NCBI RefSeq assembly: GCF_032854445.1
Contig: NW_027018057.1
Span: 2,501-66,500, forward strand
Source: Liolophura sinensis
Taxonomy: Eukaryota > Mollusca > Polyplacophora > Chitonida > Chitonidae
Direction: 5' to 3'
DNA length: 64,000 bases
Made by a program: the position numbers and the translations under genes. Below, one piece after another: positions 1-64,000 of the stretch. The notes under the pieces were generated by a model. That model was not told the DNA's origin, made no database searches, and was given only the letters and a program-made list of their open reading frames with translations. Each line of letters begins with the position of its first letter. The first letter of the stretch is position 1.

Positions 1-839
1 GGCAGGCCAAGTGGTTACAACGCCTGGCGAAGACAGGTACATCCGCCCAATCCCACCTGCGTAACCGGTTTGTGACGGCGACGTCAACGGCGGAAACGGC
101 ACTGGGACACCCCATCAGCAGACGCACAGTCTTACGATGACTCCGCGTGAGTGGTAACAAAGCCTATCGCCCCTTCCGTGGAAATGGCATTGGACTCCTC
201 TACACCGTCAAAACAGGCTGCGTTGGACAAGAGATGTACGTCGACGGCAGCGTCGAGGCTGAGAAAACGTACTGTTCACAGATGAAAGCCGATATAACCT
301 CTTCAGAAATGATGGTCGAATTCGTGTGTATCGGTGCAGGGGAGAGCGATTGGCACAAAACTGCTTTCAGAATGTCCACCCTTTTTGGTGCTGGTGGGGG
401 TGCTTGTATGGGGCGGAATTCGTGGACAGGTGAGAACAAGATTGGTCATCAACCAGGGAAATTTGACTGGCCAAGAGATACCGAGATGAAATATTGGAAC
501 CTGTTGTGGTGCCATTCGTGCATCAACAGCAAAGGGGTATCCTTTTGCAGCAGGGACAATGCACGACCTCATACCGCCAGAGTTGTACTAAATTATCTGG
601 ACAACCGTTGATGTCAACGTACTGCCTTGGCCAGCACGATCGCCAGACATGAATCTCTTGGAGCATCTGTGGGATCATCTTGATCGACGTCTGAGACAAC
701 GCGTCCCTCCCCGACAAAACAGGCTTTATTTGAGGAGTGGGACAGAATTCCTGATGATGTCATCCGGCGGCTGACGACTTCCATGAGGAGACGTATTTTG
801 GCTTTAATTGATGCAATGGGTGCTCACACACGCTACTAA
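1..839 (+). pseudogene. Tc1-B transposase remnant
   Basis: Plus-strand remains of a Tc1-type DDE transposase with several frameshifts and stops. Recognisable pieces in order are a stretch encoding TATSTAETALGH-like residues (about 80-115), a DNARPHTA-like block (about 556-580) and a QEHLWDHLDRR-like block with the NPIE motif damaged (about 650-700). The natural C-terminus, ending in RY and a stop, is at 831-839, the same ending as the other Tc1 copies here. It is clearly inactive. The N-terminal helix-turn-helix part lies outside the window. Confidence 0.8.
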
Positions 840-1105
840 TGATCTGTCTTATGACATGATAGGACATTAGGTACACCTTTTAAAGGGAGTCCCTTTACTT
901 GCATTTGTGTAATTTTTCAGATTTACCCCATGCCTTCTTTACTCGGCCTGACAGCAAGTGTAATATCCATATAGCATTGAATTTTTGAACAGAACTTGGA
1001 AAATGGTTTATTCCAATATAATGCTTATCATGTTGATCCTGTCTGTCTTTCTTTCTCTTTCTTGTGGTGCTGAACAAGGTTATACGTTTCTTTTGCCCGG
1101 TAGTT
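1..1105 (+). mobile_element. Tc1/mariner transposon, family B copy 1, left end outside window
   Basis: A decayed Tc1-like element whose left end lies before the window. It holds a broken transposase (1-839) and a right terminal repeat at about 1081-1103, ending in CCCGGTAG, followed by TT and a TA. The right terminus matches the termini of the better preserved copy at 4542-6081 (TTTCTTTTGCCTGGTAG there), so the two are one family. The 240 bases between transposase stop and terminus hold no gene I can see. Confidence 0.8.
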
Positions 1106-1123
1106 TATATGTATGTATGTATA

Positions 1124-1146
1124 CTAGTGCTCAAAAGAAAGTATAC
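1124..1146 (+). repeat. Left inverted terminal repeat of Tc1-A copy 1
   Basis: 23 bases, perfect reverse complement of 2609-2631; preceded by the TA target at 1122-1123. Confidence 0.93.
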
Positions 1147-1397
1147 ACCAAAACAAATACATAAAAATCGCGCAAAGTAAAATATTGAGAAATTATCCAT
1201 GATGAGCCCTATTACCCGTGTAAACGCCGATCCATCCAGGGAACAAACTGGCCCAACAAAGCAAGATTTGCCTAAACTTAGCATAAAATCGAAAAATGGC
1301 CCTTCTACGTGTAACACGACATGAACGTGCATTTTGGCGGTATAAATGAGTCGACGGGAAACGTTAGGAACACAGTCGTCAGAAAAACACCAGAGGT

Positions 1398-2408
1398 ATG
1401 CCACGTTTGAGCCAAGTTGAGCGAGAGAGAGCTGTAGGCATGGCCCAGCAAGGAGCGACCAACGCCGCCATTGCCACAACCTTTGGTTGCACAAGAGCAA
1501 CTATCGTCAGACTTATGCAGCGACTCCGGCAGACAGGCGTTACATCCGACAGGCCTATGAGCGGTCGACCACGTGTCACCACCCCCGCTGAAGATCGACA
1601 CATCCGGACCATTCACCTCCGCAATCGGAACGTAACGGCAACGTCAACGGCGGCGACGGCACTAGGGCACCCGATTAGTCGACACACAGTCCACCGTCGA
1701 TTACGTCAACACGGTATTAGGGCACGTCGACCGTATTGTGGAGTTTATCTGACGCCTCAAAATCAACGTCGATGGCTGATATGGGCCAGGCGCGTTCTAC
1801 GCTGGCAGAGGCGTGAATGGGCACGGGTAATGTTCTCTGACGAGAGCAGGTTTTGCGTGTACAAAAATGACGGTCGGGCTAGGATATACAGGCGTGTAGG
1901 AGAACGTTTGGTGCCAAATTGCGTTCAGCAAGTTCGAGCGTTTGGAGGTGGTAGTGTGATGGTGTGGGGAGGCATCTGCGGCGATCTGAAGACGAGGCTG
2001 GTGGTGATTCATGGGAACCTCAATGCTCGCAGATACACGGATGAAGTTTTACGACTGGTTGTAGTGCCATTCATCCACCAACAGCAAGAAGGAATTTTGT
2101 ACCAGCATGACAATGCAAGACCTCATACTGCAAGATTGACGAACAACATTCTACAGAACGCCAACATCGATCTCTTACCATGGCCGGCATGTTCACCCGA
2201 CCTCAATCCAATTGAGCACTTGTGGGACCACCTGGGCAGACAAGTCAGAAGACTGCCAGTGCCACCTGTGACCGTTCAACAGCTGGAAGAGTGCCTCCAA
2301 TAAGAATGGCAACGAATCACACCTAACGTCATTCGACGCCTGACGTCATCAATGTGGCGACGTGTTGTGGCCTGCATCAATGCCAATGGAGGCCACACTC
2401 GCTACTGA
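1398..2408 (+). pseudogene. Tc1-A transposase, one nonsense codon
   Basis: Tc1-type transposase, 336 codons, which would cut and paste the element. The N-terminal about 115 residues hold the paired helix-turn-helix DNA-binding region with a GRPRVTT linker near residue 56. The DD34E catalytic triad is visible: D148 in FSDESRF, D238 in HDNARPHTA and E273 in NPIEHLWD, with 34 residues between the last two. The start ATG at 1398 has the usual MPRL beginning. A TAA at 2301-2303 (codon 302) replaces the CAG found in the copy at 35964-36900. It removes the last 35 residues but lies after the catalytic glutamate, so this copy is otherwise almost intact. Confidence 0.92.
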
Positions 2409-2608
2409 GCATGATTTGAATGACATTTCCAGAGGGGAAAATACTTCATTTGACACCACATTTCTTTGACTGACCATCAAACCAAACCTTCTTCATTTAA
2501 TGAAATGTATGTATGGACGTTTCAGGTGAAATGGAATATTCTTATGGAATTAAAAATTATTTCAAATATATTTCTTTCCGTTTTTATTTGATGTCTGATC
2601 AAAAAGCT

Positions 2609-2631
2609 GTATACTTTCTTTTGAGCACTAG
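2609..2631 (-). repeat. Right inverted terminal repeat of Tc1-A copy 1
   Basis: 23 bases, perfect reverse complement of 1124-1146; followed by TT and the TA target at 2634-2635. Confidence 0.93.
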
Positions 2632-2633
2632 TT

Positions 2634-2847
2634 TATATTGATTTAATGATATTGTGGTTCAAGTTTCTAATATTTGTGAAAACATTAGAGGACCAAACTA
2701 GAGGGATTGTCATTGAAAATGGAAATGTACTTCAGTTATTAGACAATAAATATCTACATACTGTACATACATGTATTTAAACGTTTCCAAGCTTAAACTA
2801 GTCTAATCATGACACTGTTTAATTATTGTCTCTAAAAATCTAGTGAA
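2634..2847. other. AT-rich single-copy DNA
   Basis: About 210 bases between Tc1-A and LINE-1. I see no gene, repeat or element end here. Confidence 0.5.
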
Positions 2848-2862
2848 GGACTATAAAAGAAT
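2848..2862. repeat. Target duplication of LINE-1, 3' side
   Basis: GGACTATAAAAGAAT, identical to 10275-10289. The last bases merge with the tail and the first G is ambiguous, so the true length is 14-15. Confidence 0.9.
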
Positions 2863-4541
2863 GAATGAATGAATGATTATGGCTTAACGCCACATCGGCA
2901 ATATTTCAGCCATATCGTGGCGAGAACAAGGTGAAAGCAAGAGACGATTAAGGTTTTCGATATGATAATATGAACACCAAAAGTAAAACAAAAAGTACAC
3001 ACGTGATTAAAATCGAATAAAAGAAAAATAAGATTTAAAACTCGAAAACCAGGGTTATAGTACATGTATAAATATATATAACTGTTTATCTATAGATATT
3101 TATGACAATTAAAAATTATATTTTATGATATAGGCCAATGGCCTTCAAATAATCTATGACAACATCGCCAGCGATGCTGTCAAATAAATCATATATAGAG
3201 TTGACAGTGTAGAATCTCTGCCGAACATGGGCAAAGTCCACACAGTCAACCAGAATATGTTTGATGCCATATTGAGCATCACATCCAACACACTCGGGAG
3301 CACTGCTCCCATCCAAGATAAAAATGTGTGTCAGACGAGAATGTCCAATACGGCATCTGGTTAAAACGACTTGGTCTCTACGAGACATATCAAGTGTATA
3401 TGAATTATACCCAATGACCGGATGAATAGCATGCAGTTTATTATGGACCTGCAAGTTCCATTCACCCTGCCAAAGGCAACGAATATATTTAAGAATATTG
3501 GACTTCATGTCAGTATAAGGGATTTTTATCTTAGATATGGGTTAATTTAAGGAAGCTTTCGCCTCCCTGTCCACGACTGTGTTTCCATGGATACCAATGT
3601 GACTTGGTATCCAACAGAATACAATATCTTTACCTCTTTTAATTAGATTTTTATGTACGGCTAATATCTCAAGGATGGAAGGATTTATAAATTTATTATT
3701 CTGAATTGCCAAAAGGCAAGAGAGCGAGTCCGTGCAGATCACAGCCCTCTGGGCATGCCCAGCAGAAACATATGACAAAGCCAGAAGTATAGCTCTGGCC
3801 TCTGCAGAAAAGATTGAAGATGAGGATGGAAGACGAAGAGAAGTGACCCGCTGTTCTAAGACAGCCGCAGCCGGAACCTTCTCCCCATCCTTCGACACGT
3901 CAGTATATATAAATTTCTAATCTGGATAATTAGCCTTTATCTCAGAAAAACTTTGCTGAATTATTAGAGGATTCGTATTTATTTTGTTATGTTTACGTAG
4001 ATCAAATATCAATTTAGGTTGTGGGAGAAGCCAGGGAGGAGACTCCGGAAAAGAAACCGGAGCTATATTCTCAAGCTTGATGCCGGCTCCCACAACGTGG
4101 TCCCGAACACGAAGACCGAACGAAGGAATCTTATTAGAATATTTGTTATATTTGTCTACATATAACGGATTAAAAACACAGTCATAGGCCGGGTTTGTTG
4201 GGTGTGCTTTAAGCTTTGTAGCATATTAAAGGCTCAGTTTTATACGCCTGAGATGTAAAGAAGGCTCATTAGCTTCGACGTATAAACTTTCTACTGGTGA
4301 AGTTCTAAATGCACCAAGGCTGAGCCTCAAACCTTGGTGATGAACAGGATCCAACATTTTAAGATAGGATTTCCTTGCAGAACCATAAATGATGGACCCA
4401 TAGTCCAATTTAGACCTCACTAGAGAACGATATAAATTAAGTAAAACTGATCGGTCAGCACCCCAATCGGTATTAGACACGACCTTAATTATATCGAGAG
4501 CCTTTGTACATTTAGCTTTAAGCATTTTTATATGAGGTATA

Positions 4542-6081
4542 CTACCAGGCAAAAGAAAGGTTTTACCCACTTCTTGAGCCCATAAAACAAAAACAAAGGC
4601 AGATATAAGAATTAAGAAGATTGGTTTATAAACAGGAATCATTGTGAAATATTCTCTGAAAAATGCTTTAAAATATTGGCATTCAATTGGCCACAAAACA
4701 CAATGAAAGAGACAAGGGGTCAGAAGAAAAAATTACACAAATGTAAAGTTAACTGGCAAGTGCATGTAAAGTCACAGTATCCACAGAAATGAAGGACTAC
4801 AGTCATCAGTAGCGAGTGTGGCCACCCTGGGCATCAATGCAAGCAAGCACACGCCTCAGCATTGACGTCGTCAGTCGCCGGATGACGTCAACAGGGATAA
4901 CGTTCCATAGGTTTAACAGAGCTTGCTCAAGTTCCTGTTGGTTAGTTGGAGGAGGCACCAGCTGTCTCAAACGGCGGTCAAGGTGATCCCAGAGATGCTC
5001 AATGGGGTTCATGTCTGGTGAGTTGGCTGGCCAGGGCAACACGATGACGTTTGCGGTCTCGAGGTAGTCTGTAACAATGCGGGCAGTGTGAGGCCTTGCG
5101 TTGTCGTGTTGCAAGATCGATCCTCTTGGCTGTCGTTGGAGGAATGGAACGACAACAGGTCTCAGTACCTCATCAACGTATCGCTGGCCAGTCAGATTAC
5201 CTCACACAATAACCAGCTGCGTCTTCATTTGGTCATAAATCCCTCCCCAAACCATGACGCCTCCGCCTCCAAACGGATAAACCCCTCTTACGCAGTTTGG
5301 CGCGAGACGCTCGCCTCTTCGTCGGAAAACTCGAACTCTGCCATCGTTCCTGAATAGACAGAACCTGCTCTCGTCTGTAAACAGCACTCTTGCCCAGTCA
5401 CGTCGCTGCCACCGACGTACAATACGTGCCCATCGCAATCTGCGTTGACGGTGTAAAAGGCCATCCCACGGAAGGGGCGGTAAGGTCGTAAACCAGCTGA
5501 ACGAAGACGACGCAGTGTTGTTCTGGGGCTGATGACATGGCCTAGTGCCGTCGACGCTGTTGACGTCGCCGTGACGAATCGGTTTTGAAGGTGGATCTGC
5601 CGGATGTAGCGATCTTCAGCCGCAGTTGTTACCCTCGGTCTTCCCGATGGTCTGTCTTGGGTCTGGCCTGTCTGCTGATAGCGTATCAACAACCTCCTGA
5701 TGGTGGTTTGGCTGCAGTTGAACGTTCTTGCAATGTGACGTTGCGAGACTCCCATGGTGGACATACTGAGGGCCTGGTCTCGTTGCGCTTGCGTAAGTCT
5801 TGGCATACTGTTGGTGTTTTTTCGGTCACTGAATGTCTGCTCTTTCGAGCAAGAGTATTTATGCAACATTACCGGACGTGCATCACGAGCCATGCCTCAA
5901 AAGGACGTTTTGCATGTGGTGGCAATTTCACAATTCCAATTGCTGCGTTCGTGACGATGCGTTCTGGTAGAGGAAACGATGCATTCATACACTAAGTCCT
6001 GCTTAGAATCAAACCCGGAACAGCGCTTTTACTTTTCTTATGACAAAAAATACGGTGAAACCTTTCTTTTGCCTGGTAGTT
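4542..6081 (-). mobile_element. Tc1/mariner transposon, family B copy 2, inside LINE-1
   Basis: Complete Tc1-like element with 22-bp inverted terminal repeats, CTACCAGGC at 4542-4563 and its reverse complement at 6058-6079, plus two extra T. TA is duplicated at 4540-4541 and 6082-6083. Removing it rejoins LINE ORF2 sequence as found uninterrupted near 31205-31250, which proves the insertion. The transposase is on the minus strand. Confidence 0.93.
4806..5806 (-). pseudogene. Tc1-B transposase, frameshift and stop
   Basis: Tc1-type DD34E transposase on the minus strand, starting MPRLTQAQRDQAL at 5806 and ending in RY plus stop at 4806. It has a helix-turn-helix N-terminus with RPSGRPRVTT. The catalytic region is present: TDESRF (first D), HDNARPHTA (second D) and NPIEHLWDHLDRR (E). 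The frame shifts near 5440, between TVNA and LRWARIVRR, and a TGA at 5199-5201 follows KTQLVIV. Each piece is well conserved, so decay is recent compared with copy 1. Confidence 0.9.
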
Positions 6082-8347
6082 TATAAAGGATAATTTTTTA
6101 TTGAATATAACCCCTAAAGATTTATTTTCCCCAACAATCTTCACTGGTTCTCCACAAAATTTAAGCTCAGGGTCTAGATGAAGTTTCCGTTTATTACAGA
6201 AATGCATACCGACGGTTTTAGATGTAGAAAATCTAAAACCGTTGGCAACTGCCCATTTCTCAATCTTGTTGAGACAAAGCTGCAGTTGCCGCTCGATGTT
6301 ATTCATATTTTTAGCACGGTAGCATATGAGGAAATCATCTACGTATAAAGAACCCTCTGTGCCAGATGTCAACGTTTTAGCTAAGCTATTAATTTTTATG
6401 CTGAACAGTGTTGGCGAAAGAATATTGCCCTGGGCAACACCCATCTCCTGCTCATAAGAATCAGAAAGAGTGGACCCCACCCGTACCTTAAACCGACGAT
6501 CAGATAGAAATTCGGATATAAATGATGGTAAGCGGCCTTTAAGACCCATATCAGAAAGGTCCTTTAAAATACCATATTTCCATGTGGTGTCGTGGGCCTT
6601 TTCAAGGTCAAAAAATATCGACACCACATGTTCATTATTAATAAAACCGTCACGAATAAAAGTTTCGAAACGGACAAGGTGACCTAAAGTAGATCGACCT
6701 TGACGAAAACCACATTGTATATTAGATAGTAACTTGTTGGTTTCAAGAAACCAAACAAGTCTATCATTAATCATCCGTTCCATAGTCTTACAGACGCAGC
6801 TGGTAAGAGCTATGGGACGGTAATTATTTGGATCAGTATGATCCTTACCCGGTTTAGGGACCGGGATAATACACGCCTCCCTCAAAGTCGGCGGAAAATT
6901 ACCAGTTTGCCAAATGTCATTAAGTAAATCCAAGAGAGTCTCAAGTGGCTCAGATGGTAAATGATTTAGAAGCTTATAATATATATTATCAGGGCCACAC
7001 GCAGTATCGTGTGCCTTTTTAAGAGAAGTTTTAAGTTCCTCAATTGAAAAACGACGATTATAATCTTCTAAATTCTTAGAAGAAAACGGCAATTTAATTT
7101 TCTCCTTATGTTTTTTAATACGTCGAAACTCAGAAGTGTAATTCTCAGAAGAAGATTTCTGAGATATTGTTTTAGCTAGTTTATTCGCTATTTCAGATGG
7201 CGATGTTAATAGGGTATCGCCATCTTTTAAATGCTGAATTTTGGCTTTGTTGTTTTTGCCCTTAAGCTTCTGAACCATGTTCCAGACCTTACGCATGGGT
7301 GTTTTTGACGTAATGCCTGAAAGAAAGTTCCGCCAACAAGAACGTCTCTTAGACTTAATTAATCGGCGAGCCTTAGCTCCGAATATACGGACCTGGTTTA
7401 AATTATTATTATCAGGACAATGATTAAATCTGCGCTCGGCCTTTTTGCGATCCTTTATGGCTTTGCGACAGTCATCGTCGTACCAGGGTTTACTTTTGGA
7501 TTTGTCGAGGTCTTAGGTATGGTTCTATCAGCTGCTGTTAATATAAGTTCATTAAATTTTAAAAGAGGATCTTCTGCAGCATTGAGATTCTCTGGAGTGA
7601 TGTCAGCCTCACAGAACATCTCAAATGCCATCCAGTCTGCCTTATCGAACTTCCACCTAGCTATACGTTCTAAGGAATTAGACGTGAGATGCTCTAGGAC
7701 AATAGGAAAATGGTCACTACCACAAAAATCATCATACACCTTCCAAGAAAAATCCAGGAGAAGTGATGGATCCGTGATAGTGAGATCAATAGCAGAATAT
7801 GAACCATTACCAGGATGTAAATAGGTATTAGAACCATTATTGAAATAACACAGTCCATCAGAAGATAAAAAGTTTTCGAGTTGTCTGCCCTTATCATTTA
7901 TGTTATCACTGCCCCATAGGGGGTTGTGGGAATTAAAATCTCCCATAAGTATAAAAGGTTTTGGCAACTGTTCTGTTAAATTATGTAACTGCAAAGCTGA
8001 CAACGAAATGTTAGGAGGAATATAAACGGAACATAATGTGATTGTTTCAGACAACGAAACACGGACGGCCACAGCCTGAAGCTCTGTATCCAGAGAAACA
8101 GGGCTGTGAATAATATTGTTATTTATGAATATTGAGGAGCCGCCTGCAACTCGCTCTTTTTCATTTAAATAAGTACTATATAAAGAAAAATTTTTAAGAG
8201 TTATTTTATCTTTTTCAGATATCTTCAGATGAGTTTCCTGAAGACACAGGGCAATAGGATTTAGTAATTGAACTAGCTGTGTTATTTCAATAAAATTTAT
8301 CTTAAGACCTCGACAATTCCACTGTATAATTTTGTCATATATCGCCA

Positions 8348-9672
8348 TTATGGAGGGAGACGTATAGGAGATTTCTCTTTGTGTTTGGACCGCGGGCGAC
8401 CCTTCCGTGGAGATCGGCTGTTAGATCTCCCTGGTGCGGGTGATGTATCCATCACATCCGCATCTGATGTTGAAGGACCAACGTCCTCCAACGATCCAAA
8501 CCTATCAAAAGTTTGAATAGGATCCCTAGTGGCCTTAGAGGGACGCTCTGTTGGGCCACTAGGTTTATCAGTTGTTTGCTTATTATTATTTTGAGATTTG
8601 TTTTTGGATTTGTTTTTGTCATTATTTTTAGAAGAATTGGGCTCAGCTGGTTTACCAGGATGCTCTGTATTGTTTCCTGTTTTTATTTGGTGTGTTGAAG
8701 TAGTCTGAGTTGAGGAAGAATTTAACGAAGGTTGGGAGGAAATTTGCGCAGAAACATAACTAGGTTTGTCGTTTCAAATGGGCCAAGTCCAAGAGGTTTG
8801 AGTAGCAACAGTTGCCACTCGTTTGACCACATTGGCAAACGAAGTCTGTGGAGAAGTATTAGTAAGTGAGGCTAATTTCCGGGCTTCCTGATATGATATG
8901 TTGTTTTTAATTTTCAGGTTGATAATTTGCTTTTCCGTAACAGAAAACGGACAATCCCTGGACGAGGCCATGTGATCTCCACTGCAGTTGCAACACTTAA
9001 CTGTGTTGCTGCAGTCGAAACCATCATGCCCTTCACTGCCGTATCTGAAGCAAATGAGTTTGTTCATACATTGTCCCTTGCCATGACCAAATCGTTGGCA
9101 ATTAAAACAACGTGTAGGATTGGGGATATATAAATGCACATTAACCCTATGTGCAGGTAAGTATTAAGTTTAAGGATGTTACCAGATTTCTTGGTAACGA
9201 AGCGTTTTACTCTGATACCACCCTGTGAGTTTAGTTCTTGGCAGATTTCTTCCTCGGTTAGGTCAGTTATATCGCCATCCCTGTCACGAATGATTCCCTG
9301 ACAGCTGTTCAGGGAATGGTGAGGGGAGGTGAAAACAGATATATCAGATATTTTATCTAAGTTAAGTAAATTTTTTGATTGTTGTTGCCGGAAACATTCA
9401 ATGAGAATGTCTCCGGATCTAAGTTTTTTAACGTTTTTAAGAGTTCCAGCTGCACCCTGGAGAGCCCTTTGCAACAGAAACGGATGAATTTTTGAAGCCG
9501 GCTTTTGTTCACTCTTAGTTGAGAGAACTATGAAAGCCGGTCAACTGTTCTGTTCATTATCAAGCGAGTCTAATAACTTCCTCTTTTTATCAGCACTTAA
9601 AGACAAAGTCGGCTGAGAGGAAGACCGGTTACATACATTTGAAGCATTTAAAGAAAGTTTTAAAGTAGACAT
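8348..9672 (-). pseudogene. LINE-1 ORF1 (zinc-knuckle RNA-binding protein), broken
   Basis: ORF1 protein of the LINE, expected to bind the element RNA. The start ATG is at 9670-9672 (MSTLKLS) and the stop is the TAA shared with the ORF2 ATG. Residues LQGAAGTLKNVKKLRSGDI and the three zinc knuckles (CFNCQRFGHGKGQC and two more, 9115-8990) are readable. A deletion near 9150 removes the segment between NTYL and the first knuckle and shifts the frame. Further frame changes occur near both ends. It is of the same ORF1 subtype as LINE-2 and LINE-7, not that of LINE-3 or LINE-5. Confidence 0.87.
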
Positions 9673-10274
9673 GGCATATATTTATAAATTTCACCCCATA
9701 TGTTCTCCATCCACCGCGGAGTGCCAACAAGGGCGATGAATGAACCTGGGGATACCCAGCAGGAAAGACACCATGGATTCCATATGAGGTATACTCGAAC
9801 AGATTGATTTATACCAACAGGTTAAATTCAATCTACTCGATTGACCCATAAGCCACCACCTCAAAACGTAGTCCCGCAAACAATATTTCAAAAATAACAT
9901 TTGTTCTCTAAATGATCTGCTGATATAGAGGCAACTGGGATCACACAGAGGCAAGACATGACCAAGCCGATTGATCGGACCGGGCCCATCTAACCTCCCG
10001 TCTCTCTCCAAGTAAGGGCCAAAGTGGCGTGTTGGGCGTGAGGATCTCGCAAGACCAACCCGCCCTCAGCCACCAGGATCCCGTCCTCGTAGATTACGGG
10101 TCGCAACCCACGGCAAACAGGTCGCTCCCCGGTTGCCTCTCACACAACCGGGAAGATGTGAGACTATTCTATTCACCGGGCTCACACAGGAGAGCTCTAG
10201 GTTAGTCGTCTTTTACGACAAGCTTGCCTAGAGGGCTGAGGTAATATTCTTATCACCCCGGAAACCCCACGGGG
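9673..10274 (-). promoter_or_regulatory. LINE-1 5' UTR
   Basis: About 600 bases upstream of ORF1, conserved in LINE-2, -3, -5 and -7. It can form clear hairpins, for example a perfect 8-bp stem 10128-10135/10145-10152 (CCCGGTTG/CAACCGGG, 9-base loop), and a GTCGT/ACGAC stem further up. A LINE 5' UTR usually carries an internal promoter; that role here is inferred. The open frame through it has no ATG. Confidence 0.6.
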
Positions 10275-10289
10275 GGACTATAAAAGAAT
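10275..10289. repeat. Target duplication of LINE-1, 5' side
   Basis: Identical to 2848-2862; directly follows the G run at the LINE 5' terminus. Confidence 0.9.
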
Positions 10290-10377
10290 TGAAGAACATA
10301 GTTGTATGTGACATACACCCCAAATGTAATTGTGATTTGGGTAAATGTACTGAATTTGTGAATCCTTTCTTACATAC
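10290..10377. other. Short sequence before host exon
   Basis: No feature seen apart from being directly upstream of the exon at 10378; could be 5' UTR or intron. Confidence 0.4.
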
Positions 10378-10579
10378 ATGTCATTGACAATGTATGCCGT
10401 CGTAGTTTTTGTGGAGACGGATGAAGTAGAGCTTGTTGCTTTCAACTGGTTACAGTCTCAGACAAAAACTTTTTGGCCACCGTATCGCAATATGTCAAAC
10501 GTAACTAAAGCTGTAAAAGACAGAGTAGCAGCTGACAAAACTTGGCCAAGTTACAGCATCCGCATCCTGTCTGCTTGTG
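10378..10579 (+). CDS. Host gene exon, N-terminal part of a DUF4806-type protein
   Basis: An exon encoding MSLTMYAVVVFVETDEVEL, then LVAFNWLQSQTKTFWPPY and KAVKDRVAADKTWPSYSIRI, followed by a good splice donor (GTGAGT at 10580). From memory, the pattern YAVVxFVExD..V...WL....FWPP is typical of the N-terminus of many uncharacterised aquatic-animal proteins that end in a DUF4806 domain. An exon matching that domain lies downstream at 18501-18645 on the same strand, so I read them as one gene whose intron has filled with transposons. The ATG at 10378 or the one at 10390 may be the start; it could also be an internal exon. Function unknown. Confidence 0.6.
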
Positions 10580-10714
10580 GTGAGTATCATGTAAAACTTT
10601 TCATTATTAATTATAACTCATTATATTACATGTCAGACATACGGTTCAGAAAATAATGCTGCATATACTTCAAAGGGAAAAACTAACCATTTTAAGAAGT
10701 GTAAACCACATATA
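10580..10714. other. Intron sequence before Tc1-C
   Basis: 135 bases after the splice donor; nothing else seen. Confidence 0.4.
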
Positions 10715-11041
10715 CTATCCAAAAAAAGAAACGCATAGGTGTTTTGTTTTATTTTAAAATGAAATAAATACATTTTGTCTTCATTTCATGAGCAAAATGT
10801 GTTTTAATATTGTTAATAGTCACAGTTAGCACACATTTTATTCCTCAAAACATTTCTTGGTTGAAAATGTTGAGTTTGGAGGCCGTTTTTGGAAGAAGTA
10901 AAAAATACAGCACCACACTGCATCACGTGCAGTCTTACACGCCGAACTTACGCATGGAAAGCATGCAGTGTGTGACTATAAAACCGCAACTTCGGGCCGG
11001 AAATCGGCGTCTTTCAAGTGGTGTTTTCAAGCTGATTCAAC

Positions 11042-12049
11042 GTGCCACGTCTTGACACTGTCACAAGAAATATTGCCATTGGAAGACTTCAAGCTGGAGA
11101 GTCCCAATCGTCCATTTCTTGGCGTCTACACGTCAGCCAGAGCACGATTTCACGGCTTGCTGCCTGCTACAACAATACTGGGATAACAAATGACCGTCGG
11201 CGTTCAGGTCGACCACGTGTCACTACAGCAGCCCAAGATCGCTACATAAGAGTCCTCCATTTGCGTGACCGTTGTGCTACAGCTGAAAGCACAGCAGCCA
11301 GCATACCGGGACTGAGGAGGATATCAGGTCAGACAGTGCGGAACAGGCTGAGGGAACATGGACTGAGAGCCAGGAGGCCCTGTGTTGGGATCCTGCTGCG
11401 TCCTCACCATCGCGCCAATCGCCTCCGATGGTGTAACAACGTGACTGCATGGAATCTACGCAACTGGCGACGCATTTGCTTCAGTGATGAGTCCAGATTC
11501 CTATTGCAGACACGTGATGGTAGAAACCGGGTTTACAGACGTGCTCACGAACGTTATGCCCCTAACTGCGTACGCCAAGTGGACAGATTTGGTGGAGGGA
11601 GTGTGATGATGTGGGCAGCAATATCGTATACTGGTCGTACAAATCTTGTCCACGTTCAGGGAAATCTTAAGGCCGTGCGCTACCGAGACACCATCCTGCA
11701 GCCACACCTCTTACCTGTCACTGACGTTCAGCGGGAGTTGTTCCAGCAGGACAACGCCAGACCGCACACGGCACGTGTCACAAGGGACTTCCTCGCCGAA
11801 AACAATGTAAATGTGCTACCCTGGCCGTCCCGTTCCCCGGTTCTTAACCCAATTGAGCATCTGTGGGATGAACTTGATCGACGTCTACGCCAACGTCAAC
11901 CTCAACCCCAAACGCTTCAAGAGCAAGTTGCATGTTTGCAGGAGGAGTGGCAGAACATTCCCCAGGCCTCTATCCAGCGTCTCATCCAGTCCATGACAAG
12001 GCGTGTCAGAACTGTTATTCGTGCCCGTGGTGGTCACAACAGATACTGA
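11042..12049 (+). CDS. Tc1-C transposase, full reading frame but start codon changed
   Basis: A 335-residue Tc1-type transposase with no internal stop. The N-terminal helix-turn-helix region is followed by SGRPRVTT (about residues 55-62). The catalytic triad is complete: D149 in FSDESRF, D237 in QQDNARPHTA and E272 in NPIEHLWDE, giving DD34E. The C-terminus ends GGHNRY like its relatives. The oddity is the start: the position where the relatives have ATG (MPRL) reads GTG at 11042-11044. An in-frame TGA at 11033-11035 rules out an upstream start, so normal translation would fail. SPVLNPIE replaces the usual SPDLNPIE. Otherwise the best preserved transposase in the window. Confidence 0.85.
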   Translation: MPRLDTVTRNIAIGRLQAGESQSSISWRLHVSQSTISRLAACYNNTGITNDRRRSGRPRVTTAAQDRYIRVLHLRDRCATAESTAASIPGLRRISGQTVRNRLREHGLRARRPCVGILLRPHHRANRLRWCNNVTAWNLRNWRRICFSDESRFLLQTRDGRNRVYRRAHERYAPNCVRQVDRFGGGSVMMWAAISYTGRTNLVHVQGNLKAVRYRDTILQPHLLPVTDVQRELFQQDNARPHTARVTRDFLAENNVNVLPWPSRSPVLNPIEHLWDELDRRLRQRQPQPQTLQEQVACLQEEWQNIPQASIQRLIQSMTRRVRTVIRARGGHNRY

Positions 12050-12086
12050 CATTCCACTCAAGTGGGAGACTCATTGTGAGTGTCTT

Positions 12087-12098
12087 ACCTCAAGTTGA
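12087..12098. repeat. Target duplication of LINE-2, 3' side
   Basis: ACCTCAAGTTGA, repeated exactly at 18009-18020. Confidence 0.9.
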
Positions 12099-12359
12099 AT
12101 GAATGAATGAATGATTATGGCTTAACGCCACATCGGCAATATTTCAGCCATATCGTGGCGAGAACAAGGTGAAAGCAAGAGACGGTTAAGGTTTTCGATA
12201 TGGTAATATGAACACCAAAAGTAAAACAAAAAATACAGTCATGATTAAAATCGTATAAAAGAAAAATAAGATTTAAAACTCAAAAACCAGGGTTATAGTA
12301 CATGTATAAATATATAGGTATATAACTGTTCATCTATAGATATTTATGACAGTTAAAAT

Positions 12360-15300
12360 TTATATTTTATAATACGGGCCAATGGCCTTCAAATAATTTA
12401 TGACAACATCGCCAGCGATGTTGTAAAACAAATCATATATAGAGTCGACCGTGTAGAATCTCTGCCGAACGTGGGCAAAGTCCACACAGTCAACCAAGAT
12501 ATGTTTGATGTTATATTGGGCATCGCATCCAACGCACTCGGGAGCACTGCTCCCATCTAATATGAAATTGTGCGTTAGACGAGAATGCCCAACACGACAC
12601 CTTGTTAAAACTACTTGGTGTCTACGAGACTTTTCGCAAGTATAATTCTTGTAGCCAATGACCGGATGAATAGCATGCAGTTTATTATGGACCTGCAAGT
12701 TCCATTCACCCTGCCAAAGGCAACGAATATATTTAAGAATATTCGACTTCATGTCAGTGTAAGGAATTTTTATCTTGGATATGGGTTTATTTAGGGCAGC
12801 TTTCGCCTCCCTGTCTGCGACTGTGTTTCCATGGATACCAATATGACTTGGTATCCAGCAGAATATAATATCTTTACCTCTTCTAATTAATTTCCTATGT
12901 ATAGCTAAAATTTGAAGGATCAAGGGATTTTTAAATTTATTATTCTGTATTGCCAGTAAGCAAGACAACAAGTCGGTGCATATCATTGCCCTCTGGCACA
13001 TCCAGAAGAAACATATGATAAGGCCAGGAGTATACCTCTGGCCTCGGCAGAGAATATTGAAGAAGAGGATGGAAGACGAAAGGAAGAGACCCGCTGTTCC
13101 ATGACAGCCGCAGTCGCTACCCTGTCCCCATCCTTCGACCCGTCAGTATATATAAATTTATAATCCATATAATTAGCTTTAATTTCAGCAAAACCTTGCT
13201 GAATTATAACAGGATTTATATTCGATTTATTATATTTACGTAGATCAAATATTAGTTTGGGTTGTGGGAGAAGCCATGGAGGAGACTCCGGAAAACACAC
13301 CGGAGCTATATCTTCCAGCTTGATGTTAGCTCCCACAATATGGTCCCGTATACGAAGACCGAACGAAGGGATCTTGTTGGGACATTTAGTATATTTGTCT
13401 ACATACAATGGATTGAAAACACAGTCGTAGGCAGGGTTTGTTGGATGAGCTTTAAGCTTTGTAGCATATTGAAGGCTCAGTTTTATACGTCGGTTATATA
13501 AAGAAGGCTCATTTGCCTCCACGTATAAACTTTCTACTGGTGAGGTTCTAAAAGCACCAAGGCTGAGCCTCAAACCTTGGTGATGAACAGGATCCAACAT
13601 TTTAATGTACGACTTCCTAGCGGAACCGTAAATGATGGATCCATAGTCCAATTTAGACCTCACCAGAGAACGATATAAATTAAGTAAAACTGATCGGTCA
13701 GCACCCCAATCGGTGCTAGACACGACCTTAATTATATCAAGAGCCTTTGTACATTTAGCTTTAAGCATTTTGATATGAGGTATAAAAGATAGCTTACTAT
13801 CAAATATTATACCTAAAAATTTTGTTTCTCCAACAATTTTAACCTGTTCACCACAAAAATTAAGCTCAGGGTCAAGATGAAGTTTCCGTTTATTACAAAA
13901 ATGCATACCGACGGTTTTAGACGTTGAAAATCTAAAGCCGTTTTCAGTTGCCCATTTCTCGATTTTATTGAGACAAAGCTGCAACTGACGTTCGATATTA
14001 TTCATATTCTTAGCACGGTAGCATATAAGGAAATCATCCACGTATAAAGAACCCTCTGTGCCAGATGTTAATGTCCTTGCTAGGCCATTTATTTTTATGC
14101 TGAACAGAGTTGGTGATAGAATGCTGCCCTGGGGTACACCCATTTCCTGCTCATAAGAGTCAGAAAGAGTGGACCCAACCCGTACCTTAAACCGACGATC
14201 AGATAAAAACCGAGACACAAATAAAGGTAAGCGACCTTTAAGACCCACATCCGCGAGATCCCTCAAAATACCATATTTCCATGTGGTGTCGTAGGCCTTT
14301 TCAAGGTCAAAAAATATGGACACCACATGTTCATTATTAACAAAACCATTACGAATAAAAGTTTCGAATCGAACAAGGTGATCCATGGTAGATCTACCTT
14401 GCCGAAAACCACATTGAATATTAGAGAGTAACTTGTTCGTTTCAAGAAACCAAACAAGTCTATCATTAATCATCCGTTCCATAGTCTTACAGACACAGCT
14501 GGTAAGAGCTATGGGACGGTAATTATTTGGATCATTATGATCCTTACCCGGTTTGGGAACCGGGATAATACACGCCTCCCTCCATGAGGCTGGAAAATTA
14601 CCAGTTATCCAAATATGACTAATCAAGTCCAAGAGAGTCTCCAGTGGCTCAGGTGGTAAATGGTTCAGAAACTTATAATATACATTATCAGGACCACAAG
14701 CAGTATCGTGGGCCTTTTTTAATGCAGTTTTAAGTTCATCGATATTAAATGGACGATTATAATCTTCTAAATTTTTAGAAGAAAAGAGCAATTTGATTTT
14801 CTCCTTCTGGTTTTTAATATGCTGGAAATCTTTAGTATAGTTCTTAGAAGAAGATTTCTTTGAGATTGTTTCAGCTAGTTTATTAGCTATATCGGGTGGA
14901 GAAGTTAATATATTATCTCCATCTTTTAAATGCTGAACTTTTGCTTTATTATTTTTGCCCTTAAGTTTCTGAACCATGTTCCAGACCTTACGCATGGGTG
15001 TTTTTGACGTAATGCCCGAAATAAAGTTCCGCCAACAAGATCGTCTCTTGGACTTGAGTAATCGACGAGCCTTAGCTCCAAATATACGAACCTGGTTTAA
15101 GTTATTATCAGTAGGACAATGGTTAAATCTACGTTCAGCCTTTATACGGTCCTTTATGGCCTTACGACAGTCATTGTCGTACCAGGGTTTACTTTTGGAT
15201 TTGGGATTTGTCGAGGTCTTAGGTAATGTTCTATCGGCAACTCGTAATACAAGCTCGTTAAATTTTAACACAGGATCATCTGCTGCTTTGAGAGTCTCTG

Positions 15301-16055
15301 GAGTGATATCAGCCTCACAGAACATCTCAAATGCGATCCAATCTGCTTTATCGAATTTCCACCTAGCTACACGTTCTAAAGAATTAGAAGTGATATGCTC
15401 TAGGATAATAGGAAAATGGTCACTACCACAAAGATCGTCATGCTCCTTCCAAGAAAAATCAAGGAAAAGTGATGGATCCGTGATAGTGAGATCGATAGCA
15501 GAATAAATGCCATTACCCGGATGTAAATAGGTATTAGAACCATCATTGAAATAACACAGTTCATCCTTCGATAAGAAGCCTTCAACTATCTTGCCCTTAT
15601 TATTTACGTTATTACTGCCCCATAGGGGGGTTATGGGAATTAAAATCTCCCATTATTATAAAAGGTTTTGGCAATTGTTCTTTTAAATTATGTAACTGGA
15701 AAGCCGACAAAGAAACGCTAGGAGGAACATACACTGAACATAATGTGATTGTTTCACATAGTGAAACACGAACGGCCACAGCCTGAAGCTCTGTATCCAG
15801 AGCAACAGGGCTGTGAATAATACTGTTATTCATAAAGATCGAGGAGCCGCCTGCAGCTCGCTCTTCTTCATTTGAATAAGTACTATATAAAGAATAATTT
15901 TTAAGATTTATTTTATCTTTGTCAGATGTCTTCAGGTGAGTTTCCTGAAGACAAAGGGCGGTAGGATTTAGTAATTGAACTAGCTGTGTTATTTCAATAA
16001 AATTTATCTTAAGACCTCGACAATTCCACTGTATAATTTTGTCTAAAGAAGATAT
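12360..16055 (-). pseudogene. LINE-2 ORF2, start codon lost and frameshifted
   Basis: Endonuclease-RT-RNase H polyprotein. The TAATG stop-start of other copies reads TAATA here, so the ORF2 ATG (expected at 16055-16053, followed by SSLDKIIQWNCRGLK) is lost. An extra G near 15628 (a run of six G) breaks the endonuclease just at the MGDFNSHNP motif, and the frame changes again before 15325. From 15325 to 12983 one 780-codon frame covers the rest of the endonuclease, the RT (NYRPIALTS, FFDLEKAYD, YVDD) and the start of RNase H. A missing G near 12993 shifts the last part, which keeps HIGIHGNTVADREAK and the Cys-His motif. The start loss and the frameshifts make it inactive. Confidence 0.92.
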
Positions 16056-17405
16056 TATGGAGGGAGGCGTATGGGGGATTTATCTTTATGTTTGGACCGC
16101 GGACGACCCTTCCGTGGAGATCGGCTGTTAGATCTCCCTGGTGCGGGTGATGTATCCATCACATCCGCATCTGAGGCTGAAGGACCAACGTCCTCCAACA
16201 ATCCAAACTTGTTAAAAGTTTGAATAGGGTCCCTAGTGGCCTTAGAGGGACGCTCTGTGGGGCCACTAGGTTTTTTAGTTTTATTGTTATTACTGTGAGG
16301 TTTGTTTTTTGATTTGATGCTGTCATTAGGTTCAGGTTTATCAGATTTTTCGATACTATTTACTGTTTTTATTTGTTCTGCTGAAGTGGTCTGGGTTGAA
16401 CAAGTGTTTTGCGCAGGTTGAGCCGAAAGTTTGACAGAAGTGGTACTAGGTTTGTCGTTTTCAATGGGCCAAGTCAATGAAGTTTGAGTACCAACAGATA
16501 CTACTCGCTTGACCACATTGGCGAACGAAGTATGCAGAGAGGAATTAGAAGGCAAAACCAATCTGCGGGCTTCCTGATAAGATATGTTGTTTTTAAATTT
16601 GAGGTTGATTATCTGCTTTTCTTTTACGAACAGTGGACAGTCTCTAGAAGAGGCCATGTGATCTCCACCGCAATTGCAGCACTTAACTACGCTGTTGCAA
16701 TCGAAACCATCATGACCCCCACTGCCGCACCGGAAACAAACCAGTTCATTTCTACATTGGCCCTTGCCATGGCCAAATTTTTGGCAAGTGAAGCAGCGTG
16801 TAGGGTTAGGGATATATAAAGCCACATTAACCCTATACGGGCCAATATAGATATATGACGGAAGAGATGAAGTATTGAATGTCAAAAGATATGTATTTAG
16901 TTTAATGATATTGCCAGATTTCTTCATAGTGAAGCGTTTTACTCTGGCAACACCTTGTGATTTTAACTCCTCGCAGATTTCCTCTTCGGTTAAGTCAATA
17001 ATATCAGCATCCCTATCTCGAATTATTCCCTGACAGCTGTTCAGGGAATTGTGAGGGGATACGAAAACAGGTATATCGGAAATTTTATTCAATGACAGCA
17101 GATTTTTAGATTGTTGCCTCCGGAAACATTCAATGAGAATGTCTCCGGATCTCAGCTTTTTAACGTTTTTAAGAGTACCAGCTGCACCCTGGAGAGCTCT
17201 TTTCAAAAGGAACGGATGAATTTTGGAGGCCGGCTTTTGTTCACTCTTTGTTGAGAGAACAACGAAAGCCGGCCAGCTATCCTGTTCATTATCAATTGAG
17301 TCAGATAACTTCCTCTTTTTTATTAACACACGGCAACAAAGTCGGCTGAGAGGAAGTTCGGTTAGATAAATTGGAAACATTTGTAGAAATTTTTAATGTA
17401 GACAT
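16055..17405 (-). pseudogene. LINE-2 ORF1, near-intact with an N-terminal frameshift
   Basis: Zinc-knuckle protein of the LINE. The family start ATG (MSTLKISTNVSNL) is at 17405, but a small indel near 17320 shifts the frame. From KKRKLSDS onward the frame is open to the TAA at 16055-16057. Three knuckles are present: CFTCQKFGHGKGQC, CFRCGSGGHDGFDC and CCNCGGDHMASSRDC. A basic C-terminal tail ends SPIRLPP. It matches the ORF1 subtype of LINE-7. Confidence 0.9.
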
Positions 17406-18008
17406 GGTTTATATGTATGAAGTTCACCCCATATGTTCCCCACCCACCACGGAGTGCCAACAAGGGCGATGTCTGAACCTGGGGATACCCAGCAGGAAAG
17501 ACACCAAGGATTCCATATGAGGTATACTCGAACAGATTGATTTATACCAAAAGGTTAAATTCAATCTACTCGATTGACTCATGAGCCACCGCCTCAAAAC
17601 GTAGTCCTACAAACGATATTGCAGAAATAATATTTGTTCGCCAAACGATATGCTGTTATTGAGGCAATTGGGACCACGTAGAGGCAAGACATGACCAAGC
17701 CGATTGATCGAACCGGGCCCATCCGACCTCCTGTCTCTCTCCAAGTAAGGGCCAAAGTGGCGTGTTGGGCGTGAGGATCTCGCAAGACCAACCCGCCCTC
17801 AGCCACCAGGATCCCGTCCTCGTAGATTACGGGTCGCAACCCACGGCAAACAGGTCGCTTCCCGGTTGCCTCTCACACAACCGGGAAGATGTGAGCCTAT
17901 TATATTCACCGGGCTCACACAGGAGAGCTCTAGGTTAGTCGACTTTTACGACAAGCTTGCTTAGAGGGCTGAGGTCCTATTCTTATCACCCCGGAAACCC
18001 CACGGGGG

Positions 18009-18020
18009 ACCTCAAGTTGA
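18009..18020. repeat. Target duplication of LINE-2, 5' side
   Basis: ACCTCAAGTTGA, copy of 12087-12098. Confidence 0.9.
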
Positions 18021-18141
18021 TGGCCTTGTTGTCTAGATATGGACCTTTCCTTAATCTGTGTAAAAAATATTTGCAGAATAGCAATTCTTATTTAGTTATG
18101 CATAATTGAAAAGACTGCATCACCTCCGCAAAAAACCGGGT
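18021..18141. other. Tc1-C 3' non-coding part
   Basis: Sequence of Tc1-C between the LINE-2 target duplication and the right terminal repeat; nothing else seen. Confidence 0.6.
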
Positions 18142-18500
18142 TATGCGTTTCTTTTTTTGGATAGTATATAAACATGGCTTAGATAAGCATTAGGAGGGAT
18201 GAATTCACTTAGCATTACTTGAGCCCTCGGGTCCAGTGGTTTTTTGTTAGCGCAGCTTCATGTTCAAAGAAGTAGCACTTGACTCCCACCCAAGCCATAA
18301 CCATAACTTTTGGCAAACAACTGTATTGCTTTACAGCTTGAAAATTTCATTTAGCATTACTTTCAGGATGTAAGAAAAACCAATGTAGGTAACCATAAAT
18401 GCTATTTTGGCTTTACAACACAAGGTTATTATACATGTACCAGTATGTAATATTATTGTAGGTCAATCAACTCAGCCTCATCGGGGGTTCTAATCTTAAG

Positions 18501-18645
18501 GAGGCGACCAGACGGGTGATGTCTCAAACCATATCCCACAATGTTGCTCTGAACCTTAATTGGGCAGGGAGGAAGGGCTGGAAAGGTCAGCAGACTGAAC
18601 CGAAGCTAGCATTTGGTGGTCTGCGCCTATGCGCTGCAATGAAAA
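18501..18645 (+). CDS. Host gene exon with DUF4806-like domain
   Basis: An open stretch reading EATRRVMSQTISHNVALNLN, then WAGRKGWKGQQTEPKLAFGG and LRLCAAMK. An AG acceptor lies at 18499-18500 and a GTAAGC donor at 18646. From memory, the pattern ATRR.M....S..VA...NW.G..G....KxAFxxLxLCxAI is that of the DUF4806 domain, found at the C-terminus of uncharacterised animal proteins. It is the natural partner of the exon at 10378-10579. At least one further exon would be expected downstream, but I could not find one before the U2 unit begins at 19937, so the gene may be truncated. Confidence 0.6.
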
Positions 18646-19936
18646 GTAAGCATTTTACTCAGCATTTGTTTTTGATATTAATGTATACTGGACAAAGTTT
18701 ATGTGCCAGCATTTTGGTCCTTGGCAATTTGCTTCCCATCTATCGCATTGGTGATTGGTGGGTTAAATATTATAGTTTTTCATTCTCTCTGTTTTTTCAT
18801 GACCTAACTGGAGTTGAAGAGCGTTTATTTTGTCTCTTTTACCTCAGTCTTGTATTTTGAGGGGAAGAAAACTAAAGAACCACAAGTATCCTAGCTAAAA
18901 GGGCTTTCGTTCCTCATTCTATAGTTGGTTGTACTTTTGGTAGCATGGTAAACTGCTAATTATGCTAATTACTGGGAGTTGCTAACATTGAACTGAACTC
19001 TGTTCTGTCATGGAGTAATTTCAAAAAATTCTTTATGTACTAACTCCTTCAAATATTGTTGTTGCTTTTTGTTACATTTAATAGAGATGGGAGATCGTAA
19101 CAGTGCTTTAGAAATATAACCTGAACTGTCCTGATCAGAAAGAATGCTTGAAACAATCCCTACCTAAAAGGAAGAAGAGTCTAGGAGATCAAAGATGGCA
19201 GCTCCAAGTAATTACCATAATTGGCAGTTGATTGTGGTGTTGCAAGTCATAATTTCAAAGTGCGTGCAACTATACAAGTGGAATGAAAGGTCTTCAAGCT
19301 AGGATAATTGTGGTTCATTAGTTTTCTTACACTTAATGAAATAAAATCCTGTCAGGTGATTCAATCGCTTAAATAATGGACTATCTTACAGAATTGACCT
19401 TTTATTTGACAGGCAAAGCGGCAGGCATGAACCCTCAAACAACTGGTCCATACTGATTGTCCATTATGTAGTTGATTAGAGGCCCTGAAACGGACTTTTA
19501 TTTCTATTTCCCATAATAAATCCAGTCAGGGTCATCAGGTCGCCTTGATGAATTGACCAGTTGTTTTTGGGCTCCAGCCTTCGGCTCAGGGGTTTAGCCA
19601 GAAATCTGAAGCAAGGTGTCCAATTTGCCCGTTTTCAGGTCATTTTTCTTGAGAAGGGTGTCCAAATTTGAAATTTTCCTATCTCACTCATGTTAAAACT
19701 GTTGAAAATAGCCCGATAAAATGGGACCAGTTTCAGTTTTGCCTATCCAGTTGGAACGTTGCTTGGCTTCTCCCTTAATTCCGTTTGATAATCCATTATC
19801 TAGGGTGTTATTTGACACAAATAACACAACAGTACCTGTAATAGTATGCAGGGCGCAAATTATAATATTAGAATTTCCACTCATCAACATTGCTATTAGA
19901 GCAAGTTAACAACTCCAAGAAAAGACATACACTTCA
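18646..19936. other. Non-coding sequence, no gene recognised
   Basis: About 1.3 kb between the DUF4806-like exon and the first U2 unit. No reading frame, element end or RNA gene that I can support. The homology to the U2 spacer starts abruptly at about 19937. Confidence 0.5.
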
Positions 19937-20499
19937 GTATGACTTTTGGACTGTATGTCTGGTTGCTGCGTGCTGCGCTGCATGTGCACACGCGTCACAC
20001 TGAATTCGACTGGAAAGCAGACGTGAACAATGAACGCCGAGGCCGCCAGTCAGCCGGAGCGGCTGTCAATTATTTCATGTATACTGTGATGTCACACAGA
20101 CGCGCCAGGCTAACAATGAACGCTGTCGCCGTCAGTCCGCCGTCGAGCCGGCTTCTGCGTACTGTGATATCACAGAGACGCGCTACACCTGGCACGGCCG
20201 TCAGAGGACCGGCGGACGTCATAGAATTGTTGAGGCCAGGCGCAGTACGGCGGGGCGGCTGGTACTTTGTGAATATTAGAAAATCCTAGAAATGGACCAG
20301 TAGACCATGGCGCCACGCTGAAATTTTTGGGAAAAAATTTCCCATAATTCCCCCTTCCGCCCTGTGATACAGTGATCAGTATCGCTTCTCGGCTGCATAC
20401 ATACGCATGTGATACGCACATAAGGAGTGCAGACACCAGTGCACCCACGTGGTACACGGGAGGTATTGGGTGGTGTTGGATCTCGGGAAACTTATCAGT
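19937..20499 (+). promoter_or_regulatory. U2 unit A upstream spacer and promoter
   Basis: About 560 bases nearly identical to the sequence before U2 B and U2 C. The last about 100 bases (CATAAGGAGTGCAGACACC... to GATCTCGGGAAACTTATCAGT) are the most conserved, as expected for the proximal sequence element region of an snRNA gene. Two degenerate palindromes related to TGACGTCA lie at about 20085-20095 and 20162-20172. This is the left edge of the array: homology to the other units begins at 19937. Confidence 0.75.
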
Positions 20500-20526
20500 A
20501 TCGCTTCTCGGCCTTTTGGCTAAGAT
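20500..20526 (+). pseudogene. U2: U2 snRNA unit A, nucleotides 1-27
   Basis: ATCGCTTCTCGGCCTTTTGG and the next seven bases equal the universally conserved 5' end of U2 snRNA. The next base is no longer U2: Keno-1 begins. The rest of this U2 copy is at 29461-29554 and 35470 to about 35529. Intact U2 would base-pair with the intron branch site and with U6; this copy cannot. Confidence 0.95.
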
Positions 20527-20654
20527 ATTTGCGGTTTCAGGTTGATATCTGTTAAGCCTTGATCTTTAAGACAGCAATATACACCTGTCATATTTTGTTG
20601 GAGGGGCTGTTGTCACTCCCAGTGTCAGATCGTTGTGTTCCCGTTTTGGCCTAG

Positions 20655-20698
20655 ACCCCGGGTGGAGGCGCCCGGGGTAAAAACAGAAGTCTGTTTTT
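20655..20698 (+). other. Two adjacent hairpins just before the Keno-1 ORF1 start
   Basis: ACCCCGGG/CCCGGGGT (20655-20662/20671-20678, 8-base loop) is followed directly by AAAAACAG/CTGTTTTT (20679-20686/20691-20698, 4-base loop). Both stems are perfect, and the ATG of ORF1 is at 20703. Role unknown; absent from Keno-2 and Keno-3. Confidence 0.7.
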
Positions 20699-20702
20699 CA
20701 GC

Positions 20703-21703
20703 ATGGATTCCAGAAGACTGGAAAGGACGGTGAGGGTGACGTTTAATAACCCTCCCAGTGGAGATGTCCATCTCCTACTCTTCTCTTACCTCGTGGATTA
20801 GAAGAGATTTTCGAAGGATTCATTTGAAGGGATAGGGCAATTGCGTGTGTCCAAGGATTGGTAGGTCTTGTTCCGTACCAAGGAACAGGCCAGGAAAGCT
20901 ATGGCTCTGCCAGCGACCAGATGCGACAAGTTAGACTCAGGATTTACCTTCTCGGTCTTTCTCAAAAGGCACGTCTGTCTAAGGATCCACTGGCTACCTC
21001 TAGCCCTTGGCAAGGAGTCAGTGGATCGTTTTGTGCGTTCCTTTGGCGAAATCCTGGACTCGGGATTTGCTAGACATGCGAAACCGGCCTTCATGATGGT
21101 GTCCGGAGCTATAAGCTCTCGGTTTCTGTAGACAAGTTGCAATACCCGATGTTGCATCTATCAGTGGCTTTCATGCCCTCTTTGTTGTTGGGGGTCGTCC
21201 CCTCCTCTGCCTGAGGTGTGATGGGCGCGGCCATCTTCGAAGGGAGTGTGTCGCGGTTGCATGTGAAAGTTGTGCTGTTGGAGGTGGAGCCTGCTGCAGG
21301 CTGTGAGACGTCGTCGTCAGTCCCGCCTGCATCAGTCATGGAAGATGCTGATGGCGCCTCAGTAGTGCCCAGCGAGGGTGATGTACTGCCACTCACCTCG
21401 GCGGTGGAAGGTATGAAAGAGGACCCGCCCGGTTTCTCTAATGATCTTTGTGTCGGTGCTGTTTCTGTTCATGCCAGTGTTACACCGCTTCCACCCAATC
21501 GGGTGGCTCCAGTCAACTTGAGCCAGGCTTCCACCGTTGTGAGTCCGTTGAAGGACGATGATTCCCTTTCAGGTTCGGATTCCTACATTTCGCTTCAGCC
21601 CTCACTGACTGCTATCACGTCTTCGGACCTGCCGGCAGACTTCATTGGCCATGACGACATGGGCGGTGGAGATGGCCGAAAGCGTGCGTCGGAAAATTTG
21701 TGA
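20703..21703 (+). pseudogene. Keno-1 ORF1, decayed
   Basis: Remains of the nucleic-acid-binding ORF1 protein. It starts MDSRRLERTVRVTFNN at 20703, similar to MDPGRLRRTVRITFKQ of Keno-3. Further matching pieces are SFEGIGQLRVSKDW and VCLRIHWLPLALGKESVD. Several stops and shifts interrupt it (a TAG after YLVD and others). The zinc-knuckle region, near 21180-21270, is present only as a damaged LCLRCDGRGHLRR-like stretch. The acidic, Ser-rich C-terminal part is open at 21218-21703. Confidence 0.8.
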
Positions 21704-23604
21704 TCTCTTCCTGGTAAACAGTGTCGACGCTAGGACAATGGACACGTACGTGAGTGTGCTTATTTGCTTATATTCAATATCTTTAGTTTTAAGATGTTTC
21801 TACTGAAACTCTTACTTTCTAATTACTCTTACTTATGTTTAGGCTTATTGCTAAGTATGGCTAGTTTATCTTTCCGCTCCATTAATTGTAACAGCTTGCT
21901 TTCTTATCCTAAGTTCCCTACGTTGGCTACTTTTTGTAGCACTTTGAATTTTGACATTGTCTTTCTCCAGGAGACTCACCTGGACTCTACTGGAGTTCAA
22001 AAGCAGTGGGAGTCCCCCTGGGGAGGGCAATGTTGTTTTTCTTTTGGTTCTAATTTTAGTTGTGGAGTCGGAATCTTGTTCCACCCCCGATTAGCAGTTG
22101 AGTTGGGCAAGATCCATAGGGACTTGTCCGGTCCTTTACTTTGCGTTGATTGTTCCGTTAATAATTTTAAGTTACGTTTAATTTCGGTCTATGCTCCCAC
22201 TAGGGAGATTGATAGGCCAGAGTTCTTTCGTTCTTTGGTTCCCTTTTGTGTTTCAAGGCGGCCCATTGTCCTAGCGGGCGACTTTAACTGCATCTTAGAT
22301 GCTGATATTGATAAGGATGGGGGTAACCCGGACCGCGGCTTAGGCGGTTCCGAGGCCCTCAGGTCTTTATCAATCAGAGAAAAATCTGAGCACAGTTTTC
22401 GTTACGTTAATCCCACGGCCCGTTCTTATTCATGGTCAAATGGTTCAGTTTCTTGTTTGCTTGATCGTATTTTTATTTCTTCCTCCTTGGTGAAGTATTT
22501 GGCCAAGTCAAACATTTCAGTTTGTTCAATTTCTGATCATTCCTTTGTTAATGCCTTTTTGGTTTCCCCCCCGTCGACGGCGGTTGGGCCGGGCTACTGG
22601 CACTGTAACGTCAGTGTCCTGTCTGACCCCGACTTTCGGGTGGATTTTCTAGACTTATGGTCTGTCTTTTCGGACTCTGCAGACCATTCCCATTCCTGGT
22701 GGGAGGAATTTAAACATGAAGTTAAGTTGCTTATTATTTCCCACAGTCGCAGGTTATCAAAAGTGAAAAACTCTACCATTCGCCTTCTCCGCAAACAAAT
22801 TTCGGAACTTTTGGCCTCTGACCCTAGCTCCCCCTCGCTTTCGGATCTGAAAAGTGAATTAAACGATTTAGTTGCTTCATTTAACTTTGGCGTCAAAATC
22901 AGATCAAAAGCCGTTAAGTTTAATTTCGACGACAAGTCCTCCCGTTTCTTTTTTAATAAGGAGAAGGCTAGAGCACAACGTAAAGTCTTTGATTTTCTTA
23001 CCGTTGATGGTTCTGTTTCTGATCAGTTGGAATTTATTTCCGCCGTCCGGTCTTTTTATTCTTCCTTATTTTCGACAGAGCCAGTTATAGATACTTACCT
23101 GAATTATTTCTTTTCTGATTTGCCTTCGTTGTCCCCGGCGGAGTCCGAATCACTCGAGGGTCCTATTAGCCTTGAGGAGGTGCGGGCTGCGCTGGCGGGG
23201 ATGAAGGACTTTTCTTCCCCTGGATCGGACGGTTTGCCCCAAGAGTTCTAGCGCCGAATTCATAAAAGTCGTTTAAGGTGTGTGCAGTTGAAACGCGCTT
23301 ATCTTTTACACGGAGGATAAAACACTATTGTCCGCGGATAGCTAAACGACTGTCTAAACGATAAGTCAGGAGCTTCGATGATCGTCCGTTTAGTTGTCCG
23401 CGGATTACTTGTGAATGAATGCCTGTCGTCTCATTGTTCGGTACGGTATGCGTGGTGTAAGTCGTCATAAAAGTAAATATAATACAAATAGACAGCGGGA
23501 GTGAAACATAGTCAAACAGCGCCAACAGTGTGATGTTTGAAATATGGTGACACTAAACCGACGATACCACGCTGAATGTACTGTGCATTTCCAATTCATC
23601 CAAA

Positions 23605-24791
23605 ATGTCAGGAAAGAAGAGAGGGGAAAATTTTTCCTACGAGCAGCGAATGGGTCTCATTGAGATAATTAAGGTCGACCTCACTGTCGTAGAAGATAAG
23701 AGTTGAGACACATCAGCCAACAGAAAGAAGCAGGCAGCATGGGAGAAAATCTCCAAAGAAATGTCTGCTAATTTTCCCGAGCGACCAAAATCGTCTGCGA
23801 AGGATCTACGAGAGTTGTGGAGGAGGATGAAAACAAAGGCAAAAGCGATGGTTCGAGCGAAAAAAATCGATCTGCACAAAACTGGTGGTGGAGCGGCTGA
23901 TGTTGGTGAACTTGGCCCTGAAATCATGGCTATCTTGGCAATCATTGCTGTGGATCTGGAGCAAGTACATAACGATGTAGATGATGATGCAATACCAATG
24001 TTTGAAGGATTGGCACAAACACAAACAGACATCGATAATGTTACGGCATCGACTAACACGGCGGACTTACAAGAAAGGTATTTCAAAACTTTTCATCGCA
24101 AGGTGGTATCTTGATAATACAGTGATTATTACAGCTTTTATTTTCTGACTTATCCAGCAACGGTTGTGTGCCTCAGAACTGTCTGCAGTATAATTTTCAC
24201 TGTAAACCGGACCTTATGTGCAGATTGTATGGTGAATGAGGAAGGAAAGAATATTCCAAAGTGTTTAATTCCGAACAATAAATGGGCATAGCAGGTTTTT
24301 TCTTCTTAAAACATTGTTATTTATTCTTTAAATAATCAAAGTACATATATCATTGTTCTATTACAGGGCAAATCGAGAATATTCCGAGAACATTTCTTCT
24401 GCCGAAGAACACGAGGAACTAGAAGGTCGTGGCGCCCTTGATATAACGCAGAATACCCAACCATACAAGCCTACCCTCATATCAACTGAGTAAGATGTGT
24501 TTCTTAAAGGGTTGCACTTTGCACTTGAGCTGCTGTCATCTACATTGTTCATATGTATTCCTTATTGTACTTTTCAGGGGAAAAAAGACATCCTCAACAG
24601 CTACACGTCATGAGTCGGGACCGGTACTGCAGAAGACGACTGAAGCATTGACTTACCTAAAAGAGGAACATGAAGCAAAGATGGCGTTGATTGAACTTCA
24701 AAAAGAGGCAGCAATATGCAAACGAAAAGCCTACGAAGCGAAATCTGATTACTACAAAGAAAAACTTAGACGCAAGCGTATTGATTTGTAA
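23605..24791 (+). pseudogene. Harbinger MYB/SANT-like gene, three exons, one stop
   Basis: Accessory DNA-binding protein of the transposon, which in this superfamily helps the transposase reach DNA and the nucleus. Exons fitted by eye are 23605-24077, 24367-24489 and 24578-24791, with donors GTATTT and GTAAGA and acceptors TTACAG and TTTCAG. The frame is maintained across both introns. Exon 1 starts MSGKKRGENFSYEQRMGLIE and holds the tri-helical MYB/SANT-like domain (WEKISKEM, KDLRELWRRMKTKAK). The last exon is a Lys/Glu-rich coiled coil (ALIELQKEAAICKRKAYEAK) ending RKRIDL. A TGA at 23704-23706 (codon 34) breaks the domain; everything else is open. Confidence 0.85.
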
Positions 24792-24851
24792 AATGATTTC
24801 TATCTTTGAATTAAATAAGACATTGTCCAGAAACTGTTTGCTTTGTTTTGC

Positions 24852-26267
24852 TCACTGATTGAAATGTTGCACAACGAATTTCTGTCGAAATAGGTTGCCT
24901 CGTAAGTCCGCTTCAACCGCGTTCAGTGGTCGAATTGGTTCCTCAAGGTTTTGTCTCGGCAGGTCTGGCTCAGGCTCAGGCAGAGGATCATGTCGTCGTC
25001 TTGCCAGGTTATGTAAGCAGGCAGTTGCAACTATAATAGCCATGTTGTGATCCAGCTGAAATTGAAGCGGCGATTAATGTACACGTATTGAGATCTAAGT
25101 ACTGTATATGAAATAAAGCTGAAATAAAAGTGACTTATGTGAGGGAACATTATTATTTTAGTGTCGTCAGAAAATGTTCTACGTCACACCCTACTAAACC
25201 ACCGTATTAAAATGGATTCTACTTTGAAACAATTTGAAACAACTCCTCTCATTCAGGAAAATATTAAGTAAAAACGGATAATATTTTTTTCAATGATTTC
25301 CAAACAGTTTCTGCGGACAAATCGTTTATTGTGGTTTTGTGAAATAAACTGACATTGCATTTACTTGCTGAACACCTCAGATGCATTCCCTTGGAAATGC
25401 ATGGAAATCTTTTCTTCCAAATCCCAAATGCTCTTTCAATCACTCCCCTTGTTCTTCTCTGAGCAGTATTGTAATGAATCTCTGCTGGTGTCATCGCATT
25501 GCGAAAAGGAGTGAGCATGAATTGGCGACACGTGTACGCTGGATCCCCAAGCAAAATACCTTGGCATTCTCCTGTCTGGAATTTACGGAATAGTTCCGAC
25601 TCCTCAAATACCCGAGAGTCATGTGCTGAACCATACCATCTGGCAACAACGTTCGTGAAGATAAGTTGATGGTCACACACAAGCTGACAGTTGAGGCTGT
25701 AATATCCTTTTTATAAACTTTTTATATCCTTTTATAAACCGTAAAGCATCCCTGCCACCAGCATTTACAATTGCTACATGGGAGCCATCGATAGCGCCAA
25801 TAACACCAGGGAAATGCGTAATCTCATAAAACCCCTATGCAACTACTCGTCTTTCTTGCAGTGTGTCGGGGAAATGAATAAACTGCCTTTTCCTGGCACA
25901 AATCGCGGCAGAGACACGATGAATAGCCCTGCAACACGACGCTTGTGACACTCCACACATGTCCCCAACATCCATCTGAAACGATGCTCTCACATAGAAT
26001 CGTAATGCAACTGTCAACTGTTCAAGAGGAGTTAGTGCATAATTCCTCCTGGTTGCGGGCAGCAGGTCATCTTGTAATAAATTCAGCAGCCAACGAAACG
26101 ATTCTATGGAGATCCTTTAACGTCTGATGAATTTTGTATCATCGTATTTCTCTTAAGGGATTTATTCTATTCTCAAAAACCCTGACGGCATGCCCATGAT
26201 CACAGCGCATCTGTACCTCTTCCCCTGCCTCGTCCTGAGCAAACTCTAACAGTGCTAGGGCATCCAT
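24852..26267 (-). pseudogene. Harbinger transposase (DDE nuclease), broken
   Basis: HARBI1-like nuclease on the minus strand, starting MDALALLEFAQDEAGEE at 26267. Recognisable in order are FENRINPLREIR, LTVALRFYVRASFQMDVGDM, GVSQASCCRAIHRVS, GVIGAIDGSHVAI (first catalytic D), ILLGDPAYTC (second D) and RTRGVIERAFGIWKKRF (E). A last exon, 25055-24852, reads LDHNMAIIVATACLHNLARR and ends VVQHFNQ. The intron between 25354 and 25055 is inferred (donor GTCAGT, acceptor TTTCAG). Defects are stops near 26145 and 25834 and a short tandem duplication near 25710-25735 that shifts the frame. Confidence 0.87.
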
Positions 26268-28185
26268 GTCAGCACCGTTCTGCACTAAACTTAGAGCGAT
26301 TCCCTCTGTAAAGTACCTAGTCGGAGCAGTTAAACATACCCCTCACTGACGATAAAACATTCCTTTGTTGTTTAGACGCGTGTGGTTAAATTTTGATCGG
26401 GTGTCATTTAATCACATCTTGTGAATCGGCGACTAAGAATAAATAGGCGATGATCGCATGATTAGTGCTTTTACACGCGTGTAAACTTTAAAACACCTTT
26501 ATGAATTCGGCCCCTATTCTTTATTTCTTGATGTAATTGGTCCAGATTTAGTTACTTACCTCAATCGTTGTTATGATGAATTTAAATTGTGCGACTCTCA
26601 GTCGTTATGTTACATCTCTCTTATTTGTAAGGACGCCAGCCAGGCCGACAATCTAAAATACTGGCGTCCGATATCGTTACTAAATTTAGACTATAAGATC
26701 ATCTCCAAAGTCCTATGTAATCGGTTAAACACTGTAATGTCTGTTTTGGTTCACCCGGATGAGACTTGTTCTGTTCCGGGCAGATCTATTTTAGACTATT
26801 GCCATTTGCTTAGAAACATTATTGATTATGTAGACTCTAAAGATATTCCTGCTTTATTCTTATGTATCGATAATGAGAAGGCCTTCGGTCGCGTTTCTCA
26901 TGAGTACCTCTTCCGGCTATTAGAAGTTTATAATTTCGGCCCCTTGTTTCGGCGCTGGATCAAGCTCCTGTATTCGGAGTCAAAAGCCTCGGTTTTGGTA
27001 AACGGTTTTATTTCGGATCAGTTTGCGCTGTCTAGCGGCGTCCATCAGGGATGTGCTTTAAGTCCCTTGCTTTATGTGCTCTCTTTGGAACCCCTCCGCA
27101 AAGCCCGAAATTAAAGGAGTTAAACCTCCAGGTACCCAAAAAGTTGTTAAATTATCCGCGTTTGCAGACGATATTTCCTGCACCCTTATATCAAGGCCTT
27201 CAGTTATTCATGTAATTAACTTATGTAAGCTTTTTGGTTTGGGTTCAGGTTCCAAAATCAACCTGACTAAAATGTATGGGTTATGGCTCGGTCGATGATC
27301 ACAGTCGGTCGAGCCTACACTATACTCTGTGACAATGTTCAAAGATGTCAAGAAAATCCTGGGTTGCCGCTTAGGCTCGGCTAGTACGAGTACTATTCAG
27401 GAAAGCAATTGGCGTCCGCTTATAAATAAGATATACGATGTTTTTAATCTATGGAAGAACAGGCATTTGTCTTTTAAAGGCCGTTCTGTTTTAATTAACG
27501 TATTAGCGCTATCCAAACTATGGTATGTCGGTTCTATTTTGCCCCTCTCCCAAGAGTATCTTAAGTTGCTTAATCATTCAGTTTTTTGGGGGTGGCACTC
27601 ATGAGTGACTAAAGAGGGATGTCTTATTTAATCCAGTCTCTTCTGGGGGTTTTGGTTTGGTTCATATCCCTTCTAAGTTAAAAGCGTTTCACCTTATGCA
27701 TTTAAAACGTTTAGTTTGTTTATTTCAGTCGGAAGAGTGCCCTATGTGGTGCTATTTCGCAATGTATTGGGTGGGCCTTCAGTTACTTTGCCTTTGTCCT
27801 TCTTTTGCTAGTAATTTAATTCCCCATTCTACTTCTGTTCCTTTGTTTTACCAGAATGCCCTCGCGGCATTCTCTGAGTTTGTTCTGTTATCCCCTGATG
27901 CCGATCTGTTATCTTTTTCATCTAAAAAAGCCTATGCTGTCTTTGTTTCCCCCGTATGTGTTCAGCCCTCTGTTGTTAAACTGTTCACCAATATTGATTT
28001 TGTCTCTGTGTTCAAGAATGTAAATGTAAATATTTTAGAAAACAACGTAAAGAACTTTTTGTTTAGGCTTGTAAATAGAATGTTGTATACAGGGTGCTTC
28101 TTAAACAAAATTTGTAGAGAACCCCGTCGTTATTTATGCTTATTTTGTGGTGCTCATTGGGAAACCATTGAAAACTGTGCTTGAC

Positions 28186-29217
28186 AACTTGTCGTCCCGT
28201 GGATTTCCTTCGGTTCATGCCCTTGGCAGCTGCGCTCTCCCAGAGAATGGTTCCTCACCCTACCTAATGCCTCCACTGTTCAGCGTCTGCTGTCTGTGCA
28301 TAAACTCTCTTGTGACCAGTGTCAAGTGACCATTACACGCTTTGACAAGCGGGATGTATCCATTCGTCTCCACTGGCTGTCCTACTTTGCTTATGGCAAA
28401 GTACTGTCTGTAGCCCCAGATGTTATCCCGGGCACTTCAATTCAAACTGATATTCGGAGCATCTCTCTCCGTGTTAACTGTGAAGATCTGTGCAAATTGC
28501 CTTATGAATCTTCCATCCTTGGCTACCGTCCTTTGTGCCGTCTCTGGTCGCCCACCCAAATGTCTCCGCTGCAACGCCCTCGGACATGTCCGCCGGGAAT
28601 GCCCTTCTGTGCTCTGTTCCTCCTGTCGTGCTGTCCACTTGCCTGATTCTCCATGTTCTGTCCGGTCCTACGCCTCCATTGCGAAGCCTTTTTCCAATCC
28701 CTTTCCCCATTCGTCTGTAAACTTGTCAGATTCCGAGTCTAGCGATCCAGAATGTGTCCCTGAAAAGATGATTGTGGAATCACCTGCCGATCATGTCTCG
28801 ACTAATGAACCCCGGTTGAATAGTGAGCCTCGGGCATCACCAGCCTCCAGGAATGCCCCGGTATCGGCACCAGATGAATGCGACGGAACTGGCGTGAAGA
28901 GGCTAAAACGTGAACTCCACCTTCCTACAATTCCACCATACCCCGGAACGACGAATAGAGACTGTAGGCCAGTTCGTATCTCCAAGGAGGAGATGAATGA
29001 GTACAAGGAAAAGTTATTTATGGAAGGAAGTCGAAAACCTCGTATCAAATTTGGTCCCCACACCAAATTGTGCTACTCTCGCTGCATAGGGGGAGAGATA
29101 GAGGCTTTGGTGTGTTTCTGTGGAACTATAAGTCAACATTTCTACTGTAAAACTGCCGCGGTATATCTGCCCAGGTTTGATTTTTCCGCCATTTACGATG
29201 GGGGACCGTTGCCCTGA
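28186..29217 (+). pseudogene. Second ORF1-like coding sequence fused to the 3' side of Keno-1
   Basis: A LINE ORF1 protein that does not belong to Keno-1's own ORF1. The frame at 28188-28550 reads EWFLTLPNASTVQRLLSVHK, then VTITRFDKRDVSIRLHWLSY. After a frameshift near 28510 it reads SGRPPKCLRCNALGHVRREC and PSVLCSSCRAVHLPDSPC (zinc knuckles), then an acidic and basic tail ending FSAIYDGGPLP at 29217. The order 'FDKRDVSIRLHWL ... GRPPKCLRC' is that of Tx1-type ORF1 proteins. It lacks the N-terminus, so it is 5'-truncated. It is followed by a 240-base 3' UTR ending in the U2 junction. Confidence 0.72.
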
Positions 29218-29460
29218 GATGGTTAGTTCATTCATTTTGACCCTACCCCAAATTTACATCGTTTAAAATTTGTTATCCTCAGAACGTTTGCTGACTTTAT
29301 TTCGTTTTATTCTTTCCCGTTTCCAGCTTAACATCATTTTTAATGGGAATTTAATTCGTTTTTTCTACAAGTTTTTTTGAAGTTTACCGCGTCTGAGAAT
29401 TTTACTCGTATTTATTATTGTATATCTACTTATTGAATAAAGTTTTATGAAAAGAAAAAA

Positions 29461-29554
29461 AAGTATCTGTTCTTATCAGCTTAATATCTGATACGCCTTC
29501 CATCGGAGGGAATCGATATTAAACTGATTTTTGGAACTGGGTGAGAGATTTGGA
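29461..29554 (+). pseudogene. U2: U2 snRNA unit A, middle part
   Basis: Starts at about U2 nucleotide 34/35 (AGTATCTGTTCTTATCAGC) and includes stem IIa sequence and the Sm site GATTTTTGG (29526-29534). It stops at GTGAGAGATTTGGA, where LINE-3 is inserted. Compared with intact U2, nucleotides 28-34 are missing at the Keno-1 junction. Confidence 0.93.
29539..29554. repeat. Target duplication of LINE-3 (U2 sequence), 3' side
   Basis: GGGTGAGAGATTTGGA, repeated at 35454-35469. Confidence 0.9.
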
Positions 29555-29810
29555 ATAAATGAATGATTATGGCTTTACGTCACATCGGCAATATTTCAGC
29601 CATATCGTGGCGAGAACATGTTTAAAACCAGGAATCAGTATATGGTTTTCAAGACTGAAGTATGAACATACAAAACAAATGAAAAATGACAGACATGTTT
29701 AAAACTAGGTAAAACAATCAAAGCTCTTTAAAAACTTGAAAACCACAAAGCTTTTGAAATTTTAATTTGTATATATGAACTAGAAATATCTATGTGAAAT
29801 AAAAATAAAA

Positions 29811-32800
29811 TTATATCTTATGATATAATCCAATATGTTTTAAGTAATTTATGACAGTATCGCCAGCGACACTGTCAAATAAATCAAATATAGAGCTGTG
29901 TAGAATCTTTGCCTAATATGAGCAAAGTCCACACAGTCAACGAGAATATGTTTCATGCCGTACTGGGCATTACAACCAACACACTCAGTAGCACTGCTCC
30001 CATCTAGGATAAAATTGTGTGTTAGACGAGAATGCCCAATACGGCACCTTGTTAGAACTATTTGGTCCCTACGAGACCTATTAAGAATATAAGAATTATT
30101 GCCAATGACCGGATGAATAGCATGCAGTTTGTTGTGGATCTGCAAATCCCATTCACCCTGCCAAAGGCGACGAATATATTTAAGAATATCAGATCTAAAA
30201 TCAGTGTAACAAATTTTCATCTTCGATATGGGTTTATTAAGGGCAGCTTTCGCCTCCCTGTCCACGACTGTGTTTCCATGGATACCAATGTGACTTGGTA
30301 TCCAACAGAATACAATATCTTTACCTCTTTTAATTAGATTTTTATGTACGGCTAATATCTCAAGGATGGAAGGATTTTTAAATTTATTATTCTGAATTGC
30401 CAAAAGGCAAGAGAGCGAGTCCGTGCAGATCACAGCCCTCTGGGCATGCCCAGCAGAAACATATGACAAAGCCAGAAGTATAGCTCTGGCCTCTGCAGAA
30501 AAGATTGAAGATGAGGATGGAAGACGAAGAGAAGTGACCCGCTGTTCCAAGACAGCCACAGCCGGAACCTTCTCCCCATCCTTCGACCCGTCAGTATATA
30601 TAAATTTCTAATCTGGATAATTAGCCTTTATCTCAGAAAAACTTTGCTGAATTATTAGAGGATTCGTATTTCTTTTGTTATGTTTACGTAGATCAAATAT
30701 CAATTTAGGTTGTGGGAGAAGCCAGGGAGGAGACTCCGGAAAAGAAACCGGAGCTATATTCTCAAGCTCGATGCCAGCTCCCACAACGTGGTCCCGAACA
30801 CGAAGACTGAACGAAGGAATCTAATTCGGACATTTGTTATATTTGTCTACATATAACGGATTGAAAACACAGTCATAGGCAGGGTTTGTTGGGTGTGCTT
30901 TAAGCTTTGTAGTATATTGAAGGCATAGTTTTATACGCCTGAGATGTAAAGAAGGCTCATTAGCTTCGACGTATAAACTTTCTACTGGTGAGGTTCTAAA
31001 TGCACCAAGGCTGAGCCTCAAACCTTGGTGGACAGGATCCAACATTTTAAGATAGGATTTCCTTGCAGAACCATAAATGATGGACCCAAAGTCCAATTTA
31101 GACCTCACAAGAGAACGATATAAATTAAGTAAAACTGATCGGTCAGCACCCCAATCGGTACTAGACACGACCTTTATTATATGGAGAGCCTTTGTGCATT
31201 TAGCTTTAAGCATTTTTATATGAGGTAGAAAGGATAATTTTTTATCAAATATAACCCCTAAAAATTTATTTTCCCCAACAATCTTCACTGGTTCTCCACA
31301 AAATTTAAGCTCAGGGTCTAGATGAAGATTCCGTTTATTACAGAAATGCATACCGACGGTTTTAGATGTGAAAAATCTAAAACCGTTGGCAACTGCCCAT
31401 TTCTCAATCTTGTTGAGACAAAGCTGCAGTTGCCGCTCGATGTTATTCATATTTTTAGCCCGGTAGCATATAAGGAAATCATCTACGTATAAAGAACCCT
31501 CAGTGCCAGATGTCAACGTTTTAGCTAAGCTATTAATTTTTATGCTGAACAGTGTTGGCGAAAGAATACTGCCCTGGGGAACACCCATCTCCTGCTCATG
31601 CGAATCAGAAAGAGTGGACCCCGCCCGTACCTTAAACCGACGATCAGATAGAAATTCGGATATAAATGATGGTAAGCGGCCTTTAAGACCCATATCAGAA
31701 AGGTCCTTTAAAATACCATATTTCCATGTGGTGTCGTAGGCCTTTTCAAGGTCAAAAAACATCGACACCACATGTTCATTATTAATAAAACCGTCACGAA
31801 TAAAAGTTTCGAAACGGACAAGGTGATCTAAAGTAGATCGACCTTGACGAAAACCACATTGTATATTAGATAGTAACTTGTTGGTTTCAAGAAACCAAAC
31901 AAGCCTATCATTTATCATCCGTTCCATAGTCTTACAGACGCAGCTGGTAAGAGCTATGGGACGGTAATTATTTGGATCAGTATGATCCTTACCCGGTTTA
32001 GGGACCGGGATAATACACGCCTCCCTCAACGTCGGCGGAAAATTACCAGTTTGCCAAATGTCATTAAGTAAATCCAAGAGAGTCTCAAGTGGCTCAGATG
32101 GTAAATGATTCAGAAGCTTATAATATATATTATCAGGGCCACACGCAGTATCGTGTGCCTTTTTAAGAGAAGTTTTAAGTTCCTCAATTGAAAAACGTCG
32201 ATTATAATCTTCTAAATGTTTAGAAGAAAAAGGCAATTTAATTTTCTCCTTATGTTTTTTAATACGTCGAAACTCAGAAGTGTAATTCTCAGAAGAAGAT
32301 TTCTGAGATATTGTTTCAGCTAGTTTATTCGCTATTTCAGATGGCGATGTTAATAGGGTATCGCCATCTTTTAAATACTGAATTTTGGCTTTGTTGTTTT
32401 TGCCCTTAAGCTTCTGAACCATGTTCCAGACCTTACGCATGGGTGTTTTTGACGTAATGCCTGAAAGAAAGTTCCGTCAACAAGAACGTCTCTTAGACTT
32501 AATTAATCGGCGAGCCTTAGCTCCGAATATACGGACCTGGTTTAAATTATTATTATCAGGACAATGATTAAATCTGCGCTCGGCCTTTTTGCGATCCTTT
32601 ATGGCTTTGCGACAGTCATCGTCGTACCAGGGTTTACTTTTGGATTTTGGATTTGTCGAGGTCTTACGTATGGTTCTATCAGCTGCTGTTAATATAAGTT
32701 CATTAAATTTTAAAAGAGGATCTTCTGCAGTATTGAGATTCTCTGGAGTGATGTCAGCCTCACAGAACATCTCAAATGCCATCCATTCTCCCTTATCGAA

Positions 32801-33499
32801 CTTCCACCTAGCTATACGTTCTAAGGAATTAGACGTGAGATGCTCTAGGACAATAGGAAAATGGTCACTACCACAAAGATCATCATACACCTTCCAAGAA
32901 AAATCCAGGAGAAGTGATGGATCCGTGATAGTGAGATCAATAGCAGAATATGAACCATTACCAGGATGTAAATAGGTATTAGAACCATCATTGAAATAAC
33001 ACAGTCCATCAGAAGATAAAAAGTTTTCGAGTTGTCTGCCCTTATCATTTATGTTATCACTGCCCCATAGGGTGTTATGGGCATTAAAATCACCCATTAT
33101 TATAAACGGTTTAGGTAACTGTTCTGTTAAATTATGCAGTTGGGAAGCTGTCATGGAGGAACGAGGAGGAATATAAACAGAACATAATGTAATGGTTTTA
33201 GACAAAGAAACACGTACGGCAACAGCCTGGAGCTCCGTATCAAGAGCAACCGGGCTATGAATAATATTATTATTGATAAAGATAGAGGAGCCACCACAAG
33301 CTCTCTCTTCATCATTAGAATAGGTACTGTATAAAGAATAATTTTTCAGAGATATTTTATCTTTGTCAGATATCTTCAGGTGAGTCTCCTGAAGACAAAG
33401 GGCAATTGGATTTAGAGATTGGACTAGCTGTGTTACTTCAATAAAATTTACTTTAAGACCTCGACAATTCCACTGTATAATTTTGTCATTTATAGACAT
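29811..33499 (-). pseudogene. LINE-3 ORF2, three stops and a late frameshift
   Basis: Endonuclease-RT-RNase H polyprotein starting MSINDKIIQWNCRG at 33499 in the TAATG overlap. The endonuclease is complete (QETHLK, MGDFNAHN, SDHFPI). A TGG-to-TGA at 32477-32479 follows KSKRRSC. The RT (32440 onward: NYRPIALTS, FFDLEKAYD, YVDD) is open to a TAG at 30821-30823. A second TAG at 30608-30610 stands just before the RNase H start KFIYTDGSKDG and is the same mutation as in LINE-1. The last part shifts frame near 29890. Inactive, but each block is well preserved. Confidence 0.92.
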
Positions 33500-34803
33500 T
33501 ATGGAGGGAGACGTATAGGGGATTTACTTTTTTGTTTGGACCGAGAACGACTTTCCTTGGGAGATGTGCTGTTCGATCTCCCCGGTGCGGGTGATGTATC
33601 CATCACGCACGCATCCAACACCGAAGGACCAGTGTCCTCCAGCAACCCAAACCTATTAAAAGTTTGGATCAGATCCCTAGTCGCCTTAGACGGACGGTCT
33701 GAAGGGCCACTAGGTTTACGGCTATGCTGATTAGATCCTTTTTGAGTTGATTTAGGTATATTTTTGTCAGCAGGATTAGAGGTATTATTATTCTGTTTTA
33801 CTGTATTAGATTGAACTGTCTGCGTAGAGCAAGACGAAGACGTAGTTTTATCAACAGGTTTAGCTATTGCTGGCACAGTTATTGTTTTAGGTTTATCGTC
33901 ACCAATGGGCCAAGTTAAAGTTGTTTGTGTGCTAACAGATGTTGACACTTTCTTGAGCACATTGGCGAAGGAAGTTTTCAGAACATTATCCGGAAGAGCG
34001 ATCAGTCGTCGTGCTTCTTGGTACGATATATTGTTTTTAATTTTACACTGAACAATCTGTTTCTCTTTTATAAAGAGAGAACAGTCCTTAGAGGAGGCCA
34101 TATGGGCCTCGCCACAATTGAAACATTTAATTTTATTATTACAGTCAAAGCCCTCATGGCCTTCTTCTGCACATCTAAAGCAGACGAGTTTGTTCCGGCA
34201 CAGACCCCTGCCATGGCCAAACCTCTGGCAGGAGAAACACCGGGTCGGGTTGGGTATGAATAAATCAACCCGTACACTGTAAGGGCCAACAAAGATAGAT
34301 GTTGGCAGTGAAGGTCTATCAAATGTTAATAGATAGGTATTTGTATTAATGAGATTTCCATCTCGTTTAATGGCGAACCGTTTAACACTGGTTACGCCCT
34401 GGGTTTTAAGTTCATCTGTTATTTCTTGTTCTGTCATTTGGTTTAGGTCCTGATCCCTATCCCGAATAATGCCCTGAGAGCAGTTTAAGGTGTTATGTGG
34501 AGTGACCGAAACATTATGTTCTCCAATATTATGAATTTTCATTAAATTAAGATATTGTTGTTTTCTAAATACTTCTAACAAAATGTTACCAGACTTCATC
34601 TTTTTTACCTGTTTTAAATTTCCTGCATAACTTTCTAGAGTTTTTTTTAATAACAATGGGTTTATTTTATTTGCAGCTTTATTTTCATTTTTACTTGTTA
34701 TTACTAGAAAGGCTGGAAAATGATTATTTGCTCCCTCTAAATCTAGCGATAACTCATTTTTCCTTTTTTTACACACTACTGGGGAAGGTTGTGATAAAGA
34801 CAT
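33499..34803 (-). CDS. LINE-3 ORF1, intact zinc-knuckle protein
   Basis: A 434-residue protein from MSLSQPSPVVCKKRKNEL to SPIRLPP, with no break. The N-terminal half (residues about 30-185) resembles the RNA-binding part of this family's ORF1 (KKTLESYAGNLKQVKKMKSG). Three CCHC knuckles follow at about 189-202 (CFSCQRFGHGRGLC), 208-221 (CFRCAEEGHEGFDC) and 227-241 (CFNCGEAHMASSKDC). A Ser/Thr/Lys-rich tail follows. It is of the LINE-5 subtype. The stop TAA overlaps the ORF2 ATG by one base. Translation would need a transcript from this copy, whose ORF2 is dead. Confidence 0.9.
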   Translation of the reverse strand: MSLSQPSPVVCKKRKNELSLDLEGANNHFPAFLVITSKNENKAANKINPLLLKKTLESYAGNLKQVKKMKSGNILLEVFRKQQYLNLMKIHNIGEHNVSVTPHNTLNCSQGIIRDRDQDLNQMTEQEITDELKTQGVTSVKRFAIKRDGNLINTNTYLLTFDRPSLPTSIFVGPYSVRVDLFIPNPTRCFSCQRFGHGRGLCRNKLVCFRCAEEGHEGFDCNNKIKCFNCGEAHMASSKDCSLFIKEKQIVQCKIKNNISYQEARRLIALPDNVLKTSFANVLKKVSTSVSTQTTLTWPIGDDKPKTITVPAIAKPVDKTTSSSCSTQTVQSNTVKQNNNTSNPADKNIPKSTQKGSNQHSRKPSGPSDRPSKATRDLIQTFNRFGLLEDTGPSVLDACVMDTSPAPGRSNSTSPKESRSRSKQKSKSPIRLPP

Positions 34804-35453
34804 ACTGTGTTTGTGTTAATTTCACCCTACGTGTCCCCCACCCACCACGGAGTGCCAACAAGGGCGGTGTCAGAGCCTGCGGATATCCAGCAGGATACAC
34901 ACCGAGGATTCCACGAAAGGTATACTCAGATAGCCGCCTAGATGAGTTAACCAAATTTCCTTAACGAACTCCTCCCTTATTCACCCGTGGAAAAAAGGTC
35001 ACACATCAGATACCCACTATCCAATTGACCCATGAGCCACCGCCCCAAACTATAGTCCCGCAAACCAGATTTTAGTCAATGTGGCAATTCGCTCTTTGGA
35101 GATGTTGATAACAAGTTTGGGACTACGAAGAGGCAAGACATGACCAGCCAATTGATTGAACCGGGCCCATCCGACCTCCCGTCTCTCTCCAAGTAAGGGC
35201 CAAAGCGGAGTGTTGGGCGTGAGGATCTCGCAAGACCAACACACCCTCAGCCACCAGGATCCCGTCCTCGTAGATTACGGGTTGCAACCCACGGCAAACA
35301 AGTCGCTCCCCGGTTGCCTCTCACACAACCGGGAAGATGTGAGCCTATTATATTCACAGGGCTCACACAGGAGAGCTCTAGGTTAGTCGACTTTTACGAC
35401 AAGCTTGCCTAGAGGGCTGAGGTCCTATTCTTATCACCCCGGAAACCCCACGG
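34804..35453 (-). promoter_or_regulatory. LINE-3 5' UTR
   Basis: About 650 bases, conserved with the other copies at both ends (CCCCGTGGGGTTTCCGGGG at the terminus) but divergent in the middle (35000-35140). Holds the CCGGTTG/CAACCGG hairpin. Promoter role inferred. Confidence 0.6.
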
Positions 35454-35469
35454 GGGTGAGAGATTTGGA
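35454..35469. repeat. Target duplication of LINE-3 (U2 sequence), 5' side
   Basis: Copy of 29539-29554; it then runs on into the rest of U2 A. Confidence 0.9.
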
Positions 35470-35529
35470 GCTTGCTCCATTCTCGCCACGGGATAACCCG
35501 GTATTGCAGTACTTCCGGGACTGGCCCAC
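35470..35529 (+). pseudogene. U2: U2 snRNA unit A, 3' part
   Basis: GCTTGCTCCATTCTCGCCAC and the stem-loop IV end GGTATTGCAGTACTTCCGGG, as in U2 of other animals. The mature 3' end is near CTGGCCCAC. Separated from 29461-29554 by LINE-3. Confidence 0.92.
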
Positions 35530-35689
35530 AACTCCTAACACAAATGAAAATCAGACTTAAAATTCGAAAGCCAATTTCTGCACTTAGTCCTCACTTTTAT
35601 CGTACTGTCAGGTCAGGTAATTGTACATATGTTGTAAGATGTATGCTTGGTTATTGTTATTGTATTATGCAGGCTGTGTATCATATATA
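35530..35689 (+). terminator. U2 A downstream region with 3'-box-like motif
   Basis: About 160 bases shared with the region after U2 B. ACAAATGAAAATCAGA (about 35540-35555), roughly 12 bases after the U2 end, resembles the metazoan snRNA 3' box (GTTTN0-3AAARNNAGA), which directs 3'-end formation. The unit is then broken by Tc1-A copy 2. Confidence 0.6.
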
Positions 35690-37154
35690 CTAGTGCTCAA
35701 AAGAAAGTATACGCCAAAACAAATACATAAAAATCGCGCAAAGTAAAAAATTGAGAAATTATCCATGATGAGCCTTATTACCCGTGTAAACGCCGATCCA
35801 TCCAGGGAACAAACTGGCCCAACAAAGCAAGATTTGCCTAAACTTAGCATAAAATCGAAAAATGGCCCTTCCACGTGTAACACGACATGAACGTGCATTT
35901 TGGCGGTATAAATGAGTCGACGGGAAACGTTAGGAACACAGTCCTCAGAAAAACACCAGAGGTATGCCACGTTTGAGCCAAGTTGAGCGAGAGAGAGCTG
36001 TCGGCATGGCCCAGCAAGGAGCGACCAACGCCGCCATTGCCAGAACCTTTGGTTGCACAAGAGCAACTATCGTCAGACTTATGCAGCGACTCCGGCAGAC
36101 AGGCGTTACATCCGACAGGCCTAGGAGCGGTCGACCACGCGTCACCACCCCCGCTGAAGATCGACACATCCGGACCATTCACCTCCGCAATCGGAACATA
36201 ACGGCAACTTCAACGGCGGCGACGGCACTAGGGCACCCGATTAGTCGACACACAGTCTACCGTCGACTACGTCAACACGGTATTAGGGCACGTCGGCCGT
36301 ATTGTGGAGTTTATCTGACGCCTCAAAATCAACGAGAGCAGGTTTTGCGTGTACAAAAATGACGGTCGGGCTAGGATATACACGCGTGTAGGAGAACGTT
36401 TGGTGCCAAATTGCGTTCAGCAAGTTCGAGCGTTTGGAGGTGGTAGTGTGATGGTGTGGGGAGGCATCTGCGGCGATCTGAAGACGAGGCTGGTGGTGAT
36501 TCATGGGAACCTCAATGCTCGCAGATACACGGATGAAGTTTTACGACCGGTTGTAGTGCCATTCATCCACCAACAGCAAAGAGGAATTTTGTACCAGCAT
36601 GACAATGCAAGACCTCATACTGCAAGATTGACGAACAACTTTTTACAGAACGCCAACATCGATCTCTTACTATGGCCGGCATGTTCACCCGACCTCAATC
36701 CAATTGAACACTTATGGGACCACCTGGGCAGACAAGTCAGAAGATTGCCAGTGCCACCTGTGACCGTTCAACAGCTGGAAGAGTGTCTCCAACAGGAATG
36801 GCAACGAATCACACCTAACGTCATTCGACGCCTGACGTCATCAATGCGGCGACGTGTTGTGGCCTGCATCAATGCCAATGGAGGCCACACTCGCTACTGA
36901 GCATGATTTGAATGACATTTCCAGAAGAAAAAATACTTCATTTGAATTTTGCAAATGTGTAAATGTTCTGTTGACACCACATTTCTTTGACTGACCATCA
37001 AACCAAACCTTCACCATTTAATAAACTGTATGTATGGACGTTTCAGGTGAAATGGAATATTCTTATGGAATTAAAAAGAATTTCAAATATATTTTTTTCC
37101 GTTTTTATTTGATGTCTGATCAAACAGCTGTATACTTTCTTTTGAGCACTAGTT
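35690..37154 (+). mobile_element. Tc1/mariner transposon, family A copy 2, in the U2 spacer
   Basis: Element with perfect 23-bp inverted terminal repeats at 35690-35712 and 37130-37152, plus TT. TA lies at 35688-35689 and 37155-37156. The spacer after U2 B (42181-42205) is the empty site: ATCATATATA continues directly into TATGTGTTGCC there. Near-identical to copy 1 but with a 74-base internal deletion and small indels. Confidence 0.94.
35964..36900 (+). pseudogene. Tc1-A transposase with internal deletion
   Basis: Same protein as at 1398-2408 with the usual MPRLSQVERERAV start. After residues LTPQNQ (36334) 74 bases are missing compared with copy 1. The junction shares ACG, so deletion between short repeats is likely. 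It removes the first catalytic aspartate (FSDES) and shifts the frame. The second part, 36349-36900, keeps HDNARPHTA, NPIEHLWDHLGRQ and the natural GGHTRY end, and has CAG where copy 1 has its TAA. Confidence 0.92.
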
Positions 37155-37156
37155 TA

Positions 37157-37985
37157 TATGTGTTGCCATCATTTGTGTGCATATGCTCGTTACAGTAATA
37201 AAGCAGTATTTATTATAGTCTACTTTTCTTCTTTATTAAACATTTGTTCCGCTTGCTCAGCTGTCAGCCCAGCGGGTATGACTTTTGGACTGTATGCCGG
37301 GTTGCTGCGCGCTGCGCTGCATGTGTACACGCGTCACAACTGAATTGGGCTGGAAAGCAGACGTGCACAATGAACGCTGAGGCCGCCAGTCAGCCGGAGC
37401 GGCTGTCAATCATTTCATGTATACTGTGACGTCACAGAGACGCGCCAGGCTAACAATGAACGCTGTCGCCGTCAGTCCGCCCGGCGTCGAGCCGGCTTAT
37501 GGGTACTGTGACGTCACAGAGACGCGCTACACCTGACACGGCCGGCAGAGGACTGGCGGACGTCATAGCATTGTTGAGGCCAGGCGCAGTACGTCGGGGC
37601 GGCTGGTAATTTGTGACGGGGCGACATGTAGGTAGGGCGTGTGTGTAGGCATATAGGCGGTGCAGATTTGTGCAAGAGATGTATACGGGCACGGGGTGTC
37701 TGTATGTAGGCATGCGAGTGCGGGCGGGCGGGCGGTCGGGCGCTGCATGCATACATACGCATGTGACAGGTATATTAGAACTCCTAGAAATGGGCCAGCC
37801 ACGCTGAAATTTTTGGGGAAAAATTTCCCATAACTCCCCCTTCCGCCCTGTGATGCAGTGATGAGTATGGCTTCTGGGCTGCATACATACGCATGTGATA
37901 CGCACATAAGGAGTGCAGACACCAGTGCACCCACGTGGTACACGGGAGGTATTGGGTGGTGTTGGATTTCGGGACACTGATCAGT
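37157..37985 (+). promoter_or_regulatory. U2 unit B upstream spacer and promoter
   Basis: Spacer shared with units A and C. Two exact palindromes CTGTGACGTCACAG lie at about 37424-37437 and 37506-37519, each within a repeat ending AGACGCGC; TGACGTCA is the CRE/ATF site. Unit B has 155 extra bases (37617-37771), GC-rich in part and ending in a near-copy of GCATACATACGCATGTGA found again at 37882-37899. The last about 100 bases before U2 are strongly conserved among units. Confidence 0.72.
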
Positions 37986-38013
37986 ATCGCTTCTCGGCCT
38001 TTTGGCTAAGATC
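37986..38013 (+). pseudogene. U2: U2 snRNA unit B, nucleotides 1-28
   Basis: Exact U2 5' end through GGCTAAGATC. The following TGTAAGTATCTTTGTC begins Keno-2 or is a worn copy of the target (see findings). Confidence 0.95.
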
Positions 38014-38095
38014 TGTAAGTATCTTTGTCGGAAGGGTAGAGAGGCGCCCCGCGACGGGCATTGTGCGTCGTCTAGGGTTCTACTAAGCTTCAAGG

Positions 38096-38366
38096 ATGGA
38101 TCCTGGTCGTTTGCGCCGCACTGTGAGGATAACCTTCAAACAGTTACCCCCCATCCACGGTAGTTGGTGTCCTGACAGACTGTGAGGTCATGTCTGTTTG
38201 TTTTCCTGCATCATCCGGTCTTTCGTCACCGGATTTCAATCTTGTAAATTTGGCGCAGGAAGGCTATCCCTCCGCTTATAGTGGTGACGAGATGGACTTC
38301 ACCGTGGTAAGAAAGCGCCGTAATAAAAGAGACTCAGGAACCCCTGAAAAACATAAAAAAGTTTAA
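38096..38366 (+). pseudogene. Keno-2 ORF1 with large internal deletion
   Basis: Begins MDPGRLRRTVRITFKQL as in Keno-3. At about 38150 it jumps to a sequence equal to 43913 onward of Keno-3 (TTGGTGTCCTGACAGACTG), so most of ORF1 with the zinc knuckles is gone. The 3' part ends KHKKV and a stop at 38364-38366. Confidence 0.82.
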
Positions 38367-38383
38367 TTTCAGCTGATTGAGAA

Positions 38384-41300
38384 ATGGCCAGTTTATCTTT
38401 TCATAGTATTAATTGTAATGGCTTGCTTACTTATCCTAAGTTCCCTACGTTAGCTACTTTTTGTAGCACTTTGAATTTTGACATTGTCTTTCTCCAGGAG
38501 ACTCACCTGGACTCTACTGGAGTTCAAAAGCAATGGGAGTCCTCCTGGGGAGGGCAATGTTGTTTTTCTTTTGGTTCTAATTTTAGTTGTGGGGTCGGAA
38601 TCCTGTTCCACCCCCGCTTAACAGTTGAGTTGGGCAAGATCCATAGGGACTTGTCCGGTCCTTTACTTTGCGTTGACTGTTCTGTTAATAATTTTAAGTT
38701 ACGTTTAATTTCGGTCTATGCTCCCACTAGGGAGATTGATAGGCCAGATTTCTTTCGTTCTTTGGTTCCCTTTTGCGTTTCAAGCCGGCCCCATTGTCTT
38801 AGCGGGTGACTTCAACTGTATTCTTGATATTTCTATTGATAAGGATGGGGGTAACCCGGGCCGCGGCTTAGGCGGTTCCGGGGCCCTCAGGTCTTTGTGC
38901 TTAGATTTTTGTTTGGTAGATGGGAGGAATTTAAACATGAAGTTAAGTTGCTTATTATTTCCCACAGTCGTAGGTTATCAAAAGTGAAAAACTCTACCAT
39001 TTGCCTTCTCCGCAAACAAATTTCGGAACTTCTGGCCTCTGACCCTAGCTCCCCCTCTCTTTTGGATCTGAAAAAAGAATTAAATGATTTAGTTGCTTCT
39101 TTCAACTTTGGCGTCAAAATCAGATCAAAAGCCGTTAACTTTAATTATGACGATAAGCCCTCCCGTTTCTTTTTTAATAAGGAGAAGGCTAGAGCTCAAC
39201 GTAAAGTCTTTGATTTTCTTACCGTTGATGGTTCTGTTGTTTCTGATCAGTTGGAATTTATTTCCGCCGTCCGGTCATTTTATTCTTCCTTATTTTCGAC
39301 AGAGCCAGTTGTAGATACTTACCTCGATTATTTCTTCTCAGATTTGCCTTCGTTGTCTCCGGCGGGGTCCGAATCACTTGATGGTCATATTACCCTTGAG
39401 GAGGTGCGGGCTGCGCTGGCGGGGATGAAGGACTTTTCTTCCCCTGGATCGGACGGTTTGCCCCAAGAGTTTTATTCTTTATTCCTTGATGTCATTGGTT
39501 CAGATTTAGTTACTTACCTCAATCGTTGTTATGATGAATTTAAATTATGTGAATCTCAGTCGTTATGCTACATTTCTCTTATTTGTAAGGACGCCAGCCA
39601 GGCAGACAATCTAAAATACTGGCGTCCGATATCCTTACTTAATTTAGATTATAAAATTATTTCTAAAGTCCTATGCAATCGTTTAAATTCTGTAATGTCT
39701 GTTTTAGTTCACCCGGATAAGACTTGTTCTGTTCCGGGCAGATCTATTTTACATAACTGCCATCTGCTTAGGAACATTATTGATTACGTAGATTCTAAAG
39801 ATATACCTGCTCTATTCTTATGTATTGATAATGAGAAGACCTTCGATCGCGTCTCTCATGAGTATCTCTTTCGGCTATTAGAAGTTTATAATTTCGGCCC
39901 CTCTTTTCGGCGGTGGATCAAGCTCCTGTATTCGGAGTCAAAAGCCTCGGTTTTAGTAAACGGTTTTATTTCGGATCAGTTTGCGCTGTCTAGGGGCGTC
40001 CACCAGGGATGTGCATTAAGTCCCTTGCTTTACGTGCTCTGTTTGGAACCCCTCCTTAATAAGATCCGTGCAAAGCCTGAAATTGAAGGAGTTAAACCTC
40101 CAGGTACCCAAAAAGTTGTTAAATTATCCGCGTATGCAGATAATATTTCCTGCACCCTTACATCAAGGCCTTCAGTCATTCATGTAATTAACTTATGCAA
40201 GCTTTTTAGTTTTGGTTCTGGCTCAAAAATTAACTTGATCAAAACGTATGGGTTATGGCTCGGCCGATGGTCACAGTCGGTCGAGCCTACACTATATTCT
40301 GTGACAATGTTTAATAATGTCAAAAAAATCCTTGGCTGTCACTTAGGCTCGGCTAGTACGAGTATTATTCAAGAAAGCAACTGGCGGCCGATTATAAATA
40401 AAATATATGATGTTTTTAATCTATGGAAAAATAGGCACCTGTCGTTTAAAGGCCGATCTGTTTTAATTAATGTAATAGCATTATCTAAACTGTGGTATGT
40501 TGGTTCTGTTTTGCCCCTCTCCCAGCAGTATCTTAAGTTGCTTAATCATTCAGTTTTTCAGTTCTTTTGGGGTGGCACTCACGAGTGCCTAAAGAGGGAG
40601 GTCTTATTTAATCAAGTCTCTTCTGGGGGTTTTGGTTTAGTCCACATCCCTTCTAAGTTAAAAGCGTTTTACCTTATGCATTTAAAACGTTTAGTTTGTT
40701 TGTTTCAGTCGGAAGAGTGCCCTATGTGGTGCTATTTCGCAATTTTTGGGGTGGGCCTTCAGTTACGCTGTCTTTGTCCTTCTTTTGCTAGTAATTTAAT
40801 TCGCCATTCTACTTCTGTTCCTTTGTTTTATGAGAATGCCCTCGCGGCATTCTCTGAGTTTGTTCGGTTATCCCCCGACGCCGATTTATTATCGTTTTTA
40901 TCAAAAAAAGCCTATACTGTCTTTGTTTCCCCTGTGTGTGTTCAACCCCCTGTCGTTAAGCTGTTCCCTAATATTGATTTTGTTTGTGTGTTTAAGAATA
41001 TAAATGTGAATATTTTAGAAAACAATGTCAAAAACTTTTTGTTTAGGCTTCTTAACAGAATCCTTTATACAGAGTGCTTTTTAAATAAGATTTGCAGAGA
41101 ACCCCGTCGCTATTTATGCTTATTTTGTGGTGCTCATTGGGAAACCATTGAGCACCTATTCTTTTCTTGCACCTTTGTTCGTCCCTTATGGCATTATCTC
41201 TCTGATTTAATTGAACGTTGGACTTTAATTTCTGTCCGTTTCTCGCTTCAGACTGTTGTGTTCTCTGTTTTCACACCTTGTGACAACAGATTTTATAATG

Positions 41301-41542
41301 ATTTCTTTCTGTTCCTTATTTCTCAGTTGAAGTGGATCGTGTGGAAGTGTAGGAATGAGCGAAAGCACCATCACCTCTCTTTCACTCGATCCCGCGTTAT
41401 TTCTCTCTTTGAGTCCTCAGTTCGCTCTCGTATTCGTGTTGAGTTTCATCGTTTACCTGTCCTTCAGTTTCTTGATCAGTGGTCCTGTGACCTACGTTTA
41501 TGTTTCGTTAACGAAAATAATGAATTGGAATTTCTGCTTTAA
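38384..41542 (+). pseudogene. Keno-2 ORF2, RT with altered active site
   Basis: Starts MASLSFHSINCNGLL. The endonuclease reads through QETHLD; an extra C near 38791 shifts the frame before AGDFNC. At about 38918 roughly 300 bases are missing, including the SDH motif. From 38897 to 41542 one 881-codon frame covers the RT and C-terminus: YWRPISLLNL, CIDNEKTFDRV, HQGCALSPLL, then YADN instead of YADD (40133-40144; GAT to AAT). The C-terminal CLFCGAHWETIEHLFFSC is a Cys-His motif typical of LINE ORF2. Endonuclease loss and the catalytic Asp change make it inactive. Confidence 0.9.
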
Positions 41543-41880
41543 TTGCATGTTGATTACTTTTGTACCATAAACTACTTACCTGTTTGTTATCTGCAGGTTC
41601 TCAAGATATTGATTACCAAATGCTGTTAATAAATAATTGTCTATGTACGCCTGTTATTTAGTGTAATTCATGTTAATATTAGTATAAATAATTGTATATA
41701 CTCACCGTCAAATCTTTTACTTACCTGTTGCTGGCGCTGGTCGCTTGCAACTCTTCATCCTGCTTTTATCCTTCATCATTGTACATAATGCATGCTCCAT
41801 TCCTGTAAATAGAGAAGTCGCAGAATGAATTAAATGTATGTATATCCTTGTTGAATAAACGTCTTTTCAAAGAAAAAAAA

Positions 41881-42033
41881 AAGTATCTGTTCTTATCAGC
41901 TTAATATCTGATACGCCTTCCATCGGAGGGCATCGATATTAAACTGATTTTTGGAACTGGGTGAGAGATTTGGAGCTTGCTCCATTCTCGCCACGGGTTA
42001 ACCCGGTATTGCAGTACTTCCGGGACTGGCCCA
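41881..42033 (+). pseudogene. U2: U2 snRNA unit B, nucleotide 34/35 to 3' end
   Basis: Uninterrupted 3' part of U2: stem II region, Sm site GATTTTTGG, GGAGCTTGCTCC stem III and GGTATTGCAGTACTTCCGGG stem IV. It differs from unit A by single bases. Together with 37986-38013 it gives the whole RNA except nucleotides about 29-34. Confidence 0.95.
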
Positions 42034-42320
42034 CAACTCCTAACACAAACGAAAATCAGACTTAAAGTTCGAAAGCAAATTTCTGCACTTTTTAGTCCTC
42101 ACTTTTATCGTACTGTCAGGTAATTGTGCATATGTTGTAAGATGTATGCTTGGTTATTGTTATTGTATTATGCAGGCTGTGTATCATATATATATATGTG
42201 TTGCCATCATTTTTTGTGCATATGCTGGTTGGTTACAGAAATAAGGCAGTATTATTATAGTCTGCTTTTCTTCTTTATTAAACATTAATTCCGCTTGCTG
42301 AGCTGTCAGCCCAGCGGGTA
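42034..42320 (+). terminator. U2 B downstream region
   Basis: Contains a 3'-box-like ACAAACGAAAATCAGA (about 42044-42059) and a (TA)n stretch at 42187-42197, which is the empty site of the Tc1-A insertion in the preceding unit. No other feature. Confidence 0.6.
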
Positions 42321-42885
42321 TGACTTTTGGACTGTATGCCGGGTTGCTGCGCGCTGCGCTGCATGTGCACACGCGTCACACTGAATTCGACTGGAAAGCA
42401 GACGTGAACAATTAACGCTGAGGCCGCCAGTCAGCCGGAGCGGCGCGGCTGTCAATAATTTCATGTATACTGTGACGACACAGAGACGAGCCAGGTTAAC
42501 AATGAACGCTGTCGCCGTCAGTCCGCCGTCGAGCCGCCTTCTGCGTACTGTGACGTCACATAGACGCGCTACACCTAGCTCGGCCGGCAGAGGACTGGCG
42601 GACGTCATAGCATTGTTGAGGCCAGGCGCAGTACGTCGGGGCGGCTGGTACTTTGTGAATATTAGAAAATCCTAGAAATGGACCAGTAGACCATGGCGCC
42701 ACGCTGAAATGTTTGGGAAAAAATTTCCCATAATTCCCCCTTCCGCCCTGTAATACAGTGATCAGTATCGCTTCTCGGCTGCATACATACGCATGTGATA
42801 CGCACATAAGGAGTGCAGACACCAGTGCACCCGCGTGGTACACGGGAGGTATTGGGTGGTGTTGCATCTCGGGAAACTGATCAGT
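42321..42885 (+). promoter_or_regulatory. U2 unit C upstream spacer and promoter
   Basis: About 565 bases closely matching unit A and lacking the 155-base extra block of unit B. One TGACGTCA site is kept (about 42551-42558); the other is changed to TGACGACA (about 42473). The conserved block directly before U2 is present. Confidence 0.75.
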
Positions 42886-42912
42886 ATCGCTTCTCGGCCT
42901 TTTGGCTAAGAT
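42886..42912 (+). pseudogene. U2: U2 snRNA unit C, nucleotides 1-27
   Basis: Exact U2 5' end through GGCTAAGAT, then Keno-3. The 3' part of this U2 is not in the window; it should lie beyond the right end, after the nested LINEs. Confidence 0.93.
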
Positions 42913-42987
42913 TTGTAAGTGTCTTTGTCAGAAGGGTAGAGAGGCGCCCCGCGTTATGCGTCGTTTAGGGTCTGTTAAGCATCAAGG

Positions 42988-44124
42988 ATGGATCCTGGTC
43001 GTTTGCGTCGTACAGTGAGGATTACCTTTAAACAGTTACCCCGTGGAGACGTCCCTTTATGTCTGTACAATTACCTGATTGAGGAGGAAGGTTTTCCAGT
43101 TGAGGCTTTCGAAGGGATTGGTCAACTGAGAGGTTCTAGGGACTGGTACATCCTGTTCTCATCTACCAGTTTTGCAGAGAATGCGGCAGAGCTTGAATTA
43201 AGAAGGCTGGAGAAATGTGAAGCGTCCTTTGTTGTGTCATCGTTCCTCAGGAAGATAGTAACCCTACGTGTTTATTGGCTGCCCCTTTCCTTGGACAACG
43301 ATGTGGTGAATGGATTCGTCCGGCAGTCTGGGGAAGTCCTTTCCTCTAGATTCGGAACCCATCAGACAACCCACCTACATAACGGGATGAGATGGTTTCG
43401 CCTCTCCGTGCAGGTGAGTAAAGTTGACTATATCCCCGATGTTATTTCTATAGAGAACTTTCCCGCACTTTTTGTCGTCCTTGGCCGACCCTCGTTGTGT
43501 TTACGTTGTGAAGGGCGCGGCCATGTCCGTAAGAAATGCACTGCTGTTCCGTGTGCTGTGTGCTGCTCTTTCCGACACCGCACGGTGGAGTGTAAAGACT
43601 CCTCGTGGTCTGACGGGGTGAGGGCAAGGGACGCACAGAAGGATGCGCACCCTGTCAAGTGTTTTGTCCCATGAAGAAGTGCAGCATACGTGCGACCAAC
43701 GTTCGCTGCCATGCGAGGAAACCCCCGTCCTGTCTACGGATGCTGACGGGCCAGATGTTAATGGTGATGTAGTGTCGGAGCGTAGTGGTGAGGACTCCGG
43801 GGCGGCTAACGTCGCTCAGCAGTCGGGCGATGATGTGGCGCAGGGAGACGTAGACAATACGTCTCCTGTCTTTCCTCCCAACTTGGTAGTGGACGCTTCT
43901 CAGAATCCTCCATCTACAGTGGTTGGTGTCCTGACAGACTGTGAGACATGTCTGTTTGCTCTCCTGCCTCATCTGGAGTTTCGTCACCGGATTTTAAACT
44001 TGTAAATTTGGCACAGGAAGGCTATCCCCCCGGTTATAGTGGTGATGAGATGGACTTCACCGTGGTGAGAAAACGCCGTAGTAAAAGAGATACAGGAACC
44101 CCTGGAAAACATAAAAATGTTTAA
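42988..44124 (+). pseudogene. Keno-3 ORF1, nearly complete, one frameshift
   Basis: The best ORF1 of this family here. It starts MDPGRLRRTVRITFKQLPRG. The middle reads EGFPVEAFEGIGQLRGSRDW and IVTLRVYWLPLSLDND. Zinc knuckles CLRCEGRGHVRKKC and CAVCCSFRHRTVEC (43501-43593) follow. A frameshift near 43660 ends the first 228-codon frame; the acidic C-terminal part continues in another frame from 43643, with a further change near 43950, to the stop at 44122-44124. The protein would bind element RNA. Confidence 0.86.
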
Positions 44125-44141
44125 TATCAGCTGATTGAGAA

Positions 44142-44725
44142 ATGGCCAGTTTATCTTTTCACAATATTAATTGTAATGGCTTGCTTTCTTATCCTAAGTT
44201 CCTTACGTTGTCTACATTTTGTAGCACTTTGAATTTTGGCATTGTCTTTCTCCAGGAGACTCACCTGGACTCTATTGAAGTTTAAAAGCATTGGGAGTCC
44301 TCCTGGGGAGGGCAATGTTGTTTTTCTTTCGGTTCTAATTTTAGTTGTGGGGTTGGAATCTTGTTCCACCCCCGATTAACTGTTGAGTTGGACAAGGTCC
44401 ATAGGGAATTGTCCGGTCGCTTACTTTGTGTTGATTGTTCCGTTAATAATTTTAAGTTACGTTTAATTTCGGTCTATGCTCCCACTAGGGAGACTGACAG
44501 ACCTGAGTTCTTTCGCTCTTTGGTTCCTTTCTGTGTTTCAAGCCGGCCCATTGTTTAGCGGGTGATTTTAATTGTATTTTTGATAAAAATATCGATAAAG
44601 ATGGGGGTAACCCGACCCGCGGCTTAGGCGGTTCCGGGGCCCTCAGGTCTTTGTGCTTAGATTTTTCTTTGGTAGATTGTTTTCGTTATGTTAATCCCAC
44701 GGCCCGTTTTAATTCATGGTCAAAT
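44142..44725 (+). pseudogene. Keno-3 ORF2, endonuclease fragment
   Basis: Starts MASLSFHNINCNGLLSYPKF and keeps QETHLD. A TAA at about 44284 and a lost base before GDFNC (near 44555) break it, and it is cut by LINE-4 after YVNPTARFNSWSN. RT not in window. Confidence 0.86.
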
Positions 44726-46033
44726 GAATAAATGAATGAATGAATGAATGAATGATTATGGCTTAACGCCACATCGGCAATATTTCAGCCATATCGTGGC
44801 GAGAACAAGGTGCAAGCAAGAGACGGTTAAGGTTTTCGATATGATAATATGAACACCAAAAGTAAAACAAAAAGTACAGACGTGATTTAAATCGTATAAA
44901 AGAAATTAAGATATAAAACTCGAAAACCAGGGTTATAGTATATATATTTATACAACTGTTTATCTTTAAATATTTATGACAATTAAAATTTATATTTTAT
45001 GATATATGCCAATAGCCTTCAAATAATTTATGACAACATCGCCAGCGATGCTGTCAAATAAATCATATATAGAGTTGACCGTGTAGAATCTCTGCCGAAC
45101 ATGGGCAAAGTCTACACAGTCAACCAGAATATGTTTGATGCCATATTGAGCATCACATCCAACACACTCAGGAGCACTGCTCCCATCCAAGATGAAATTG
45201 TGTGTCAGATGAGAATGTCCAATACGGCATCTGCTTAAAACGACTTGGTCTCTACGAGACATATCAAGTGTATATGAATTATAGCCAATGACCGGATGAA
45301 TAGCATGCAGTTTATTATGGGCCTGCAAGTTCCATTCACCCTGCCAAAGGCCACGAATATATTTAAGAATATTGGACTTCATGTCAGTATAATGGATTTT
45401 TATCTTGGATATGGGTTTATTTAGGGCAGCTTTCGCCTCCCTGTCTGCGACTGTGTTTCCATGGATACCAATATGACTTGGTATCCAGCAGAATATAATA
45501 TCTTTACCTCTTCTAATTAATTTCCTATGTATAGCTAAAATTTGAAGGATCAAGGGGTTTTTAAATTTATTATTCTGTATTGCCAATAAGCAAGACAACG
45601 AGTCAGTGCATATCACTGCCCTTTGGGCACACCCAGAAGAAACATATGATAAGGCCAGGAGTATACCTCTGGCCTGGGCAGAGAATATTGAAGAAGAGGA
45701 TGGAAAACGAAAGGAAGAGACCCGCTGCTCCATGACAGCCGCAGTCGCAACCCTGTCGCCATCCTTCGACCCATCAGTATATATAAATTTATAATCCATA
45801 TAATTAGCTTTAATTTCAGCAAAACCTTGCTGAATTATAATAGGATTTATATTCGATTTATTATATTTACGTAGATCAAATATTAATTTAGGTTGTGGGA
45901 GAAGCCATGGAGGAGACTCCGAAAAGACACCAGAGCTATATCCTCCAGCTTGATGTTAGCTCCCACAATATGGTCCCGTATACGAAGACCGAATGAAGAG
46001 ATCTTGTTAGGACATTTAGTATATTTGTCTACA

Positions 46034-46044
46034 TACAATGGATT
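46034..46044. repeat. Target duplication of LINE-5, 3' side
   Basis: TACAATGGATT, repeated at 51930-51940; LINE-4 sequence. Confidence 0.9.
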
Positions 46045-46297
46045 GAATGAATGAATGATTATGGCTTAACGCCACATCGGCAATGTTTCAGCCATATCGT
46101 GGCGAGAACAAGGTGAAAACGCGAGACGGTAGAGGTTTTCGACATGATAATATGAACATCAAAAGTAAAGCAAAAAGTACAGACATGTTTAAAATCGTAT
46201 AAAAGAAAATTAAGAGTTAAAACTCGAAAACCAGGGTTATAGTACATGTATAAATATATATAACTGTTTATCTATAGATATTTATGACAATTAAAAT

Positions 46298-49200
46298 TTA
46301 TATTCTATGATATAGGCCAATGGCCTTCAAATAATTTATGACAACATCGCCAGCGATGCTGTCAAATAAATCATATATAGAGTTGACCGTGTAGAATCTC
46401 TGCCGAACATGGGCAAAGTCTACACAGTCAACCAGAATATGTTTGATGCCATATTGAGCATCACATCCAACACACTCGGGAGCACTGCTCCCATCCAAGA
46501 TGAAATTGTGTGTCAGATGAGAATGTCCAATACGGCATCTGGTTAAAACGACTTGGTCTCTACGAGACATATTAAGTGTATATGAATTATAGCCAATGAC
46601 CGGATGAATAGCATGCAGTTTATTATGGGCCTGCAAGTTCCATTCACCCTGCCAAAGGCAACGAATATATTTAAGAATATTGGACTTCATGTCAGTATAA
46701 TGGATTTTTATCTTGGATATGGGTTTATTTAGGGCAGCTTTCGCCTCCCTGTCTGCGACTGTGTTTCCATGGATACCAATATGACTTGGTATCCAGCAGA
46801 ATATAATATCTTTACCTCTTCTAATTAATTTCCTATGTATAGCTAAAATTTGAAGGATCAAGGGATTTTTAAATTTATTATTCTGTATTGCCAATAAGCA
46901 AGACAACGAGTCCGTGCATATCATTGCCCTCTGGGCACACCCAGAAGAAACATATGATAAGGCCAGGAGTATAGCTGTGGCCTCGGCAGAGAATATTGAA
47001 GAAGAGGATGGAAGACGAAAGGAAGAGACTCGCTGTTCCATGACAGCCGCAGTCGAAACCCTGTCCCCATCCTTCGGCCCGTCAGTATATATAAATTTAT
47101 AATCCATATAATTAGCTTTAATTTCAGCAAAACCTTGCTGAATTATAAGAGAATTTATATTCGATTTATTATATTTACGTAGATCAAATATTAGTTTAGG
47201 TTGTGGGAGAAGCCATGGAGGAGACTCCGGAAAATACACCGGAGCTATATCCTCCAGCTTGATGTTAGCTCCCACAATATGGTCCCGTATACGAAGACCG
47301 AACGAAGGGATCTTGTTAGGACATTTAGTATATTTGTCTACATATGATGGATTGAAAACACAGTCGTAGGCAGGGTTTGTTGGAAGTGCTTTAAGCTTTG
47401 TAGCATATTGAAGGCTAAGTTTGATACGTCGGTTATATAAAGAAGGCTCATTTGCCTCCACGTATAAACTTTCTACTGGTGAGGTTCTAAAAGCACCAAG
47501 GCTGAGCCTCAAACCTTGGTGATGAACAGGATCCAACATTTTAATGTACGATTTCCTAGCGGAACCGTAAATGATGGATCCATAGTCCAATTTAGACCTC
47601 ACCAGAGAACGATATAAATTAAGTAAAACTGATCGGTCAGCACCCCAATCGGTGCTAGACACGACCTTAATTATATCGAGAGCCTTTGTACATTTAGCTT
47701 TAAGCATTTTTATATGAGGTATAAAAGATAGTTTACTATCAAATATTATACCTAAAAACTTTGTTTCTCCAACAATTTTAACCTGTTTACCACAGAAATT
47801 AAGCTCAGGGTCTAGATGAAGTTTCCGTTTGTTACAAAAATGCATACCGACGGTTTTAGACGTTGAAAATCTAAAACCGTTTTCAGTTGCCCATTTCTCG
47901 ATCTTATTGAGACAAAGCTGCAACTGACGTTCGATATTATTCATATTCTTAGCTCGGTAGCATATAAGGAAATCATCGACGTATAAAGAACCCTCTGTGC
48001 CAGATGTTAATGTTTTTGCTAGGCTATTTATTTTTATGCTGAACAGAGTTGGTGATAGAATGCTGCCCTGGGGTACACCCATTTCCTGCTCAAAGGAGTC
48101 AGAAAGAGTGGACCCCACCCGTACCTTAAACTGATGATCGGATAAAAATTGAGATATAAATATATGTAAGCGACCTTTTAGACCCATATTCGCGAGATCT
48201 TTTAAAATACCATATTTCCATGTGGTGTCGTAGGCCTTTTCAAGGTCAAAAAATATGGACACCACATGTTCATTATTGATGAAGCCATCGCGAATAAACG
48301 TTTCGAATCGAACAAGGTGATCCATGGTAGATCTACCTTGCCGAAAACCACATTGAATGTTAGATAAAAGCTTGTTGGTTTCAAGAAACCAAACAAGTCT
48401 ATCATTAATCATCCGTTCCATAGTCTTACAGACACAGCTGGTAAGAGCTATGGGACGGTAATTATTTGGATCAGTATGATCCTTACCCGGTTTGGGAACC
48501 GGAATAATACACGCCTCCCTCCATGATGGTGGAAAATTACCAGTTATCCAAATATCATTAATCAAGTCCAGGAGAGTCTCCAGTGGCTCAGGTGGTAAAT
48601 GGTTCAGAAACTTATAATATACATTATCAGGACCACAGGCAGTATCGTGGGCCTTTTTTAATGCAGTTTTAAGTTCCTCAATATTAAAAGGATGATTATA
48701 ATCTTCTAAATTCTTAGAAGAAATGGGCAATTTAATTTTCTCCTTCTGGTTTTTAATACGTTGGAATTCTTTAGAGTAATTCTCAGAAGAAGATTTGTTT
48801 GAAATTTTTTCAGCAAGTTTATTTGCTATATCGGGTGGAGAAGTTAATATATTATCTCCATCTTTTAAATGCTGAAGTTTTGCTTTATTATTTTTGCCCT
48901 TAAGTTTCTGAACCATGTTCCAGACCTTACGCATGGGTGTTTTTGACGTAATGCCTGAAACAAAGTTCCGCCAACAAGATCGTCTCTTGGACTTGAGTAA
49001 TCGACGAGCCTTAGCTCGAAAAATACGAACCTGGTTTAAGTTATTATCAGTAGGACATATATAAAAATTTCGCTCGGCCTTTTTGCGGTCGTTAATGGCT
49101 TTGCGACAGTCCTTATCATACCAGGGTTTGCTTTTGGAATGTGGATTTGTCGAGGTTTTAGGGATAGTTCTATCGGCAGCTCGTAATACAAGCTCGTTAA

Positions 49201-49993
49201 ATTTTAATATAGGATCATTTGTTGCATTGAGAGTCTCTGGAGAGATATCAGCCTCGCAGAACATCTCAAATGCGATCCAATCTGCTTTATCGAATTTCCA
49301 CCTAGCTACACGTTCTAAAGAATTAGAAGTGATATGCTCTAGGAAAATAGGAAAATGATCACTACCACAAAGATCGTCATGCACTTTCCAAGAAAAATCT
49401 GGGAGAAGTGATGGATCCGTGATAGTGAGATCGATAGCAGAATAAGTGCCATTACCCGGATGTAAATAGGTATTAGAACCATCGTTGAAATAACACAGTT
49501 CTTCCTTACATAAGAAGTCTTCGACTATCTTGCCCTTATTATTTATGTTATTACTGCCCCATAGAGGGTTATGGGAATTAAAATCTCCCATTATAATAAA
49601 CGGTTTAGGCAATTGTTCTGTAAGATTATGTAGCTGAGAAGCTGACAAAGAAGTGTTCGGAGGTATATACACCGAACATAATGTGACTGTTTTAGACAGT
49701 GAAATACGAACGGCCACAGCCTGAAGCTCTGTATGCAGAGCAACAGGGATGTGGATAATACTGTTATTTATGAATATCGAGGAGCCGCCTGCAGCTCGCT
49801 CTTCTTCCTTTGAATAAATACTATATAAAGAATAATTTTTAAGATTTATTTTATCTTTGTCAGATGTCTTCAGGTGAGTTTCCTGAAGACAAAGGGCGAT
49901 AGGATTTAGTAATTGAACTAGCTGTGTTATTTCAATAAAATTTACCTTAAGACCTCGACAATTCCATTGTATAATTTTGTCATATATCGCCAT
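46298..49993 (-). CDS. LINE-5 ORF2: endonuclease, reverse transcriptase, RNase H (intact)
   Basis: 1231 residues without a break. Residues 1-230 are the APE-type endonuclease that nicks the target: QWNCRG 9-14, QETHL 37-41, MGDFN 135-139 and SDHFPI 211-216. Residues about 450-760 are the reverse transcriptase: NYRPIALTS 511-519, motif A FFDLEKAYD 581-589, PQGSILSP 641-648 and YVDD 671-674. RNase H follows with all four acidic residues: D971 (YTDGPKDG; other copies TDGSK), E1004, D1028 and D1081. The Cys-His motif ECVGCDAQYGIKHILVDC is near the C-terminus. The start ATG shares one base with the ORF1 stop (TAATG), so reinitiation after ORF1 is the likely mode of translation. RNase H places it in the I/Nimb group rather than Jockey or CR1. 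Confidence 0.95.
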   Translation of the reverse strand: MAIYDKIIQWNCRGLKVNFIEITQLVQLLNPIALCLQETHLKTSDKDKINLKNYSLYSIYSKEEERAAGGSSIFINNSIIHIPVALHTELQAVAVRISLSKTVTLCSVYIPPNTSLSASQLHNLTEQLPKPFIIMGDFNSHNPLWGSNNINNKGKIVEDFLCKEELCYFNDGSNTYLHPGNGTYSAIDLTITDPSLLPDFSWKVHDDLCGSDHFPIFLEHITSNSLERVARWKFDKADWIAFEMFCEADISPETLNATNDPILKFNELVLRAADRTIPKTSTNPHSKSKPWYDKDCRKAINDRKKAERNFYICPTDNNLNQVRIFRAKARRLLKSKRRSCWRNFVSGITSKTPMRKVWNMVQKLKGKNNKAKLQHLKDGDNILTSPPDIANKLAEKISNKSSSENYSKEFQRIKNQKEKIKLPISSKNLEDYNHPFNIEELKTALKKAHDTACGPDNVYYKFLNHLPPEPLETLLDLINDIWITGNFPPSWREACIIPVPKPGKDHTDPNNYRPIALTSCVCKTMERMINDRLVWFLETNKLLSNIQCGFRQGRSTMDHLVRFETFIRDGFINNEHVVSIFFDLEKAYDTTWKYGILKDLANMGLKGRLHIFISQFLSDHQFKVRVGSTLSDSFEQEMGVPQGSILSPTLFSIKINSLAKTLTSGTEGSLYVDDFLICYRAKNMNNIERQLQLCLNKIEKWATENGFRFSTSKTVGMHFCNKRKLHLDPELNFCGKQVKIVGETKFLGIIFDSKLSFIPHIKMLKAKCTKALDIIKVVSSTDWGADRSVLLNLYRSLVRSKLDYGSIIYGSARKSYIKMLDPVHHQGLRLSLGAFRTSPVESLYVEANEPSLYNRRIKLSLQYATKLKALPTNPAYDCVFNPSYVDKYTKCPNKIPSFGLRIRDHIVGANIKLEDIAPVYFPESPPWLLPQPKLIFDLRKYNKSNINSLIIQQGFAEIKANYMDYKFIYTDGPKDGDRVSTAAVMEQRVSSFRLPSSSSIFSAEATAILLALSYVSSGCAQRAMICTDSLSCLLAIQNNKFKNPLILQILAIHRKLIRRGKDIIFCWIPSHIGIHGNTVADREAKAALNKPISKIKIHYTDMKSNILKYIRCLWQGEWNLQAHNKLHAIHPVIGYNSYTLNMSRRDQVVLTRCRIGHSHLTHNFILDGSSAPECVGCDAQYGIKHILVDCVDFAHVRQRFYTVNSIYDLFDSIAGDVVINYLKAIGLYHRI

Positions 49994-51330
49994 TATGGAG
50001 GAAGACGTATTGGGGATTTATGTCTTGACCGAGGACGACCCTTTTTGGGAGATCTACTAGGAGATCTCTCAGGTGCAGATGATGTATCCATCAGGTCTGC
50101 ACATGAAGTTGAAGGATCGACATCCTCCAACGATCCAAACTTATTAAAAGTTTGAATTGGGTCCCTAGTGGCCTTAGAGGGGCGCTCCAGGGGGCCACCA
50201 GGTTTATCCCTTTTATGATTTTTGTCAGATTTATTTTTCTCACCCGTTGCTTTCTGTGAAGAAGAATCAACGGGTTTATCAGATTTACATTTATTATCAC
50301 ATGGTGTGTTAGATACAGAAAGTGCAGAATAATCAGGTAAAGTATTATGTTTTTTAGATAGGTTTATATCAGTTTGTGATGAACTGGCTGTCTTATTTAA
50401 GGAATTCATGACCAGTTTCTGTGGCTGTTCTTTGCCAATGGGCCAAGTAAAAGTCGTTTGGACCCCCACAGAAACAGTGGTTTTCCTTATAACATTGGCA
50501 TATGTAGATGTAGTAAGGCCATGCGTGACAGAGACCAGACGCTTCGCTTCCTGGTATGAGATATTGTTTTTACACTTTAGGGTTATGATTTCTTTTTCTT
50601 TTTTGAAGAGAGGGCAGTCCTTGGAAGAGGCCATGTGGGCTCCGCGACAATTGAAACATTTTATTGTATTTGTGCAGTCAAATCCCTCATGTCCTGCTTC
50701 CGCACATCTAAAGCAGACCAGTGTGTTGCGGCATTGACTCCTGCCGTGACCAAAGCGCTGGCAAGAGAAACACCGGGTGGGGTTGGGTATAAATAACTCC
50801 ACCCTTACACTATATGGCCCGATAAATATAGATGACGGAAGTGCCGGTTTATTGAAAGTTAACATATATGTGTTTGTTTTAATGAGATTCCCATCTCTTT
50901 TAATTACAAAACGTTTCACTTTTATCACTCCTTGGTTTTTTAGTTCTTCAGTTATTTTTTCTTCAGTTAGTTCGAAAAGGTCTTGGTCTCTGTCACGAAT
51001 TATGCCATGACAGCAGTTTAATGTATTATGTGGAGAAACAGAAACAGGCTGCTCTCCTATATTTTGAATTTTCAGCAAATTGATATATTGTTGTTTTCTG
51101 GAAACTTCCAACAAAATGTTTCCAGATTTCATTTTTTTAACCTGTTTTAATGTCCCTGCGTAACTTTCTAATGTTTTTTTTAATACGAATGGGTTGATTT
51201 TCATTTTGCCTTCATTTTTATTGGATATAACTAAAAATGTAGGAAAATAATCTTTTTCTGTTTCTATTTCTAGTGGAATTTCATTTCTCCTTTTTTTACC
51301 AACGACTGTTGAAGGTTGAGGTGAGGCCAT
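49993..51330 (-). CDS. LINE-5 ORF1: zinc-knuckle RNA-binding protein (intact)
   Basis: 445 residues from MASPQPSTVVGKKRR to SPIRLPP. I chose the ATG at 51330 because the same start is shared by LINE-4. An upstream in-frame ATG at 51369 would add 13 residues of 5' UTR sequence. Three CCHC knuckles are at residues 187-200, 206-219 and 225-239. The N-terminal part is basic and the C-terminal third is Ser/Lys-rich and probably disordered, with SPSRSPKKGRPRSRHKSP at the end. The protein is expected to coat the element RNA with ORF2. Its TAA overlaps the ORF2 ATG. Confidence 0.94.
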   Translation of the reverse strand: MASPQPSTVVGKKRRNEIPLEIETEKDYFPTFLVISNKNEGKMKINPFVLKKTLESYAGTLKQVKKMKSGNILLEVSRKQQYINLLKIQNIGEQPVSVSPHNTLNCCHGIIRDRDQDLFELTEEKITEELKNQGVIKVKRFVIKRDGNLIKTNTYMLTFNKPALPSSIFIGPYSVRVELFIPNPTRCFSCQRFGHGRSQCRNTLVCFRCAEAGHEGFDCTNTIKCFNCRGAHMASSKDCPLFKKEKEIITLKCKNNISYQEAKRLVSVTHGLTTSTYANVIRKTTVSVGVQTTFTWPIGKEQPQKLVMNSLNKTASSSQTDINLSKKHNTLPDYSALSVSNTPCDNKCKSDKPVDSSSQKATGEKNKSDKNHKRDKPGGPLERPSKATRDPIQTFNKFGSLEDVDPSTSCADLMDTSSAPERSPSRSPKKGRPRSRHKSPIRLPP

Positions 51331-51929
51331 GATATATATTTTATTAATTTCACCGTACGTGCTCCCCACCCGCCACGGAGTGCCAACAAGGGCGAATCTA
51401 CCTCTGCGGATGACCAGCAGAGAATAAAAACAGGGAATCCACGCAAGGTATACTCGAACAGATTGAGTTATACCAAAAGGTTAAATTCAATCTACTCGAT
51501 TGACCCATTAGCCACCGCCTTCTACACTGACCCCGAACAAGAACACCTGGGGAAAACCCAACTTTACATCACAGTACGTGAAAGAATAACTGGATCAAGT
51601 GTAGGGCTTGACGTGACCAGCCGATTGATCGGACCGGGCCCATCCGACCTCCCGTCTCTCTCCAAGTAAGGGCCAAAGTGGCGTGTTGGGCGTGAGGATC
51701 TCGCAAGACCAGCACGCCCTCAGCCACCAGGATCCCGTCCTCGGAGATTACGGGTCGCAACCCACGGCAAACAGGTCGCTTCCCGGTTGCCTCTCACACA
51801 ACCGAGAAGATGTGAGCCTATTATATTCACCGGGCTCACACAGGAGAGCTCTAGGTTAGTCGACTTTTACGACAAGCTTGCCTAGAGGGCTGAGGTCCTA
51901 TTCTTATCACCCCGGAAACCCCACGGGGG
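51331..51929 (-). promoter_or_regulatory. LINE-5 5' UTR
   Basis: About 600 bases of the only intact copy, the likely site of its internal promoter. It carries the CGGTTG/CAACCG hairpin (about 51785-51805) and the GTCGTAAAA..ACGAC-type element near 51860. The function is inferred from position. Confidence 0.6.
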
Positions 51930-51940
51930 TACAATGGATT
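51930..51940. repeat. Target duplication of LINE-5, 5' side
   Basis: Copy of 46034-46044; LINE-4 ORF2 continues from here. Confidence 0.9.
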
Positions 51941-54579
51941 AAAAACACAGTCGTAGGCAGGGTTTGTTGGATGTGCTTTAAGCTTTGTAGCATATTGAAG
52001 GCTCAGTTTTATACGTCGGTTATATAAAGAAGGCTCATTTGCCTCCACGTATAAACTTTCTACTGGTGAGGTTCTAAAAGCACCAAGGCTGAGCCTCAAA
52101 CCTTTGTGAACAGGATCAAACATTTTAATGTACGACTTCCTAGCGGAACCGTAAATGATGGATCCATAGTCCAATTTAGACCTCACCAGAGAACGATATA
52201 AATTAAGTAAAACTGATCGGTCAGCACCCCAATCGGTGCTAGACACGACCTTAATTATATCGAGAGCCTTTGTACATTTAGCTTTAAGCATTTTTATATG
52301 AGGTATAAAAGATAGTTTACTATCAAATATTATACCTAAAAATTTTGTTTCTCCAACAATTTTAACCTGTTCACCACAAAAATTAAGCTCAGGGTCAAGT
52401 TGGAATTTCCGTTTGTGACAAAAATGCATACCGACGGTTTTAGACGTTGAAAATCTAAAACCGTTTTCAGTTGCCCATTTCTCGATCTTATGGAGACAAA
52501 GCTGCAACTGACGTTCGATATTGTTCATATTCTTAGCTCGGTAGCATATAAGGAAATCATCCACGTATAAAGAACCCTCTGTGCCAGATGTTAATGTTTT
52601 TGCTAGGCTATTTATTTTTATGCTAAACAGAGTTGGTGATGGAATGCTGCCCTGGGGTACACCCATTTCCTGCTCATAAGAGTCAGAAAGAGTGGACCCC
52701 ACCCGTACCTTAAACTGACGATCGGATAAAAATTGGGATATAAATATAGGTAAGCGACCTTTAAGACCCATATTCGCGTGATCTTTTAAAATACCATATT
52801 TCCATGTGGTGTCGTAGGCCTTTTCGAGGTCAAAAAATATGGACACCACATGTTCATTATTGATGAAGCCATCGCGAATAAAAGTTTCGAATCGAACAAG
52901 GTGATCCATGGTAGATCTACCTTGACGAAAACCACATTGAATATTAGATAAAAGCTTGTTGGTTTCAAGAAACCAAACAAGTCTATCATTAATCATCCGT
53001 TCCATAGTCTTACAGACACAGCTGGTAAGAGCTATGGGACGGTAATTATTTGGATCAGTATGATCCTTACCCGGTTTGGGAACCGGGATAATACACGCCT
53101 CCCTCCATGACGGTGGAAAATTACCAGTTATCCAAATATCATTAATCAAATCCAAGAGAGTCTCCAGTGGCTCCGGTGGTAAATGGTTGCTTGTGGTAAA
53201 CTTATAATATACATTATTAGGACCACAAGCAGTATCGTGGGCCTTTTTTAATGCAGTTTTAAGTTCCTCGATATTAAAAGGATGATTATAATCTTCTAAA
53301 TTCTTAGAAGAAAGGAGCAATTTAATTTTCTCCTTCTGGTTTTTAATATGTTGAAATTCTTTAGAGTAATTCTCAGAAGATTTGTTTGAAATTGTTTCAG
53401 CAAGTTTATTTGCTATATCGGGTGGAGAAATTAATATATTATCTCCATCCTTTAAATGCTGAACTTTTGCTTTATTATTTTTGCCCTTAAGTTTCTGAAC
53501 CATGTTCCAGGCCTTACGCATGGGTGTTTTTGACGTTATGCCCGAAACAAAGTTCCGCCAACAAGATCGTCTCTTGGACTTGAGTAATCGACGAGCCTTA
53601 GCTCGAAAAATACGAACCGGGTTTAAGTTATTATCAGTAGGACATATATTAAAATTTCGCTCGGCCTTTTTGCGGTCTTTAATGGCTTTGCGACAGTCCT
53701 TATCATACCAGGGTTTGCTTTTGGAATGTGGATTTGTCGAGGTTTTAGGGATAGTTCTATCAGCAGCTCGTAATACAAGCTCGTTAAATTTTAATATAGG
53801 ATCATTTGTTCCATTGAGAGTCTCTGGAGTGATATCAGCCTCGCAGAACATCTCAAATGCGATCCAATCTGCTTTATCGAATTTCCACCTAGCTACACGT
53901 TCTAAAGAATTAGAAGTGATATGCTCTAGGAAAATAGGAAAATGGTCACTACCACAAAGATCGTCATGCACCTTTCAAGAAAAATCTGGGAGAAGTGATG
54001 GATCCGTGATAGTGAGATCGATAGCAGAATAAGTGCCATTACCCGAATGTAAATAGGTATTAAAACCATCATTGAAATAACACAGTTCTTCCGTACATAA
54101 GAAGTCTTCGACTATCTTGCCCTTATTATTTATGTTATTACTGCCCCATAGAGGGTTATGGGAATTAAAATCTCCCATTATAATAAACGGTTTAGGCAAT
54201 TGTTCTGTAAGATTATGTAACTGAGAAGCTGACAAAGAAGTGTTCGGAGGTATATACACCGAACATAGTGTGACTGTTTTAGACAGTGAAATACGAACGG
54301 CCACAGCCTGAAGCTCTGTATGAAGAGCAACAGGGCTGTGGATAATACTGTTATTTATAAATATCGAGGAGTGGCCTGCAGCTCGCTCTTCTTCATTTGA
54401 ATAAATACTATATAATGAATAATTTTTAAGAGTGATTTTATCTTTGTCAGATGTCTTCAGGTGAGTTTCCTGAAGACACAGGGCAACTGGATTTAAAGAT
54501 TGAACTAGCTGTGTTATTTCAATAAAATTTACCTTAAGGCCTCGACAATTCCATTGTATAATTTTGTCATATATCGCCA

Positions 54580-55915
54580 TTATGGAGGAAGACGTATTGG
54601 GGATTTATGTCTTGACCGAGGACGACCCTTTTTGGGAGATCTACTAGGAGATCTCCCAGGTGCAGATGATGTATCCATCAGGTCTGCACATGAAGTTGAA
54701 GGATCGACATCCTCCAACGATCCAAACTTATTATAAGTTTGGATTGGGTCCCTAGTGGCATTAGAGGGACGCTCCAGGGGGCCACTAGGTTTATCCCTTA
54801 TATGACTTTTCTCAGATTTATTTTTCTCACCCGTTGCTTTCTGTGAAGAAGAATCAACGGGTTTATCAGATTTGGATTTATTATCACAGGATGTGTTAGA
54901 TACAGAAAGTGCAGAATAATCAGGTAAAGTATTAGGTATTTTAGATAGGTTTATATCAGTTTGTGATGAACTGGCTGTCTTATTTAAGGAATTGATGACC
55001 AGTTTCTGTGGCTGTTCTTTGCCAATGGGCCAAGTAAAAGTCGTTTGGACCCCCACAGAAACAGTGGTTTTCCTTATAACATTGGCATATGTAGATGTAG
55101 TAAGGCCATGCGTGACAGAGACCAGACGCTTCGCTTCCTGGTATAAGATATTGTTTTTACACTTTAGGGTTATGATTTCTTTTTCTTTTTTGAAGAGAGG
55201 GCAGTCCTTGGAAGAGGCCATGTGGGCTCCGCGACAATTGAAACATTTTATTATATTTGTGCAGTCAAATCCCTCATGTCCTGCTTCCGCACATCTAAAG
55301 CAGACCAGTGTGTTGCGGCATTGACTCCTGCCGTGACCAAACCGCTGGCAGGAGAAACACCGGGTGGGGTTGGGTATAAATAACTCCACCCTTACACTAT
55401 ATGGCCCGATAAATATAGATGACGGAAGTGCCGGTTTATTGAAAGTTAACATATATGTGTTTGTTTTAATGAGATTCCCATCTCTTTTAATTACAAAACG
55501 TTTCACTTTTATCACTCCTTGGTTTTTTAGTTCTTCAGTTATTTTTTCTTCAGTTAGTTCGAAAAGGTCTTGGTCTCTGTCACGAATTATGCCATGACAG
55601 CAGTTTAATGTATTGTGTGGAGAAACAGAGACAGGCTGCTCTCCTATATTTTGAATTTTCAGCAAATTGATATATTGTTGTTTTCTGGAAATTTCCAACA
55701 AAATGTTTCCAGATTTCATTTTTTTAACCTGTTTTAATGTCCCTGCGTAACTTTCTAATGTTTTTTTTAATACGAATGGGTTGATTTTCATTTTGCCTTC
55801 ATTTTTATTGGATATAACAAAATGTAGGAAAATAATCTTTTTCTGTTTCTATTTCTAGTGGAATTTCATTTCTCCTTTTTTTACCAACGACTGTTGAAGG
55901 TTGAGGCGAGGCCAT
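54580..55915 (-). pseudogene. LINE-4 ORF1, one frameshift
   Basis: Same as LINE-5 ORF1 (start MASPQPSTVVGKKRR at 55915) except for two bases missing near 55818, which shift the frame after about 30 codons. From MKINPFVLKKTLESYAGT (55791) it is open to SPIRLPP at 54580 with the three knuckles intact. Confidence 0.9.
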
Positions 55916-56137
55916 GATGTATATTTTATTAATTTCACCGTACGTGCCCCCCACCCGCCACGGAGTGCCAACAAGGGCGAATCTACCTCTGCGGATGACC
56001 AGCAGAGAATAAAAACAGGGAATCCACGCAAGGTATACTCGAACAGATTGAGTTATACCAAAAGGTTAAATTCAATCTACTCGATTGACCCATTAGCCAC
56101 CGCCTTCTACACTGACCCCGAACAAGAACACCTGGGG

Positions 56138-56252
56138 AATGAATGAATGAATGAATGATTATGGCTTAACGCCACATCGGCAATATTTCAGCCATATCGT
56201 GGCGAGAACAAGTTGAAAACGCGAGACGGTTAAGGTTTTCGATATAATAATA
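56138..56252 (-). mobile_element. LINE-6: 3' end fragment of a LINE
   Basis: A GAAT-repeat tail and the first about 95 bases of the LINE 3' UTR (ATTATGGCTTAACGCCACAT to GATATAATAATATGAA), cut by the tail of LINE-7. It is either an older LINE split by LINE-7, whose rest lies beyond the window, or a short extra 3' end made with LINE-7. Confidence 0.85.
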
Positions 56253-56519
56253 TGAATGAATGAATGAATGATTATGGCTTAACGCCACATCGGCAATATT
56301 TCAGCCATATCGTGGCGAGAACAAGGTGAAAACAAGAGACGGTCAAGGTTTTCGATATAATAATATGAACATCAAAAGTAAAACAAAAAGTACAGACATG
56401 TTTAAAATCGCATAAAAGAAAAAATAAGAGTTAAAACTCGAAAACCAAGGTTATATATTACATGTATAAATCTATATGTATATAACTGTTTATCTATACA
56501 TATTTATGACAATTAAAAT

Positions 56520-59500
56520 TTATATTTTGTGATATAGGCCAATGGCCTTCAAAAAATTGATGACAACATCGCCAGCGATGCTGTCAAATAAATCATATAT
56601 AGAGTTTACCGTGTAGAACCTTTGCCGAACATGGGCAAAGTCTACACAGTCAACCAGAACATGTTTGATGCCATATTGAGCATCACATCCAACACACTGG
56701 GGAGCACTGCTCCTATCCAAGATGAAATTGTGTGTTAGATGAGAATGTCCAATACGGCATCTCGTTAAAACGACTTGATCTCTACGAGACATATCAAGTG
56801 TATAAGAATTAAAGCCAATGACAGGATGAATGACATGCAGTTTATTGTAAACCTGCAGATCCCATTCACCCTGCCAAAGGCGACGAATATATTTAAGAAT
56901 ATTAGACTTAAAATCATTATATGGTATTTTAACTTTCGATAAAGGTTTAGTAAGGGCAGCTTTTGCCTCCCTGTCCACGACTGTGTTTCCATGGATACCA
57001 ACATGACTTGGTATCCAACAGAATAAAATATCTTTACCTCTTTTAATTAGTTTTCGGTGTATGGCTAATATTTCGAAGATAAACGGATTTTTAAATTTAT
57101 TATTCTGTATTGCCAGAAGGCTGGAAAGCGAGTCGCTGCATATCACAGCCCTCTGAGCATGCCCAGAAGAAACATATGATAAGGCCAGGAGTATAGCCCT
57201 GACCTCTGCAGAAAAGATTGAAGACGAAGATGGAAGACGAAGAGAAGCAACTCGCTGCTCTAAGACAGCTGCAGCTGCAACCCTATCCTCATCCTTTGAC
57301 CCATCAGTATATATAAATTTATAATCCGAATATTTAGCCTTAATTTCAGCAAAACCTTGCTGAATTATAAGAGGATTTGTATTTGATTTATTATATTTAC
57401 GTAGATCAAATATCAGTTTAGGTTGTGGAAAAAGCCATGGTGGGGACTCCGGAAAACACACCGGAGCTATGTCCCCAAGTTTAATGTTACCTTCCACAAT
57501 ATGGTCCCTAACACGAACACCGAACGAAGGGATCTTGTTAGAACATTTATTATATTTGTCTACATATGATGGATTGAAAACACAGTCGTAGGCAGGGTTT
57601 GTTGGATAAGCTTTAAGCTTTGTAGCATATTGAAGGCTCAGTTTTATACGCCTGTGATGTAAAGAAGGCTCGTTAGCCTCTACGTATAAACTTTCTACTG
57701 GTGAGGTTCTAAAAGCACCAAGGCTGAGCCTCAAACCTTGGTGATAGACCGGATCCAACATTTTAGTATACGACTTCCTAGCGGAACCGTAAATGATGGA
57801 TCCATAATCCATTTTAGACCTCACCAGAGAACGATATAAATTAAGTAAAACTGATCGGTCAGCACCCCAATCGGTGCTAGACACGACCTTAATTATATCG
57901 AGAGCCTTTGTACATTTAGCTTTAAGCATTTTAATATCAGGTATAAATGATAATTTTCTATCGAATATAACCCCTAAAAATTTATTTTCCCCAACAATTT
58001 TCACTGGTTTACCACAAAAATTAAGTTCAGGGTCAAGATGGAATTTCCGTTGATTACAAAAATGCATACCGACGGTTTTAGACGTTGAAAATCTAAAACC
58101 ATTGGCAACTGCCCATTTCTCGATCTTATTGAGACAAAGCTGCAGTTGCCGCTCGATGTTATTCATATTTTTAGCACGGTAGCATATCAGGAAATCATCT
58201 ACATATAAAAAACCCTCTGTGCCAGATGTCAATGTTTAAGCCAAACTATTAATTTTTATGCTAAATAGTGTTGGTGAAAGGATACTGCCCTGGGGTACAC
58301 CCATTTCCTGCTCAGAAGAGTCAGAAAGAGTGGACCCCACCCTTACTTTAAACTGACGATCAGATAAAAATTCTGATATAAATACTGGTAATCGGCCTTT
58401 AAGACCCATATCCGTGAGGTCTTTTAAAATACCATATTTCCATGTGGTGTCGTAAGCCTTCTCAAGGTCAAAAAATATGGACACCACATGTTCTTTATTG
58501 ATGAATCCATCTCGTATAAAGGTTTCAAAGCGAACAAGGTGATCCATAGTGGATCTACCTTGACGAAAACCACATTGTATATTCGACAGTAACTTGTTGG
58601 TTTCAAGAAACCAAACAAGTCTATGATTTATCATCCGTTCCATAGTTTTACAGACCCAGCTGGTAAGAGCTATGGGACGGTAATTATTTGGATCAGTATG
58701 ATCCTTACCCGGTTTGGGAACCGGAATAATACACGCCTCCCTCCATGATGGTGGAAAATTACCAGTTATCCAAATATCATTAAGCAAGTCCAAGAGAGTC
58801 TCCAGTGGCTCAGGTGGTAAATGGTTCAGAAACTTATAATATACATTATCAGGACCACAGGCAGTATCGTGGGCCTTTTTCAATGCAGTCTTAAGTTCCT
58901 CGATATTAAAAGGGTGATTATAATCTTCTAAATTCTTAGAAGAAAAGGGCAATTTAATTTTCTCCTTCTGGTTTTTAATATGTTGGAATTCTTTAGAGTA
59001 ATTCTCAGAAGAAGATTTGTTTGAAATTGTTTCAGCTAGTTTATTTGCTATATTGGGTGGAGAAGTTAAAATATTATCTCCATCTTTTAAATGCTGAACT
59101 TTTGCTCTATTATTTTTGCCCTTAAGTTTCTGAACCATGTTCCAGGCCTTACGCATGGGTGTTTTTGACGTAATGCCCGAAACAAAGTTCCGCCAACAAG
59201 ATCGTCTCTTGGACTTGAGTAATCGACGAGCCTTAGCTCGAAAAATACGAACCTGGTTTAAGTTATTATCAGTAGGACATGTATTAAAATTTCGCTCGGC
59301 CTTTTTGCGGTCTTTAATGGCTTTGCGACAGTCCTTATCATACCAGGGTTTGCTTTTGGATTGTGGATTTGTCGAGGTTTTAGGGATAGTTCTATCGGCA
59401 GCTCGTAATAAAAGCTCGTTAAATTTTAATATAGGATCATTTGTTGCATTGAGAGTCTCTGGAGAGATATCAGCCTCGCAGAACATCTCAAATGCGATCC

Positions 59501-60215
59501 AGTCTGCTTTATCGAATTTCCACCTAGCTACACGTTCTAAAGAATTAGAAGTGATATGCTCTAGGATAATAGGAAAATGGTCACTACCACAAAGATCGTC
59601 ATGCACCCTCCAAGAAAAATCTGGGAGAAGTGATGGATTTGTGATAGTGAGGTCGATAGCAGAATAAGTGCCATTACCCGGATGTAAATAGGTATTAGAA
59701 CCATCATTGAAATAACACTGTTCTTCCTTACATAAGAAGTCTTCGACTATCTTGCCCTTATTATTTATGTAATTACTGCCCCATAGAGGGTTATGGGAAT
59801 TAAAATCTCCCATAATGATAAACGGTTTTGGCAATTGTTCTATTAGATTATATAACTGAGAAGCTGACAAAGAAGTGTTCGGAGGTATATACACCGAACA
59901 TAATGTGACTGTTTTAGACAGTGAAATACGAACGGCCACAGCCTGAAGCTCTGTATGCAGAGCAACAGGGCTGTGGATAATACTGTTATTAATTAATATC
60001 GAGGAGCCGCCTGCAGCTCGCTCTTCTTCATTTGAATAAGTACTATATAATGAATAATTTTTAAGGGCTACTGTGTCTTTGTCAGATGTCTTCAGGTGAG
60101 TTTCCTGAAGACACAGGGCTACTGGATTAAAAGATTGAACTAGCTGTGTTATTTCAATAAAGTTTACCTTAAGACCTCGACAATTCCATTGTATAATTTT
60201 GTCTAAAGAAGACAT
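56520..60215 (-). pseudogene. LINE-7 ORF2, single nonsense codon
   Basis: Exactly the length of LINE-5 ORF2 (1232 codons with stop), starting MSSLDKIIQWNCRGLK at 60215. The only break is TAA at 58236-58238, codon 660, where LINE-5 has AAA (NSLAK). The stop lies in the RT just before YVDD. Endonuclease (QETHLK, MGDFNSHN, SDHFPI), RT motif A FFDLEKAYD, YVDD, RNase H (TDGSKDED, SAEVRAILLAL, SDSLSSLLAIQ, VDREAKAAL) and the Cys-His motif are all present. CVGCDAQYGIKHVLVDC is kept. Confidence 0.93.
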
Positions 60216-61571
60216 TATGGAGGAAGGCGTATGGGGGATTTCTCTTTATGTTTGGACCGTGGACGACCCTTCCTGGGAGATCGGCTGTTAGATCTCCCTG
60301 ATGCGGGTGATGTATCCATCACATCCGCATCTGATGTTGAAGGACCAACGTCCTCCAGCGATCCAAACCTATTAAAAGTTTGGACAGGATCTCTAGTGGC
60401 CTTCGAGGGACGCTCTGTGGGGCCACTAGGTTTATTTTTTTTCATTACGAGATTTATTTTCAGACTTATTTCTGGCAGGTTTGTTTTTGCTTTGATCAGG
60501 CTCAGGGTTATCAGTTTGTTTTGTAATATTTACTGGGTGTTTTTGAGTTATTGTAGTCGTCTGGGTAGAGCAGGAATTACAGGCAGGTTGAGCAGCAGGT
60601 TGTAGAGAAGTAGGTCTGTCGTTTCCAATGGGCCAAGTCAATGAGGTTTGAGTAGCAACAGATGCTACTCGCTTGACCGCATTGGCAAATGAAGTCTGCA
60701 GGGTAGTATTAGGAGGCAAGACTAGTTTGCGGGCCTCCTGATACGATATATTGTTTTTAGTTTTTATAGTGATTATTTGTTTTTCTTTGACGAAAAGTGG
60801 GCAGTCCTTAGAGGAGGCCATGTGATCTCCACTGCAATTGCAGCACTTTGCTTTGCTGCTACAGTCGAAACCATCATGACCTTCACTGCCGCACCGAAAA
60901 CAAACCAGTTTATTTTTGCATTGGCCCTTGCCGTGGCCAAACTTTTGACAGTTAAAACAACGTGTCGGGTTAGGGATATACAACTCCACATTAACCCTAT
61001 ACGGGCCAATGTAGATATACGCCGGAATAGATTTACTGTTAAATGTTAGAAGATATGTATTTAGTTTAATGATGTTACCAGATTTCTTCATAGTGAAGCG
61101 TTTCACTCTGGTAACACCCTGCGATTTCAGTTCTGTGCAGATTTCGTCTTCTGATAGATCAATGATATCCTGATCCCTGTCACGTATAATTCCCTGACAG
61201 CTGTTCAGGGAATTATGGGGGGATGTATACACAGGAATATCAGTTATTTTATTCAAAGCTAATAAATTAATGGATTGTTGTTTCCGAAAACATTCAATAA
61301 GAATGTCTCCGGATCGTAATTTTTTGACGTTTTTTAAAGTACCTGCTGATCCCTGCAAGGCCCTTTTAAGTACAAATGGATGAATTTTTGAGGCCGGCTT
61401 CTGTTCACTCTTTGTCGAGAGAACGATGAAAGCCGGCCAACTGTCCTGTCCGTTATCAACTGAGTCAGCCAAAACCTCTAATTTTCTCTTCTTATCAGCA
61501 CTTGAAATCGGCTGAGAGGAAGGCCTGTTAGTCATACTGGAGACATTAATTGATAGGTGTGAAGAAGACAT
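60215..61571 (-). pseudogene. LINE-7 ORF1, one frameshift in an A-run
   Basis: Starts MSSSHLSINVSSMTNRPSSQ at 61571. It has three zinc knuckles: CFNCQKFGHGKGQC, CFRCGSEGHDGFDC and CCNCSGDHMASSKDC. The frame ends at ENKSRNEKK near 60432, in a run of eight T on the plus strand (60434-60441), and continues in the next frame as NKPSGPTERPSKATRD to SPIRLPP. The total length is one base over a multiple of three, so one extra base in the run explains it. An assembly error in the homopolymer is possible; then ORF1 would be intact. Confidence 0.9.
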
Positions 61572-62053
61572 GGCATATATATATATAAATTTCACCCCAT
61601 ATGTTCCCCACCCACCACGGAGTACCAACAAGGGCGATGCCTGAACCTGGGAATACCCAGCAGGAAAGACACCAAGGATTCCATATGAGGTATACTCGAA
61701 CAGATTGATTTATACCAACAGGTTAAATTCAATCTACTCGATTGACCCATGAGCCACCGCCTCAAAACGTAGTCCCGCAAACGAAGTTTCAGAAATAACA
61801 TTTTCTTGAAGGAATAGTGTTATGGAGAAATTCTGGGACAACGCAAAGGCAAGACATGACCAAGCCGATTGATCGGACCGGGCCCATCCGACCTCCCGTC
61901 TCTCTCCAAGTAAGGGCCAAAGTGACGTGTTGGGCGTGAAGGTCTCGCAAGACCAACCCACCCTCAGCCACCAGGATCCCGTCCTCGGAGATTACGGGTC
62001 GCAACCCACGGCAAACAGGTCGCTCCCCGGTTGCCTCTCACACAACCGAGAAG
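61572..62053 (-). promoter_or_regulatory. LINE-7 5' UTR, partial
   Basis: The ORF1-proximal 480 bases of the conserved 5' UTR; the first about 120 bases are displaced by LINE-8 and lie outside the window. Confidence 0.6.
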
Positions 62054-64000
62054 AATGAATGAATGAATGATTATGGCTTAACGCCACATCGGCAATATTT
62101 CAGCCATATCGTGGCGAGAACAAGGTGAAAACAAGAGACGGTTAAGGTTTTCGATATGATAATATGAACATCAAAAGTAAAATAAAAAGTACAGACATGT
62201 TTAAAATCGCATAAAAGAAAAAATAAGAGTTAAAACTCGAAAACCAGGCTTATATATTACATGTATCAATCTATATGTATATAAATGTTTATATATAGAT
62301 ATTTATGACAATTAAAATTTATATTTTATGATATAGGCCAATGGCCTTCAAAAAATTTATGACAACATCGCCAGCGATGCTGTCAAATAAATCATATATA
62401 GAATTGACTGTGTAGAACCTTTGCCGAACATGGGCAAAGTCTACACAGTCAACCAGAATATGTTTGATGCCATATTGAGCATCACATCCAACACACTCGG
62501 GAGCACTGCTCCCATCCAAGATGAAATTGTGTGTTAGACGAGAATGTCCAATACGGCATCTGGTTAAAACGACTTGGTCTCTACGAGACATATCAAGTGT
62601 ATATGAATTAAAGCCAATGACAGGATGAATGACATGCAGTTTATTGTAAACCTGCAGATCCCATTCACCCTGCCAAAGGCGACGAATATATTTAAGAATA
62701 TTAGACTTAAAATCATTATATGGTATTTTAACTTTCGACAAAGGTTTAGTAAGGGCAGCTTTGGCCTCCCTGTCCACGACTGTGTTTCCATGGATACCAA
62801 CATGACTTGGTATCCAACAGAATACAATATCTTTACCTCTTTTAATTAGTTTTCGGTGTATGGCTAATATTTCGAAGATCAACGGATTTTTAAATTTATT
62901 ATTCTGTATTGCCAAAAGGCTGGAAAGCGAGTCACTGCATATCACAGCCCTCTGAGCATGCCCAGAAGAGACATATGATAAGGCCAGGAGTATAGCCCTG
63001 GCCTCTGCAGAAAAGATTGAAGACGAGGATGGAAGACGAAGAGAAGCAACTCGCTGCTCTAAGACAGCTGCAGCTGCAACCCTGTCCCCATCCTTTGACC
63101 CATCAGTATATATAAATTTATAATCCGAATATTTAGCCTTAATTTCAGCAAAACCTTGTTGAATTATAAGAGGATTTGTATTTGATTTATTATATTTACG
63201 TAGATCAAATATAAATTTAGGTTGTGGAAAAAGCCATGGTGGGGACTCCGGAAAAGACACCTGAGCTATGTCCCCAAGTTTAATGTTGGCTTCCACAATA
63301 TGGTCCCTAACACGAACACCGAACGAAGGGATCTTGTTAGAACACTTATTATATTTGTCTACATATGATGGATTGAAAACACAGTCGTAGGCAGGGTTTG
63401 TTGGATAAGCTTTAAGCTTTGCAGCATATTGAAGGCTCAGTTTTACACGCCTGTGATGTAAAGAAGGCTCATTAGCCTCTACGTATAAACTTTCTACTGG
63501 TGAGGTTCTAAAAGCACCAAGGCTGAGCCTCAAACCTTGATGATGGACCGGATCCAACATTTTAGTATACGACTTCCTAGCGGAACCATAAATGATGGAT
63601 CCATAGTCCAATTTAGACCTCACCAGAGAACGATATAAATTAAGTAAAACTGATCGGTCAGCACCCCAATCGGTGCTAGACACGACCTTAATTATATCGA
63701 GAGCCTTTGTACATTTAGCTTTAAGCATTTTAATATGAGGTATAAATGATAATTTTCTATCGAATATAACCCCTAAAAATTGATTTTCTCCAACAATTTT
63801 TACTGGTTTACCACAAAAATTAAGTTCAGGGTCAAGATGGAATTTCCGTTTATTACAAAAATGCATACCGACGGTTTTAGATGTTGAAAATCTAAAACCA
63901 TTGGCAACTGCCCATTTCTCGATCTTATTGAGACAAAGCTGCAGTTGCCGCTCGATGTTATTCATATTTTTAGCACGGTAGCATATCAGGAAATCATCTA
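62054..64000 (-). mobile_element. LINE-8: 3' part of an I/Nimb-type LINE, runs off the window
   Basis: Tail (GAATGAATGAATGA on plus) at about 62054, 3' UTR to 62318, then the ORF2 C-terminal half. Very close to LINE-7 in ORF2. The 5' half is outside the window. Confidence 0.92.
62319..64000 (-). CDS. LINE-8 ORF2, C-terminal half (open to window edge)
   Basis: Open frame of 560 codons on the minus strand, cut by the window inside the YVDD motif (it begins DDFLICYRAKN). It contains the RT thumb region, RNase H with IYTDGSKDGDR, SAEARAILLAL, SDSLSSLLAIQ and HVGIHGNTVVDREAK, and the C-terminal CVGCDAQYGIKHILVDC motif. There is no stop or shift in this part, so LINE-8 may also be intact; the endonuclease, most of RT and ORF1 cannot be seen. 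Confidence 0.9.
   Translation of the reverse strand, partial: DDFLICYRAKNMNNIERQLQLCLNKIEKWAVANGFRFSTSKTVGMHFCNKRKFHLDPELNFCGKPVKIVGENQFLGVIFDRKLSFIPHIKMLKAKCTKALDIIKVVSSTDWGADRSVLLNLYRSLVRSKLDYGSIIYGSARKSYTKMLDPVHHQGLRLSLGAFRTSPVESLYVEANEPSLHHRRVKLSLQYAAKLKAYPTNPAYDCVFNPSYVDKYNKCSNKIPSFGVRVRDHIVEANIKLGDIAQVSFPESPPWLFPQPKFIFDLRKYNKSNTNPLIIQQGFAEIKAKYSDYKFIYTDGSKDGDRVAAAAVLEQRVASLRLPSSSSIFSAEARAILLALSYVSSGHAQRAVICSDSLSSLLAIQNNKFKNPLIFEILAIHRKLIKRGKDIVFCWIPSHVGIHGNTVVDREAKAALTKPLSKVKIPYNDFKSNILKYIRRLWQGEWDLQVYNKLHVIHPVIGFNSYTLDMSRRDQVVLTRCRIGHSRLTHNFILDGSSAPECVGCDAQYGIKHILVDCVDFAHVRQRFYTVNSIYDLFDSIAGDVVINFLKAIGLYHKI

Follow-up and report, generated by a model that had tools for sequence, protein, structure and literature searches.

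Retrotransposons such as R2 in the 28S rDNA and CZAR/SLACS in the spliced leader genes live in a multicopy RNA gene and use transcription of the host gene. U2 snRNA genes are the target of two further groups, Keno and Utopia. Keno is listed from frogs, fish, lancelet and hydra in the available sections of PMC4640811, which also equate its 3' flank with that of Utopia; for Utopia of Phytophthora, these sections give a 3' flank beginning at nt 39 (numbering of that species) and state that no upstream 5' U2 part was found. In zebrafish, Mutsu targets 5S rRNA and Dewa a tRNA-Leu spacer, as summarized in the accessible part of PMC3706591.

We analyzed a 64,000-nucleotide stretch of the genome of the chiton Liolophura sinensis (contig NW_027018057.1; hereafter the window, to whose first letter positions without a sequence name refer), which is an old, partly wrecked and multiply invaded piece of a tandem U2 snRNA gene array. 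In three places, at 20500, 37986 and 42886, the array spacer runs into an exact U2 5' end; these ends are 100% identical to native nt 1–27, 1–28 and 1–27, respectively, as stated in a preliminary description of this DNA. The two U2 3' parts reported there are likewise present in the window, but their starts had to be shifted from nt 34/35 to nt 36 (positions 29462 and 41882), because the native U2 of this genome reads GATC-AAAGTGT-AGTATC; the earlier count seems to reflect a U2 reference with one A fewer. The last base of the 3' junction is ambiguous owing to an A-run. The features are, in order:

20287–20499, plus strand: 5' spacer of the U2 array (promoter side), unit A; spacer identity of 93.5% with the intact unit on C5; 10-mer TGGTACACGG at -50 to -41, a position shared with the dispersed C1 U2 gene
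20500–20526, plus strand: U2 nt 1–27, unit A (100%)
20527–28171, plus strand: subfamily-I U2 LINE with type-1 5' end, interrupted at ~23251–26514; 68–94% to the copy at C5 16.02 Mb, in pieces; Exo_endo_phos domain
20535–20590, plus strand: hairpin of the type-1 5' UTR, U2-derived and resembling stem II; 34/56 identical to U2 nt 48–103, 17/23 pairs kept
28172–29461, plus strand: 3' part of another LINE family (ORF1 fragment and 3' UTR) ending at U2 nt 36
29462–29554, plus strand: U2 nt 36–128, unit A (98.9%)
29555–35453, minus strand: second, antisense LINE within U2 copy A, bordered by the two U2 parts
35454–35531, plus strand: U2 nt 113–190, unit A, past the antisense LINE (98.7%)
35532–35689, plus strand: 3' spacer of the U2 array (89.9%)
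37775–37985, plus strand: 5' spacer of the U2 array, unit B (89.4%)
37986–38013, plus strand: U2 nt 1–28, unit B (100%)
38014–41881, plus strand: subfamily-I U2 LINE with type-2 5' end; lacks ~300 bp of ORF2 and the greater part of ORF1, has an open RT frame and ends in an A-run
41882–42036, plus strand: U2 nt 36–190, unit B (100% to the intact array U2)
42037–42885, plus strand: inter-unit spacer (3' spacer to ~42403, 5' spacer from 42673)
42886–42912, plus strand: U2 nt 1–27, unit C (100%)
42913–44726, plus strand: truncated U2 LINE retaining a type-2 5' end and ORF1
44738–51480, minus strand: antisense LINE copies (APE endonuclease, RT) cutting off unit C

Plus-strand LINE sequence indeed occupies all three gaps, as the preliminary description had it, but the fillings are composite. 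The U2 LINE in gap A is broken by DNA carrying a piece of a DDE_Tnp_4 transposase, and the gap closes with a 3' part that belongs to another LINE family. The element in gap B has suffered the deletions given above. A minus-strand LINE truncates the filling of gap C, whose matching 3' U2 part lies outside the window. U2 copy A was invaded twice, since its two 3' pieces flank a minus-strand LINE on whose both sides the 16 nt GGGTGAGAGATTTGGA (U2 nt 113–128) are found.

Genome-wide, a 25-mer from the U2 5' end, with no more than 2 mismatches allowed, had 12 matches in 609 Mb; these are not chance matches, because the reversed control pattern gave 0. The census of U2 loci suggested in the preliminary description was carried out and returned at least 8 broken 5' parts versus at least 3 intact genes. 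In 8/8 broken parts found, U2 is lost between nt 27 and 35, and the LINE-adjacent 3' parts, of which there are at least 6, start at nt 36 in 6/6 found. Only one of the three intact genes found, on C5, has the array spacer, and this unit sits at a contig end, facing outwards. It is plausible that the window is a dead edge of the array, which fits the ratio of at least 8 broken to at least 1 intact array units and the outward-facing position of the latter, but the assembly contains no live array. U2-resident LINEs are spread over two array fragments (C118; C5, 10.8–102 kb) and an isolated unit (C5, 16.02 Mb). Their copy counts are lower bounds, because the genome searches scored the best candidates alone (e.g. 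the best 53 of 1370, the RT of unit A not being among these). One match to the U2 5' end, at C6:33349408, is not a U2 LINE and consists of U2 nt 1–39 followed by an A-run.

An APE endonuclease domain (PF03372) precedes the RT in the window (21734–23248) and also in sequences L013 and L015. The RT of a copy on C11 matched L1 at 2.8e-65 versus 1.9e-17 for R2 (phmmer). In an RT tree whose taxa contained no Tx1 reference sequence, U2 subfamilies I and II group together (97/97), are joined by a family inserted in U4 genes (97/99), and are separate from L1 (99/96). By their predicted domains and RT relationships, the U2 occupants are L1-superclade APE-endonuclease LINEs that are Keno-like in target. 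A U2 LINE in an invertebrate, as proposed in the preliminary description, is upheld; an invertebrate Keno is not new, lancelet and hydra being already among the hosts listed in PMC4640811.

The proposed target-specific residence was borne out as repeated insertion by APE-type LINEs at one U2 position in a mollusc host, but not as strict U2 specificity. The haemocyanin of this genome also points to a mollusc. As to whether these LINEs lie mostly at unrelated sites, their 3' UTR was found at 8 places, 5 of which coincide with U2 nt 36 and 3 of which lie elsewhere. All three off-U2 places belong to subfamily II; their sites are unrelated, with apparent duplications of 4, ~40 and ~180 bp. Type-1 5' ends were in U2 in 4/4 cases found. 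On the 3' side, U2 restarts at nt 36 after an A-run. On the 5' side, types 1 and 2 lose U2 after nt 27/28, with one type-1 copy continuing to nt 30, and the type-3 junction, if three differences are allowed, is readable as U2 as far as nt 35. Target loss is not uniformly 7 nt; it amounts to 5–8 nt for types 1 and 2, and type 3 may have lost nothing. Users of the site comprise at least three 5'-end types, two subfamilies (64–76% alike across much of ORF2, 80–89% near its end) and a further LINE family.

The sister of the U2 LINEs in the RT tree is the U4-inserting clade. Its members lie inside U4 genes at one site in 2/2 complete 3' ends found, two copies that are possibly not independent insertions; a third, partial 3' UTR match is in the same U4 array region. 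Upstream of the element U4 extends to nt 69, and downstream it resumes at nt 53–55, giving a 15-bp target duplication, TTGCTAGTTGAAAAC (nt 55–69). No U4-derived sequence was detected in the 5' ends of this family (1916 and 1920 of 2000 shuffles scored as high). Among open-licence PubMed Central papers, we found no U4-targeting retrotransposon.

Evidence bearing on transcription came from the 20-mer TCTCGGCCTTTTGGCTAAGA, which has 11 exact matches (chance expectation for a match, 0.001 at equal base frequencies). The sole match away from a U2 gene or part, C11:9920809, is a U2 head (from nt 5) fused in front of a type-3 5' end, located in the spacer of a U4 array, and GAAT flanks this off-target insertion on both sides. 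Nt 27, 31 and 32 deviate from U2 in both type-3 copies resident in U2, and the C11 copy reads likewise; T at nt 27 is present in 3/3 intact U2 genes and 6/6 type-1/2 copies. Because the head shares these three differences, the RNA of the C11 copy most likely began in U2, which argues for use of the U2 promoter; such a transduced head was found in a single copy. The intact array unit, the C1 gene and 7/8 broken units all have the 10-mer TGGTACACGG at -50 to -41; the U2 gene on C9 and the unit at C5 11.2 kb lack it. A seeming type-3 5' end at ~880 of L015 was set aside as coincidental; it falls within the stretch interrupting ORF1 of the C11 copy.

Right behind the junction, 4/4 type-1 copies found carry a copy of the U2 stem-II hairpin that has diverged with partial compensation (34–39/56 identical to U2 nt 48–103); the four share one ancestor. 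In a focused alignment to U2, the score of each copy was reached in 0/3000 shuffles; an initial comparison of broader scope, with 400-nt targets and 300 shuffles in either direction, gave 3/4 copies whose score was reached by one or more shuffles. The copies keep 17–20/23 pairs versus means of 11.1–14.5 under a random-substitution null, where values as high occurred in 8 to 51 of 20,000 cases, and 7 pairs are changed on both sides (reached in 2/500 shuffles). Since the Rfam U2 model gave no match on the 5' UTR minus the U2 head (two copies), the hairpin assignment draws on the sequence and pairing tests. Two of the four are not predicted to fold in this way on their own (C5 89.6 kb, z -1.90; C118 unit A, z -0.63). 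No such hairpin was seen in type-2 and type-3 5' ends, or anywhere outside U2 and type-1 5' UTRs in 553,328 bases scanned.

Several of these observations allow other explanations. Could the elements be Utopia? The target gene is identical according to the sections of PMC4640811 cited above, yet the APE-type endonuclease N-terminal to the RT led us to reject this identity, and the RT of the C11 copy is closer to L1 than to R2, so that we give it almost no credence. Repeated targeting could also be overstated if unequal exchange had multiplied one or a few occupied units into many of the broken ones. The majority of copies do lie in array fragments, and type-1 5' ends are 79–89% identical to that at C5 16.02 Mb; against this, three 5'-end types, two subfamilies and a further family all use the same site, and one occupied unit is ~16 Mb away from the fragment at the left end of C5, which makes duplication an unlikely account of the pattern.

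Similarly, the U2 head on C11 might stem from a template jump of the RT onto free U2 snRNA instead of transcription from the U2 promoter. Human L1 forms LINE cDNA chimeras with snRNAs such as U6, and the C6 match with its A-run resembles a U2 fragment that was reverse-transcribed. However, the join of head and type-3 end is identical to that of the U2-resident copies, whose differences at nt 27, 31 and 32 are in 0/3 intact U2 genes, and we therefore regard a jump as improbable and a start of the RNA within U2 as the better reading. Harder to set aside is that the type-1 hairpin is a functionless, neutral fossil of U2 sequence, left for instance by an ancestral insertion with target duplication. 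Because the U4 sister family duplicates 15 bp of its target, U2 sequence could have remained upstream in an ancestor; moreover, types 2 and 3 do without a hairpin, and four of the pairs are lost in at least three of the four copies. Pairing well above the random-substitution null, with some changes compensated, speaks against a fossil, which we nevertheless hold to be a realistic possibility, if a somewhat doubtful one.

Taken together, we consider it probable that an old U2 array fragment was colonised by Keno-like LINEs that are driven by the U2 promoter, captured a hairpin and shifted target between U2 and U4. The APE endonuclease would nick the U2 gene beside nt 36, where reverse transcription would be primed on the A-tail. 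Insertion at this site would place the element under the U2 promoter, so that it would need no promoter of its own and its RNA would start at U2 nt 1; the U2-derived RNA 5' end might then let the cDNA join at matching U2 sequence. The type-1 hairpin may derive from read-through RNA of an ancestral 5' junction situated farther downstream and have been retained since the RNA structure is useful, and target choice would have moved between snRNA genes within one LINE lineage. More speculatively, and in our view rather doubtful, the lineage could be specialised on spliceosomal snRNAs, with U2/U4 shifts, snRNA promoter use and one branch whose RNA has a U2 look-alike 5' end, i.e. nt 1–28 with stem-loop I from the host gene followed by the stem-II hairpin of the element, without the branch-site-pairing stretch of U2. 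If true, this mimic would serve the LINE RNA, e.g. in early transcription, capping, nuclear retention or RNP assembly.

The C11 head provides sequence evidence on the likely transcription route of an snRNA-resident LINE, at which location alone merely hints. U4 is added to the snRNA genes that serve as LINE targets, and the change between U2 and U4 is placed on a tree. The hairpin offers a test case for capture of a host RNA structure by a retrotransposon, and an excess of broken over intact units found among essential low-copy genes bears on the load that is tolerable under concerted evolution.

Like R2 and CZAR/SLACS, the chiton LINEs reside in a multicopy RNA gene, but endonuclease class and host gene differ. 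With Keno of the Tx1 clade they share the U2 target and the APE-type endonuclease, whereas the host is a mollusc instead of the frogs, fish, lancelet and hydra in the published description, as far as given in the sections of PMC4640811 used here. For the early-branched Utopia, the same sections describe U2 genes more often broken than intact and several families together, as in the chiton; the Utopia endonuclease is restriction-like, in contrast to APE here. Related LINE families adjoin 5S and tRNA genes in the chiton genome too, a parallel to zebrafish Mutsu and Dewa as far as the accessible part of PMC3706591 describes them; Dewa uses a single spacer sequence, whereas the flanks of the tRNA-linked chiton family, although close to tRNA genes, vary. 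Another mobile element has a 5' part derived from an snRNA, as the title of its report indicates; it differs from the autonomous-type LINE inside the snRNA gene itself. The U2 head on an off-target copy, the type-1 stem-II hairpin and the U4-inserting sister clade go further than the presence of a U2 LINE in an invertebrate.

The search for U2 covered the whole assembly (609 Mb, 632 contigs), including the 99-kb contig C118 that contains the window. A molluscan host is most likely, given a row of eight Haemocyan_bet_s matches on C8, one unit of which matches haemocyanins, keyhole limpet KLH1 among them; this is the molluscan type. Native U2 of this genome reads ..GGCTAAGATC(28)AAAGTGT(35)A(36)GTATCTG.. 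at the site concerned. The U2 5' end yielded 12 matches (pattern search, up to two mismatches), i.e. three intact genes, eight broken copies and one fragment on contig C6. The 3' pattern (up to three mismatches) had nine matches, representing the same three intact genes and six broken copies.

U2 genes in the assembly
C1, C9 and right end of C5: intact U2 genes, found by 5' and 3' patterns
C118 (four) and C5 (four): broken U2 5' copies, found by the 5' pattern

All six broken 3' parts begin at nt 36 and are preceded by an A-run. The single U2 break point of the preliminary description stands, while its 3' start at nt 34/35 has to be moved to nt 36. On the 5' side, U2 is lost at nt 28 or 29 in five of the eight parts; at 11.2 kb on C5 the match extends to nt 30, with two mismatches before that, and both copies with a type-3 5' end are readable as U2 to nt 35 if mismatches are allowed at nt 27, 31 and 32. 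Judged by these break points, 5–8 nt of the target are missing at insertions of types 1 and 2, and perhaps none at those of type 3. A further fragment, at C118:86642 (U2 nt 66–190), does not adjoin a LINE end. The C6 fragment (C6:33349408, minus strand; stretch L045) consists of U2 nt 1–39 followed by an A-run and is probably a reverse-transcribed U2 piece. In addition, in each of the three U2 spacers in the window the beginning of U2 recurs as a short copy, GATCAGTATCGCTTCTCGGC, ~126 bp 5' of the gene (20374, 37860 and 42760; worn in unit B).

The one U2 site is common to LINEs with three types of 5' end.

5'-end types of U2-inserted LINEs
C118 unit A; C5 at 89.6 kb, ~16.03 Mb and 11.2 kb: type 1
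C118 units B and C: type 2
C118:87549 and C5:101810: type 3

ORF2 falls into two subfamilies; types 1 and 2 have subfamily I, type 3 has subfamily II. The cleanest copy flanked by U2 measures 5218 bp. Exo_endo_phos, RVT_1 and zf-RVT domains are present in the U2 LINEs, and CCHC-like motifs were seen by eye in the translation of ORF1. The single Pfam match to zf-CCHC is below cut-off and lies in a further LINE family, which the searches located only twice, as a 3' end in unit A and as a fragment at C118:70480. Junctions and occupants genome-wide bear out the U2-resident LINEs proposed from the window.

Among units with array context, genome-wide pattern searches counted one intact (empty) unit versus eight broken (filled) 5' parts. 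The intact unit, at the right end of C5, faces outwards 405 bp from the contig end, and for this reason the live U2 array is probably absent from the assembly. With the live array probably unassembled, we infer rather than observe that the C118 fragment is a 'dead edge', as had been suggested.

Target specificity was addressed with queries from both element ends. The 3' UTR query, for which every candidate was scored, found eight places, five at U2 nt 36 and three elsewhere.

Places outside U2 (3' UTR search)
C11:9930595
C11:3662839
C12:27026180

All places found with the type-1 5' end (four of four) and with type 2 (two of two, both C118 units) are at U2. The three copies outside U2 all belong to subfamily II; therefore, within this sample, subfamily I looks strict for U2 and subfamily II leaky, and the target-specific residence claimed previously applies to five of eight 3' UTR places and all type-1 and type-2 ends, but not to these three. 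Two of them are 5'-truncated, with duplications of ~40 and ~180 bp.

The third sits 33 bp 5' of a U4 gene, in spacer DNA of a C11 array of tandem U4 genes. The order at its 5' end is U4 spacer, GAAT, T, then U2 from nt 5 and the type-3 5' end; at its 3' end an A-run is followed by GAAT and U4 spacer. An insert of ~4.8 kb lies within ORF1, downstream of the 5' end. This copy and both U2-resident type-3 copies depart from U2 in the same way at nt 27, 31 and 32. The simplest reading of this single copy is that its RNA began in U2, the rival being that the U2 head was acquired by template jumping onto U2 snRNA. As regards a start of the RNA in U2, the intact array unit, seven of eight broken units and the C1 U2 gene, whose flanks are otherwise unlike those of the array unit, all have the 10-mer TGGTACACGG at −50 to −41, yet it is missing from the C9 U2 gene. 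Possibly, it is an snRNA promoter element.

Type-1 5' UTRs display colinear likeness to U2 nt 50–109, starting directly past the junction. In a first test (400-nt targets, 300 shuffles each way) the score was matched by at least one shuffle in three of four copies. In a second, restricted to element nt 1–82 and U2 nt 29–115, it was reached by none of 3000 dinucleotide shuffles in each of the four type-1 copies; the four copies of types 2 and 3 showed no U2 hairpin likeness in this test. Identity to U2 over 56 ungapped columns is 39, 35, 35 and 34, and no other place in 553,328 bases (both strands) scored at least 33/56 outside U2 genes and fragments.

Pairs kept of the predicted 23-pair U2 hairpin (null mean; null runs as high, of 20,000)
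C5 11.2 kb: 20 (14.5; 51)
C5 ~16.03 Mb: 19 (11.7; 8)
C5 89.6 kb: 19 (12.4; 16)
C118 unit A: 17 (11.1; 41)

Seven pairs have both partners altered (2 of 500 shuffles), counted on six distinct rows, two of which are U2 genes. Several points weigh against the hairpin: the four copies are related to each other, four pairs are broken in three or four of them, two copies alone are not predicted to adopt a U2-like fold, and Rfam returned no match to the hairpin for the two copies tried. Judged by the alignment, type-1 elements lack a counterpart to roughly U2 nt 35–46; this U2 region pairs with the branch site.

Other LINEs accompany U2 or further RNA genes. A second LINE with APE endonuclease, RT and an (ATTC)n 3' end occurs in the U2 graveyards, always antisense to U2.

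Second LINE, antisense pieces (matches 100 bp or longer)
window 44990–51480 (−) and rest of C118 to 96.5 kb: 33 of 33
C5:6001–26000: 7 of 7
C5:67001–107000: 8 of 8

Once rows ending at an internal repeat within the query are excluded, it has 20 distinct 3' ends (13, 4 and 3) with differing flanks, all antisense to U2. The array fragment also contains part of a DNA transposon, with a DDE_3 domain (window 35934–36900, +). A related LINE family is tRNA-linked: of 16 stretches (1.5–2 kb, 3' flanks; L018–L026, L028, L031–L034, L036, L037), 15 contain a tRNA match in varied flanks, L032 being without one, and for comparison the 64-kb window has none. In L035 and L041 (C4:8.117 Mb) a relative of this family adjoins three tandem 5S rRNA genes; the 3' end of L031 resembles that of L035, unlike the tRNA-linked stretches.

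A sister family targets U4. Within U4 genes of the C11 array described above sit two elements whose RTs share 51% identity with the query, flanked by U4 to nt 69 upstream and from nt 53–55 downstream, so that TTGCTAGTTGAAAAC (U4 nt 55–69) is present at both sides. They are 97–99% alike over most of their length, their A-runs differ, and they could be one insertion duplicated along with the array. The best 42 of 74,039 U4 gene candidates comprise 41 matches on C11 and one on C9; the 3' UTR of this family was found at three places, all within the C11 U4 array region. The RT tree unites U2-I with U2-II (97/97) as sister groups, joined by the U4 family (97/99); the tRNA-linked and 5S-linked families pair at 100/100, and all these, along with two further families of the same genome, are set apart from L1 (99/96). 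No U4-targeting retrotransposon was found in the open-licence literature searched. The U2 LINEs are Keno-like rather than proven Keno; their host is new, and so are, as far as the literature was searched, the evidence for an RNA starting in U2, the captured U2 hairpin of one lineage and the U4-targeting sister.
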